Shown: piece after piece, positions 1 through 64,000 of the stretch
Layout of the letters: each line of letters starts with the position of its first letter
Numbering within the stretch: the stretch's first letter is position 1
Source of the DNA: Pocillopora verrucosa
Taxonomy: Eukaryota; Cnidaria; Anthozoa; Scleractinia; Pocilloporidae
DNA length: 64,000 nt
Assembly (NCBI RefSeq): GCF_036669915.1
Contig: NC_089324.1
Span: 1,509,174-1,573,173 of the forward strand
Direction of reading: 5' to 3'
Position numbers and translations under genes: made by a program
Notes under the pieces: generated by a model
What the model saw: the letters and a program-made list of their open reading frames with translations, nothing else
Told to the model about the DNA's origin: nothing
Databases searched by the model: none

Positions 1-293
1 TTATTTATATAGTGTGTCACAAAAGGCCTTTCAAAGTTTCCATTTGACCAGCTAAAATCATAACTTGGTCACCAAAAGAAACAAAAAAAAAGGATGAAAA
101 TTGACAAAAGTTGCTAAAATTATTAAAACTGGTGACTTTCCTAGCACATTTACTTGCCAAATTATTTATTTCTTAATAGTGGTTAACTAGTTGCAGCTTT
201 GAATGCTGCCAACATGTACAATTCAAGTGGTCTGCTGTCTGGTAAGTCTCTGTCTCTAATTCCACTTTCCTGAACAAATCTTGTTTAATTTAC

Positions 294-418
294 TGTTTAA
301 TGACCCAGACAGTCCCATCACCTCTTTAGATTTTGCAATAAAAGCATCTCTTATTTCTCCAAGTGTAGCCTTTTCTGACACACCAAGGACATCATACAAT
401 GTTGGTTTCCCTGTTGAC
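294..418 (-). CDS. J-domain-like exon (partial gene, possibly decayed)
   Basis: Read on the minus strand, this stretch follows a good acceptor (CTCTACAG, ending at 419) and encodes a segment with TLYDVLGVSEKATLGEIRDA followed by F-I-A-K-S-K-E. That fits helices I and II of a DnaJ J-domain, and the spacing resembles the DNAJC4 type. A possible donor (GTAAAT) lies just below 294; without splicing the frame meets a stop at 256-258. The HPD tripeptide expected right after SKE-x is absent and MGL stands there instead, so Hsp70 stimulation is doubtful. Upstream exons should lie at higher coordinates, toward the TMEM87A start, but none was convincing. It may be a decayed fragment or one exon of a divergent gene that runs off the left edge of the window. 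Confidence 0.45.
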
Positions 419-620
419 CTGTAGAGGAGAGAATGGACAAACGTATCATGAGGGTTAAAGAGTTAAACTTAAAACATGTCAAGCTCTAAATTAACTAATA
501 TCATCTTGTTTTACTTCCATTCTGAAAAAATAAAGGGAAAATATGTACAAAAAAGTCTTTTGACATCAATCATCTCCATCCATTAGGCATAATTATGTGA
601 TTGTTATTCCTCCTATTAAA

Positions 621-1304
621 CCCTTTAACTCCCAGAAGAGATTGACATGTAACTTCTCCCTAATATATCCAAACACTATCCACCAAATTTAGAATTTTTA
701 ACACCAATGTCAAAGCAGTCCTCCTCTATGGCTCAGAAACGTGGAGAACAACTAAGCAAACGTCCCAGAAATTGCAGACCTTCGTCAATAAGTGCCTTAG
801 GCGAATTTTAAAAATCAGTTGGACTGACAGGGTAACGAATGAGATGCTGTGGGAATTAGCAGGCGAGGAACCAATCACAACTCAGATCTCAAAGAGAAAG
901 TGGAGATGGATAGGTCACATCCTAAGGAAACCGGCTAACAACATCACCCGGCAGGCACTACGTTGGAACCCCCAGGGCAAGAGAAAGAGGGGTCGTCCCA
1001 CGAACTCCTGGAGAAGAGGTGTTGAGTCCCAAATGAGAAACTGGGGCCACACTTGGGCCACTTTAGGAAGATTTGCCCAGGACAGAACCCGATGGAGGAC
1101 GGAAGTGGTTAATGGCCTATGCTCCAATCGGAGCTAAGGGAATATATATATCCACCAAATGAGTTACAAGAATACTCAAACTTATCAGGTAGAAGTTGTT
1201 ATCTTTATCTAACCCTTAGGAATTCTTATTACTAATTTACAGGGAAATGTATAGAAGCTAGAGGGGAGAATTAACAATCAGATCTTGGGAGTTAAACGGT
1301 TAAG
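621..1304. repeat. MITE-like element, family C, split by a LINE insertion
   Basis: Starts with CCCTTTAACTCCCAGAAG and ends with TTGGGAGTTAAACGGTTAA, near-inverted termini shared by many elements in this window. The element is interrupted at 689-1150 by a retroelement fragment; joining the two halves gives a normal copy of about 210 bp. Confidence 0.7.
689..1150 (+). mobile_element. 5'-truncated non-LTR retrotransposon (LINE) fragment
   Basis: Encodes the C-terminal end of a non-LTR endonuclease/reverse-transcriptase polyprotein: LLYGSETWRTT, then CLRRILKISW, WRWIGHILRKP and GKRKRGRPTNSWRR, closing with a stop at 1135-1137. These are characteristic of the region downstream of the RT catalytic core. 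No RT active site is present, so the copy is dead on arrival. It is flanked by a perfect 10-bp target-site duplication, TCCACCAAAT, at 679-688 and 1151-1160, which defines its ends and shows insertion into a pre-existing MITE. Confidence 0.8.
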
Positions 1305-2545
1305 GCAGGTATGGAATATCAAGTAGCTACCTAATATCATTCAAATTTCTAGTCAAGCCAAATTTATGATTCTCGCAGGTACATATAGATACATTATCTT
1401 ACTGTTAAGTATCATCATAATCATGGCAATACTAAAACTAACATACAAGCAAATATAAGAGTGAATGATCTATTTCTAAAAATAACTTTCATCATTCGCA
1501 GAATGAAAAAAAAAAGATATGACTCAACTGGCCTTATTTATAGACCACATAATTTTGCACTATGGCTTAAAGCTGAAGGAATATTCTTTACCTTGTTGAA
1601 GCGGCAGCTGAGTATGGGCAACTCAGGAGAACTTGAAAAGGGTGACATTGTTCTTCCTTCTTAAACAAGAACATGATGTGTATACAACCACTCCTAGTGT
1701 CTTTTGCTAATAATATTAATAGGAATAAAATCAACCAATAATCAATTAATCAATAATGTTAGAGGCATATGCATGAGGAGCTTACAGGTTACAAATTTTG
1801 AAAGAAACTGTTTCGCAGCAACTATTGGAAAGGGAACCTTTGATGGCAATCTTGTCCACAGTGTTTGAAGAAGTGGAAAATTGCCCAAATAGGCAGCAAT
1901 GTCATTAAATTATATAAGCGGCCCTACATTCTTTAATATGTCCCTAATTTAAGAATTTCCTTCGATTTCTCTTTACCATTCCATCCATATCTCGTTACTA
2001 ACATAGATGTATATGTCGAGTTTAGCCTGCCAAATATTGCCACACGGTCGTCTTCTGTGAGCCAAAGAGTCAGGTTTCTTTATGTTCTTTCTTTCCCAGA
2101 TTAAATGTTAGAGAGAACTATAAAGATTCCCTTATACACACCACCTGCACAAGGTAGCTGAGTTTTTTCTCCCTTGATCTTTTGTCATTCAATCACTGAA
2201 TGATCTAACGGTAGACAGATATCTTCCGTTACATAAGCAGAATAGCTCAAACTTAAATTATTTAGAAAAAGAACTTTCTTCAATTCCTAATCAGTTAAAA
2301 ATCTGTATAAAAATACAAATCATGCTAAAAAAATACCTCTGTAATCGTTCCAGACAGCCTGGGTTACCCTTCTACCGAACAAAACAGACACTTTGTTTCA
2401 ATCAACTGAGCTCTCTCGTCCGCCATCTTGGCGGACAACATAACCATCTCCACCCTACCCGTGACGACCCAAGAGCGTTATCGTGTAAACGTCATCATTT
2501 TACACTGCTCATGCGTTGTGCTGAAAGCAGTTGTTCGAAGAAAAC
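1305..2545. other. 5' flank of TMEM87A
   Basis: AT-rich DNA with no supported gene. The last 150 bp before the TMEM87A start become GC-richer and should hold its 5' UTR and promoter. No TATA box stands out. Confidence 0.4.
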
Positions 2546-5500
2546 ATGGCGGCAACCAAAAGATACTTCCCGCTTTTCCTCGAGTTATTTTTCCTTCTTT
2601 CCGTTTGCTGTCTCCCTGAACCTGGTAAAAAGCAATTAAATTTTAGTAAGGTAAGCGACAGTTGACTTTCTTGGCTACATTCTGTATTTTGTTTTTGATC
2701 GTGAGAGGCTGTTTATCGCAGTCTGTATTCAGAAGCTGATATTCACAAATTTATTTATTGACGTCTCTTGTTTTCTTTATTTCCAGGAACGTCATCATGG
2801 TGGTTTTCCTAAAACGATGAATAAGGGTTACACTGTCGCAATGAAAGGTTTGTTCGCAAGCTGAGGCTAATTTCATTTAAACGATCGATTGATATTGTCG
2901 TGGAACTTAACATGATACAGTACGCTGTTCGTAGATACTTTTGCAAAATCAGCTTTTTTAATGCGATGTCAAGAAATGTTGATCAGATGTTGACAGAGAT
3001 CTTTGTAATTATATTTCTATTACTATCATTGGCATTTTCCATCAGATTCTCTACTGTTATAATTTCTCTGGGATACATGTAATTGTTATTTAAAATTCAA
3101 AAAAATTTCATCGTTCGTAGAATCTTGCCCAAGTCTCTCGCAGATACGGTCCGCCCTACAGGCTCCAGATTAGCGCATTTGTATGGTTTACTAAAAACAC
3201 ACGAGGAGGGCTTGGTGATGTGCCCTATGCTGCCAGCAAAACAAACATACAACTACGCTTTAGCTAAATGGCTGGACACTAAACTCAAGTCTCTGTTCTT
3301 GAATCATTATATGGTAATTGACATGTTGAATACGTGAACGAGATTCACAACTTGGAGATCGCAAACAGTGGCATTTTGGTTTTGTATAACATGTCTTCCC
3401 TGTTTACTAACATACCCCTAGATGAAGCAATAAAGGTTCTTGCGAACAGAGCTTTCACAGCTTTCAGCTTTCACAGCTTTCAGTTTTCAGCTTTCACAGC
3501 TTTCAGCTTTCAGCTTTCACAGCTTTTAGCGCATTTGTATGGTTTACCAAAAACACATGAGGAGGGCTTGGCAATGTGTCCTATACTATCAGCAAAGCAA
3601 ACATACAACTATGCTTAAGCTAAATGGCTGGACACTAAACTCAAGCCTCTGAGGACCTCTTATTGCAGCGTTTAGATCACCCCTGATGAAGGCACTAAAC
3701 AGGGGTGTCGAAACGTTGGGTCTATGAATTGTAACTTCTTCGGTTACATTCATTAAATCTGTAAACCAGAGTCACATCAAACCATGTCTGATTGTCCACC
3801 TGGTTGCCATGTGGACTTGAATATATTTTATTTGAGAGCTTTCACAAATAACTGGCTTAATACAACCATACGACTTGAACCTCACCAAAGCTGATCTTGT
3901 TGATCTTCTCAGTGTAGCTAACAAAAAACAACTATTCCAGTTCATTGGTGCTCTGTGCAAGCAGACAGATGGTGTGGCCATGGGATCCCCTCTTGGTCCC
4001 TTTCTAGCTAATGTGTTCATGTCCCACATGGAAGAGAACCTTGAGCGAGAGGGCAAACTCTCTTCTTTCTATCAAAGATATGTATGCAATACATGCACCA
4101 TCATGCCAAATATAGCAACAGCATCTAACTTCCTGGACATGCCTTAACATGGCACATTCCTCTGTAAAATTCAATCGAATGCAATGGCATGCTCCCATTT
4201 CTGGGTATCCAGTTACTGAACCAAGAGTCATGTTGATACTCGGTTCAAAAAGGGTCCACTAAGAACTACACCTGATGGAGCACATATTTTATCTTTATCT
4301 TGGTCACATTTTTCCGATGAATGTGACCATTCGAAGACAGTATTCTCATGTTTGAAGTTCCACCAAATGCCTCATTTACTCTACCATCAAAAGTTTCATT
4401 GACTCAAAGCATTGTGATCAGCAGCAACTTTTGTCACCCTCTAAAGAGCCAGATGACACAGTTCATGTAATTTTGCCATTTAGAGACCAAATCTCAGCAG
4501 ATATCATGAGAAAACAACTAAAGGATCTGAGCTTAAAAGTACACACTGCCATCCAGCCTGTGTTTGTGGGTGGAAAAATTGAACAAGAACTAAATTTCAA
4601 AGAAACAAAGCCACCAATTGTAAATCAGCAGTATGTTGTTTATATTTTTCAGTGTGACCTGTGCAATGCAGGTTATGTAGGTTACACATGTAGACATTTA
4701 TATAATCATGCAAAAGGACATAAAAAACAATCCTATGCCACTGCCAAACACTACAAGAACGTGCACGGAAAGATGCCTTAGGACGTGCTAAGGCATTTCC
4801 AAGTGCTCAAGAAATGCAGAAACAAATTTGACTGTTTAGTGAATGAAATGTTTTTTACAAGAGCTTTAAAGCCAACTCTTGATGTGTAATCAGACTCCAT
4901 TCAGGCAAAAGTATTTTCATAATCTTAGCATCCTTTGATGTTAACCCTTCTATGTTAGTTTTTTGTGCCAAAATTGCTTTTAATGCTGTAAAAAATTGTA
5001 TGCAAAATAAATTAATGAAAAGAGCAACAATTACAAAGATTATTCTAGATGTAATTCAAATTTTTCTTCTGTAGCAGCCATAATTTCCCAATGAATAATT
5101 TGAGATATCTTGTAGTTTCATCCAGATACTGTAACATCTCTAGCTTAAAAACTTATCAATTTAAATTTCTGTTTTGTTTCATGAAGGGCAATGCTCGGGT
5201 TATAAAGGAAAAATCTTTATTAAATGGCGTTTGGCAGTTTCACCATGTGCTGAGATGTTCTCACCTTTGGAGGTACATATTTCTTGAATGTTCCCTGTTT
5301 TGTCACATCTTTTAAATTTCCTGAAATTTTACCAATTTTTTGGATAGTAATCAGCTTTTAAAGACTTTTATGAGCATGACAAGTCCATGACTTTGATAAA
5401 ATTATTAGAAATGTTGCGTTTTATTGTGATGACATCCTTTCACTATTTTGTCAATAAGTAGGATTCAAGCCCCAGAATCTTGTAATTTTGTGTATGCGTG

Positions 5501-8500
5501 TGGGTGTTAACCCTTTACCTCCCATGAGTGACCAAGACAGAATTTCTCTTAAGAATTTTAATACAATGTCAAGCAGATTATTGAGGAGAATTAAGAAAAT
5601 TATCAATTAGAGTATTAGTGGATCCAAAACCAAATTCTCTAAACTAACATTGTAATACATTGTATGGCAGACAGTTAGGAGAATTACTGAAAGACTTTAA
5701 AAACTTTTCATTTCTATTCAGGATGGTGGTGATGATTCAGGAGAGGACCGTGTTGGTATAATTTTTGATAGTGGTTACGCCAATCACTCGCTGAATGGAA
5801 ACTACACTGTGGATTGTAAAGCTGCAATACATTTTGCGGTTTGTATCCATTTGCCTTGAACTTTTGGTTTTATATCTACTCTATTTCCTCAAATAAGCAC
5901 CCAGTTATATCTTATAAGTTATATTGTCAAACAAGTGCCCCTCACAGATGAATTATGGTCCAGTTGCCGACAGTTCAACTCACTAATGTCAACTCGCTGA
6001 TGTATAAAATCAAGTAGAGATGTAGGCGAGTTGGTCTTCAATCTAGTACAACTTATTAGAAGTTAAATATGAAGAAAAGTAAAAGACCTTTAGTAAAAAA
6101 ACATTTTTTTTCTTCCAAAGTTTATAAGTTTTTAAAGGATCTCAAGGCAAATAAAGCAAGGTGAACATTGCTAATTACCAAAAAAGCTTTAGACGTGATT
6201 GAGCTATAACTCATTCACATCTGAAGCTTTCACAGTCATTGGCGATGTTTACCTTGCTTTATTTGCAATGAAATCCTTATAAACTTTGTTGGAAGAAAAA
6301 AAATTGTTTTTTTACTAAAAATCTTTTACTTTTCTTTATGTTTAACTTCTAATAAGTTGTAATGGATTGAAGACCAACTCGCCAACGTCTCTACTCCATT
6401 TTATATGTTGGTGAGTTGGCGTTGGCGAGTTGAACCATCAGTGACTTGACTGGATACCTCACAGATAAGCACCCTCACTTCCAAGTTACTTTCTCAAATA
6501 GCAGGGATGTAAGGTAAACCTGCTTCTATTGCCACTTTATTTGTAACTTTTTAAGCATTAACTACAGCAAAATTAGCACAGAAGGATGATACACACCCTC
6601 TTGCAGCACTGGCACTTTTAGCCTAAATCTTATATGTGCTCATGTGCTTGTTTGAGGAATACTGTATTTGCTTGTTTAATTCTTTTATTTTGTTATTAAA
6701 AGCTTTGAAAATTTTTTTAGCTGTCTTCAAAACAACAGTGATAAATCACCAATATTTGTCTGGTCTAAAAAAAAAGAGATATGCTGCCACCAGATATGCT
6801 AGACAAGTGGAGCTGAATGTAAAATTCTGAATAAAAATATACATGGAACTTCATTTTGTATAGTTTTCTTGTCATCACTGTCCCAGTAGATTAAATTCCT
6901 GTTATTTATTGGAGGAGAGTTGGACTAAGCCTTAGAAAAAGTTATAATGCGTTTATTGGACAAAGCTTTTCAACTGTGGGTGTTAAGGACCTCTGAGGCT
7001 TATGTAAACTGTGTAGCACTAGGCTAAAACTAAGACCAGGTGGTACTTTTTGTGGCATCTGTTTTTTTGTGGCACATAATTTCTATTGCTGTTTTTTTTT
7101 TTAATATATATGTGTAGGACCAAACTGATACGGTAATAGAGTTGATTCAACCCAGCCCTTCAGTTACAGAAAGTCAAGTAAGTAATTTCTAGAGTAACTT
7201 GAGGCAGTTGTGTAGATTAAATGTGTGTATGCTAGATCCATAGAGATGTCTCCTTCCTGGAAGACACTAAAACAAAACTGAACTAGGAAGTCCTATTTCT
7301 TTGTAAGTTTACTTACTGATGTAGCCTGAAAGACTAAATGAAAACCCTTCAAAAGGTATAAGGTACATGAGCATGTAGTTATGGTGTTAAACTACTGTAG
7401 TTGTAGTAACTAGAATAATTGAACTTCAACTGTAATGATTAGTTAACCCTTTCACTCTCAAGATTGGATTGTTAATTCTCTCTTCTAGCTGCTACACATT
7501 GCCTTGTAAATTTGTTACCAGAATTCGGTGTTGGATCAATATAATATCTTGTACCTGATAAATTGGAGTATTCCCATCACCAGTTTGCTGGATAATATAT
7601 ATGGATACTTTAGGGAGAAGTTACATGTTAATCACCTCTGGAAATGATTGACATGCAGGGCGTGAAATTGCGCCTAATACAGGCGCCAATGCGACTAAAT
7701 TTTTCACTTTGGCGACAAAATCCTGAAAGTTAGTCGCCAAATTGGCGACTAGAACGTTTCATCATAACCTTACCAAGAGATACCGTGAATTAAAAAGATT
7801 TGCAAAGATAAATCCGCAGCAAACTTCCTCGTTAAGTTTGTTTCCAAAACGTAGCACATGCATCTCGATCGATAACTAGACGCCATCTTGGATTTAGATG
7901 AGCCTGAACGTTGTATATCATCAATCCTAGTGTCCACTTTGTAGCACGTTAAAGATGTTTTCCTTAACTTAATTTTGGAGGGTCTATCTAGAATGCTGAC
8001 AGCATAAAGAAAGATTTTGTTTGTCTTTGAAAATGGCGACCAACTTTTTTTGAATTGGCTACCACTTTGAAGAATTTAGGAGCCAAGTGGCTATCAGAAA
8101 AAAAAGTTAATTTCACGCCCTGACATGTAACTCTCTATAATATCAATACATTATCTAGCAATCAGGTGGTGAGAATACTCCAACTTATTGAGTAGTTAAC
8201 TTGATCTAACATCAAATTCTCTAAACTAATTTACAAGGAAATGTGTATCAGCTGGAGGGGAGAATTTTCAACCCAATCTTGGAAGTGAACATGTTAATGG
8301 TGATATTCACGTTGTGTACCATTATTTTTCTTTCATTTGTGAACAGGAAAAGGATCAGGGAACAGAGGAGAATCAAGATGAGAAAAATAAAACTGATGAT
8401 GTACGTCATACTGTTAGACATTAATTTGTTCACTTACATTGTACACTGTCAATAGCTTAGTCAATAAGTTGTATTTAAAAGTAATCTTATTTGTCCTGAT

Positions 8501-11500
8501 TATTTGATATCATGCAATCTCATATCAAATTGTGTCAATGCTTTTGTGTAAAAATGAGCCTAATGCAAAGAAGGTCCCAGATAAGAAAGTGAAGATTTAA
8601 ATGCTAAAATGATTGGAGAATTCACATCACTTATTTGATGAAAAAAATGAAACAGAGAACTTGTTTTACAATCAAAGTCTCTTTGGTTAGTGATCAGTTC
8701 CTCTATTATCCTGATCCTAATAAATGATTCAGCAGTATTGCAGTAAGGAAAAATGAGATACAGGAGACTTTTAAACTCTTTAACTCCCAGATCAAATTTG
8801 TAATTCTCTTTACTGTCAATCATACAATTCTTATAATGTTAGTTCAGAGAATTTAGTATTGGATCAACTAACTACCCCCAAATTGATATTTTTCTTTATT
8901 CTCATCACTTACCTGGTTGATATTGTATAGATATTTTAAGGAGAAATTCTGTCTTGGTCACTCATAAGAGTTCAAGGGTTAAGAGTTTAAGAGTTGACAG
9001 CTGGTTGAGGTAGCAATAATAAGTGAACCTCAAATTGAAAAAAATTGATTTAAAGTAACTTGCACGTGCAGTGGATTTAGAAGAGGAACATGTAAGTACC
9101 AGTAGTAGACAAGATTTTTTTCATGCAAGCTGGAGTACTTTTAATAGCTCATACTTTAAAGTAATGTCAACAGTATTATAGATAGAGTAAAGTTCAGCTG
9201 CGTTTTAGAGGTAATCTGAGATTGCATTGGTGTTTTACTTTACTTTGCTCTGTGATTGGTCCAGAAAACTTGCACCACTCTCTCAACCAATCAGATGTAA
9301 AACACGTGCTTTTCTTGTACTTTAGGCAATTTAGTTGTTTTTACTTTGAGTTCTGGAAACTTCTTAAAATTATTTTCCTTTCTCCTTATCATAACTGGTA
9401 ATGCAAGGGTTAAATTAGCTGCAGCAAAGTAAACTTCAACTGAAAAAGATTAATTGAAAGTAGAATTTTGTAACTCTGGTATTTTTTATTCATTTGCTAG
9501 CAGAAAGAGAAGGCAGACACAGAGCAAGAAAAGAAAAAGAAACCTGTTCACACTGATGTAAGTTTCTGATTTATATTCATTGAAAACTGGTTCAACAAAA
9601 CATGATGTTTGACAGGTGTGAATGGGATATAGGACCAGTTAATAAACTGAAGTTTTTGTACTAAAAAGGGAGAGTTTACTTCTCCGATTTCTATTGATGA
9701 ATGATGTCTGCCTGGAGTATCTGTTAGTGTGTATCGCAGCACCAACACATGCATCAATCACATGTGCATGTAATTTGTAGGAATAACAGTGTGCATGCAC
9801 TTCCATTGGGTGAAGTTATATGCATGCAGCATTCGATGATTTACATGCAAAAGTGCATGTGTTTCATCTTTTGACTTTTTTACATATGTGCCCATGCATT
9901 TACTTTTGTACTCCAATGCGATGACTGTGAGAATTTTTATTTCAATCTACTGTAGGACTCTTACAGAAAAGATAATAATGTGTGTGTGATGGAAAAAATG
10001 CAAAGTCCATTATTCATACATAATTCAGTTGAACAATATTAATGTCCCTGAGGTTAATTAATATACTTCAGGCAGATTTCATACTGAAGTTTTGTAGTTT
10101 GCCCCTCTTTGGTGAAGTTTCAATGAAGTATTTTAAGGGGAAGGCAGTGTTTCCTAGTTTCTAGTAGTTGAAGGTGTTCATTTGCCAGAGTAGTCATTTG
10201 AAGAATATTTCAACTTGTGTTTAAAATGAAAGGCAATCTGTTTTTCATTTTTTGCAGGAAAATGAAGGCAAAAAAGGAAAAGATTCAAAAGGAGAAGAGA
10301 AACCTGACCCTGACGTGGTAAGCACACCGTACTTTCTGACCTGGTTTCCAAAATGTATTGTGGTATTGTTTGTAACTAGTACTTTGAAGTAATGTTTTCT
10401 TTCTTAAAAAGTAACCAGATGTCATATTTTGCTTCCCCTTTAGAGTGAGATGCTAGGAAATGGGGATGGGAAACCTCAGAAGACCTCTGAACGAAGAAAG
10501 AGAGATGCAGATGTAAGATTTTTATGGCTGTGAGACAGTTATAGCTGTCTGCTTTAAGGCTTTGACCCTAGGAGTGACCAGCATCTAATTTCTCTTTACA
10601 ATACTACCCCTGAGTCACCCATCAAGATCACGAGAATCGAGGAAATGATCAGCAACTAAAGAAGCTCTTGATTGGTAAACAAATTCTCCTTGTCAGCACC
10701 TTGGGAAATGTATAGAAAAGAGTATGAAGATGTTACTGATGTTAGGGTCAAAAGGCTAAATGCAGAAGGGTAATTCCTGAATAATTTTTTCCAACAGTGT
10801 CAATACATTTTCAAGCGAAAGAGGTGATAAGAAGGTTGAGAGACACTGTCTGCTTTAACCCTTTACACCCTAACATCAGTATGCATATTCTCCACACTGA
10901 TCTTTATACATTTCCAAGGAAACTGACAAAGAGAATTTGTTTGCCAATCATAAGGTTCCTTCCCAGGTGACTATTTCCTTTATTTTCATAACCTTAATGT
11001 GCAATTCAGGAGTTATCTTGTAGGGAGAAATTAGATGCTAGTCACTCTTAGGGCTCCAAGGGTTAAGCAGTGTACAAAGTCGCAGAGAGTGAGTGACATA
11101 TCATGTTTAATATGAGTTTGGTCTACTGCTTAGTGGAGAAACATCTCATTTGAAGTTAGCTGAAACATTGGTTTTAAAACCTTGTGTGTTGTAAATGACA
11201 TCTAGAATGATTTAATATTTAGTCACCATCCTTCTTATTGCATAGTTGAAGGTTGGAGTTAGATACAGCACATAATGTAAAAATATAAAATGAAGTTCGT
11301 CCAAACAAAATCAATTGGACTTATCATGCACTGCTCATGTTAGGTAGGTTTTTGTGTATTTGGGAATGGTTTCTTCGTTTGATAATTGGACCAAGGATCA
11401 ATAAATTGTTCATGGTTTTGTTTTGGGTTCTTTTTTTTTATTTTCAAATATCTTGGTCGCCAATTGGCAACTTTTGTCAAAATTTTAGTCACCACTTTAC

Positions 11501-14500
11501 TTTAATTTTTGTTGCCAAATTTATTTTTCACTTGCCATGGGGACCAAAGGTTTGCATCTTGGAGCATTGGTAATGCATGATTCTGGGGTGATATTGTAAG
11601 AAGAAGCTAGATGTCAGTCACTCAAAGGGGTCAAAGGGTTAATAAGAAAAGGCACTGATAGGCTCCAGGCGCAGTGCTCCTGTGTGTGAGATTATTACAG
11701 CAGTTTTTAATAGATTCCCTCTTGTTCCAAAGGACAAACCAGAGGTGAGCAAACCAGAGGTGAGCAAACCAGAGGTGAGCAAACCAGAGGTTAAACCAGA
11801 GGTTAAAACAAGTAAATCATCAACTGCATCATCTACAACAAAAGGTTCAGAGGTGAGCTCTATACCTAACATTGTGTGCTCTATCATCAAGTACATGTAA
11901 GCTCCCATCTTAAAAAAATTATTGACCAGGCTTGGTTGGCTCACATTGTAGGCCACTGCCATGTGGTAGGGTGAGGGTTCAAGTCCCAGAGCAGACCAAC
12001 CCTCAGGGTCTTAAAATAACTAATGAGAATGTACTGTCTTTGCTACGACATTGGCAAATGGTTTGGCATTCTAGTCTCTGATGGGGATGATAACCCTTAC
12101 GCCCTGTCTCCTGTATCCTCTCTTTACTGGTTAGCAGGGGACATTAAAGAACCCATGCACCTCTTGCAAAGAGAAGGGAACATAGCTCCTGGTGTTGTGA
12201 TCTGACCTTGTTATTGTTCATACAGGCCACTTATTAAACCAGCTTTGAACTGAACTTGACCAGCCTCACTAAATATTGCAAATACTCTCTTATGCATGTA
12301 AAATATGAAATTAACCCTTTAATTCCAAGAAGTGATTAATGTGTAACCTCTCCCTACAATATCCATACATTATCCAGCAAACAGGTAATGAGAATATTCA
12401 AACTTATCAGGTGGAAGTTGTCGCCATGATCCAACACCAAATTATGAGGATAAGTGTTACTTCCAGAGGGGAGAATTTATTATTCAACAGTTCTTGAGAG
12501 ATGAAATTAGGAGATCCTCGCAGCTAAGAACACTACTGAAACGAGTAGTTGTAAATGGGACCTGAAAAAAATTTCAGGCCCGTACGGGATTTGAACCCAT
12601 GACCTCTGCGATACCGGTGCAGCGCTCTACCAATTGAGCTAACAAGCCAACTGGGAGCTGGTCAATGAATTGGGTCCAAATAAACATCCGAGTGAATAAA
12701 GATTTGAGATATATGAAAACTGACAAATATGCAAATATGTGAGTTTTCATATATCTCAAATCTTCAGTTCTTGAGAGTTAAAGCATTAAGTATGAAAACC
12801 TGCAACTCTGACATTGTGGATTATCATTCATGTTGCAAGGAAAGAATGTCAATGCCATCTTGTGAATGCACAAACATCCCAAGATCACATTTTCTAAAAA
12901 CTGTGACAATGGGTCAGCTGACACACACCCTGTACACTCACAAAACAAGTCAGCTTGCACTGTAATTTGAATCTGTGAACAAGATGAACAATATGTTTGA
13001 AAGTTTTACTAAGTTACTTCAAGATTGTAAAATGCACCATCCTAATTTTGTGACTGATCCATCACTTGTCTCTGATTTTCAATGTATTACCCTTTCTGAT
13101 GTTAACAATGGTTATTTTGTTCCTTAAGAATTCAGAAAGTTCTAAAAAGCCATCTTCAAAAAGTTCATCGGTAAGCTTCAAGGTCTTTCATAAAGTTTTG
13201 TCTTCAAGTTGATATCTTCAAAATGTCTTAAAAGGGATTTTAAGGCTCTTTCACTGTTGCATTTGCAATTTCCTACACAGCTTTGGGTGCGAACATAATT
13301 TCTTGCCTTTACTTCATAAGCAAGAAAACTTCTGTTACAAAAGCCATGGTTCCAGCTGATGAGAATGAGCTATTGAATAATAATGATTTTGTTTAATTAT
13401 CTGTCATTTATTAGTCTTATCCTTTAGCGGTTTTTCTTTTCAAGACATTTTAGGTGTTATCCAATAAATTTTCAAAATTGATCATTTTGTTGTGCAGCAA
13501 TTATGAGATGTAATAGCCTTTTTATAATGATAGCAATAATAATGATAATGTTAATGATAATACTTATTATTATTACTAATATCCTAATGGTAATTGTTAT
13601 CCCTGTGATAATAGTTTTAGGTTGTTGATTATATTTATTAAAAATACTCTTGTACCATTTTTCTTTTTATTGATGTTGTTGTTATTTTGCTAATGATTTG
13701 TAGAAAAAGCCCAAAAAAACAGGAACAACTAAGAAGAAAACTGAAGAAAAGGTGAATATCAAGTCTTTTTTTAAAAAATCGTTTATATGTAATCCTTCTT
13801 TTTCACATACTGCTCACAGATGAGAAATAGCAACATTTTTTCCCCAGGATCTTTGGAATTGATATGGTAGTTCAGTCTGATTGCAAGGGTGAGTGCAGTC
13901 TTGAGAAGGATTGTTGTCAGCAGTAGTGACTGACAATTCAACATCCTGAGCAGGAGTTGGGACTTCACAGGACTACACTCACCTGGATGATCAGACGACA
14001 CTATCACATGTTAACTACAGGTTCAAACCATTTACTGTATAATTTGAATATGTTTGTATTCTTGGTGATTTCTTGGATTCTGGATGTCTATGTCCTGTAG
14101 CTTTGTTCCATTTATTATTAATAATGATAGTTATGATGGTGGTAATTACCTCAGTTATAAAGATGTTAACCCTTAACTCCCATAAGTGACCAAGACAGAA
14201 TTTCTCCTTACAATATCAACACAATATCAAGCAGGCAGGTGATGAGAATAAAGAAAAATATCAGTTAGGGGATTATAAGGTGATTCAATGCCAAATTCTC
14301 CAAACTAACATCACAAGAACTGTATGGCAGGCAGTAAGGAGAATTACTAATGAGATCTTGGGAGTTAAAGGGTTAAAAGATATGATATTGATATAAAAAG
14401 TTGTTAATTTTTTGTTTTGTTTCTAACAGGTTGTGAACCGTATTTGTCAAACAAAACGTGATGGGGTCTTTGTATTAGTCATCGAGGCTATACCAGTGAA

Positions 14501-17500
14501 TAAACTTGAAAAAGATGAGGACTTTGATCTGAGTTGTAAGTAACAAAATCATCTGCTTGAGTGAAATAATGGATCATTGTCATTTATTTAAGAAAAAGAT
14601 TCCATGTTGTTGTGTGTTATACTTTGCTAATGACAGCTGATTGTCTCTCGTACAGTGGATGTTGAAATGAAAGGGAAGAATGGTTATCTGTCTGCATCTG
14701 ATTGGCCTCTGTATCCTGTAAGTGGAAAGAGTGTGTTTTGCTATTGCATGGTTTATTCTTGATGTTGCTACATGCATTCAATTATTCCTTGCCATTAAAA
14801 ATGCAACCTACTAGAATGTCAAAAATTGTTGTTTATTCTGTGCTTGTCAATGGGTGGCTTGCAACAGGGTTCTTTTTTTTCACCAATATATCTTGACAAT
14901 GATGGCTACCCTGGATGTTCCCTCTAAAATCCAAGCAAGTATTGTATTTTGTGTCTAGGACCAGTAAGAGTTAATATTGAAGTTTAGCAGCAGGCACAAA
15001 AAGGAGAGGGAATTCAGTTGTAATCAGCTTGAGTTTGAATTTACAAAGACCATGATTACAGCAATTGTTAAAGTACAGAAAATCCAAAGTATTAAAAAAA
15101 TTTCAGATTTGTCAAATTCCAAAAACTTAGTGACCCTTTAAGAAAATGGTGTTGATGTACAATTCTCAATCTTTTAAAGAACTTGTGGAGTATTTTTGCC
15201 ATTTTTTACTACCTGGGTAATGGTATAAGGCACATGACAAAGAATCCAAAACTGTTTCATTGGTAGCTCTAGTGGTGTTTTTTACAGAGCGCCATTGTTA
15301 ACAGCAATGGAACTCGTGGTGAGTGCGTAGAGCGTGGTGAAACGGAAAAGGTGAACTGATGGGAAACAAAATGAAAAGTGGCTTTATTTAATGGTCGAAG
15401 TTATCTTTACTTACATGTACACACTCACTCAATAAAAGAGTGTTCATCAGAATCTGTTTTTCATCCCTTTAGTTTTATGGCACCATGTCACTTCTCTATG
15501 TGTTCTACGGTCTTGTGTGGCTGATCGTTTCTGCTTGCCAGTGGAGAGATTTACTCAGAATACAGGTATAGGTATTAATCTCATCTTACTTTCAGTGATG
15601 CAGTGGTTTTATTAGGAGCTGGTTACTTATAGGCAGCTGCTTTCGAAAAAAGTTTTTGAATTTCCCCCTCCCCCTCCCATGGCGTTGTCATTGTATGGAT
15701 TTTTTTTCCACACGTGTAAAGTGAAGACGAGCTCTCTTGTCTTTATGAATAATAAGTAATTTTCAAGTTTTGTACCAGAACAGTTCAATCTTGTAATTTT
15801 TATCTTCATCAACTCCTGCAAATCTTCCAAAGAAAAACAGCTACAGTGTATGAAGAAAAGTAATGATGAGTGAATGGAAAATAAGATGACACTAAACCCT
15901 TAAACTCCCAAGATCTGATCGTTTATTCTCCTATCTAGCTGCTATACATTTCCTAGTAAACTAGTTACGAGAATTTGGTTTTAGATCAAGATAACTTTTA
16001 TCTAACGTTATACTTGAGCTGTACTGCAGGCGTGTTTTTCTTCTTCCATGAATATAATTTTGACTTGTTCATGGTTTTCTTTTCAGTTTTGGATTGGAGG
16101 TGTTATTGCTCTGGGTGAGTAAACTGTCTTGTTAGTAAACTGTCAGGGCGCGTGTCATATGAACTTCGTAATAGACCCTGGAGTCTCTGTGGCTCAGTGG
16201 TAGAGCATCGGAGTGCGGAATCTGAAAGTCTGAGATTTGATTCCTCTTGGGGACTCAGAATTTTCTTCTTTGTCCCACGCTCGTGACAAGACGTAAAAAA
16301 AAACATCTTTCTCTAAACTATCTTGTGTTCCTATATATTTATTTATGACAGATTCACTCCACTAGATTACAATGAATTAAATTAAATTTATCACTACAAT
16401 AAAGAAAGGTTGTAGAGGAGACAACCGAAATCGCTGACGCACCATGCTAGGGATGTCCTGTTAATTAAAGTGTAAGGAAAGCATTTACAAACATAAAAAT
16501 AGGAGTTTTAATTATCTTAAATCAAAATTAAAACATTCCTTTTAAAGGCTGCAATATCATCTGATTCTCTCAATTGAAATCTGAATAAACACGACACAAT
16601 TATCTTATATACAATGGTAGCAGTGAAATCAACTATTTTGACTCAAAGAAACCAAATAAACAAACAAACTTCATTGTATTTTATACAGACAGTGCATTGC
16701 GTGGGATTTGTACGCGCCACGCACGGGTGATGTTTCAGTTCAGAGCGATCACTGTTTTCATGAACATACGACCCAAGAATTATTCTACTGTTCAGGCATT
16801 GAAAAAAAAAAAGAACCGTGAACTCTTGGGTTTAATACTATTGCATTGCAGTCGTCATTTTTTCATGATTATTCTTTTTGTAGGTATGCTGGAAAAGGCT
16901 GTGTTCTTCTCAGAGTACAATAACATTAACATTACCGGGGAGACAAGTAAGTGCTCTTACTTTTCACTCAATTAATGTTAAAAAATGTGAATCCTCTAAT
17001 GTGTATTTGTGGAAAATATGCTCTTCTTTGTTATTGCCTTCTCATTAAGGTATCTCTTGGATACTTACTCTGCAAGTGATTTGCATCAATTTATCTAATT
17101 TTCCTGATTATTTGTTGGTCACCTGTCTTCTTTTTAGACCCAGGATTGACAGTTTTTGCTGAGCTTGTGTCATGTGTCAAGAGAACGTTGGCTCGAATCT
17201 TGGTCATCATTGTCAGTATGGGATTCGGTATCGTCAAGTAAGTTCGTGTGTTTGTTCTTCTGGCCTTGTCAGAGTTTTGTTCTTAGACAAGACACTTTAT
17301 TCTGCCTTTGTCCACCCAGGAGTATAAATGGGTACCAGCGAAATGTTGAGGTAACTGAAGAAAACACTGAAGGGGGAGTGGGGAGTGGGCTGGGCTGGAT
17401 GGTAGGGTAGGGAAATGTCTCTGATCGCTTCATTCTACTGAACCCCTGACGGGATGGCTTTTGATTCGTAAACTTATGTTATTTTACTACGTTATTTATT

Positions 17501-20500
17501 GAAGTACCTTTAATTTCGAATTATAACATAAAATCTTTTTCCCGTATCAGACCCAGACTGGGATCAACCCTTCATCGAGTGTTAGGAGTTGGAGCTTTGT
17601 ACTTCATCCTGGCTACTATCGAGGGATGCTTTAGAGCACTTCGTGTAAGTCTGTCAATCACCGCTTATTTTCTCTAAGAGACCTCAGGACTTCATACGAA
17701 TGAGCGTCTAATTTGAAACGGTTTTGTTAGATTTCGGGTGGTTCCTTTACAGATTTTTGAAGACAGTGTGTACTCTCGGACAGTTCTGTACAGTTCGTCT
17801 TGTTTTCGGACACTTTTCGGGTGGTTCCTTTACAGATTTTTTTAAGACAATGTGTGCTTTCGGACATTTCCTTGCAGTTCGTCTTGTTTTCGGACACTTT
17901 CGTCAGATTTCGGACTCTACCGTCCAATTTCGGACGCTATTGTCCAATCTCGAACTCTCGTCCGATTTCGGAGGTTTTCGTCGCATGGAGTTAGGTCGCC
18001 AAGTTGTGTCTGAAAAAAGTTGTTCTTGGATTCCGGACTATGACGTTTCCAATGTAGAATGATAATGGTCCAACTTTTTCTTGGGCAGTCTTGACACCAA
18101 TTGATTTTTTCTATATTTCTTTTGTCTTTTATCAATTATAATGATAGGAAACGAAATAAAGAGAAGAATAGTACTTCGATAAAGTTTCGGCTCAATGAAA
18201 ATTGCTTTTGTATTTACGGGCACTTGGGTAACTTTTTTTGCAGCCAAAATCTGATCCTGGTCGTCAGCAGTTGATTGCCAGTATCCCGTTGGCTGTTCTG
18301 GATGCCTCCATCTGCTGGTGGATATTTATGTCCTTGGTTCAGACCACAAGGACTCTTCGTATCAGACGCAACCTGGTGAAACTCTCCCTGTACCGCCACT
18401 TCACAAACACTCTTATCTTTGCAGTTTTGGGTGAGCTCATTTCTTTAGTTTTTGCGGGCGAATTCTTGATGACATTCTTCTTGTCCCCGTACTCCTCCAC
18501 TCTCTCCCCGTCCATGACCTGTACATCCTTCACTCATTTCTTCCCCTTCCGGCCCCCGTCACATCTTTGTTGCTCTCCTATTTCCCTCCCTTTTCCTCCT
18601 CCTCTCTTCCACTTTCCCTGCTTCCTTGCCCTCTTGCCATCTTTTCTGCCTACCGCCTGCTCCTCTACCCTGCGTCTTCCTCCTTCTTCTTCCCTTCACA
18701 CTTTCTGTACCCCTACCCTCTAACCCTTACAGCCTCCTTCCTTCACTCTCTGTCTTTCCCTCATTATGTCCCTCTTTCAAATAACATCTTCCCCCTCAGT
18801 TCAACTGCCTCGTTCCTTTTCGCATACACAAATTATGACAATGATACTGTATTTCGTTTGTTGTTCTTCATATTCTAGCATCTGTGGCCTACATGATTTG
18901 GTCCATCAAGACTCACAGATTTTCCAAGGGTGGTTGTATCACGGTAAGGAGTTGAAATCGTGATGTCACAACACTGACCTTCTGCTAAGTTCTTGTAGGG
19001 CCAACGAAGGGCCAACGCTGTCACAACACTGACCTTCTGCTAAGTTCTTGTAGGACTAACGAAGGGCCAACGCTGTCGCAACACTGACCTTCTGCTAAGT
19101 TCTTGTAGGGCCAACGAAGGGCCAACGCTGTCACAACACTGACCTTCTGCTAAGTTCTTGTAGGGCTAACGAAGGGCCAACGCTCGAAGTGACAGCTTTA
19201 GAAATTCTTTACGGAGGCCAGTTTACGTTATTCTCTTGTAGGACTGGTCTGAGTTGTGGCTTGATGAAGCTTTTTGGCATTTCCTGTTCTCAATCGTGCT
19301 GCTTGTCATTATGGTTTTGTGGAGACCCACAGCAAATAATCAAAGGTAAACAGGTTTCGTTCATCTGCTAATCAAGCAATTTTCAATCGGGCGTTGAGAG
19401 TGACATGAGTCTGTTTGGTTCTGCTTAACTTCGTTCTCTTATTGCTCAAAAAATTGACGTCACCCTTGCAACCAATCAGATGTAAAATTTCATCAATTGG
19501 GGAATTGATTACTCGTGTTTTCGCGCGCTCGGGGCGGTGCACTTGTTTTCAAGGCGAGTTCTTATTGGCTCCTTATAACCGTTCTACGTGATTCGTCTAG
19601 AAAACTCGCGCCACTTTTTAAACCAACCAGATGAGAACTTAAAAATAAATTGTGACTTCGTCACTCGCGCGTTCCCGCGCTTCAAGCTGTATGCTTGTTT
19701 CCTCTTTAAGTTCTCATTGGCTCCCCGTACATTTTCCTTTCTTCTGGTTGACTGTCGTGATTACTACGCCTCTGCATATACTGGGCCCTCAATCAAAAAG
19801 TGCCTGGTTTCCTTTTGAGAGATTCCAAACGTCACTAACGAAAATTTGAAAGACGTCCGAAGAATTCCGAGAATGTTCCGAAGATTTCCGAGAATGTTCC
19901 GAAGAATTCCGAGGATGTTCCGAAGATTTCCGATCGTCGCATATTCTCACCTGTTGCAATCTTTTCTCTGACAGGTACGCCTTCACCCCAATTGTTGACT
20001 TTGGTGACGAAGAAGATGAAGACGAGAACATGACCCTGTCAGATGCTTTCGGTGAGAGTCCGAAAACACTTCTTTACGGCTGTAACCCTTTACACACTAA
20101 CATCTGTATGCATATTCTTTACACTGTTCTCCATTCATCTCCTAAGGTGCTGGAAAGGAGACTCTCTTTAACAATCAACAGCTTCTTTAGTTTGTGATCA
20201 TTTCTTGTATTCTCATGACCTTAATGGTTGATTAAGGGGTGATACTGTAAAGAGAAATAAGAAATTAGTCAGTCTTAGGGGTCATCGGGATAATTTTGCT
20301 CTGCTGCGCACCATGGGGTAGAAGAAGCTTCATTTGCAACCAAAACTACGCGGAACTTGTTCAACTTGGTATTTTACTAGATATAAAGTACCATCGTTTG
20401 TCTCACAATTTTCGGACTGCATACTGCGAGTCCTCTTCAGGAGACGAGGTCAACTAGTATCTTGTCACTTTATGGATGATAAAGTATTTTGGTTATTTTC

Positions 20501-21822
20501 TTTTAGGTCCACTGTGTAGCTTGCTAGGTTAGTGTGGCATTTTTCAGCAGCCAAGAGTCCTTCCTCTAAATTGCGGTTTTTTTTTTATTTTTCGCAGATG
20601 GCATGAAGATGAGGAATGTCAAGAACACACCAGAAGTTATCATCAATGGCGACACGAAAAGAAAACACAAACCAGTAAGTTCATGAAAACGTTGTATAGT
20701 GTCTGAATCAAAATTGATTCAGTGACAGTGACTGTCTGAGCAGCGCGTAACCAGTTGTTTCTTTGCGTTCAGGAGGATGATCTGAAATGGGTTGAAGAAA
20801 ACATCCCCAGCTCTGCAGCTGATGCGTAAGTTATCATAGACTATTTTGCAAATATTCGCCGAAAATGAGATGAATATTTTACAGGATTGCGTTTTTGGTA
20901 CTTGACCCTGGTGTTACCAAGGAGACTGGGGAAGGAGCGGTGGGCTGGTAACTAGCGGGGCAAACTCTGGATCGAAAGGAGTGGGTTCGAGTCTCGGCCA
21001 GGTCATTCTGTTCTGTTCTTTGGAAAAACGCTTAACTCCCAAAGTGTGTCACTCATTTTCCTCCTTCCTCCCCCCCCTCCCCTCCCTTAGGAGTATAAAT
21101 GGGCGCAGGCAAACTGTCAGTGAAATGTTGGAGGGCACAGGTCAGAGGAGGGGGGGGGGACGGACTTGCAATGGACTGGAATCTCATCCAGGAGGGGTAG
21201 CAATACTCCTTGTCGCTCAATGCTACGGAAACTGGGATAGGCACGGGCTGTTTCATAGTATTGTATCTTCTTTATTTTATTAAAACATTCAACCTTTACA
21301 TGGTTTGTGTAACGTTTTTTAGAGTCTTACCAAGTGTGTTGGACTCAGATGAGGTGAGTCACATTTCCATTGTGTTGTTCTGCTAACAGAATCGCAAACT
21401 GCTTCAAATTTTACAAGAGAGAATATCTTTTCCCTTCCTGTCACGAGCGTGAGACACAAACAAATTCTAAGTCCTTATGAGGGATCGAACCTCAGGCATT
21501 CGAATTCCGCGCTCCAACGCTTAACCATTGAATCATAAAGACTGTACAGTGAACTAGGCGATTGCAAGGTTCATATATGACACACGTCCTGCATACTGCT
21601 AAAATCAGCAATGTTGAAAGCCTCTAAAAATGGTATATTTTAAGCCCGTCAGTTAAACAAAAAAAATTGTTTTCGTCTCGTCAGGAACGTGGGACAAATA
21701 ATATACTTCTCATTCCCCAAAAAGCATTTAAAGAATCTTTGTAGCCATCGAAGTAAAAACATTTTATTTTATCTTGTTAGGAACTAATGACAACCAAGTT
21801 TGAGATGTCCAAAATGGAATAA
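2546..21822 (+). CDS. TMEM87A: TMEM87A-like Golgi seven-transmembrane GOLD protein (27 exons)
   Basis: Exons: 2546-2650, 2787-2847, 5187-5272, 5722-5838, 7118-7177, 8347-8400, 9501-9557, 10258-10317, 10444-10512, 11733-11852, 13129-13170, 13704-13751, 14430-14535, 14656-14717, 15473-15565, 16087-16114, 16884-16946, 17138-17237, 17551-17644, 18244-18430, 18879-18943, 19242-19345, 19975-20051, 20598-20674, 20773-20825, 21323-21353, 21781-21822. They total 2061 bp with continuous phase, giving 686 residues (human is about 555). Seen: a signal peptide (about 1-24), a luminal region, a charged insert (124-293), then seven membrane spans from about residue 345. Diagnostic stretches are [80 protein letters not shown] and a terminal LDSDEE/FEMSKME. 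The family acts in the Golgi in protein transport and has been linked to cation conductance or mechanosensing. The 2787-2847 to 5187-5272 join is the least certain. Confidence 0.9.
3451..3527. repeat. Short tandem repeat (AGCTTTCAC / AGCTTTC units)
   Basis: About ten mixed units of AGCTTTC and AGCTTTCAC in a row, inside the Penelope remnant at a break in its RT frame. Confidence 0.8.
3683..3722 (+). ncRNA. Hammerhead-type ribozyme core of the Penelope-like element
   Basis: CTGATGA at 3683-3689, stem II GGCAC/GTGTC at 3691-3695 and 3705-3709, then GAAAC at 3710-3714 and a GTC cleavage triplet at 3720-3722 with a minimal stem III. Hammerhead motifs are known in the terminal repeats of Penelope-like elements. 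I could not find a convincing stem I, so current activity is unlikely. Confidence 0.55.
5508..5702. repeat. MITE-like element, family A
   Basis: Begins TTAACCCTTTACCTCCCATG followed by AGTGACCAAGACAGAATTTC, the family A signature. The right end is degraded. Confidence 0.65.
5959..6454. mobile_element. Long foldback (inverted-repeat) element in TMEM87A intron 4
   Basis: The left arm (TCCAGTTGCCGACAGTTCAA and onward) is mirrored by the right arm ending in TTGACTGGA. Both arms carry matching blocks: CGAGTTGGTCTTCAAT, ACAACTTATTAGAAGTTAAA and a GCAAATAAAGCAAGGT segment. Arms are about 200 bp with a short spacer around 6200, so an RNA copy would form a long hairpin. No coding capacity. Confidence 0.75.
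7444..8300. repeat. Two family C MITEs fused head to head
   Basis: 7444-7640 is a reverse copy and 8123-8300 a forward copy, joined at a centre that has lost the outer termini of both. The join was later interrupted by the element at 7656-8122. Confidence 0.6.
7656..8122. mobile_element. Non-autonomous DNA transposon with CAGGGCGTGAAATT ends
   Basis: Terminal inverted repeats CAGGGCGTGAAATT / AATTTCACGCCCTG, flanked by ACATG at 7651-7655 and 8123-8127. Internal TTGGCGAC/GTCGCC blocks also fold back. The CAGGG ends recall hAT-like elements, but those usually make 8-bp duplications, so the superfamily is open. Confidence 0.7.
8772..8982. repeat. MITE-like element, family A (reverse)
   Basis: Begins CTCTTTAACTCCCAGATC and closes with TTGGTCACTCATAAGAGTTC then AAGGGTTAA. 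Confidence 0.65.
9236..9375. repeat. Interspersed repeat with CCAAT-type motifs
   Basis: Contains GTGATTGGTCCAGAAAACT and CAACCAATCAGATGTAAAA. Relatives sit at 19441-19765, 41675-41830 and 53760-53905. No protein or terminal repeat was found. Confidence 0.5.
9765..9859 (+). promoter_or_regulatory. Cluster of four TGCATG sites downstream of TMEM87A exon 7
   Basis: TGCATG occurs at 9765, 9792, 9821 and 9854, 208 to 297 bases after the exon 7 donor. (U)GCAUG is the binding site of RBFOX-family splicing factors, which promote inclusion of the exon upstream of the site. Function here is inferred. Confidence 0.4.
10556..10762. repeat. MITE-like element, family B
   Basis: Carries AGGAGTGACCAGCATCTAAT and TACTGATGTTAGGGTCAAAA, the family B signature. 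Confidence 0.6.
10857..11066. repeat. MITE-like element, family B (reverse)
   Basis: Begins TAACCCTTTACACCCTAACA and ends TAGTCACTCTTAGGGCTCCA then AGGGTTAA. With the copy just upstream it forms an inverted pair in the intron before exon 10. Confidence 0.65.
11577..11641. repeat. Truncated family B MITE
   Basis: Only the last 65 bp of the family are present, ending CAAAGGGTTAA. Confidence 0.5.
11748..11805 (+). repeat. 15-bp in-frame tandem repeat in TMEM87A exon 10 (V-S-K-P-E)
   Basis: GTGAGCAAACCAGAG repeats three times, followed by shorter GTTAAACCAGAG units. Each GAG|GTGAGC junction equals the exon's own splice donor at 11852/11853. Confidence 0.85.
11925..12235. repeat. Probable SINE-type repeat in intron 10
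   Basis: Contains a pol III B-box-like GGTTCAAGTCC preceded by TTGGCTCACATTGTAGG, then a body with no long reading frame. Assignment is tentative. Confidence 0.4.
12501..12764 (-). mobile_element. tRNA-derived SINE with palindromic head
   Basis: On the minus strand a tRNA-like module (about 12580-12650) has a D-arm with A box TAGCTCAATTGGTAGAGC, an anticodon-like arm CTGCA-CCGGTAT-CGCAG, and a B box GGTTCAAATCCC. Flanking 13-bp duplications, CAGTTCTTGAGAG, lie at 12488-12500 and 12765-12777. The 5' head is a near-perfect palindrome (see 12697-12763). The extended body and direct repeats argue for a SINE rather than a working tRNA gene. Confidence 0.8.
12697..12763. repeat. Palindrome forming the SINE head
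   Basis: AAGATTTGAGATATATGAAA on one side is mirrored by TTTCATATATCTCAAATCTT on the other, with a spacer of about 20 bp that itself contains ATATGCAAATAT. Confidence 0.85.
14167..14376. repeat. MITE-like element, family A
   Basis: A full copy: TTAACCCTTAACTCCCATAA at the left, TTGGGAGTTAAAGGGTTAA at the right. Good family reference. Confidence 0.75.
15894..16008. repeat. Truncated family C MITE
   Basis: Starts AAACCCTTAAACTCCCAAGA and stops after about 115 bp. Confidence 0.55.
16130..16320 (+). mobile_element. tRNA-derived SINE (GTGGCTCAGTGGTAGAGC type)
   Basis: A box GTGGCTCAGTGGTAGAGC near 16189, B box GATTTGATTCC, then a tail with TGTCCCACGCTCGTGACAAG and a short A-run. A reverse copy of the same family is at 21415-21603. 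Confidence 0.7.
17255..17445 (+). mobile_element. SINE fragment (AGGAGTATAAATGGGTACC family)
   Basis: Shares CCAGGAGTATAAATGGGTAC and GCGAAATGTTGAGG with the longer copy at 20905-21268. Only the body is present. Confidence 0.55.
17733..17898. repeat. Two-copy 83-bp tandem repeat in intron 19
   Basis: TTCGGGTGGTTCCTTTACAG recurs at 17733 and 17816. Each copy ends in TTCGTCTTGTTTTCGGACAC, leading into a run of TTTCGGAC-type units up to about 17970. Confidence 0.8.
18966..19185 (+). repeat. Four-copy 55-bp tandem repeat before exon 22
   Basis: Units start at 18966, 19021, 19076 and 19131 with CACAACACTGACCTTCTGCT (one copy has CGCAACACTG). Each contains TTCTTGTAGG, close to the genuine acceptor TTCTCTTGTAGG at 19231-19242. 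Confidence 0.9.
19441..19765. repeat. CCAAT-containing interspersed repeat, two adjacent partial copies
   Basis: CAACCAATCAGATGTAAAAT and AACCAACCAGATGAGAACTT blocks alternate with TTGGCTCC segments, as in the copy at 9236-9375. Confidence 0.45.
19855..19940. repeat. 18-bp tandem repeat (GTTCCGAAGAATTCCGAG units)
   Basis: About four to five units of TGTTCCGAAGA(A/T)TTCCGAG(A/G)A in intron 22, just before exon 23. Confidence 0.75.
20083..20293. repeat. MITE-like element, family B (reverse)
   Basis: Contains TAACCCTTTACACACTAACA, CTGTATGCATATTCTTTACA and the AGTCTTAGGGGTCAT end. Confidence 0.6.
20905..21268 (+). mobile_element. SINE with B-box and GAGTATAAATGGG body
   Basis: A B-box-like GGGTTCGAGTCTCGG at about 20984, then CTTAGGAGTATAAATGGGCG, a G-run and GGTAGCAATACTCCTTGTCG. 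No protein is encoded. Confidence 0.6.
21415..21603 (-). mobile_element. tRNA-derived SINE, reverse copy
   Basis: The minus strand reads ATTCAATGGTTAAGCGTTGG and GAGGTTCGATCCCTC, then TGTCTCACGCTCGTGACAGG: same family as 16130-16320. Confidence 0.65.
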
Positions 21823-22625
21823 AATTTTTACTTTCCACCGAATCACTAACGCGGTATGTAAGACTGTACGTAGCTAAATTACTTGTTTTGGGTTTTTAAT
21901 GTACATTTAATCCCTCTTTTATTCGTGTAACTCCTTAGTTGTGGTTCTAAAATCTCCCTTTTTAGCCGCGATACTTTTCCCTGTAAATTGGTGTGGTTAC
22001 CGTTTTATGAGTTGAAGCGTAAACCTCTGTACGTTTTAGAGATTGACTGTCGTCAAACCAAAACCAAAGTAAACGCAACAGCCAATTAGAAAAAAGAAAT
22101 TATCAAAAGAGTCAAGTAGCCAATGGGAAACATGCAAATTGTTTGAAGGCGGGAAAACGCGATTGACTGAGACGCGCTTGGTTTTAGTTCAACGCGAGTT
22201 TTTTGGACAAATCATAGAGCAAAGTAGAGCAAATCCAGAGCAATTCTTGATTAATTTCTACACTCCATTGAGAATTGCCCCAGACCGCAGAATACAGTTG
22301 TCATACTGACTCAAACCTCCTTCATTTTCAGTCCTTCTAAACTCCTCTTCTAAACGCTCAAGCTTCAGAGTTCAGTTGGTGAGACGCGTCAACGTGATTT
22401 TTTTTTTCGTTGAAACGAAAGTGCGCAGTCAAAGAGATCTGGGCACTAAGATCGGTGCTCGTTTCTGCTGTTCATCTGTAGGAGACGAGACACTGGCTCA
22501 ACAACATAACTTGTTTATTTTCGCATTTCCTGGAGGGTTCTATTCCAATCGTGGAAAAGTCAGAACCCGTTTCTTCGTGCTTTTGTATTTTCCTTTCTAC
22601 TCTGAATGTTAGTGCTAATACGTCT

Positions 22626-22835
22626 TAACCCTTTAATCCCAAGGAGCGTTCAGCATCTTCTTTCTCCTTACAATGATACTGCTGAATCATGCTTTGAGAT
22701 CATGAGAATAAAGGAAATGATCACCAACCTAAGAAGCTTTGATTGATAAACGAATTCTCGTTGTCAGTTCTAAAGGAAATGTTGAGAGAAGAGTAGGGAG
22801 AATGTGGATACTGATCTCAGGGCGTAAGGGGTTAA
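22626..22835. repeat. MITE-like element, family B
   Basis: TTAACCCTTTAATCCCAAGG at the left, GATCTCAGGGCGTAAGGGGT at the right. Confidence 0.6.
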
Positions 22836-24477
22836 GCGATAAGAATATGTTCAAATGATGTTCTAAACAAATTGATCTGAATTATTTGGCCTCAAACGGT
22901 CAGCTTTTGCTGAATTATCAAACGTGATTCCTTTACATAGCTTCTTGGAAAATTTTAGAGAGAAGTACGAAGTAGTTTTAAGTTTTACAGAAGCCTTTGT
23001 TATTGAGTTGAAATGCGCTTTCGTATGTTGCTCATTGTTACAAAATGCTTACTGCTGTTTTTTTCCGTTAAATATTTGACTTTTGTGTTTTGTTCCGTTA
23101 CTTCAAATTACTACGATGTATTCCAAGCAGTGGTATTAGTTCGGTAATATTTCTCTCTGTGGGTACTCCAAAAGATTTTTATATTACGTGGTCCAGCCGC
23201 ATGTTAGTTTTGAATCAGTTAATATATTAATTTAAACGGTAAATTTTATTCCATTTAATCACAATCGTGAATTACAGTGGCTTCGGTTGAGTATATCAAT
23301 GCCTTGCTCGAACTTGAGAGTGTTCGTTTTCACTTTTGAAGTCTTCTTTTGGAAGATTTTTATTAGTTGTTAACCGTAAACGGCAACTATACAAGAGATT
23401 TCGTATGGTTCACTATTTACTGAGGCGAACAAACTCACGCAACCACGATTGGTTAAAACTTTGATCCAATCGGAATCATCATCTTTGGACACGCTCGTGT
23501 CGGATTCATTTTCAAATTGCTCATATATCATTCATGACTCAGTTTTTCTTAGGAGTCTGAGAAAAATATTGCCTTAATGGACACAAAGCTTATAAATAAG
23601 AGTTTTTCATGGTAGGAAAACACCAGAGATCTAAAATTAACCAAAAAAGATAACGGATGGACAAGAATGTAGAAGGTTCTTGCGGATTGCAGTTCACGAA
23701 CTTTGACTTGACGAGTTTAACTTGGGAACAGCGGCAATTCCACTTCACTTTCTTTGCATTTGATTGACATATTCGCCGTACGAACAGTCGTGTCCAGTTC
23801 CCCCTGTTTACCGAAACCCGATTGACTAAAATCCTTGGTTAACTCCAAATCAATTTGATCCGTTTTCATAGCAATTAAAGCTGGATTTATTTATATCAGG
23901 TGTTTCGCAGTCCAGGTTATATGGTTAGATACTGCTAATAGCAGTTTTGAAGCTGATTCTCTCTCCGTAGATTTCGATATTTTAAAAAAATGAAATTGTA
24001 AAGAAATAAGTTATCTGTAATGTGTAAATATTCCAAGTAGTGTGAAGAAATTGGCAAAAAGACGTGAATTTTGTCCCAAAGAAAAATGAAAAATAATTAG
24101 AAGGTAAATGTTTTCTTTGCGCACGACGTGGCTACATCATCTAATGTGTGCGCGCCCTTGAAGTCGTTTATTGCAGAGTTGTGGATTAAACATGCACTTC
24201 ATCTATGGCTTATGACTCGGCATAGGTGTGTGTGAATTCTTGCAAATTTTTTAGGAATCAAAACTTTTGCGCCTTTTTCCTTACGTCACAAATAATTATT
24301 GATTTTTCCTTACTGCGTTTAAATTACTCTTGCAAGTTTTATTTTTTGCTTAGTGTTGACAACTTGTTTTGCAAATACAATTGAGAAAGCTTTCAGAGGC
24401 CTTGGTATGTTAAGTCAGATGTGTTTAATGGTAATTATGTAACAACTACAATTTCGTTAAGTAAACAGAAAAGTTCC

Positions 24478-24716
24478 GTAACTTCCTTTAGTGACCAAGA
24501 CATAACCTCTCCTCACAATTTCAATACAGCATAACATCAAGCGGACACGTGACGATATTATAGAAAAATATCAATTAGGGGACGATTAGTTGATCCAATA
24601 TAAAATTCTCCAAACTAACATTGTAGGAATTGTATGGCAGCTAGGACAGTTGATATTCTCTTCGTTGCAGACAGTTAGGAGAATTATTATGGAGATCACT
24701 GGAGTGAAAGGGTTAA
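24478..24716. repeat. MITE-like element, family A, with internal duplication
   Basis: Has TAGTGACCAAGACATAACCT, CCAAACTAACATTGTAGGAA and a terminal GTGAAAGGGTTAAA. A short segment around ATTGTATGGCAGCTAG is partly repeated. Confidence 0.6.
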
Positions 24717-25400
24717 ATGCGTAACAGTTTCGCTCAGGAGTTATTTCCTTTTTTAAAGTGTTTTAATTGTTTCATTCCGTTGAATAGTTAAATCACTGGC
24801 CTTTGGGTTTAGATAATTTGAAAATGTAATTTACCAGTTAAAGAAATAACGCGCAGACGCGCTATTGGGCGATCAAATCATATAATTGATTAATTTGATT
24901 TTTATCGTGGTAGACAAATAATGGCGTGTATTTCTGGGAATCGCAACATTTGTATTACTTTATTATGTCATTTGCCGGATTTAATAAATTTGTTCGAGGC
25001 CTTAATTTTGTAGTTTGCTTAATTGATGCGTTAATTCAGTGATTTGTTGATAAATTTATGTTGTCAGAGGGTCTCGCGAATTCGTCGTGCATCTTCAGAT
25101 TCACCAAAGCGATCCCTGGCAGCTTATTTCAAATCTGATTCAATAATTCTCCAAAGGGCTTGTCGTTAATTCTCTTTTAAAAGTACATGGTCATTTCGAA
25201 CGTACAATGAAGACATTGAAAGCGAAGATCAAATGGCGATGCGTTTGGTTCGCAAGCATGGTTACATGTTTTGATTCTCACGTTGTTTGGGTAGAAGGGT
25301 CCTTGTCTCGTCATCAACGCAGCAATTCGGAGGAAGAGGGAACTGCTTGAAAGGAAGTCACATATTTGATACTTTTGGCGCTGGAAAGAGTCTCGCGTGA

Positions 25401-25596
25401 TTAACCCTTTACAACATCAGTATTCATGTTCTCCAAACTGTTCTCTGCACATTGACTTAGTTGCTGACAAAGATAATTCTAACAATCGAGGGTTTGTTTA
25501 GTTGGTGATCATCTCCTCTCTTCTCCTGACTTTCATGTTTGATTCAGGGGTGATATTGTAAGGAGAAATTAGATGCTAGTCACTCCTAACGGGTTA
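25401..25596. repeat. MITE-like element, family B (reverse)
   Basis: TTAACCCTTTACAACATCAG to CACTCCTAACGGGTTAA. It lies immediately beyond the P1 3' end. Confidence 0.65.
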
Positions 25597-25627
25597 ACAG
25601 GATAGACATCTATTCCTTAGCATGTCA

Positions 25628-25633
25628 TTTATT
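25628..25633 (-). terminator. Candidate polyadenylation signal of P1
   Basis: AATAAA on the minus strand, 67 bases past the P1 stop codon. Confidence 0.4.
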
Positions 25634-25699
25634 CATTACGAAATTTAGGCTTGACTAAAAGTTACACATGTAATGAACTTTGGTTTCAAAACAAAGTGA

Positions 25700-28247
25700 T
25701 CACAACCTTCGCAGATATGCAAACGAGCCTGATCCGCTTGACCGCCCGTCAGGGTTCCCAGGTTCAGCCTCTTCGTCCTCTACCTCCCCCCTGGGTCCGT
25801 TCCCTGAGGTATCTGTAGCCTCGTCATCCAATACTTCGCTTCCTGATCCGCCGTTGTCGTTACAAGTATATGCGCAGCATGATAGGAAAACACTGGAATG
25901 GTGCACGTTCTTGCAACCACGATCGGTGTCATCATCGCATTTGACATAACGGAAACAACCATACTTTCGTGAACACTTCGGCGTAGGTTCCGAACATATT
26001 TTGGACATTGTGTAGAAATCCCTGGCCCCAGGACATAACTTTATGCCGTTTAAAGGTTCACTTCGTCGTCGAATTCGACGTCCTCGTTCTGTAAAATTAA
26101 AGTATTTCGTGAAAGAGATTAATTAAAGAGCTTAGGCGAACGGCAAATAAGGTTAAGAATTCCTCTTCGGTTGTCCATCTTTTACCTCTTTGCACAATAA
26201 TATGTACTTGATATATTGTATTTGTTGTGCATGGAAGATTTACGGCTTGGAGTCTATTTGATGATTAGAAGAACTGATAAAGAGATATCTCATTAATTTT
26301 TATCCTTTTGGGTTTCAAGTAAAAATGGTTCCAAATCTCTGTTAGATATTAATAAATTTTATGAAAAATTTGTTTCCAACGCGTACGTGTCGCGGATCAG
26401 TACTTAACGGTTGGTACAAAGTAAAGCCAGATTGGACGGATGAGGCTAATGTTAAGTTTAGATTATAGACGAGATGGATAAGGGAACGCTGCAATTTACG
26501 GGAACGAAAAAGTGCTAGGGGCTGAACGAGAGGGGCACGTTGAAAAGGACGCAACCGTCTCTTACTTCCATCTAGAACGTGGGGGCATCCTCACTTTCAG
26601 TCTCGTTGTTTTGCTTGGTTATCAAACGACCCCATACAACAATTTTCTTACCCTTCGTTCTCATTTCCGTCACCTTCATGGATTCCTGCATTTCTTTCAC
26701 CTTGTACATCTTATACTTAGCGCAAAAACTCTCTGCCTCTTCACCGAGAGCTGAGCGATCAGTTACCTCCCCGTCAAGAATCCACGTGCTGTCTTTCCGG
26801 CTGGTCTCTGTAATAATCGTCTGATGGTAGAATAGAAGAAAAACGAATGTGTGCGAAACTGGAGATAAATTATGGACTGCGCTGGATCCTCCGTTGCTTC
26901 GTAATAACATCATAATACTTTTTTTCGCTCGATGAAATTTTTTTTAACGACGTAGTTCAAAACAAGGAATGGAATAAGCCTTTCTTTCATCCTACTTGTG
27001 CGTAGAAAGAAAAATTTTCACGTTACCAAAAAGTAATCTGACCTTCTTTGCCCTCTTTAGATCTCTCACTAGCTTCTTTGGCCGCGACTGCTGTTTAACG
27101 AGAGGAAGCAGGTAACAAATCTTGGTTTCCGGGAATCGTAGCAGGGTTAAACTCTGAAAATATATACAAATTGTGAAAGTTAAATTCATCGTCGGTCTGT
27201 ATGGGTTACATTCTGCGGAGGGACTGGTGACGAGGATGAATTGGATTCCCTTCCTTCTTAGCGCGCCTTTTTTATGTTTCCTTCCCTTGTTGTGAGTGTA
27301 GAGGAGTATAAAATAATATCTACGCTGATATACTCGTGACTATTGCGCAAAGAATACTCTATTGTGTTAGAAGTCACCGAATATTCTTGTAGGTGTTTTG
27401 TGACTACTGCTCCATCGATTTTGGAAGCCATGACCCAGGCCCGCCCGAGTTTGAGTTCTGATCTTACGTAAAAGTGAACTGCAAAATATGACAGATAGGT
27501 AACGAAATTATTCACAATTATGAGAGATAACTTAGGGCCGTTTATTATTTTTTGATGGGGGTGGGGGATTTCAAATTTACCTGATCCCGCAGTCTATTTG
27601 GTATAGTCTATAGTCTTGACTTAAAACTCTGTCAGAAACGACCGATCCCTACTCCTTTCCCCCTAAAAATCATGTGATCCCTTCCCCCCCTAAAAGAAAT
27701 CCTTTAAAAGCCCTCCCCGTGAGGTGGTAAATAACGCCTGACTGGTCCCTAAACACTTCGAGTTTGAGTTCTGATCCTACGCACAAACAACTGTTGATAT
27801 TCACTTGGCATTAATCAATTGTAAAAATATAACAGAAAGGTGAGGAAATTATTAAAAATTATGAGAGATAACTTACATGTTTGAAATCGTGTAACACATC
27901 ACTGCGATCCACACCAGGATGAGCAGGAACTTGAAACATTTCTGTTTGCTTCTTTTCGTCCACTTCGATCCTCTCTTTGTATTCTTTTCCAGCCTCGATG
28001 ACATCAACCGTAAATTCGACGACCTTGAGAAGTAAATCAGTTGATAGCAAACAGTAATGGATTATTATAGAGCTAAGTCGGAATATTTTTCGAAAAACGC
28101 TTTGAAAGCAAGCAAGATGGAGAGATATACGCTTTTAAAACTTACCTGTTTACGAGAGAAGTAAAAATTCCCGTAGCTTTTGCGAACAGGGTTACCGAAG
28201 GTCGCGCTCATCAGCAAAGCCAAGATGAGGAAACCGAACATTGCCAT
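25700..28247 (-). CDS. P1: BRICHOS-domain secreted precursor with nine-cysteine C-terminal peptide
   Basis: Exons in transcript order: 28146-28247, 27877-28023, 27043-27153, 26652-26820, 25700-26088; 918 bp, 305 residues, all joins in frame (phases 0, 0, 0, 1). Seen: signal peptide (1 to about 18) ending SATFG; a linker; a BRICHOS domain with the family's Asp (D80 in VLHDF) and cysteine pair (C96, C153); a polybasic site RGRRIRRR at 178-185. The terminal region has cysteines 195, 208, 215, 221, 227, 235, 247, 248 and 252, then a 53-residue acidic tail. BRICHOS domains act as intramolecular chaperones for an attached peptide that is cut free. I infer release of the Cys-rich peptide by a furin-like protease. 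The exon 3 donor is a weaker GTCAGA. The C5-C6 loop is the shortest of the array (7 residues). Confidence 0.8.
27437..27873. repeat. Partial duplication inside a P1 intron, separated by a MITE-like element
   Basis: GAGTTTGAGTTCTGATCTTA (about 27450) and ATTATGAGAGATAACTTA (about 27517) recur near 27763 and 27856, next to the exon 2 donor. Between them, 27536-27740 is an element with G-rich and C-rich arms ending CTGACTGGTCCCTAAA, related to 39650-39930. Confidence 0.55.
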
Positions 28248-29077
28248 TTTCTCAGAGTGAGGGGCGGGCGGAAGAATTCCCTGACGAGTGAAAAAGCGGT
28301 ACAAGACAGGAGATTGAGAGGAGATTTTAAGCCTGAGCGAAGCGTGATACAATTGATTGAGTCAAGGAAAGACGATCACTAACTTAAGACTGACTATAAA
28401 AGAGCATTTGTTTACTTTAATATATGAATACGGAGATTGGTGGTGAAATGTAAACGGAACTTCCACTTCAAGACAAGGAAAAATAAAACTTCGTAAACCA
28501 ATTTTTGTTTTCGTGCTAGAAATCACAGCATGTACCAGAAGGTCAAAATTTTGAGCCGTGGGAAAAAATTTTAGTGTAAGAAGTCTAACTTCTGTGAAAA
28601 TAATATCTTCTTTCTAACGCACTTCCCACAAGCCAGATGGATTTCTTTCGTGAAGGATTTCTAAGATAAGAGATGTTGGTCAGGAATACAGGCTAAGAAA
28701 TTCCTCGAGACTAAAACCTTGTTCAGGTCCCATTTCAGCTATTTGAAATTGAACTTGTTGAGAGCCGTTATTTGGTGTTACTAACATCATTTTAAATAAC
28801 AGCACTCAGAATGCAACGGAAAGGAGTCTAAGCTCTCGTTTTATTTCCTTGGGCTCCAGCATACCTCCACTTTAACAAATAGATTAGCTGATGAGATTTA
28901 AATCATCATGTTGTTTAATGTTAGTCCTTACCTCAAAAAGCGGCCAGAATGAGCAAAAAATAAATGAATAGATTGATAAGCCAAGCGAATTCAAGCAAGG
29001 AAATTTGCAATTAAGTTTATTCCGTGACGAAAAGGAAGGCAAATTTTGTCACTCAGATACAATAGTTAAAAACTTAC

Positions 29078-29182
29078 CTTTCCCCAAATTTAGCAAGATG
29101 AACTGTATAGATACCATATAAACAATAACACTTAATTTACCTTCGTTAGAAGAAAGACTACTCCGGAATCCTGCTCGGCTCT
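29078..29182 (-). promoter_or_regulatory. Predicted P1 promoter and non-coding first exon
   Basis: On the minus strand TATAAATA (29206-29213) is followed about 30 bp later by a likely start site, and then by a donor GAAAG|GTAAGTTTTT at 29077/29078. P2 has the same layout. Exon ends are inferred. Confidence 0.4.
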
Positions 29183-29213
29183 TTGCTACGTATAAGTACA
29201 AGCTGTATTTATA

Positions 29214-31366
29214 CCAGAGAAGTTAACATGATAACCTTAGTATTAATTCTTTCAAATCGATAAGACAGAGGAGGAGTTTCCTGTTGTTCATTGAGATGGA
29301 AATCATTGTTCTTTTTTTCCTCATTTTTTTAGACATTCTGATCCGATTTGCGGCTCATCAAATGTTTAAGTAGTTTTTATCCAAACCTTAATAAGCTTTG
29401 TGCATTTTCTTTAATTAATGGAGTCTAACACTGTTATCGATGGTAAACAATTTCTCAATCAACATAAGAAAGTGTGAACAAATCTCAGCGAATAGCAAGC
29501 AAATGAAATGTTAAACACATTAGAAAGTTTGATTTGTCTAAATTACATTGACGAGTGTTGAAAATATGACTGAGATGGGTTTGATAAAAAAAAGAAAATC
29601 GCATAATAGTTACCAGATGAGAAAGTCTGATGTGGACTATCCGAAACGATACCACCTTCCTGGGAACGAAAGCAACGTTAAAAACAGGAAAATGAACCGG
29701 GATTATGCTCACATAAAGTATAAACGATCATCAGATGGGTATTTACATAACGTGCTTTCTCGAATTTCCCGGAACACGTAAAATGAAGCGGTTATTGTGA
29801 TTTCGATTGTTAAGAAAACGATCGAGTAAAGGTCAATACGTGGTCGACATCCGGCCAAATTATTGCAAGACAAACTAAACATACTATGAAATCAAGGTCA
29901 GCGTACGCGCTCACTCTAACGACATACATTGAAAATACATCAAAATAACTCTCTCGTTTTTAAATGAGAACCTCTAGCAGGACATTTCGCCGTTTTGCAC
30001 GTTGTTTTTCCTTCGGAATTTAAAAATATTCCGGAAGTCGTAAAAACTGAGACATTTAAGGCGTCTTCCTGTTCTGTGCAGCTTATCGGGCTGAAAACCA
30101 GAGGAGTCTTAAATCATTTCCACAGCAAGTCGCTGACCTTGCAATAAAAAAAAAACTGGCATCTGAACGATGTTTCAGCAGGATGAAAACGTGTGCAAAC
30201 GCACGAACCTCACAAGTTAGTTCCGAGTAGAAAGTTACGACGCAGAAATCGTTTTGCCGCTCGAGTTGGCAGACATTACTTTTCTGGTGAAGAGAAACAA
30301 CCGGTCTGCGTTCGCAGGCAATGGCTTAGAGTGTTTATCAGCAATATTGATATCACAGTGAGATTAGAACAAAATGTTGAACTTGATAATCAAGTTTGCA
30401 AAATCTGTCTAGACGGACCTCTTCGGGATCAAGCTAACAGGCAAGGCTCTTGAACTAAATCACGATTCCACCGTAGGTGAGCGGTTAGAAGCTTACATAC
30501 TTTGAAAACCGTTGCCGAAAATATCTGGGATGAGTGTAGGCGAAGGCTGTACACTGACAAAATTATTTGTTTGCAAGTTTAAAAGGATACACGGAATTTT
30601 GTTGACGGAAATATCTAAATTGTATGCTTCTTTATCAATTGGCGCAACAAAATAGATCTAAGGCCTTTGTAGAGTGCGAGAACGACTCTCCTTATCTGCC
30701 CCTCTGCGGGTTGTTGCGCAGTCCTTCCACTCCACCCCGGCAAAAAAAAAAAAGTTTGAGCTTGGGTTGGCATGATATGCCAAGGAACAGCTGCAGAGAC
30801 TTCAAAAGAATCACGACAATCATCATGTCATAAGTCAGTAGTCAAGAACGCTGGCGGTGGGGGTCAGGAGAATGTTCACTTTGGTAACGGTCATGGGAGA
30901 AAATCGTCATTTATCGTTTGAAAAAACCTTTTATTAAAACAACAGGCGACCAGCAAACTGTAATTAAATTTGAACACAGTAGGAAACAAAAGCATAAAAG
31001 CTCTTTCTCTCCACTATAAAATTCTAGATACTAAGTTTTATACTCGGAGAGAAAATATCACGCGAGTGATTGATATTTTCTTTATCTCGTAGGGATGAAT
31101 TCAGTTACAAGCGAAGTCACCTCGAGAAGTCAGGAAGCAAAGAAACTAAACAGGAAAAGCAAAGAAACTAAGCTTTTCTGATTATTTATAGCTAGGTGTT
31201 CAAAATTATCCGATTACCTGGTTTTCACTGTATCTTTAGGGAAAAAAAAATGACTATCAAGTTTGTTTGAAGGCTAAATGCCATCTCGGTAAAATAACCA
31301 ATTTTAAGACTTTCAAGGCATCATGATTTTCGTAAACCTTTCAATACATAGCTACTGGCCAAATAT
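29214..31366. other. Spacer between P1 promoter and P2 3' end, no gene seen
   Basis: AT-rich DNA. Short open frames at 29548-29781 and 30193-30453 have no recognisable domain, no splice support and no copy elsewhere in the array. No element with clear ends was found. Confidence 0.35.
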
Positions 31367-33921
31367 TCAAAGACGGCCCAACAACACTTCTAAGAGTGAT
31401 TCTGTGTTTTCCTCTGTTTCTACGGTTGGTGTTGTTGGTCTGTCAATCTTCTCACAAATGTATTCGCAACATTTAATTCGTCTGGTGTCGTGTACATTCC
31501 AACAGCGTGGACGTTCGACTTTTTTCTGTTTTTTTCTTTGTGCGGGTGGAGCATAAGGCGGATAGTACCGTTGCAAGCGATGATGACCGTAACGACCGTA
31601 ACGACCGTAATGACCAAGAAAACCGAAGAATCCCGCCCACGAACGCCGTTCGCGTTTCTTCGCCTCGCGACATTTCTCAATCTGGGTACACATTAAGGTT
31701 TCTCTGCATTTCATTTTGGACTTGGAACATACTTGAAGGGAGGTATTCAGGTCCATTCCCCCGCGGCACAGTTTTGTATCATTCAAAGCACTCACAGACT
31801 GACGTTTTACCCTATCTGGCGATGTTCCGCCTGAAGGAGAAGAAGAAGAAGAAAAATACGTATTTGACATAGAAGATATAATCTGTCAAGTTAACCCATC
31901 ATTATTTATGCGAAATTACCTTTTCAATTTTCAATTGATTGTCGAAGATATTCAAAATGGTGAGACATAACATTGTTTTGTTTATGTTTTTGTTTGTTTG
32001 GTTTTTTTTATTGACTTGTTGGAGTAACTTGAAAATAAGTTTTAGCACTTTTCAAGCCTTTAATTAAGGTTTCTTTGAAAAAAAAAACATTCTTGTGCGC
32101 TTTAGAATTAGGGAACCAGGACTGACTTATTTCTGGGAATATTATAAACCTTTAAACCCCAAGATCTCATGGGTAATTCTCTTTCCTGTGTACCATAAAA
32201 TTCTTTTGATGTTAGTTTGGAGAATTTGATATTGGATCAACTAATTCCCTGATTGATATTTTTCTTGATTCTCATTACTTGTCTACTTGATATTGTTTTT
32301 GATTTTGTAAAGAGAAATTCCGTCTTGATCACTTATGGGAGATTAAAGGTTTAAGACTCATTGATGTCTCACTTTCAGTTTGTTCTTCGGTATCGTGTTC
32401 CCGTTCCTCAGTCACGTGGTATATCGTGTACTGAGCGCAAAAGTCGTTCACCTCTTCACCAAGCCATGATCGATCAGCAACTTCTCCATCCAAAACCCAC
32501 CTGCTGTACACGCGTCTTGTCTCTGTAATATTCATCTGATTGAATAAATTGACAACGATTCACTTAGACGTAAATTGATAAATATTTTACTACGAAACGG
32601 TATATTTCATTTTCTATTTCAAATCAATGCGCAGAATGCATGGATTCTCGGCCAGCCTGTGTCTCTGATGTAGACGGAGCTACATTGTCTTGTCTCATAA
32701 GATGCATGTTACCTGTTATTCACCTTCCAAAAAATGTCGCTTATTTCTGAGCCCGCGGGCTAAGGAACCAGTCCTCATTTATCACTTAGGGGAGAGTGTG
32801 AGGGGAAGAGGGAACGGAGTGAGGATCAGTCGTCTTTTAAGGGACAAGGGAGAAATCTTGGAAAGAAAAGGGATCGAGCGCTTAATTCTGAGATCTTCAG
32901 GGCCAATTTTTGCGCCTAAGTGATGAGGGAAATTCTTGATAAGTTTTTTTCCTATTTGGAAAATGACGTGTTCTTTCTCACCTTCTGGGCCGTCATGTGA
33001 TCTCTCATTAGCTTCTCTGGCCTCGACTGCCGTTTTACGAGAGGAAACAGGTAACAGATCTTGCTTTCCGGAAAGCGTAACATTGTCAAATCCTAACAGA
33101 ATAAACAGAAATGATAACCACAGAAAAATGAGTGAAAGAAATAAGGAAGAGGATTGATGGTTGGAAAATGGTGGAGGAGTGTGATTCAGGTTTGGAAAAC
33201 AACATACGTGTTAGGGCTGAAACAAAAAATGTCATGATTGATGGAAATATGAGACAAAAACGTAATATTGTGGAAGAATGTGACCTTCACGTAATTGTAT
33301 TTTCTTGAAGTTATTTCGACTCAATCGCTCAACCTCCATCAATCTGTGAGAGACCACATGTGCCATGTTCGAACAAAGCGTCATGCTACAGTAATTTTAT
33401 TTCTAACTGCGACTTCGCTATTTTACTTGTGCCAACTATGACTTCCTTTCTGCGTCGATCATTTGCGCTATGAATCTGCAAATGACTTCTTTAAAAAAGC
33501 TCCCCCTTTTTATGTGATAAAGTGAAGATTAGATATCAATACGTAAGTGGGATTACTTACGTTTTTGAAATCATGTAGCACATCACTGCGATCCACACCA
33601 GGATGAGTAGGTACTTGAAACAATTCCGTTTGTTTTTCAAGGTCCACCTCGATCTTTTCAGTGTAGCCAGTTCCACCCTCGCTGATGTCGATATCAAAAT
33701 CCACGACCTTTTTGGATTAAAATAGCAATTCAGTCTTGCAAGTCTTTGAAATTACTGGGTGAAACGACAGAGTTGACAGCTAAGAATTCGGTTAAAGGTT
33801 TAACAATTAACTCATCTCAAAAACGTACTTGTTTCTTCATCCGTCGTCCATCATTAGTAGGGCTAGCAGATGATAAACTTAGGATAACGAGTACGATCAG
33901 GAAAGAAAATAAACACGCCAT
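31367..33921 (-). CDS. P2: BRICHOS precursor with long Gly/Tyr/Arg loop in the Cys-rich peptide
   Basis: Exons in transcript order: 33829-33921, 33561-33707, 32982-33092, 32373-32535, 31367-31830; 978 bp, 325 residues, frame continuous. Seen: signal peptide (1 to about 20) ending LSSAS; BRICHOS Asp77 and cysteines 93 and 150; furin-type site RVKR at 178-181 directly before QSVSALNDTKLC. Cysteines of the C-terminal peptide are 193, 206, 213, 219, 225, 281, 292, 293 and 297. The loop between the fifth and sixth is 55 residues, strongly basic and rich in Gly, Tyr and Arg (GHYGRYGRYGHH), with a Pro/Tyr stretch and RKKQKK. That composition recalls cationic antimicrobial peptides, but activity is only a hypothesis. 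Closest to P3 and P5; all three carry a family A MITE fragment just after exon 4. Confidence 0.83.
32151..32356. repeat. Family A MITE in the P2 exon 4-5 intron
   Basis: Reverse orientation on the plus strand, from AAACCCCAAGATCTCATGGG to CACTTATGGGAGATTAAAGG. The equivalent MITE position is kept in P3 (40336) and P5 (52357), so the insertion predates their split. Confidence 0.7.
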
Positions 33922-34628
33922 ATTTGAACAGGAGATGCAGAAGTTCCTGTTAGGAGAAAGAAAGCGGCATTTGGTCAGAGGTCAAATAAACACGCAATAT
34001 CTGAACAAAAGATGCAGACTATAATCCTGTCAGAAGAAAATGCGCCATTCAGTCAATGAATAAGACTCGATAAGGCTTAAGAAACATTTTCTTGTGGCAA
34101 TTGCGCAGGGTTTAATTTCAGCATTATCACTTCTACAAGTAATCTTAGAATAAATTATCCGCATAGTATTGACACACTGTTATACAGAAAGGTCTCGATA
34201 ATAAAGTAGTTACATCAACCTAGAGTGCATGAGTTGTTTAGATATAAAACCAAATTTTCATGAGTAATCATCAAAGGCAGAAAGCCTCTTTTTCGAATCT
34301 GGGAAGTTTTGGTTAAAAATCTTTTAAGAAAAAGAGTAAACCATTTATATCTCAAGAGTTCTTACTCAGAGCTTGCCAAGTTTGTTTGAAAAAAGCGACG
34401 ATTTTTGAGCTGGTCGACTTCAAACACTTTTAAAGGAACATAAAAAGCAGATGAAAGAGCTGAGAATCAATTGAGTTTCCAAATTGGGAGGATAATAACA
34501 TTCTGAGGCTAAAATTATATAAAACATTGAAAAATTTCTCTCCGTGATATCGCATGAAACTTAACTTCAAATACGAATTCAAATTTGCAGATGAGTTGCA
34601 CAACATATCAGTGAAAATGAAAACTTAC

Positions 34629-34670
34629 CTCTCAACATCGAAACTTTTGTTCGCTCGACGAACAGGATGG
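34629..34670 (-). promoter_or_regulatory. Predicted P2 promoter and non-coding first exon
   Basis: Minus strand: GCAGTATAAACTG (TATA around 34689-34694), then CCAACCATCCTGTTCGTCGA and a donor GAGAG|GTAAGTTTTC. A similar CCAACCATCCTG first exon stands before P3. Confidence 0.45.
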
Positions 34671-34699
34671 TTGGAGAGTGAAGTTCAGTTTATACTGCA

Positions 34700-36090
34700 A
34701 AGCTTTTTGTAGATCCGTCACATGGTTTACCGCTTCCGTTTGCGGTTAAAAAAAAAAAAATGAAAAAACAAAACTGATATCTTAAGAAAGGAGGAGCCAT
34801 GATGAAAAACGCATGTCTAGATCTGTGACATCCTGTTGTTGTTCAGTTACAACGAGGTCAGTAGTTACTAAGTTTCATCCCTTTAAATTTAAGCACGTTT
34901 CATGTGATGGAGAGGAACGCATCTTTTCAATTATTTGAAAAGCTCAAGCCTATGACATCATTATACTGCTCAATCGCATGCGTCTCCCAGTAGTCTGCTT
35001 CCTGTATTTGTTGCTGTTTTCTCAGAAAATTTTGGTTCACATCAAGCGAACTTCTAAAAAAAAAAAAGATGCCATTATCTTCTTAATTTCAGGGCGTAAC
35101 AAGTGAATTATGCTCTCTTGGCAACTGAATCATGTACGTTGTCTGAAGGTCGCGGGAGGTCACAATATAAAAACATGTGGAGTTGCGTATCACAGCAAAA
35201 CCTTTCTTTTCCGTTCCTTTTTTAAGTATAACTACTGGTTAACTCGAAGTTAAGTCATTACCTAGATACAGATTTCTTAGTGCGAGCTCAAATTCTCTGG
35301 TATCCCCTGAATATGACATGGTTCCATTGTGTCTGCAGAAGTCGAACAAAAATCTTCTTGTCGTCAAGTTTCTCTTTTCACATTTATATATATGTACTTT
35401 AAAAAAAGTTGTCTATGTGCCAAGAGGTCACAACTCACGTCATAAAGGGGTAATTTTATAAACCATTAAAAAAACACTTAGATCGGCTCTCTTGAAAATA
35501 CTTCTCTCCTTAGACGTAAACGTTTACTGTTCTACTCATACTCTTTCTTTACAGCAGCATGCGCTGCATTTTCAACACAGCCGGTTAATGAAAGAGAGAT
35601 CCCAGCGCCCTTGCCCCTCCCAGTGGTAATTCCATCCCCTGATAAGTAAGCTTTATCTCGTCTCATGATATAATCTGAAAGATGTTAACAAGTTATTTAA
35701 GTATACTCTGACGAATTAATACGGAAAGCGAAATTGAAGAGTCTCTTCCGAGTTAATCGAGTTAACTGAAAACAGTGTTTAACAACTTCGTATACCAAAT
35801 AACCGAGAAGAAATAAAAGGTCTCGCAAATTTTTCTCAGGGTAGAGGATGATTTTATAAATTTTGATAGAATTTGATATCTTTATCATAAATAATTCTTT
35901 AGCTTTGATTTTTAGGGGGTGATTTGCGAGGCGAGATTTTTAGTGGTAGGAGTTTAAAAAAACCTTCTGATAAATGGTTGAAGCGGTAAGTCTCAGGGCT
36001 CAAGGCTTTTGGCAACTGCAAGTTATATCAACAGCTTCCTATACGTTGGCAAAGGATGTTTGACATCTGAGAAAGAGTCATTGTTTGGCA
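34700..36090. other. Spacer between the divergent P2 and P3 genes
   Basis: AT-rich DNA with no supported gene, RNA or terminal-repeat element. Confidence 0.3.
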
Positions 36091-36097
36091 AGGCAAT

Positions 36098-36550
36098 ACT
36101 GTCCGATTTTGGACCATAGTGTCTGATTTTAAACAGAAGAGTCTGATTTGGACACAAGAGTCTGATTTTGGATACGTGTGTCCGATTTTGGACAGTAGTG
36201 TCCGTTTTAAGACACAAGTGTCTGATTTTGGACACAAATGTCCGATTTTTGACAATAGTGTCCAATTTTGGACTTAACGTTCAAAATCAGACATTTGAGT
36301 TTAAAATTGGACATGCAGTACTGTCCGAATACCGACACTAACATTCAAAATTAGTCACTTGTGTTTAAAAACAGACACTCGGGTCCAGTTCAGACAATTG
36401 TGTCTAATATCGGACTACAGTGTCTAAAATCAGACATTCGTGTATAAAAATCGGTCATTAGTGTATTGAATCCTATCGTAATGTCTAATGTCTAAAAAAT
36501 CGGACACCACTGAATGTCTAATGTATAAAATCGGACACCACTGATTAAAA
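36098..36550. repeat. 20-bp minisatellite (GTGTC(C/T)GATTTTGGACA units)
   Basis: About twenty degenerate units in two blocks: the left block reads GTGTCTGATTTTGGACACA, the right block its near-inverse (GTTCAAAATCAGACATT), so the array partly folds back. Shorter runs of the same motif lie downstream of P3 (about 41275) and P5 (about 53505). Confidence 0.8.
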
Positions 36551-37603
36551 TTAGATCAGTGTATTATCATTTAGACCAGTTTTCAGAACTGTGCCGAGTA
36601 TTCACGTCAATCTCGCTTTACAAATCAAAGCCGGCTAGAGAATCATTTTTGAAGACCTCAAATTGGATTGTAATTGGTTAAATCATTATTTTACCTAAGA
36701 CTTCTTGGCATGAGTTTGCTGATAGACCTTTTGTTCAGTTCTTCGCGATTATTTAGTGTACGAAGATGGTCTACACTCAGTATATAAGTAAGATCGCAAA
36801 GTTTATGGTTGAATCCTTTCAAAATGGATTATAAAATGACTCCTGTTAGCGTGACTATGGCCTACGTTGGCAAAGCTTGGCACAAAGACAACCTTTTATT
36901 GATTTGATATCGAAAAAAAGAAAAAAAAAATGAAAAAATTCGAGTGCCGCAGACACGATGGCTCCATCCTACCATGAAGCACAAAGGGATCCTAGACGAT
37001 TTGAACTCGCGCTGAGAATTTTAAGAAATAACTTTAACGTCGAGTTAACAGGAAGAAAACGGAAAAGAAAAGTTCTGCAGGAACACAAATGTCCACATAA
37101 AAGCATACATATTGTGACTTCCTGTAACCCTTGCCAGTCAGCGTACGTGATTCAGCTGCCAAGTGGACATATATCACTTCTTGAAATTAATAAGATCATG
37201 AAACCTGGTTTTGTTTAGAAGGTCACTCAAGGTGAATCAGAGTTGGCAACGAAAACAACAACCAGAGCAAAAAAAAAACAAATTCAGGGAGATTACCAGG
37301 AAACACATGGGCTGACTTCATTGCAGTCAACAGGAAAATCGTCATAAACCTAAGCGCCCCAATTATGCAAAAGATTTTGTCTCTTCCATCACAGAAAATG
37401 TGCATAACTGTAGGAGGATAACGTCTAGTGGTTTTGGTATTAAATGCATGTAACTGACACTCCTTCAGTTCCATCTGCCCTCGTTTTATTTGAACAATAA
37501 CGTGGTAGCACAGACATGTGGCGCCTTCTTTCAGAGGATATCCGTTGCATGTTATTTCATTACACAAACTGCAGACGCAGGCGGATAAACCATCTAGCGG
37601 TGC

Positions 37604-37686
37604 CATAAAAAGTGCCGTTGCTGTTCTCCGCTTTCCAACCATCCTGTTTGTCGAGTGATCAAAATTCAGTCGGGCGCATTTTGGCG
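37604..37686 (+). promoter_or_regulatory. Predicted P3 promoter and non-coding first exon
   Basis: CATAAAA at 37604-37610, then CCAACCATCCTGTTTGTCGA as in P2, and a donor GGCG|GTAAGTTCTA at 37686/37687. Supported mainly by resemblance to P2. Confidence 0.4.
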
Positions 37687-38342
37687 GTAAGTTCTATTGT
37701 AGTTTGCAATTCATTCGCAAATTTGAATTCATAAATGAAATTCAAACTTCATTCGCAGGGGAAAATGTTCGAAATAATTTAAGCCTCAGAATGCTATTTC
37801 TCCCCTTAATTTTGGAACTAAATTGATTCGTTGCGATAAATCGTTCCAAAACTCATTCAAATTGCCACATTTCAATCGATCAGTTTGCAACAATGTAAAA
37901 TTCTCTGCTCTTTGATCTGCTTTTTAAGCTCCTTCGAATGTGTTTGTAGTTGAGCGACTCAAGAATGGTGACTTTTTTTAACCTTTCGTTTAGCCATTCG
38001 TAGGAGCTCTTGTGTAAACTTGGTTCCTCTCAATTAACTCAAAAATTTTTAAACGAAACCTCCTCAGATATAAAAGCAATTTACTTCACATTGTTGGTCA
38101 GTCCTTGTTCCATCGAAACGAGTTTTAAGTTGATGAAATTTCTCTTTTCTCATTGTCTGTCTGTCTCAGTAGTGTATAAAACTTTACGGAGAATTTAATC
38201 TACGATTACTCGCACGGGTGAAAATGTTGGAATCAAAAAGTGCACAGTTGCTACTTTAATTGCTTTCTAGGTCTGTGTGAGTCTTATCATCAAATCCCGC
38301 ATTTTTCTCCTAACAGGAACTTCTGCATCTTCTGTTCCAGTG

Positions 38343-41021
38343 ATGGCGTATCTGTTTTCATTCCTGATCGTATTTGTTGTCCTAGGTTTGTCATCTGCTA
38401 GCCCTACTAATATTGAGCGACGAATGAAGAAACAAGTACGTTATCGATCAAACTTTCCTGTTGCACGCTTAATTAAATTCTCAGCCGTCCGGCTCGTGTT
38501 GTCCCCCAATCATTCAAAAGATTTCACAACTGTCACAGACTAAAGTGTAATTTTGATCCAACAAGGTCGTGGATTTTAATCTCGACATCATCGAGGGTGG
38601 AATTGGCTACACTGAGAAAATCGAGGTGGATCTTGAAAAACAAACAGAATTGTTTCAAGTTCCTACTCATCCTGGTGTGGATCGCAGCGATGTGTTGCAC
38701 GATTTCAAAAACGTAAGTTATCCTGCCTATTTATCAATGTAAAACCCTTTACCTTATCAGAAAAGTAAAGATTTGATAGAGTATCCATTGGCACAATTAC
38801 AGCGCAAACAATATAAAGGAACTCATACTTAACATAATTCCAATGGTGACGCAGTTAGACATCAATTTACTAAAGTCTCGCCTTTTTCCAGCCTCCCACG
38901 CACTCGGTTCTTTCAGAGAAGTATTATACTTCGTAACAATTAATTTTGTCTTATACTTCTAGTAATCATAATATTTTCTCGTTTCATCCCTAGCACTTTG
39001 TTGTTTTCCAAACTTGTCTCTCATTCCTCTATTGAGTTTTCCAGCAAACCAGCAATCATTAATTCGTCATTCTTAATTCTTTCACATTTTTTTCACAGTG
39101 ACCTCTTCTTGTTTGTCTCCGCAGAATTTGACCATGCTGCGCTTCCCGAAAAGCAAGATCTGTTACCTGTTTCCTCTCGTAAAACGTCAATCGAGGCCAG
39201 AGAAGCTGATAAGAGACCATAAGAGGGCTCAGAAGGTGTGTAAAAACATGATATCCTCCAACTGATGGATAGGTAAATACTTATCAGCGAAACAAGATTG
39301 CGCTGATCACTTGGGAGCAAAAATAGGCCTTGAAGATCTGAGTTGTAAGCGCGAGAACTCTTCTCTTTCAAATATTTCTCCCTTGTTCTTAAACTCCTCA
39401 TTCAAAACTTGCTGACGCGTAGATAACATTATTTCCTCAGAAATCAAAATATAATACGAGTGTTAAATATTCCTCTTGACACTTAAAAAGGGAAGTGTTT
39501 AAATTTAAAGGAGTATGGGCTGTAGAATTTTGGGGGTATCACACGGTTTTCAGAGGGTAGGAAATATAAAAAATTTATAGGGGTAAGCTTAGGTTAATTT
39601 TGCTCCTCGAATGCCTTTTCACTTGTGACATGAGATTAGGGTGACATAAGATAAGGGCCCACTGATTATTTATCGCCGAAGGGGGAAGGGGGTTCGGAGG
39701 ATTTTGGTCGTGTCAAAATTAAGTCTACCCGATCCCCCCCTGAGGTTCTGTAGTATTCTAACGAACATCCTTCATTGGCAGTCAATATTCTACCGTCCCC
39801 CCCCCCCCTTTAAACTCTGTATGAGACGACTGGCCCTCCTCTGTTTCCAATGAAAATCGTTTGATCCCCCCATAGATCCCCCCCCCCCCCCAACACACAC
39901 ACACACCCAGTCTATAAATAATGACTGGTTCCTTAGTCCGTGGGCTCAGAAATACGCGTCAATTTTGGAAGGTGAATAACATGCATCTTCTGAGGCAAGA
40001 TGATTTAGCTCCGTCTTCACCAGAAATGAAGACCAGCCGAGAATCCATGCATTCTGCGCATTGACTTGAAACAGAAAATGAAATGTACTGTTTTGTAGTG
40101 TAATATTTATCAATTTACGTCTAAGTGAATCGTTGTCTATGTATTCGATCAGATGAATATTACAGAGACAAGACGCGTGTACAGCAGGTGGGTTTTGGAT
40201 GGAGAAGTTACTGATCGGTCATGGCTTGGTGAAGAGCTGAACGACTTTTGCGCTCAGTACACGATATACCACGTGACTGAGGAACGGGAACACGATACCG
40301 AAGAACAAACTGAAAGTGAGACATCAATGAGTCTTAAACCTTTAATCTCCCATAAGTGATCAAGACGGAATTTCTCTTTACAAAATCAAAAAACATTATC
40401 AAGCAAACCAGTAATGAGAATAAAGAAAAATATCAATCAGGCCTGTTAGAAATTTTTACGCAATAATTTAAGGCATTTGTCGAACCCCTTTTAACGATAG
40501 TCAACTGTAAATATTACTGCATAGACAGTGATGGGTCAACCTGACAGATCACAGCATCTTTATGCTTACCTACCCCTCCCCAAAACCCAAATTAACCCTA
40601 TCACGCTGTCAGTTGACTGTTACTGGGTTAGGGAAGGGGTAGACGGGCAGTTGATCAGATCCTGATCCTGGTCGTATGCTTTTTTTCCTCAGGCGGAACA
40701 TCGCCAAATAGGGTGAGACGTCAGTCTAAGAGTGGTCTGAATGATACGAAACTGTGCCCAGGAGGATTGGACTTGAATAGCGCCCTACAAGTATGTTCCG
40801 AGCCCAAAAAAGAATGCGACCAAACCCTCATGTGTTTCGAGATTTCCAGATGCCACGACTTTTGGAGACGCCGGCGTTCGTTGCCATTTTGGTTCTCATA
40901 CGGCGGCTGCTGGAATGATCACGACACTAGAAATATTGTCGAATGTTGCAGTTACGTTTGTAATGATATTGATGAACCAACCACAGGAACGGTGGAAAAC
41001 ATAGGCTCAGAAGTTTTGTAG
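38343..41021 (+). CDS. P3: BRICHOS precursor with nine-cysteine peptide
   Basis: Exons: 38343-38435, 38566-38712, 39125-39235, 40153-40315, 40693-41021; 843 bp, 280 residues, frame continuous. Signal peptide 1 to about 20 ending LSSAS, BRICHOS Asp77, cysteines 93 and 150, furin-type site RVRR (178-181), then cysteines 193, 206, 213, 219, 225, 244, 256, 257 and 261. The C5-C6 loop (18 residues) has WRRRRSLPFWFSYGG, basic and aromatic. Exons 2 and 3 are 147 and 111 bp, exactly as in every complete member. Divergent partner of P2, with which it shares most of the BRICHOS sequence. Exons 4 and 5 were copied to form P5. Secretion and proteolytic release of the peptide are inferred from the layout. 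Confidence 0.85.
39650..39930. mobile_element. MITE-like element with G/C-homopolymer arms in a P3 intron
   Basis: ACTGATTATTTAT near the left end is mirrored by ATAAATAATGACTGG at the right; long C-runs and an (AC)n tract lie inside. Related to 27536-27740. Confidence 0.55.
40336..40442. repeat. Truncated family A MITE in the P3 exon 4-5 intron
   Basis: AACCTTTAATCTCCCATAAG to AAAAATATCAATCAGG; the right half is missing. Confidence 0.6.
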
Positions 41022-41503
41022 AGGCATCTTTAAATATTTGGCCAATTTAGCTTTCTAGAGATACAGAACAAAACAAGCGATGCTATTATTTCAAATATCT
41101 GGCCTCAATTGATTAAAAATATCTAGTTTCTTCATTGTTTTTCCATCTTCTTTCCACCGTAGTCTGTCCACCTTTGGATGGCCCGCACCTTACTATGTGA
41201 TATCCCAAAGATGTTAATTATACCCCCTAACCTTCGTTCCAGAGGGCTTCTTCTGTCTACCCGGCAAGTCTCCGATTTTGGGCAGTAGTGTCCGATTCTA
41301 GACGCTTGTGATCGATTTTAGACAGGTTCTTAAATTCTCAGACAGTTCTCTTCTTCTTCTTCTTTGGTATATTCTTTTGATATTCTTCTTCCTGAAGAAT
41401 GGCTCATTTTTGACATCCACTCTGAGCCAAGAATTTGGCCAAGAAAAGTATCTTCATTATTTTCGTAAATAATGAAACCTCCAGGTCGGTTTACTTTATT
41501 TCG

Positions 41504-41509
41504 AATAAA

Positions 41510-41554
<45 letters not shown>

Positions 41555-41661
41555 TATAGCAGGTAATTTAGTGTTAACAACTGGGTTGAAAACGTAAATT
41601 AGCCACCGTAAAGGGTAAAAAAGCTGACGTTTCGAGCGTTAGCCCTTCGTCAGAGCGATAG
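41504..41661 (-). mobile_element. 158-bp insertion with hammerhead-type ribozyme, copy 1 only
   Basis: Flanked by 13-bp direct repeats TTACTTTATTTCG (41491-41503, 41662-41674) that stand as one copy at the matching site in the second duplicate. The minus strand holds CTGACGA, stem II GGGC/GCTC, then GAAAC (41624-41653), a hammerhead core. Probably a short non-autonomous retroelement related to Penelope-like elements. Confidence 0.65.
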
Positions 41662-41674
41662 TTACTTTATTTCG

Positions 41675-43150
41675 GTCAGTGATTGGTCAACTCTCAACCA
41701 ATCAGAATACAAAACTGAAACCAATCATCCCTTGGTCACCCGCGTTTTCCCGCCTTAAATGCAGTTTGCTTGTTTCCCTTTGACCTCTCATTGGCTCTTT
41801 AGAATTTCCCTTTGGTTTTTTGCTATGGCTTTGCGACACTCAATCGAAAAGCGCTCTAGACCATTGATCTGAAATTCATCGGATATAATAAGGCACACGA
41901 ACAGTGGCATATAAATCCGCATACTAAAATAAATTATTTTTTAAAGGCCCATTTTCACCCTTGATGCAGCGCGCGTTGCGACCCAACTTCCTGTAACGCG
42001 AAATTCTTTTCGGGTTACTGAAAACCTTCTAAAATCGTCTTTCTCAAGAGCCATCCTGGACATACAATCAATTGTTTTACGGTAAATATATTCGCCGTTC
42101 GTCATTTTAAAGTTTTCTTACAGTATTGTGAATTTTGTCGGGTAGAATCCGAAGAAAATATTTTTCAAGTGTCACGCTTGGATCTCTACGTACTCTATGT
42201 GTATGGTCGGCGGAAAGGACAACGTTCGAATTTTTTCAATTTGTAGAAGCGCTTGAGGATTCTAAATAAAGATAAAATATGTCAGTGTCAGTGAAAAGTT
42301 TCTAAGTGTCACGCGCTTGGCTACAGGGTTAGCGAAAAATATCAAGTTCAAACTTTTTGGCTGCCTGGAAGCGCTTGAGGATTGTAAATAAAGGCAGAAT
42401 ATTTTCGTATAAGTATTTTTTGGATTTCGAAGAGAAATACAGAAAAATATCGGACTGCCGGACGTTTAGTTATTTTAAGACCGTGTCCGGCTGCCGGACG
42501 TTTAGTCACTTCACTGAAGGAATGTCAGCGACACTGACAGCTTGCGTTACAATTATTATTTGCTGCTTTGCATGGACAACGACCTTGACCACCCTTTCGA
42601 GCGCAAGCTCCACTCTACGGGCAGGAAACTTCAACTGACCCTCGGTCCTATTTAACAAGGATGGCAAACTTCAATAAAAAAAAATTGATGTATGAATAAA
42701 AAACGTGATGGATCAACATTTTCACCTTCCTCGGAATGCTCGCAAGGATTTTCGCGTTCCTCTTCAACAACAACAGACCCGTGAGCGTTTAGTGCCTCGG
42801 AATCTACTAAATTAATGGATCCATCTGATTCCATACCGGATTAAAACGTATAGTATTGTTTTAAACAGAGTTATTTTGACAAGCTCACCAAACTCATCGG
42901 AGAAAACGCAGAAGCTATTTTGAGACAACGTGACTAGGTAAAAATAACCGACCAATCAGAGGCGCTATTTAAACAAAAGCGGTGGTTCAAAACAAAAACA
43001 AACGACTACGTTGCATCAAGGTTGGAAATAGGCCTTTAAGCCGGAAATTGTTGCACGATGTAAGCGAGGAAGTTAACTCATTACGAAAGCTCAGAAATGC
43101 AGGTTAACCACCGCAGTGAATTTTGAAAAGCTGATACTTCGCAAAAACTG
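41675..43150. other. P3-P4 spacer, repeat-derived, no gene
   Basis: Begins with the CCAAT-type repeat (41675-41830). The rest recurs at 53760-55260 and has only short frames without domains. Copies differ by small deletions. Confidence 0.4.
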
Positions 43151-43151
43151 A

Positions 43152-44610
43152 AATAAGTAGGTAAGTAAGTAGATAAACTCTTTATTTAAAGAGGGTAGCA
43201 CTTAATAGCCAAAAGGCAATTAAACATGCGGCCTTAATGCAATACATATGATAGTACTAACACAAACATAGATATCAATTACTAAAAATAAATACATTAT
43301 TATAGAAATAGAAGAACAGTTAAACAAAATAAAAATCTTATGATAAAATCTATAATAAAGTAGATCTCAGGACTAAATGACAGAGTCAGGAAACTGTAAA
43401 ATAGCCTGCAGTGCACGCGTCTAATTAATGCAAGCTAACGTTATAAGCTCGCGATCGTTTATCCGACCGGCCATGTTTGATTTGGAGTTAAAGTGGACGG
43501 TGAGGGTAGGGGGCGGGGGAAGGGCGAAAAAATCTTCACTACCCTACCCCCATTCTTCTCCTTAGTTTTGACCGTCGGCCACCCCCTTAGGTACAAATTG
43601 ATTTCTCTTCCCAGCCTTCCGCTGCCATTAAAATCAAAGATGGCGGCCATAATTTTCGTTAAGAAATATTTGAGCATTCGTTCGCCAAAATTACGCCTGC
43701 TCTGTGGGCTAACAATAAAAAGGAACCTAATAAACTACAAGATGGTTCAAACTCTGTTGGTTTCCGAGAAAAATTGCCTTAAGGCCTTTTTAAAATTTTA
43801 TGCTGATGTCTTTTGTCGTAAGGTGATAGGTAAACTGTTCCATAGTTGACGAGTGATAACATTGAAAGTTTTACCGCCATCTGATTTACGTTTAAACTTT
43901 GAGCATACTAAGTTATAGTTTGCATACCTAGTGTTACGAGAGCGGAGATCACTATCACCTGTTAAAAGGTGAGTAATATACGCAAGCGATTCTCCCCGTA
44001 GTCTCCTAAATGCAAGTAGACATTAGGAGTTTGTAGCCTCCTCGTAAAAAGGTAACCAACTTGAATCATGAAATAATCTGACAGAAGAGGCCTTAGAATC
44101 AGCGTCCATAATAAGTCTAGCTATATGTTTCTGTAATTTCAGCACTCTAGCTAAAAGGTCATATTCACAATTGGTCCAAACAACGGTTACATAATTCAGT
44201 ACAGATTTTATCGTGCTCTAATAATACGAACGTTGTTGCTTCATCGGAAGGTATACTCTAATTTTTCTAATATGCCAACGCGTTGAGAAAGTTTTACAGA
44301 AATTTTAAACACGAGAAGAGAAAGACGGTTCGCTATCAAGTTCTAAACCGAGCAATTTGGTATTTAGGACATAATTATGTGAATTCATGCTGTGAAATAA
44401 CACGTCTCTTCGAGTTGAGACGTATCGCAGTAACAATCAACGTTTTCGTCTTGTCTATGTTAAGTGGTAGCCTGTTAGCATTGGCTTATTTGGTGACCTC
44501 AGATAACGCGTGCATGATACCTCGGCGAAAATTGACTCACTGCATGATTACAGTTATAGAAGCAACACAGGAATTCAGAACTCATATAAAGCCAGATAAA
44601 TTAGTTTCAT
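43152..44610 (-). mobile_element. Non-LTR retrotransposon 3' end (copy 1)
   Basis: Minus-strand reading gives broken pieces of a reverse-transcriptase C-terminal region, better preserved in copy 2. The 3' end abuts a GTAAGTAAGTA microsatellite at 43152-43173, typical of CR1/L2-like tails. Present at the same place in both duplicates, so it predates them. Confidence 0.6.
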
Positions 44611-45758
44611 AAACTTGGTTGACAATATAATGTATAGCCAATTAAGAATGTCTCCTACTTCCTTTTCCTTGTTTGCTCCTTCCACCTTTGTAGTTTCACA
44701 GTGTACGTGTTCATTTGTGCGAGCTGCTCGTTATTACTTCCTTGTGTTTGCTCTCGGGTAACATGAATGTTTCCGCCTAGGATTCCTCCGTCATTTGTGA
44801 CAAAATCAGTAAAGATTGATCGTAACTTTCCTTAAGGTTTCCAATCGACCTTCTGCATCCTGAAATAAGATACTTTACCCTGAAGCACCTTCAGTTAAAT
44901 TATAAGTCCACTGTTTGAATAAGTTAGGGAAGCTACTTAATTCAAAAATAGAAGAGGAACCAGTTTTAAACTTCATGTTATCATAAGAAGGCGTACTGCG
45001 CTATTCAACGATAAGGCTTTTGGCCTTCAGTACGAAGCCTCAAAACACCAAATTAGATACACTTAACACAGAACTCTTAATACCTACGAGCACCTATTTC
45101 CTCTCGGAAGTTGGGCACTGAAGCTTTGCAGAAAGTTTCTTCAAGCAGCTAGGACGAGACAAAATGTTCGTTAAGAGGGATTTCTTGATACTTGAGCCGA
45201 TTGTGCAGTTAGACGAGGGAACACTTTAAAAGTTTCAGGAACTTGTGGTTTATATTTAGAATGGTAGAAAATAGTTTCATGATTTAAGACACCTTTTCAA
45301 GTGCCAAGTGAGGAAGATGATTACTCCATGCAGAACGGTCTCCTGCAGTGCATGATTGTTTTAGCGCCATGAGCAAAGTAACAATCCCGTTCTGCTGAAA
45401 CTATTGATATGATAATATACAAGAACTCGAAGCTAGTAAAGATTGCTGCCTAAATAATTGAATTTGAAAAACAGTTTGTGGACGTCTAGGTGAGAGGAAG
45501 ACTTCATACTTGAGTAAAGAAAAGAAAAAAGCCGTATCATGGAAATAAATACGTGCGAGCCTGTCAAAGGTAAGTAAACAAGGCAGGCTTTCAAAATTGC
45601 ATACGTCCTATTTTGCAATTAATTTTTTTAAGTCAAAAGACCTCATGCTGAGAATTTTAATTATCTCCCTGGCTGTTTCAGTCATGCTATGGTGGACTGC
45701 ATTCCCGGTTCAACTGAAAGTATAGATAATGTACGTGAGCTCTATGCCAAGGAGTCGC

Positions 45759-45766
45759 TATAAAAG
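45759..45766 (+). promoter_or_regulatory. TATA box of P4
   Basis: TATAAAAG, 114 bases before the P4 start codon. P6 has the same box in the same context (GCTATAAAAGA, then GCAGCTATGATACAGCTAGC). Confidence 0.55.
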
Positions 45767-46559
45767 AACGCAGCTATGATACAGCTAGCAGTTTGCAGAC
45801 GTTTCAAACGACAAGAAGAATTCACTCTGATCACGAGAAAGAGAGCCTAGCTTATCAAAGGAAACATTTCTCTTCGACCATGTTAAATGTAGGTAGACGC
45901 ACATGTTTATTTTGACTTTGGTTGCACAACGCTCACTTAAAAAGTGAACTATTGCAAGTTTGATACACAGTCTTACCTTTTTCTGTAACGGACTCGAGAA
46001 CAAGAAAATATATCTTTCCTCACTGGGTTGCCCTTTTTATTTTGGATAGAAAATGAAGACAACTTCCCTTCAAGTGGTGCTAGTACTTTTGGTCTTGATT
46101 TTTTGCCAATTTCTACTTCGGGAAATCCCGCTCGGGAGAGGCTGAAAGGCAAAAAGAGGGTGAGTATGCAATTAAAAAAGAAATGCCATTGCAAATTTTG
46201 AAAAGCGTACGTTTCGAGCGTTAGCTCGTTATTCTAAGTCACAGCAAGTTTGAATAGCATGCAGCTATTTTGACCGCCGCAGTGGACGCAGATTTTGGTG
46301 CAGTTTGTTATAAAATCTTCAAGTTCATCACCGAGCATTGATCAAAGTCAGTCCTCTAAAGCGAAATCAGGAAATGACTTGACACATTATTGAACCCATG
46401 AGTCTTGAATAACAATTTAAAATATTGATAATCGCAAAGTACATTCTTCATAATGACATTCTAAAAATGTCAAAACTTTGTTTTATTCGAGCGCTTATTT
46501 TTGGATGTAAATAAGAAGTGAACATCATTTATCATCCATCCTTTAAATGGTCTCTTTAA

Positions 46560-46767
46560 CCATTTAACCCCTAAGAGTGACTTGCATCTAATTTCTCCTT
46601 ACAGTGTGACCACTGAATCAAACATTGATGTCATGAGAATAAAGGAAATGATCACCAACTGAAGAAACTCTTGATTGTTAGATAAATTCTCCTTGTCAGC
46701 ACCTTAGTAATTGTACAGATAACAGTATAGAGTATATGAATACTGATGTTAGGGTGTAACGGGTTAA
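46560..46767. repeat. MITE-like element, family B, in P4 intron 2
   Basis: AACCCCTAAGAGTGACTTGC to TGATGTTAGGGTGTAACGGG. Absent from the corresponding P6 intron, so it inserted after the duplication or was lost there. Confidence 0.65.
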
Positions 46768-46953
46768 AGGATCAAGTATAGTTCAAATCAAATCCAGAAA
46801 TGTTTTCAGTTGAGGGTTTGCTTCAGAATTTTCAACGAGCCTTATCCCGTCCGTCGCAGATGAGAGCTAGCATCTCATCAAAAGTGTCTCTTTTTGATTA
46901 GAAAACAAAGGGTATATATATTTCATGCATATTTTAAAATTGCAACGTTTTTG

Positions 46954-47126
46954 CATATATATATATATAAATGTATATATATATTGATGATCGCGTAGTA
47001 AACGTGAAACTCAGAGTCACAGTTATGCCTTATTGATTAGTTCAATCTTCAGATATATATATATACACATATATATATATATATATATACACATATATAT
47101 ATATATACATACATACATATATACAA

Positions 47127-47170
<44 letters not shown>

Positions 47171-47175
47171 GTGCA
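46954..47175. repeat. (TA)n-rich microsatellite tracts
   Basis: Long runs of TATATATA with interspersed CA/CG steps in P4 intron 2. P6 has a much shorter version at about 59290-59325. Confidence 0.9.
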
Positions 47176-49333
47176 ATGCTGATGGTAAGGGGGAGGTGTA
47201 AGCACTAAGATACCCCAAATGATCCCACAATTGTGGTACCATTTAGGCCATGCCAGAGGTCTCGAACTAGATAAGCTAGTGAGGATGCACAATGGTAAGA
47301 CATGATTCTTCCTAGATAGAGTGCTAAATTTGGACATGAAAGCAAAGGTTTGTGATGCCAAAGAGCTATATATATATTCATATATAAATACATATATACA
47401 CGTAGAAAAAGACATCGATTGTACTTAACGAAACGTGCCATGCATGATATAACTTTCCAACATTTTAATGATAATTATACACTTACAGGTCGTGGACTAC
47501 AATGTTTACATAAGCGAGTCAGGAGAGAAGTACACTGAGAGAATTGAGGTGAATCGAGATAAGAACACGGAATTGTTCCAAGTTCCCGCCCATCCTGGTG
47601 TTGATCGTTCTGATATCCTACATGATTTCATCCAAGTGAGTTTTAGTGTAGACGAATTCTCACTCAACATTCATTATTACTGTAAAGCCTCGACTCTTTC
47701 TCCCTTTTAAACATAAATTTAACACCACTCATGCAAAATCCAGAAGCTGCTCAATTCTTTCTAACCTCACTGTTAACAGCCCAAGGTCGCACTCACGTAT
47801 TTTTGTCCGGGTGAACTCCTGTATCGACTTCCATCCTCGCTACTTGTTTTTATTAACTACAATCTGTTCAGTAATTGTAAATCTTTCCACTTTTCCATTT
47901 TTTATTTTTTACTGTGAAATGATGCGAGGTTGCCTAAAAAAGCGATATTTAGCCATTGCATAATTAAGTATTTGATATAATTTTCCTTATTGCTCTTTAT
48001 TCATCGTCCCAGAATTTGACGATGCTGCGAATCCCAGACCAGAATACCTGCTATCTGTTTCCTCTCATGAAGGAGCAGACGACCCCTGAAAAGTTGATCA
48101 GGGATCTCGACAAAGCCAGCGGGGTGAGAGCAATTGATACTTTTACAATAAATAGTATTGTGATTTCATTGTTTTATTTATTTATTTATTTTTATTTTTA
48201 TTTTTTTGCTAACTTTGAATAATACCGGTGAAATTTATCCCTGAAAACTCCCTTAATAGCTAAACTACACTTCAAGATGACAGGCCGGGCAAGGGCGCGA
48301 ATTATTTCCCTGATAAGCGATTTGGTCGACTTAGTTGATAATCAACTAGAACTTGATAGTGGCAGAAAAACCATTATAACAAATACTACTATGGTTGTAT
48401 ACTTTCCGATGTTTTGAGCGTTGGCCGAGGTCAATCGAAGGATTATGGATTATTTGTGCGCGTGTCTAAATGCCAGAATATGCAGTTAGGTTGCTGGGGT
48501 AAGCTTGGGAAAGGATGATAATGGATGTATAGCAAATCAGTGAGGTGTATTCTCTTATTCCAAGAAAAGCCAAATTTTCTATTATGGAAGTAAATTATTT
48601 TTGAAGTTTTACGATTCCCCAGCGTTCTGATTTATACCTTAGTTTGGTGAAGGAAAGTCTACAAACAAGTGCGTTTTGAAACAACCATCACAAGCTTGGG
48701 ACTGAGATTTCTTTGTTACCAGTGAGAAAGAACATAAAGAGAAAAAACTAAAAGGGATCGGTGTACTTTGTGAAGTCCTTACATACTTCGCCCTCTTCGT
48801 TTACTATCACTCAAATTCTAAAACGATTTAACAAAATATTGAATCCTTAGCTCTGACAGATGGTTGTGACAGAGACCAAGCGGGTTGATAGCACTTGGAT
48901 TCTTGACGGCCAGTTAACAGACCGGTCCACACTCAGCGAGGAGTTGGCGCAATTTTGTGCAAAATACTCCATATACCATGTGAAAAAGATCCAAGATTCG
49001 TTAAGTGTGGCAAAAGGTAAGACAACGAAACTATCAAGTCACATTTCGTCAAGAAAACTTCGCACAGCCTAGCGTAGTCACAAGTCATTCACGCATACAC
49101 GCCTACACGAAGGCACTGATCTCTTGCGTGCGCGTTGTATTCTTGCCTACCCTCTGTAGCCTGAGTTCCACATCCAATCAGCAACGTCCGTCAATTAATA
49201 GTCCAAAATATTCAGTGCCTTTAGAAAGTCTAATAAGTAATTTTGCTATTTTTTTTAACTTTGCAAAATCAAATTACAAATTACAGTATCAGTTGATAGA
49301 TGATTTGATGTTCCTATATTTGTGCTGTAGCAG

Positions 49334-49423
49334 AAAGCCATACAATCGAGGAGGCGGTGTAATAACATAAACAAACTGTGTCCAGACGCTGCCTTAAATG
49401 CCTGTATTTCGCCTAACTTTTAG
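49334..49423 (+). pseudogene. Decayed duplicate of the P4 terminal exon
   Basis: After a CAG acceptor, AAAGCCATACAATC matches the start of the true exon (49770), and a shifted frame reads NKLCPDAALNACISP before a stop, echoing LCPGGMDLGTAFSTC. The surrounding intron is also repeated (about 49080-49480 versus 49500-49850), so this came from a local tandem duplication. The same relic is in P6. Confidence 0.65.
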
Positions 49424-50293
49424 ATAGCTTGCGTAGCAAGAGCTTGATTTGAATTTGGACACGAGTAAGTTAAAAATAAATCCGTCTGGGTGAGCTGGAA
49501 GTCACGCACACACCACACGCACGTACGCTCGCACAGACACACTGCTCTCTTGCACGTGTGTTAATTGCATCCTTACTGAGCGCCTTCAATTGATTAAATC
49601 TCACATCCAATAAACAACGGCTGTCTATACCATTTCAGAATGTCCAGTTCTTTCAGAAAGTCTACGTTGTTTTGCTATTGTCTCTGACTTTGTTAAGTCA
49701 AATTATTAAGTGCAAAATCACTTAGGTAACGATTTAATGTTCCTCTCTCTGTTGCTGTTGCTGTTGCAGAAAGCCATACCATCCGAAGGAGGAGCTCGAC
49801 TAATATGGAAAGACTTTGTCCCGGCGGCATGGATCTAGGTACTGCCTTCAGTACCTGTTCTAAACCTAAAATGAAGTGCAGAATTGAAACACAAACATGC
49901 TACAAGTATGTGATTTGCAGTGAAGTTGGCAAAAATGGTAATTGGCCCATCGTAACTGATCAAATGATGTCAGCTAAGACTTCCCTAAGCACTGATTGTC
50001 GTAGAGAGCACATCTGGAATGCAATCGTGTGTTGTGAATACACTTGCACGTTTAACTAAATAAATAAATTACCTTCAGCTATCTAACTAGTAACCATTTC
50101 CTACTAATTAGTCTCAGAACATTTGAACGTTCACTTGTATGTTTGACGTCATGGTCACATGGCTACGTTAGATGACAGACAAAGTACTTTTTCTTTAAAC
50201 AATACTACAATTATTAGGGCGATGCGTATCTTGAACGGTTTGTATCAACAAACGGTCCTTTTTCTCGTTTTTATGTAAGCGATACTTGATAGA

Positions 50294-50299
50294 AATAAA
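50294..50299 (+). terminator. Candidate polyadenylation signal of P4
   Basis: AATAAA in the context GATAGAAATAAACTATAGAA, conserved at P6 (62273-62278). Earlier AATAAA copies overlap the stop codon. Confidence 0.4.
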
Positions 50300-51979
50300 C
50301 TATAGAATGTTTTTGAGAAGAAGAGAAAGACTGTGCTTATTCAGTTCTAATAAATGCAAATTATTTCAAGATGTCGACGACATCTTGTTAGGGACCATTC
50401 ATCATCTATCTCTGTGGAGGTTTCTTTTTTGCTTAGAGGAGCTCACGTGGTTTTCAAGGAGAACAAAGTGGCATCAGTCGTCGCCAACAAAGGGTGGGCT
50501 ATGGAAAATTGACTCCCGCAAAGCAAAGGGGGGAGGACGGGGGAGGAGGGAGGAATTATAAATTACAGAGTCTCTGGAAGGATCGGCAAACCGTCTGTAA
50601 CCTCCATCCCTCCGATAATCCCAGGGCGACCAGGGATGGGTTGTGGACAGCCCTCCCAAGCAATTCAAGACAGGCAAGCTCAAACACACCTGCTTGGATT
50701 CTTCATGAATGATTCAAGCGCTTGTCCGTAAGAGAATGGTCTCGAAACTGGGACCCGTTACAGCTCATCAACACTTTCTACAGATAATCCGATAGAATTT
50801 TAAGGCTTTAGATATATATAGGACCTTTCTCTGTTACCTGCACAAGATGATATTAATTTCAATTCTATATTCAATATTCACTTCTTCTGTTGCGTAAGTT
50901 TTGTTTTAATTAGAATACCATGAGGCACGAAGAGTGGAAAATGAGCGTCAATTCTTACAAACAATGCTCTTATAGACACTTAGTACTCAAATGAATCATT
51001 CATGATCATTTACACACAGTGGTGTCTATAAGGTGCGATAATTCAGCAATAAAGGTACTACTAAACGGATTAGATTACTGTCTCTTACATTCGTCACAAA
51101 ATTTAATTAGACGGCGCGAGAATACAGCGTTTATGACGTGGCTTAGCAACGCATTTTCTTTCTTACTGCGAAAACCTTTTGTTTAAAAGCAATGAAGTCG
51201 TTATTCCCGGCTCTCCGGTAGCGTTTGAAACATATCTACGTTTCTAACAAGAAAAAAGCTCAGTTTCCAATGAAATATTATTTCATAAACACACACTTCA
51301 ACTTCATTATTTGCGAAGAATTGAGTAGTCAAAAAGTTCTTCGATCGACAATCTGGCGTTTTTTGTCCGTTGAAGTACGTTACAGAAACTTGGCGGATTT
51401 AAAATTAACACAGTATTTAGCGTTCAACTGCTGAAGTTGTAAAGTGGCTCTGTCGACTCTAAAGCCTTTCGTTTATAAACGCCACATTAACCCTCTGCAG
51501 TACTGTATACCAAAATTTCAACCTTAATGAACAGTAACCACAAAAATGCGCTCATTACACGATAAGCTTACATTCAAATGAAGCTATTCAACTTTCAATA
51601 CATTACTAATGTTAAAACTTTTTATTTTCCATTTTACTTTACCAAAAACTACTTTATATCATAATTAATTAAGTTTACAACGCGTAACATATCGTTTTTT
51701 AACGATGAAAAGTGCTACAGTCGAACGGCACCTACTGAAGTTTCAAAAGCTCTACTTCTTCAGATCCTTGTGTAAAAGCACGCTTTCAGTGTCAAAACAG
51801 CTTTAGTTTACATCCTTTAATTGGGACATCTTAAGGCACCGAGGAAATCTGCGGCATTTGGATGAGCAATAAATATTTTACAGGTTACCCTTTTCCCTAA
51901 CCTCACTCAGAATAACTGAATATATATTTTACAGGTACTTGATGAAGTGAATTTTCGCAATATTTTGCATTTTATTGCT
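50300..51979. other. P4-P5 spacer
   Basis: Duplicated downstream of P6 (62280-63780). 50380-50700 holds a repeat-like block with GGGAGGACGGGGGAGG and CAGGGCGACCAGGGATGG. No gene is supported. Confidence 0.35.
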
Positions 51980-52172
51980 AGCGACAGGAAGGTGGACAAC
52001 ATGCATCTTCTGAGGCAAGACGATGTAGCTCCGTCTACACCAGAGATGCAGATCGGCCGAGATCCCATGCATTCTGTGCATTGAGTTGAATCAGAAAATT
52101 AAATATACCGTTTTGTAGTGTACTATTTGTCAATTTTCGTCTAAGTGATTTGTCGTCAATTTGTTCAATCAG

Positions 52173-53242
52173 ATGAATATTACAGAGACGAGGCGCGTGT
52201 ACAGCATGTGGGTTTTGGATGGAAAAGCTACCGATCGATCATGGCTCGGTGAAGAGGTGAACGACTTTTGCGCTCAGTACATGATATACCACGTGACTAA
52301 GGAACGCGAACAGATGGCCGAAGAACATATAAATATAAAGATATAAATGAGTCTTTAACACTTAAACTCCCATGAGTGATCGAGACGGAATTTCTCCTTA
52401 CAAAATCATAAACAATATCAAGCAGACGAGGGATGAGAATCAAGAAAAATATCAATCAGGTCTGTTAGAAATTTTTACGCAATAATTCAAGGAATTTGTC
52501 AAACCCTTTTTATGAAGTACAAATAAAAACACAAATTAAGTGTTTCCTTTTCCAAAAAAATAATTGAAAGCTTGGAAAGTTATGGAACTGACAAACAACT
52601 AAGCTAAAATTGCCTTGCAAGTTACTCCATCTAGTTAAATCACGAAAAGCGCCGTTCCTAATTTCTTTCGACAGTCAATTGTAAATTAAAAACATTATTT
52701 TGCATAGACAGTGATGGATCAACTTGACAGATCATAGCATCTTTATCAAATATGTATTTATTGATCAGCGTCAGTATCCTAGCAACTGGGTCCTACCTAT
52801 CCTCAAACCCAAATTAACCTTAATATGCTGTCAGTTGACTGTTACTGGGTTAGGGAAGGGGTAGGTGCGCCGTTGATCAGATACTGATTCTGGTCGTATT
52901 TTTTTTTCCTCAGGCGGAACATCGCCAAATAGGGGGAGACGTCAGTCTGGGAGTGGTCTGAATGATACGAAACTGTGCCGCGGGGGAATGGACCTGAAAA
53001 GCGCCCTGCAAGTATGTCCCGAGCCCAAAATGAAATGCGACGAAACCCTCATGTGTTTCGAGATTGCCAGATGCGACGACTTTTGGAGACGCCGGCGTTC
53101 GTCGCCATTTTGGCTCTCAAACAGCGGCTGCTGGAATTATCACGACACTAGAAATATTGTCGAATGTTGCAAATACGTTTGTGATAATACTGAAGAACCA
53201 ACCACAGGAACGGTGGAAAACATAGGCTCAGAAGTTTTGTAG
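52173..53242 (+). pseudogene. P5: headless BRICHOS fragment, exons 4 and 5 only
   Basis: Exon 4 begins at 52173 with ATGAATATTACAGAGACG and keeps NDFCAQY, but the donor present in P3 (AAA|GTGAGAC) is changed to AAAGATATAA and the frame runs into a stop at 52344-52346. Exon 5 (52914-53242) is fully open after a good acceptor: RGRRQSGSGLNDTKLC, nine cysteines, an 18-residue C5-C6 loop and the same C-terminus as P3 (TGTVENIGSEVL). Signal-peptide exon and exons 2-3 are missing because the duplication began inside the P3 intron. Exon 5 could still serve as an alternative terminal exon for P4, whose exon 4 ends in the matching phase. Confidence 0.75.
52357..52465. repeat. Truncated family A MITE next to P5 exon 4
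   Basis: Copy of the one at 40336-40442. Confidence 0.6.
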
Positions 53243-55261
53243 AGGCATCTTTAAATATTTGGCCAATTTAGCTTTCTAGAGATACAGAACAAAACAAGCG
53301 ATGCTATTATTTCAAATATCTGGCCTCAATTGATTAAAAAATACCTAGTTTCTTCACTGTTTTTCCATCTTCTTTCCACCATAGTCTCTCTACCTTTGGA
53401 TGGCCCGCACCTTACTGTGATATCCCAAAGATGTTAATTATACCCCCTAACCTCCGTTCCACCTCCACCCTTTCAGAGAGGGCTTCCTCTGTCTGCCCGG
53501 CAAGTCTCCGATTTTGGGCAGTAGTGTCCGATTTTAGACACTTGTGATCGATTTTAGCCACAGTTTCCGATTTTAGGTCCTAGCGTCTGATTTTAGACAC
53601 GTTCTTAAATTCTCAGACATTTCTCTTCTTCTTCATAAATTTCCTGAAGAATGGCTCATTTTTGACATCCACTCACATCCTCTGAGCCAAGAATTTTGCC
53701 AAGAAAAGTCTCTTTTATTATTTTCGTAAATAATGAAACCTCCAGGTCGGTTTACTTTATTTCGGTCAGTGATTGGTCAACTCTCAACCAATCAGAATAC
53801 AAAACTGAAACCAATCATCCCTTGGTCACCCGCGTTTTCCCGCCTTAAATGCAGTTTGCTTGTTTCCCTTTGACCTCTCATTGGCTCTTTGGGATTTCAT
53901 TTTGGTCTTGGCTTTGGTTTTGCGACACTCAATCGAAAAGCGTCCTTGACCATTGATCTGAAATTCATCGGATATAATATGGCACACGAACAGTGGCATA
54001 TCTGCATACTAAAAGTAATTATTTTTAAAGGTTATTTTCACCCTTGATGCAACGCGCGTTGCGACCTAATTTCCTGTAACGCGAAATTCTCAGTTAGGTT
54101 ACTGAAAACCTTCTAAAATCGTCTTTCTCAAGAGCCATCCTGGACATACAGTCAATTATTTTACGGTAAATAAATTCGCCGTTCGTCATTTTATAGTTAT
54201 CTTGCAGCATTGTGAATTTTGTTAGGTAGAATCCGAAGAAAATATTTTTCAAGTGTCACGCTTGGATCTCTACGTACTGTATGTACAGGGTCGGCGGAAA
54301 GGACAACATTCGAATTTTTTCACTTTGTAGAGGCGCTTGAGGATCCTAAATAAAGATAAAAAATTTTCCAATTTGGTATTTTTCAAAGAGAAATATGGAG
54401 TTATTTGAGGACCGTGTCCGGCCGTGTCAGTGAAACGTTTCTAAGTGTCACGCGCTTGGATGGCTACACGGTTAGCGAAAAACATCAAGTTCGAAATTTT
54501 TGGCTGCCTGGAAGTGCTTGAGGATTGTAAATAAAAGTAGAAAGTTTTCGTATAAATATTTTATAGATTTCGAAGAGAAATACGGAAAAATATCAGACTG
54601 CCAGACGTTTAGTTATTTTAAGACCGTGTTCGGCGTCAGTGACACTAACAGCTTGCGTTACAATTCTTATTTGCTGCCTTGCATGGACAACAACCTCGAC
54701 CACTCTTTCGAGCACAAGCTCCTCTCTACGGGCAGGAAACTTCAACTGACCCTTGGTCCTATATAACAAGGATGGCAAACTTCAATGAAAAAAATTGATG
54801 TATGAATGAAAACGTGGTGGATCAACATTTTCACCTTCCTCGGAATGCTCGCAAGGATTTTCGTGTTCCTCTTCCACAACAACAGACCCGTGAGCGTTTA
54901 GTGCCTCGGATTCTACTAAATTAATGGATCCATCTGATTCCATACCGGATTAAAACGTATAGTATTCTTTTCAATAGAATTATTTTGACAAGCTCACCAA
55001 ACTCATCGGAGAAAACGCAGAAGCTATTTTGAGACAACGTGACTTGGTTAAAATAACCTACCAATCAGAGGCGCTATTTAAACAAAAGCGGTGGTTCAAA
55101 ACAAAAACAAACGACTACGTTGCATCAAGGTTGGAAATAGGCCTTTAAGCCGGGAATTGTTGCACGATGTAAGCGAGGAAGTTAACTCATTACGAAAGCT
55201 CAGAAATGCAGGTTAACCACCGCAGTGAATTTTGAAAAGCTGATACTTCGCAGAAGCTGAA

Positions 55262-56720
55262 ATAAGTAAGTAAGTAAGTAGATAAACTCTTTATTTAAAG
55301 AGGGTAGCACTTAATAGCCAAAAGGCAATTAAACATGCGGCCTTAATGCAATACATATGATAGTACTAATACAAATATAGATATCAATTACTAAAATTAA
55401 ATACATTATTATAGAAATAGAAGAACAGTTAAACAAAATAAAAATCTTATGATAAAATTTTAAATAAAGTAGATCTCAGGACTAAATGACAGAGTCAGGA
55501 AACTGTAAAATAGCCTGCAGTGCACGCGTCTAATTAATGCAAGCTAACGTTATAAGCTCGCGATCGTTTATCCGACCGGCCATGTTTGATTTGGAGGTCA
55601 AGTGGACGGTGAGGGTAGGGGGCGGGGAAAGGGCGAAAAAATCTTCACTACCCTACCCCCATTCTTCTCCTTAGTTTTGACCGTTGGCCACCCCCTTTGG
55701 TACAAATCTATTTCTCTCTCCAGCCTTCCGCTGCCATTAAATTCAAAGATGGCGGCCATAATTTTCGTTAAGAAATAACTGAGCATCCGTTCGCCAAAAT
55801 TACGCCTGCCCTGTGGGCTAACGATAAAAAGAAACCAAATAAACTACAAGATGGTTCAAACTCTGTTGGTTTCCGAGAAAAATTGCCTTAAGGCCTTTTT
55901 AAAATTTTGTACTGATGTCTTTTGTCGTAAGGTGGTAGGTAAACTGTTCCATAGTTGACGAGTGATAACATTGAAAGTTTTACCGCCATCTGATTTTACG
56001 TTTAAACTTTGAGCATACTAAGTTATAGTTTGTATACCTTGTGTTACGAGAGTGAAGATCACCATTACGTGTTAAAAGGCGAGTGATATACGCAGTTAAT
56101 TCTCCCCGTAGTCTCTTAAATGCAATTAGAAATTTGGAAATTTTAACATCCTCGTAAAAAGGTAACCAGCTTAGATCATGAAATAATCTGACATAAGAGG
56201 CCTTAGAATCAGCGTCCATAATAAGTCTAGCTGCACGTTTCTGTAATTTCAGCACTTTAGCTAAAAGGTCATTTTCACAATTGGTCGGCCAAACAACGGC
56301 TACATAATTCAGTACAGATCGTATCATGCTCTAATAATATAAATATTGTTGCTTCATCGGAATTTATACTCTAATTTGTCTTAAAATGCCAACGCGTTGA
56401 GAAAGTTTTTACAAACATTTTCAACATGAGAAGAGAAAGACGGTTCGCTATCAAGTTCTAAACCGAGCAATTTGGTATTTGGGACATAATTATGTGAATT
56501 CATGCTATTAAGTAACATGTTTTTGTCCATCTTCGAGCTGAGACGTTTCTCAGTAACAATCAACGTTTTCGTCTTGTCTGTGTTAAGTGATAGCTTACTG
56601 GCATTGGCCTATTTGGTGACCTCAGATAACGTGATGCGTGATGCCCTTTCTTGGAGAAAATTGACTCACTGCACGATTTACAGTTATAGTGGAGCCAAGA
56701 CAGGAATTCAGAACTCATAT
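55262..56720 (-). mobile_element. Non-LTR retrotransposon 3' end (copy 2)
   Basis: Minus-strand frame 55980-56327 reads VLNYVAVVWPTNCENDLLAK, LKLQKRAARLIMD and LFHDLSWLPF, the conserved C-terminal RT region of CR1/Jockey-type LINEs. A second frame at 56381-56563 has TKLLGLELDSEPSFSSHV. The tail abuts (GTAA)n at 55264-55280. No intact RT core. Confidence 0.75.
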
Positions 56721-58300
56721 ACAGCCAGATAAATTGGTTTCATAAACTTGGTTGACAATATAATGTATAGCCAGTTGAGAATGTCTCCTACTTCCTTTTC
56801 CCTGTTCACGTCCCCTACCTTTGTAGTTTCACAGTGTACGTGTTCATCTGTGCGAGCTGCTCGTTACTATTTCCTTGTTTGTTCCTTACTTTTGTAATTT
56901 CACAGTGTACGTGTTCATTTGTGTGACCTGCTCGTTGTTACTTCCTTGTGTTTGCTCTTGGGTAACACGAATGTTTCCGCCTAGGATTACTCCACCATTT
57001 GCGACAACATCAATAAAGATTAATCGTAACCTTCTATAGGGTTTCTAATCGACCTCCTGCATCCTTAATGTTTCCGCTTAGGATTCCTCCACCATTTGCG
57101 ACAAAATCAGTAAAGATTGATCGTAACGTTCCTTAAGGTTTCTAATCGACCTCCTTCATTCTTAAATAAGATCACTTTACCCTGAAGCACCTTCAGTTAA
57201 ATTATAAGTCCACTGTTTGCATAAGTTTGGGAAGCTTCTTAATTAAAGAGGAGGAACCAACTTTAAAATTCATGTTATCATAAAAAGGCGTGCTGCGCTA
57301 TTAAACGATAAGGCTTTTGGCCTTCAGTACAAAGTCTCAAAATAAATAAATAAATAAAGTAGATACACCAATCGCTAAATCCTAAAGCCTCCCGGAAGTT
57401 GAGCGCTGAAACGACTTTGCGGAGACGGTTTCCTCAGGCAGTTAGGACGTGACCAAATGTCCGAAAAGCAGTATATCACGGACACAACATGCCGGATACA
57501 ACAACTGTTACTTGATAGTCACGTCACGCAGTAAAAATAGGCTATCCCCAAGTGTCATAACACATTTTGGCTTAGCTAAGCCGTTCCTGTCGCTGAATCA
57601 TTCTGCAATTGTGAAAATTGTCATTCATGCTATGATTATGAGTTATTTCCAAAGAGAAAATTGTTCGAAAGAGTCCTAAATTTACGTAGCACTCGCTAAC
57701 GCGCAAGCCGCGCGGATCCTCGCGCCTGATTTCATTTCAATTGTCAACTTTCATTAACATCACGTTCGAAGCCAAACACCTTTCTTTCACTTGCTAATTG
57801 AGTCCTCTTGCTTTACATTGACAAGCCTATGGATATTTTACACTTCCCAGGCGAGAATTTTGTTCTTGGGCAAAGCTCGCTATGAAAGCTAAGAAATACA
57901 CTTAGACCACAGCAGTGAATTTTGAAAAGCTAGTATTTCGCGTGATGCTCTTTCTCGGAGAAAATTGACTCACTGCATGATTACAGTTACAGTGGAACCA
58001 AAAAAGGAATTTTTGAACTCATATACAGCCAGATAAATTGGTTTTATAAACTGGGTTGATAATATAATGCATAGCCAGTTGAGAATGTCTCCTACTTCCT
58101 TTTCCCTGTTCACGTCCCCTACCTTTGTAGTTTCACAGTGTACGTGTTCATCTGTGCGAGCTGCTCGTTACTACTTCCTTGTGTTTGCTTCCGGGTAACA
58201 CAAAAATTTCAGCTCGTGTGATTTGCGACATGTTTTTGTGAACAGTGTTCCCGGTTGTGCTGAAGCTGTTGATTACGCAAGTGGGCTCTATGCCAAGGAG
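56721..58300. other. P5-P6 spacer
   Basis: Corresponds to 44610-45750 with local rearrangements: the segment with TGACTCACTGCA and AACTCATATACAGCCAGATA occurs twice here (about 56660 and 57970), and TTTGTAGTTTCACAGTGTAC recurs at 56820 and 58125. No gene is supported. Confidence 0.4.
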
Positions 58301-58304
58301 TTGC

Positions 58305-58312
58305 TATAAAAG
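58305..58312 (+). promoter_or_regulatory. TATA box of P6
   Basis: TATAAAAG, 82 bases before the P6 start codon, in the sequence shared with P4. Confidence 0.55.
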
Positions 58313-58393
58313 AGTGCAGCTATGATACAGCTAGCAGTTAGCAGACGTTTCAAAAGACAAGAAGCTTATCGAAGGAAACATTTCTCTTCAACC

Positions 58394-61300
58394 ATGTTAA
58401 ATGTAAGTAGACGTGCATGCTTTTTTTGGCTTTGGTTGCACAACGCTGACTTAAAAAGTGAACTATTGCAAGTTTGATACCGCTCGATCCACAACTCTTA
58501 CCTCCCTCTGTGCCGATCTCGAGAACAAGAAGAATCTTCCCTCACTGTGTTTTCCCCTCTATTTTTGATAGAAAATTAAGGCGACCTCTCTTCAAGTGAC
58601 GTTAGTACTTTTGGCCTTGATTATCTTGCCAATTTCTACTTCGGGAAATCCCGCTTGGCAGAGACTGAGACCCGAAAAGAGGGTGAGTATGTAATTAAAA
58701 AAGAAACGCCATGGCAAATACTGAAAAGCTTACGTTTCGAGCGTTAGTTCGTTGTTCCGAGTCACAACAAATTCGAAAAGTATGTAGCTATTTCGACCGC
58801 CGAAGTAGACGCAGATTCTCGTGCAGTTCACTAAAAAATCTTCGAGTTCAACACGTGGCTTTTATCAGAGTCAGACATCCAAAGCGAAATCAGGAAATGA
58901 CTTGACACTTTATTGAACCGATGAGTCTTAAATAAAAATTTACTATAGTAATCATCGCAAAGTTCATTCTTCATAATAATATTCTAAAAATGTCAAAACA
59001 TTGTTTTATTCAGGCACATATGTTTGGGTGTAAATAAGAAGTGAACCTCATTTATCATCCATTCTCGAAATGGTCTCTTTAACGGATCAAGGAAAGTGCT
59101 AATCAAATCCAGAAATGTTTTCAGTTAAGGGTTTGCTTCAGAATTTTCAACGAGCCAAACGTCTGTCCGTCGCAGATGAGAGCTCTCATCTCATCAAAAG
59201 TGTTTCATTTTGATAAGAAAACAAAGGGTATATGCATTTCGTGTATATTTTCAAATTGCAACATTTTTGCACATAAATACATATTAAAGATATATATATG
59301 TATATATATATATGTGTGTGTATAGAAAAAGATATCGATTGCTTTGAACGAAACGTGCCATTCATGATATAGCTGTCAAAAATTTTAATGATAATTTTAC
59401 ACCTAAAGGTAGTGGACTACAATGTTCGCATAAGCGAGTCCGGAGAGAATTACACTCAGAAAATTGAAGTGAATCAAGTAAAGAATACCGCATTGTTCGA
59501 AGTTCCCGCCCATCCTGGTGTTGATCGTTCTGATGTCCTACATGATTTTAACCAAGTGAGTTTTAGCGTAGACGAATTCTTACTCAACTTTCATTATTAC
59601 TGTAAAGCCTCGACTCTTTTTACCTTTTTACACATAAATTTAGCATCACTCATGCAAAATCCAGAAGCTGCTCAATTCTTTCTAACCTCACTGTTAACAG
59701 ACAAGGGTCGCACTCACGTATTTTTGTCCGGGTGAACTCCTGTATCGACTTCCATCCTCGCTACTTGTTTTTACTAGCTACAAGCTCTTCAGTAATTGTA
59801 TATCTTTCCATTTTTCCATTTTTTATTTTTTTACTGTGAAATAATGCAACGTAGCTTAAAAAAGCGATATTTAGCCATTGCATAAGTATTTGATATCATT
59901 TTCCTTATATCTCTTTATTTATCGCACCAGAATTTGACGATGCTGCGAATCCCAGAAGAGAATACCTGCTATCTGTTTCCTCTCGTGAAGGAGCAGACGA
60001 CCCCTGAAAAGTTGATTAGGGATCTCGACAAAGCCAGCGGGGTGAGAGCAATTGATACTTTTACAATAAATCGTATCGTAATTTAATTGTTTCATTATTT
60101 GTCGTAATAATTTTGAATAATACCGGTGCAATTTATCCCGGAAAACCCCCTTCATGGCCAAACTACACTTCAGGATGACAGGCCGGGCAAGGGCGCGAGT
60201 TATTTTCATGATAAGCGATTTAGCTCGACATAGTTAATAATCAACTAGAACTTGATATGGGACAAATACTACTATGGCTGTATACTTTCCGATGCTTTGA
60301 GCGTTGATCCGGGTCAATCGAAGGATTGTGAATTACCTGTGCGTGTGTCTAAATACCAGAATATGCAGTTAGGTTATTGGGGTAAGCTTGGGAAAGGATG
60401 ATAGTAAATGTTTAGCAAATCAGTGGGGCGTGTTCTTTGTTCTTTTATTCTGACTTGAAATTCAAAGTTTCGATTATAAAAATAAATATTGTTTTTGAAA
60501 TTTTGCGATTCCCTAGCGTTCTGATTCATACCTTAATTTGGTGAAGGAAAGTCCCCAGAAAAATACGTTTTGAAACAACCATCATAAGCTTAGGACTGAG
60601 ATTTCTTTGCGACCAGTGAAAAAGAATGCGAAGAGAAAAACAAAAAGGGATCATGATTTAATTGCAAGTTTAACGCGAATGTAAAAATCATGGGCCTGAT
60701 TTTGAAACAGTGTACTTTGTGAAGTCCTGACACACTTCGCCCTCTTTGTATACTATCACACAAATTCGAAAACGATTTAACAAAATATTGAATCCTTAAC
60801 TCTATCAGATGGTTGTGACGGAGACCAAGCGGGTTGATAACACTTGGATTCTTGACGGCCAGCTAACAGACCGGTCCACACTCAGCGAGGAGTTGGCGCA
60901 ATTTTGTGCAAAATACTTCATATACCATGTGAAAAAAACCCACGATTCGTTAAGTGTAGCAAAAGGTAAGACAACAAAACTATCAAGTCAAATTTCGTCA
61001 AGAAAACTTCACATAGCCTAGCGTTGTCACGAGGTCATTTACGCACACACACCTGAACGGACGCACAGATCTCTCGCGTGCGCGTTATTTGTATTCTTGC
61101 CAACTCTCCGTAGCCTGAGTTCGACATCCAATCAGCAACGCTCGTCAATTAACAGCTCAAAATTGTCAGTTCTTTCAGAACGTCTAATAAAGTTGTTTTG
61201 CTATTTTTCTAACTCTGTAAAATCAAATTACAAATTATAGCATCGGTTGATAGATGATTAACTGTTCCTATTTCTGTGCTGTAGCAGAAAGCCATATAAT

Positions 61301-62013
61301 CGTGGAGGCGGAGTAGTAAACAAACTATGTCCAGATGCTGCCATAGATGCCTGTATTTCGCCTAAATTTTATATAGCCTGCGTAGCAAGAGTTTGATTTT
61401 AATTTGGACTCAAGGAATTAAAAAATAAATCCATCTGGGCGAGCTGGAAGTCACGCACACACCACACGCACTCACACCCGCACAGACACACCACTGCTCT
61501 CTTGCACGCGTGTCCATTGCATCCTTACCGAGCGTCTGCAACGTAGACTAAATCTCACATCCAATAAACAACGGCCGTCTCTAACAATTTAGAATGTCTA
61601 GTTCTTTCAGAAAGTCTACGTTGTTTTGCTATTGTCTCTGACTTTGTTAAATCAAATTATAAAATGCAGAATCACTTGGGTAACGATTTAATGTTCCTCT
61701 CTCTGTTGCTGTTGCTGTTGTAGAAAGCCATACAATCCAAAAGCGAAGGACCAGAAGAATAAACAGACTTTGTCCTGGCGGCATGGATCTAGATGATGCC
61801 TTCAACACCTGTTATGATATGCCTAAATTTAGGTGCAGAGTTCGAACAAGAACATGCTACAAGTATGTGATTTGTAGTAATATTGGCGAAGATAGACCGG
61901 ATAATTGGATCGACGTACGAGTCCCCAGGGCGGCTCCCCAAAGTTTAAATTGCCGTGAAGAGCACATCTGGAATGCAATCGTGTGTTGTGAATACACTTG
62001 CATGCATAAATAA
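58394..62013 (+). CDS. P6: BRICHOS precursor with nine-cysteine peptide
   Basis: Exons: 58394-58402, 58572-58682, 59409-59555, 59931-60041, 60809-60965, 61724-62013; 825 bp, 274 residues, frame continuous. The start exon holds only three codons (M-L-N). The signal peptide is completed in exon 2 (VTLVLLALIILPISTSG). BRICHOS Asp86, cysteines 102 and 159; polybasic KRRTRR at 185-190; then cysteines 195, 208, 216, 223, 229, 255, 266, 267 and 271, ending three residues after the last. Loop C5-C6 is 25 residues and differs strongly from P4, while flanking introns are nearly identical. The best candidate for a working gene of the P4/P6 type. Peptide release by furin-like cleavage is inferred. Confidence 0.85.
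61288..61396 (+). pseudogene. Decayed duplicate of the P6 terminal exon
   Basis: Starts AAAGCCATATAATC after a CAG acceptor. A frame offset from the splice phase reads VNKLCPDAAIDACISPKFYI, then ACVARV and a stop, matching the first third of the nine-cysteine peptide (compare LCPGGMDLDDAFNTC). Confidence 0.65.
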
Positions 62014-62272
62014 ATAAGCAAATTATCTTCAGCTCCCTAACTAGTAACCCGCATTTTCTACGAATTAGTCTTAAACATACAATTAAACATAAAAGAGAAT
62101 ATTTGAACGTTCACTTGTATGTTTGACGTCATGATCACATGGCTACGCTAGAAGACAGACAAAGTTCCTTTCCTTTACACAATGCGACAACTATCAGAGC
62201 GATAGGTACCTTGACCAGTTTGTATCAACAAGTGGTTATTTTCTTTTTGTAAAATAAGCGATATTTAATAGA

Positions 62273-62278
62273 AATAAA
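62273..62278 (+). terminator. Candidate polyadenylation signal of P6
   Basis: AATAAA, 260 bases after the stop, in sequence conserved with P4. Confidence 0.4.
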
Positions 62279-62279
62279 G

Positions 62280-64000
62280 TATAGAACTTTTTGGAGAAGG
62301 AGAGAGTAACTGTGTCTATTTCTAAGAAAGGTTTTTTTTTTTTGGTGGGGGGAGGGGGGGCGGAGGGGAGCTCACGTGGCTTTTAGGGGGAATAGAACGG
62401 GATCAGTCGTCGCCAACAGAGAAAAAGAGTATAACGAGGGGCGTATGGAAAATCGACTCCCAGTTAATTTCTATAGAACAGGGATAATAGGAATATTGCA
62501 AAGCCTTATAGGGGATCAGGAAACCGCCGGCAACCCCCATCCCTCCGATTATCCCAAGGTGACCAGGGCTGGTTGTGGGAAGACCCAGTTGGAAAACCTT
62601 CCCAAGCAATTCCATTAAAACACTTGCACCCAAGTATTCGAGACAGGCAAGCTCCAACACACCTGCTTAGAGTCTGCATGAATGATTCAAACGCTTGTCC
62701 ATAAGAGAATGGACTCGAAACTGGGATCCATTACAGCTTATCAACCTTCCTACAGATACTCCGAAAGAATTTTAAGGCTTAACAGACGGGACTTTCCTCT
62801 GTTACCAGCGCAGGATGATATAAATTTCGGGTCTATACTCACTTTTTCTGTTGTATAAGTTTTGTTTTATTAGAATAACACGAGGCATGAAGAGCGGAAA
62901 ATTAGCGTTAATTCTTGCAAACAATGCTCTTACAGACACTTAGTACTCAAATGAAGTCTCTGCGTCATTACTGACTCATTTACGCACAGTAGTATCTATA
63001 AGGTGCGATAATTCAACAGATAGGGATTACTGAAAGGATTAAATTACTGTCTCTTACATTCGTCACAAAATTTAATTAGACGGCGCGAGAATACAATGCT
63101 AATGACGTGGCTTAGAAACGCATTTTCACTTTTACTGCGAAAACCTTTGTTAAAAAGCAATGACGTCGTTATTCCCGGCTTTTGTAGCGTTTTAAAAAGC
63201 ATATCTATGTTTCTAACAGGAAATGAAACTCAGTTTCCATTGAAATATTATTTCATAAAGGCACTTCAACTTCATTATTTGCGAAGAATTGAGAAGTCAA
63301 CAAGTTCTTCGGTCGATAATCTAAGCGTTTTTGTCCGTTGAAGTACGTTACAGAAACTTGGCGGATTTAACATTAACACAGAATTTAGCGTTCAACTGCT
63401 GAAGTCGTAAAGTGGCTCTGTGGACTCTAAAGCCTTTCGTTTGTAAACGCCACATTAACGCCGTATTTCAACCTTAATTAACAGGGACCACAAAAATGCG
63501 CTCATTACACGATAAGCTTACATTCAAATGAAGCTATTCGACTTTCAATACATTACTAATGTTAAAACTTTTTATTTTCCATTTAACTTTACCAAAAACT
63601 ACTTTATATCACAATTAATTAAGCTTACAACGCGTAACATATCGTTTTTTAACGATGAAAACTGCTACGGTCGAACAGCACCTACTACAGTTCCCAAAGA
63701 TCTATTTCCTCAAAATTCCCCGGGGAAAAGCACATTTTCGGTATGAAAACAGCTTCAGTTTACATCGTTTAATTGGGACATCTTTAGGTTTGCCAAGTAA
63801 AGTATTTTCAATTATTTTTTTAAGATATAGGTCGATATCAGTTCTAGAAAATGTTTACATTAAGAACGCTTTAGATTCCCGAGAAAAGTCTCGAAAATTT
63901 TGCTGTTGCATTTGAAAATGCGTGGCAAGGCTTTGCCAAGATATGAAGTACTGAAGTTCTCGTTGACGAGAAGGAAAACTCCTTTTAACGAGCAAATCTC
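62280..64000. other. Downstream flank of P6
   Basis: Matches the P4 downstream region to about 63780, then becomes unique. G-rich run at 62342-62365. No gene seen to the window end. Confidence 0.4.

Follow-up and report, generated by a model that had tools for sequence, protein, structure and literature searches.

Guard-then-cleave precursors in which a BRICHOS domain precedes a peptide that is later cut off are known from annelid antimicrobial peptides, from OAF and from chondromodulin-I, and the coral genes described here most likely follow the same logic. The annelid precursors (arenicin, alvinellacin, nicomicin, capitellacin and AmBRI-44a) share the order leader, BRICHOS domain, basic site and C-terminal peptide. 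Those annelid peptides for which a size is given are short, such as nicomicin with 33 residues (PMC6265681), and they are set apart from the coral products by their published description and not by mature sequence; PMC11767717 lists AmBRI-44a as a defensin-like peptide containing four disulfides. According to the account in PMC5431198, it is the chaperone of alvinellacin that diversifies and not the peptide, the reverse of the coral array, where the C-terminal part (hereafter the cargo) diversifies and BRICHOS is conserved. OAF, short for Out at first and represented in Pfam by OAF_N and OAF_C, resembles the array precursors in having a leader, a BRICHOS-type domain, a furin-type site and a long hairpin with several disulfides (PMC9714404). 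Chondromodulin-I and tenomodulin, compared by description, also combine BRICHOS, a furin site and a cysteine-rich end with four disulfides, but as presented in PMC11173128 they are type II membrane precursors with eight cysteines and occur in vertebrates only.

Coral BRICHOS genes are themselves in print. One survey, covering 15 coral species, gives 238 BRICHOS sequences that share the conserved cysteine pair, and expression up to 380-fold higher in heat combined with low pH (PMC5299404); in Pocillopora acuta, settling larvae are enriched in two BRICHOS proteins termed predicted antimicrobial peptides (PMC12960093). Neither these stress-induced genes nor the larval proteins are mapped to the copies P1-P6 described below, although the published genes (PMC5299404, PMC8590396, PMC12960093) probably belong to the same broad family as the array. 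The accounts in open PMC papers considered here present coral BRICHOS proteins as stress chaperones or predicted antimicrobial peptides, and those in these three papers make no mention of a cargo with nine cysteines, of a hairpin or tip loop in it, or of how fast it changes. On the evidence of these accounts, the outline of the family is already known and its cargo appears undescribed.

The window analyzed here is a stretch of 64,000 nucleotides, positions 1509174-1573173 of contig C13 in the 353-Mb genome of Pocillopora verrucosa. Six BRICHOS gene copies lie between its positions 25700 and 62013, P1 and P2 on the minus strand and P3 to P6 on the plus strand:

25700..28247, minus strand: P1, complete, exons 28247-28146, 28023-27877, 27153-27043, 26820-26652 and 26088-25700; 305 aa, cargo with an acidic tail
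25850..26062, minus strand: part of the P1 cargo, including the nine cysteines, whose translation was modelled alone (AlphaFold2 pLDDT 81.1)
31367..33921, minus strand: P2, complete, exons 33921-33829, 33707-33561, 33092-32982, 32535-32373 and 31830-31367; 325 aa, 55-residue tip loop with R-E-R-R
38343..41021, plus strand: P3, complete, exons 38343-38435, 38566-38712, 39125-39235, 40153-40315 and 40693-41021; 280 aa, tip loop with R-R-R-R
45880..50059, plus strand: P4, leader exon frameshifted; 5' exon 45880-45888, leader exon 46050-46159, open exons 47489-47635, 48013-48123, 48860-49016 and 49770-50059
52173..53242, plus strand: P5, remnant reduced to exon 4 (from 52173) and exon 5 (52914-53242), with loss of the exon-4 donor
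58394..62013, plus strand: P6, complete, exons 58394-58402, 58572-58682, 59409-59555, 59931-60041, 60809-60965 and 61724-62013; 274 aa

Exon modelling bore out the four complete genes, the frameshifted gene and the fragment proposed by the initial annotation. All modelled internal exon borders are AG/GT, and the introns are in phases 0,0,0,1 in common among the modelled copies. The P6 leader exon alone has no ATG, and the three-codon 5' exon (58394-58402, donor GTAAGT) completes the protein; P0016, a relative of P6, begins with MLNK, the same start as P6 with this first exon. The leader exon of P4 is 110 nt long versus 111 nt in the homologous P6 exon, so that "frameshifted" is correct for P4 in the current assembly; its exons 2-5 are open, and the frameshift may be an assembly error. 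Inspection by eye found the exon-4 donor of P5 gone, and blastn with exons 1-3 of relatives gave no match adjoining this copy. The common plan that had been put forward also held, namely a leader that is hydrophobic by eye and forms a putative signal peptide, a BRICHOS domain above the Pfam cut-off, a convertase-type site and a nine-cysteine C-terminus.

Protein searches gave 28 matches at E<=1 and 66 at E<=0.01. All relatives with a species name are from stony corals (Pocillopora, Stylophora, Oculina, Desmophyllum, Acropora and Montipora), in agreement with the anthozoan origin suggested from the sequence, and P0022, P0038 and P0039 are P. verrucosa proteins. Several relatives lie on short "lgn" contigs, a source that we take to consist of assembled public reads, and since their frames run uninterrupted across exon junctions they look like spliced transcripts. 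P0016, for example, lies on a contig of 1,063 nt versus the 3,620 nt spanned by P6 and differs from P6 at one of 127 BRICHOS residues, and P0009 is a near-identical spliced relative of P1; these relatives speak for expression of the family. Exon-2 matches on contig C13 number at least five and all fall within the window, as do all C13 matches to P3 and P0041. A second array, with at least 11 exon-2 matches, lies within 11.73-11.89 Mb of contig C8, and weaker exon-2 matches occur on contigs C12, C5 and C14. Two loci on contig C8, L036 and L037 (about 11838138-11839844 and 11848018-11849721), are gene copies in opposite orientation that encode an identical protein in the compared parts, and stem either from an inverted duplication of very recent date or from a duplication made in the assembly.

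The BRICHOS domain is encoded by exons 2-4. Against the Pfam model (PF04089, curated cut-off 25 bits) P1, P2, P3 and P6 scored 42.1, 39.5, 38.3 and 39.0 bits and exons 2-5 of P4 scored 37.6 bits, which confirms the assignment made beforehand. Two BRICHOS cysteines (positions 94 and 151 of P0009) are invariant in an alignment of 20 relatives, as are several aspartates, candidates for the conserved aspartate of the superfamily. The structure of the human Bri2 BRICHOS domain was matched by the sequence profile of these 20 relatives (E 5.6e-6) and was top-ranked by fold comparison (E 4.9e-3).

The cysteine spacing given by the initial annotation, C-x12-C-x6/7-C-x5/6-C-x5-C-x(7-55)-C-x10/11-CC-x3-C, is exact in all six C-termini of the window (P1-P6), and the nine-cysteine pattern also occurs in Oculina, Desmophyllum and Stylophora. 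The cysteine core measures 58 residues in P1, 105 in P2, 69 in P3 and 77 in both P4 and P6. Modelled alone, the P1 cargo is predicted to fold into a short helix and a long beta-hairpin (AlphaFold2 pLDDT 81.1, pTM 0.51); helix and hairpin are also predicted in the cargo of the full P0009 precursor, with ten-residue blocks at pLDDT 69-85 over residues 191-250 in a model that is weak overall (AlphaFold2 pLDDT 61.9, pTM 0.43). The loop between the fifth and sixth cysteines sits at the hairpin tip in the models and, with 5-55 residues in the family and 7-55 in the window, is the main variable part of the cargo.

Numbering the cysteines of the cargo Cys1 to Cys9, we found that Cys3 and Cys8 occur together or not at all: 41 of the 52 C-termini carry the pair and 11 lack it, and this joint behaviour suggests that the two are probably bonded. 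Ten of the 11 have BRICHOS motifs of the type found on contig C8, where a motif scan of the array found eight cargo exons, seven of them without Cys3 and Cys8 and one with all nine cysteines. The remaining sequence, P0031, carries HPGVDRSD, the BRICHOS motif of the window's type, and thus looks like a separate loss of the pair. Cys1 and Cys7 are both missing in P0020 only, and a Cys1-Cys7 disulfide is weakly suggested; Cys4 alone is missing in P0055 only, and is a candidate free cysteine. As nine is an odd number, one cysteine may join two molecules.

Of 50 sequences, 46 carry R-X-[KR]-R between BRICHOS and the first cysteine; the remaining four, including P4, have different basic pairs and no strict R-X-[KR]-R. 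About 84-144 residues separate the basic site from the stop in the window copies. A second furin-type motif occurs within the cargo of 11 of the 38 nine-cysteine proteins, P2 and P3 among them, always in the tip loop, versus 2.9 expected from shuffled loops. On these motifs, use of either convertase site is putative.

The nine-cysteine region gave no significant match to Pfam (28 members) and none to the PDB by sequence or by fold, consistent with the earlier statement that its pattern was not a recognized one; the chaperone part is of a known kind and the cargo peptide is not yet classified. The comparison with arenicin in the initial annotation stands for the precursor plan and does not extend to the cargo, which has a nine-cysteine core of 58-105 residues. 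Net core charges of +3 in P1, +18 in P2, -1 in P3, +2 in P4 and -1 in P6 indicate that the peptides are not uniformly cationic, and in the family the charge is +4 or more in 25 of 47 cores and 0 or less in eight. OAF_C was rejected as the identity of the cargo: none of 28 cargo sequences matched it at E<=10, in a search where HMMER filters drop most weak matches, and profile comparison (hhalign) with the coral's own OAF_C gave E 0.18 over 10 columns. A distinct OAF gene is located on contig C6 of this coral, and its OAF_C exon scores 97.9 bits. Damicornin and AmAMP1 are, like the cargo, cysteine-rich secreted coral peptides (PMC11767717), but they have six cysteines instead of nine and are ShK-toxin-related according to a title cited in that paper. 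An ShK-type cargo was likewise rejected, with a match in one of 28 members that reached 11.8 bits versus a cut-off of 20.9.

The cargo changes faster than BRICHOS. In 24 chosen pairs, compared with the shared cysteines of the cargo excluded, the cargo diverged more than BRICHOS in 21 (Fisher p<0.05), the pairs without a cargo excess being P1-P0009, P6-P0016 and P0022-P0026. For P2 and P3, both intact, dN/dS was 0.12 in BRICHOS (bootstrap 5-95% 0.06-0.26) and 0.68 in the cargo (0.42-1.23); for P4 and P6 the values were 0.42 (0.23-0.82) and 0.81 (0.44-1.53), with overlapping intervals. Close pairs of the array on contig C8, which rest on few substitutions, gave BRICHOS/cargo values of 0.35/0.72 (g4-g5), 0.32/0.41 (g4-g8) and 0.32/1.20 (g5-g8), and g2-g3, also with few substitutions, had a cargo value of 1.19 and zero silent BRICHOS changes. 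The g1-g5 pair runs in the reverse direction (BRICHOS 0.28 versus cargo 0.26), and distant pairs on this contig are near dN/dS saturation. No test on the pairs of the window or of contig C8 showed dN/dS above 1, and positive selection is not proven.

On balance we lean towards reading these genes as secreted precursors made of a conserved chaperone and the disulfide hairpin that it delivers, which is diversifying and probably defensive. The leader would direct the precursor to the ER, and BRICHOS would shield the hairpin-forming, disulfide-rich C-terminus and aid its folding. A furin-like protease would cut at the basic site and free a hairpin with about four disulfides, the leftover cysteine of which may link two molecules; in some copies the convertase motif of the tip loop would lead to a nick in the product, leaving two chains held together by disulfides. 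Duplication would have diversified the cargo and left the chaperone unchanged, a pattern to be expected for effectors that serve host defence or shape the microbiome. We infer the processing, the disulfides, the dimer and the defence role, the last being favoured by the diversification of the cargo together with the published stress induction and weakened by the low core charge of P1, P3, P4 and P6, which is evidence against this reading. A broader proposal, which we hold to be doubtful, is that stony corals possess a repertoire of effector peptides built from a constant BRICHOS cassette and a hypervariable nine-cysteine hairpin, a subset of which would be cut again at the tip loop, as in insulin maturation, to give two-chain products, with the odd cysteine giving covalent dimers; on this view the heat-induced "BRICHOS chaperones" of coral transcriptomes would for the most part serve as precursors from which these peptides are made. 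Cutting in the tip loop of P2 would perhaps also free a Gly/Tyr-rich basic stretch.

Low charge in several cores would suit a released peptide that acts as a signalling or matrix factor, like OAF or chondromodulin-I, and not as an antimicrobial. In OAF the parts follow one another in the same order and the hairpin has 70 residues and four disulfides (PMC9714404), and in chondromodulin-I BRICHOS is combined with a furin site and an end that has eight cysteines (PMC11173128). However, the mature part of OAF is described as highly conserved, with 48% from human to fly (PMC9714404), whereas the coral cargo changes fast and does not match OAF_C, and we consider such a role rather unlikely. The conservation of BRICHOS, and the heat induction of coral BRICHOS genes (PMC5299404; fold changes of 5.94 and 5.40 in Montipora, PMC8590396), could instead mean that BRICHOS itself is the working product, a stress-induced chaperone with an accessory C-terminus. 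This seems to us quite improbable: from genus to genus most of the cargo varies, yet its nine cysteines and the basic site persist, a pattern that a tail with no function of its own would leave unexplained. Venom peptides are often secreted, disulfide-rich, tandemly duplicated and fast-changing, traits that the cargo would share as a venom-type peptide of stinging cells, and P1 has a sub-threshold ShK match (E 0.37, 11.8 bits, cut-off 20.9); as none of 28 cargo members significantly matched a toxin family in Pfam, we think this very unlikely. Should the favoured reading of a chaperone-delivered, diversifying hairpin be true, it would offer a molecular interpretation of a reef-coral gene family that is strongly induced by stress, and name a peptide scaffold for testing. 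With its chaperone conserved and its cargo diversifying, the coral array is a natural counter-example to alvinellacin, and can therefore be used to ask what BRICHOS must recognize in its client.

The window also retains traces of its duplication history. P4 and P6 lie within a direct duplication of about 4.5 kb (47368-51836 and 59290-63788, 80.8% identity). A direct repeat of about 3.1 kb (41662-44745 and 53752-56878, 89.7% identical) contains open frames that by eye resemble pieces of retroelement reverse transcriptase, and probably helped to duplicate the array. The exon-4 blocks of P2 and P3 (32296-32711 and 39977-40392, inverted) are 94% alike versus 74-87% for their other blocks, which suggests gene conversion between the two genes. 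Open frames resembling, by eye, fragments of reverse transcriptase and of GIY-YIG-type elements are found at 664-1137 and 3322-4781, and a 120-nt inverted repeat, 83% alike, links 25478-25597, beyond the P1 stop codon, with 46563-46682 in a P4 intron.
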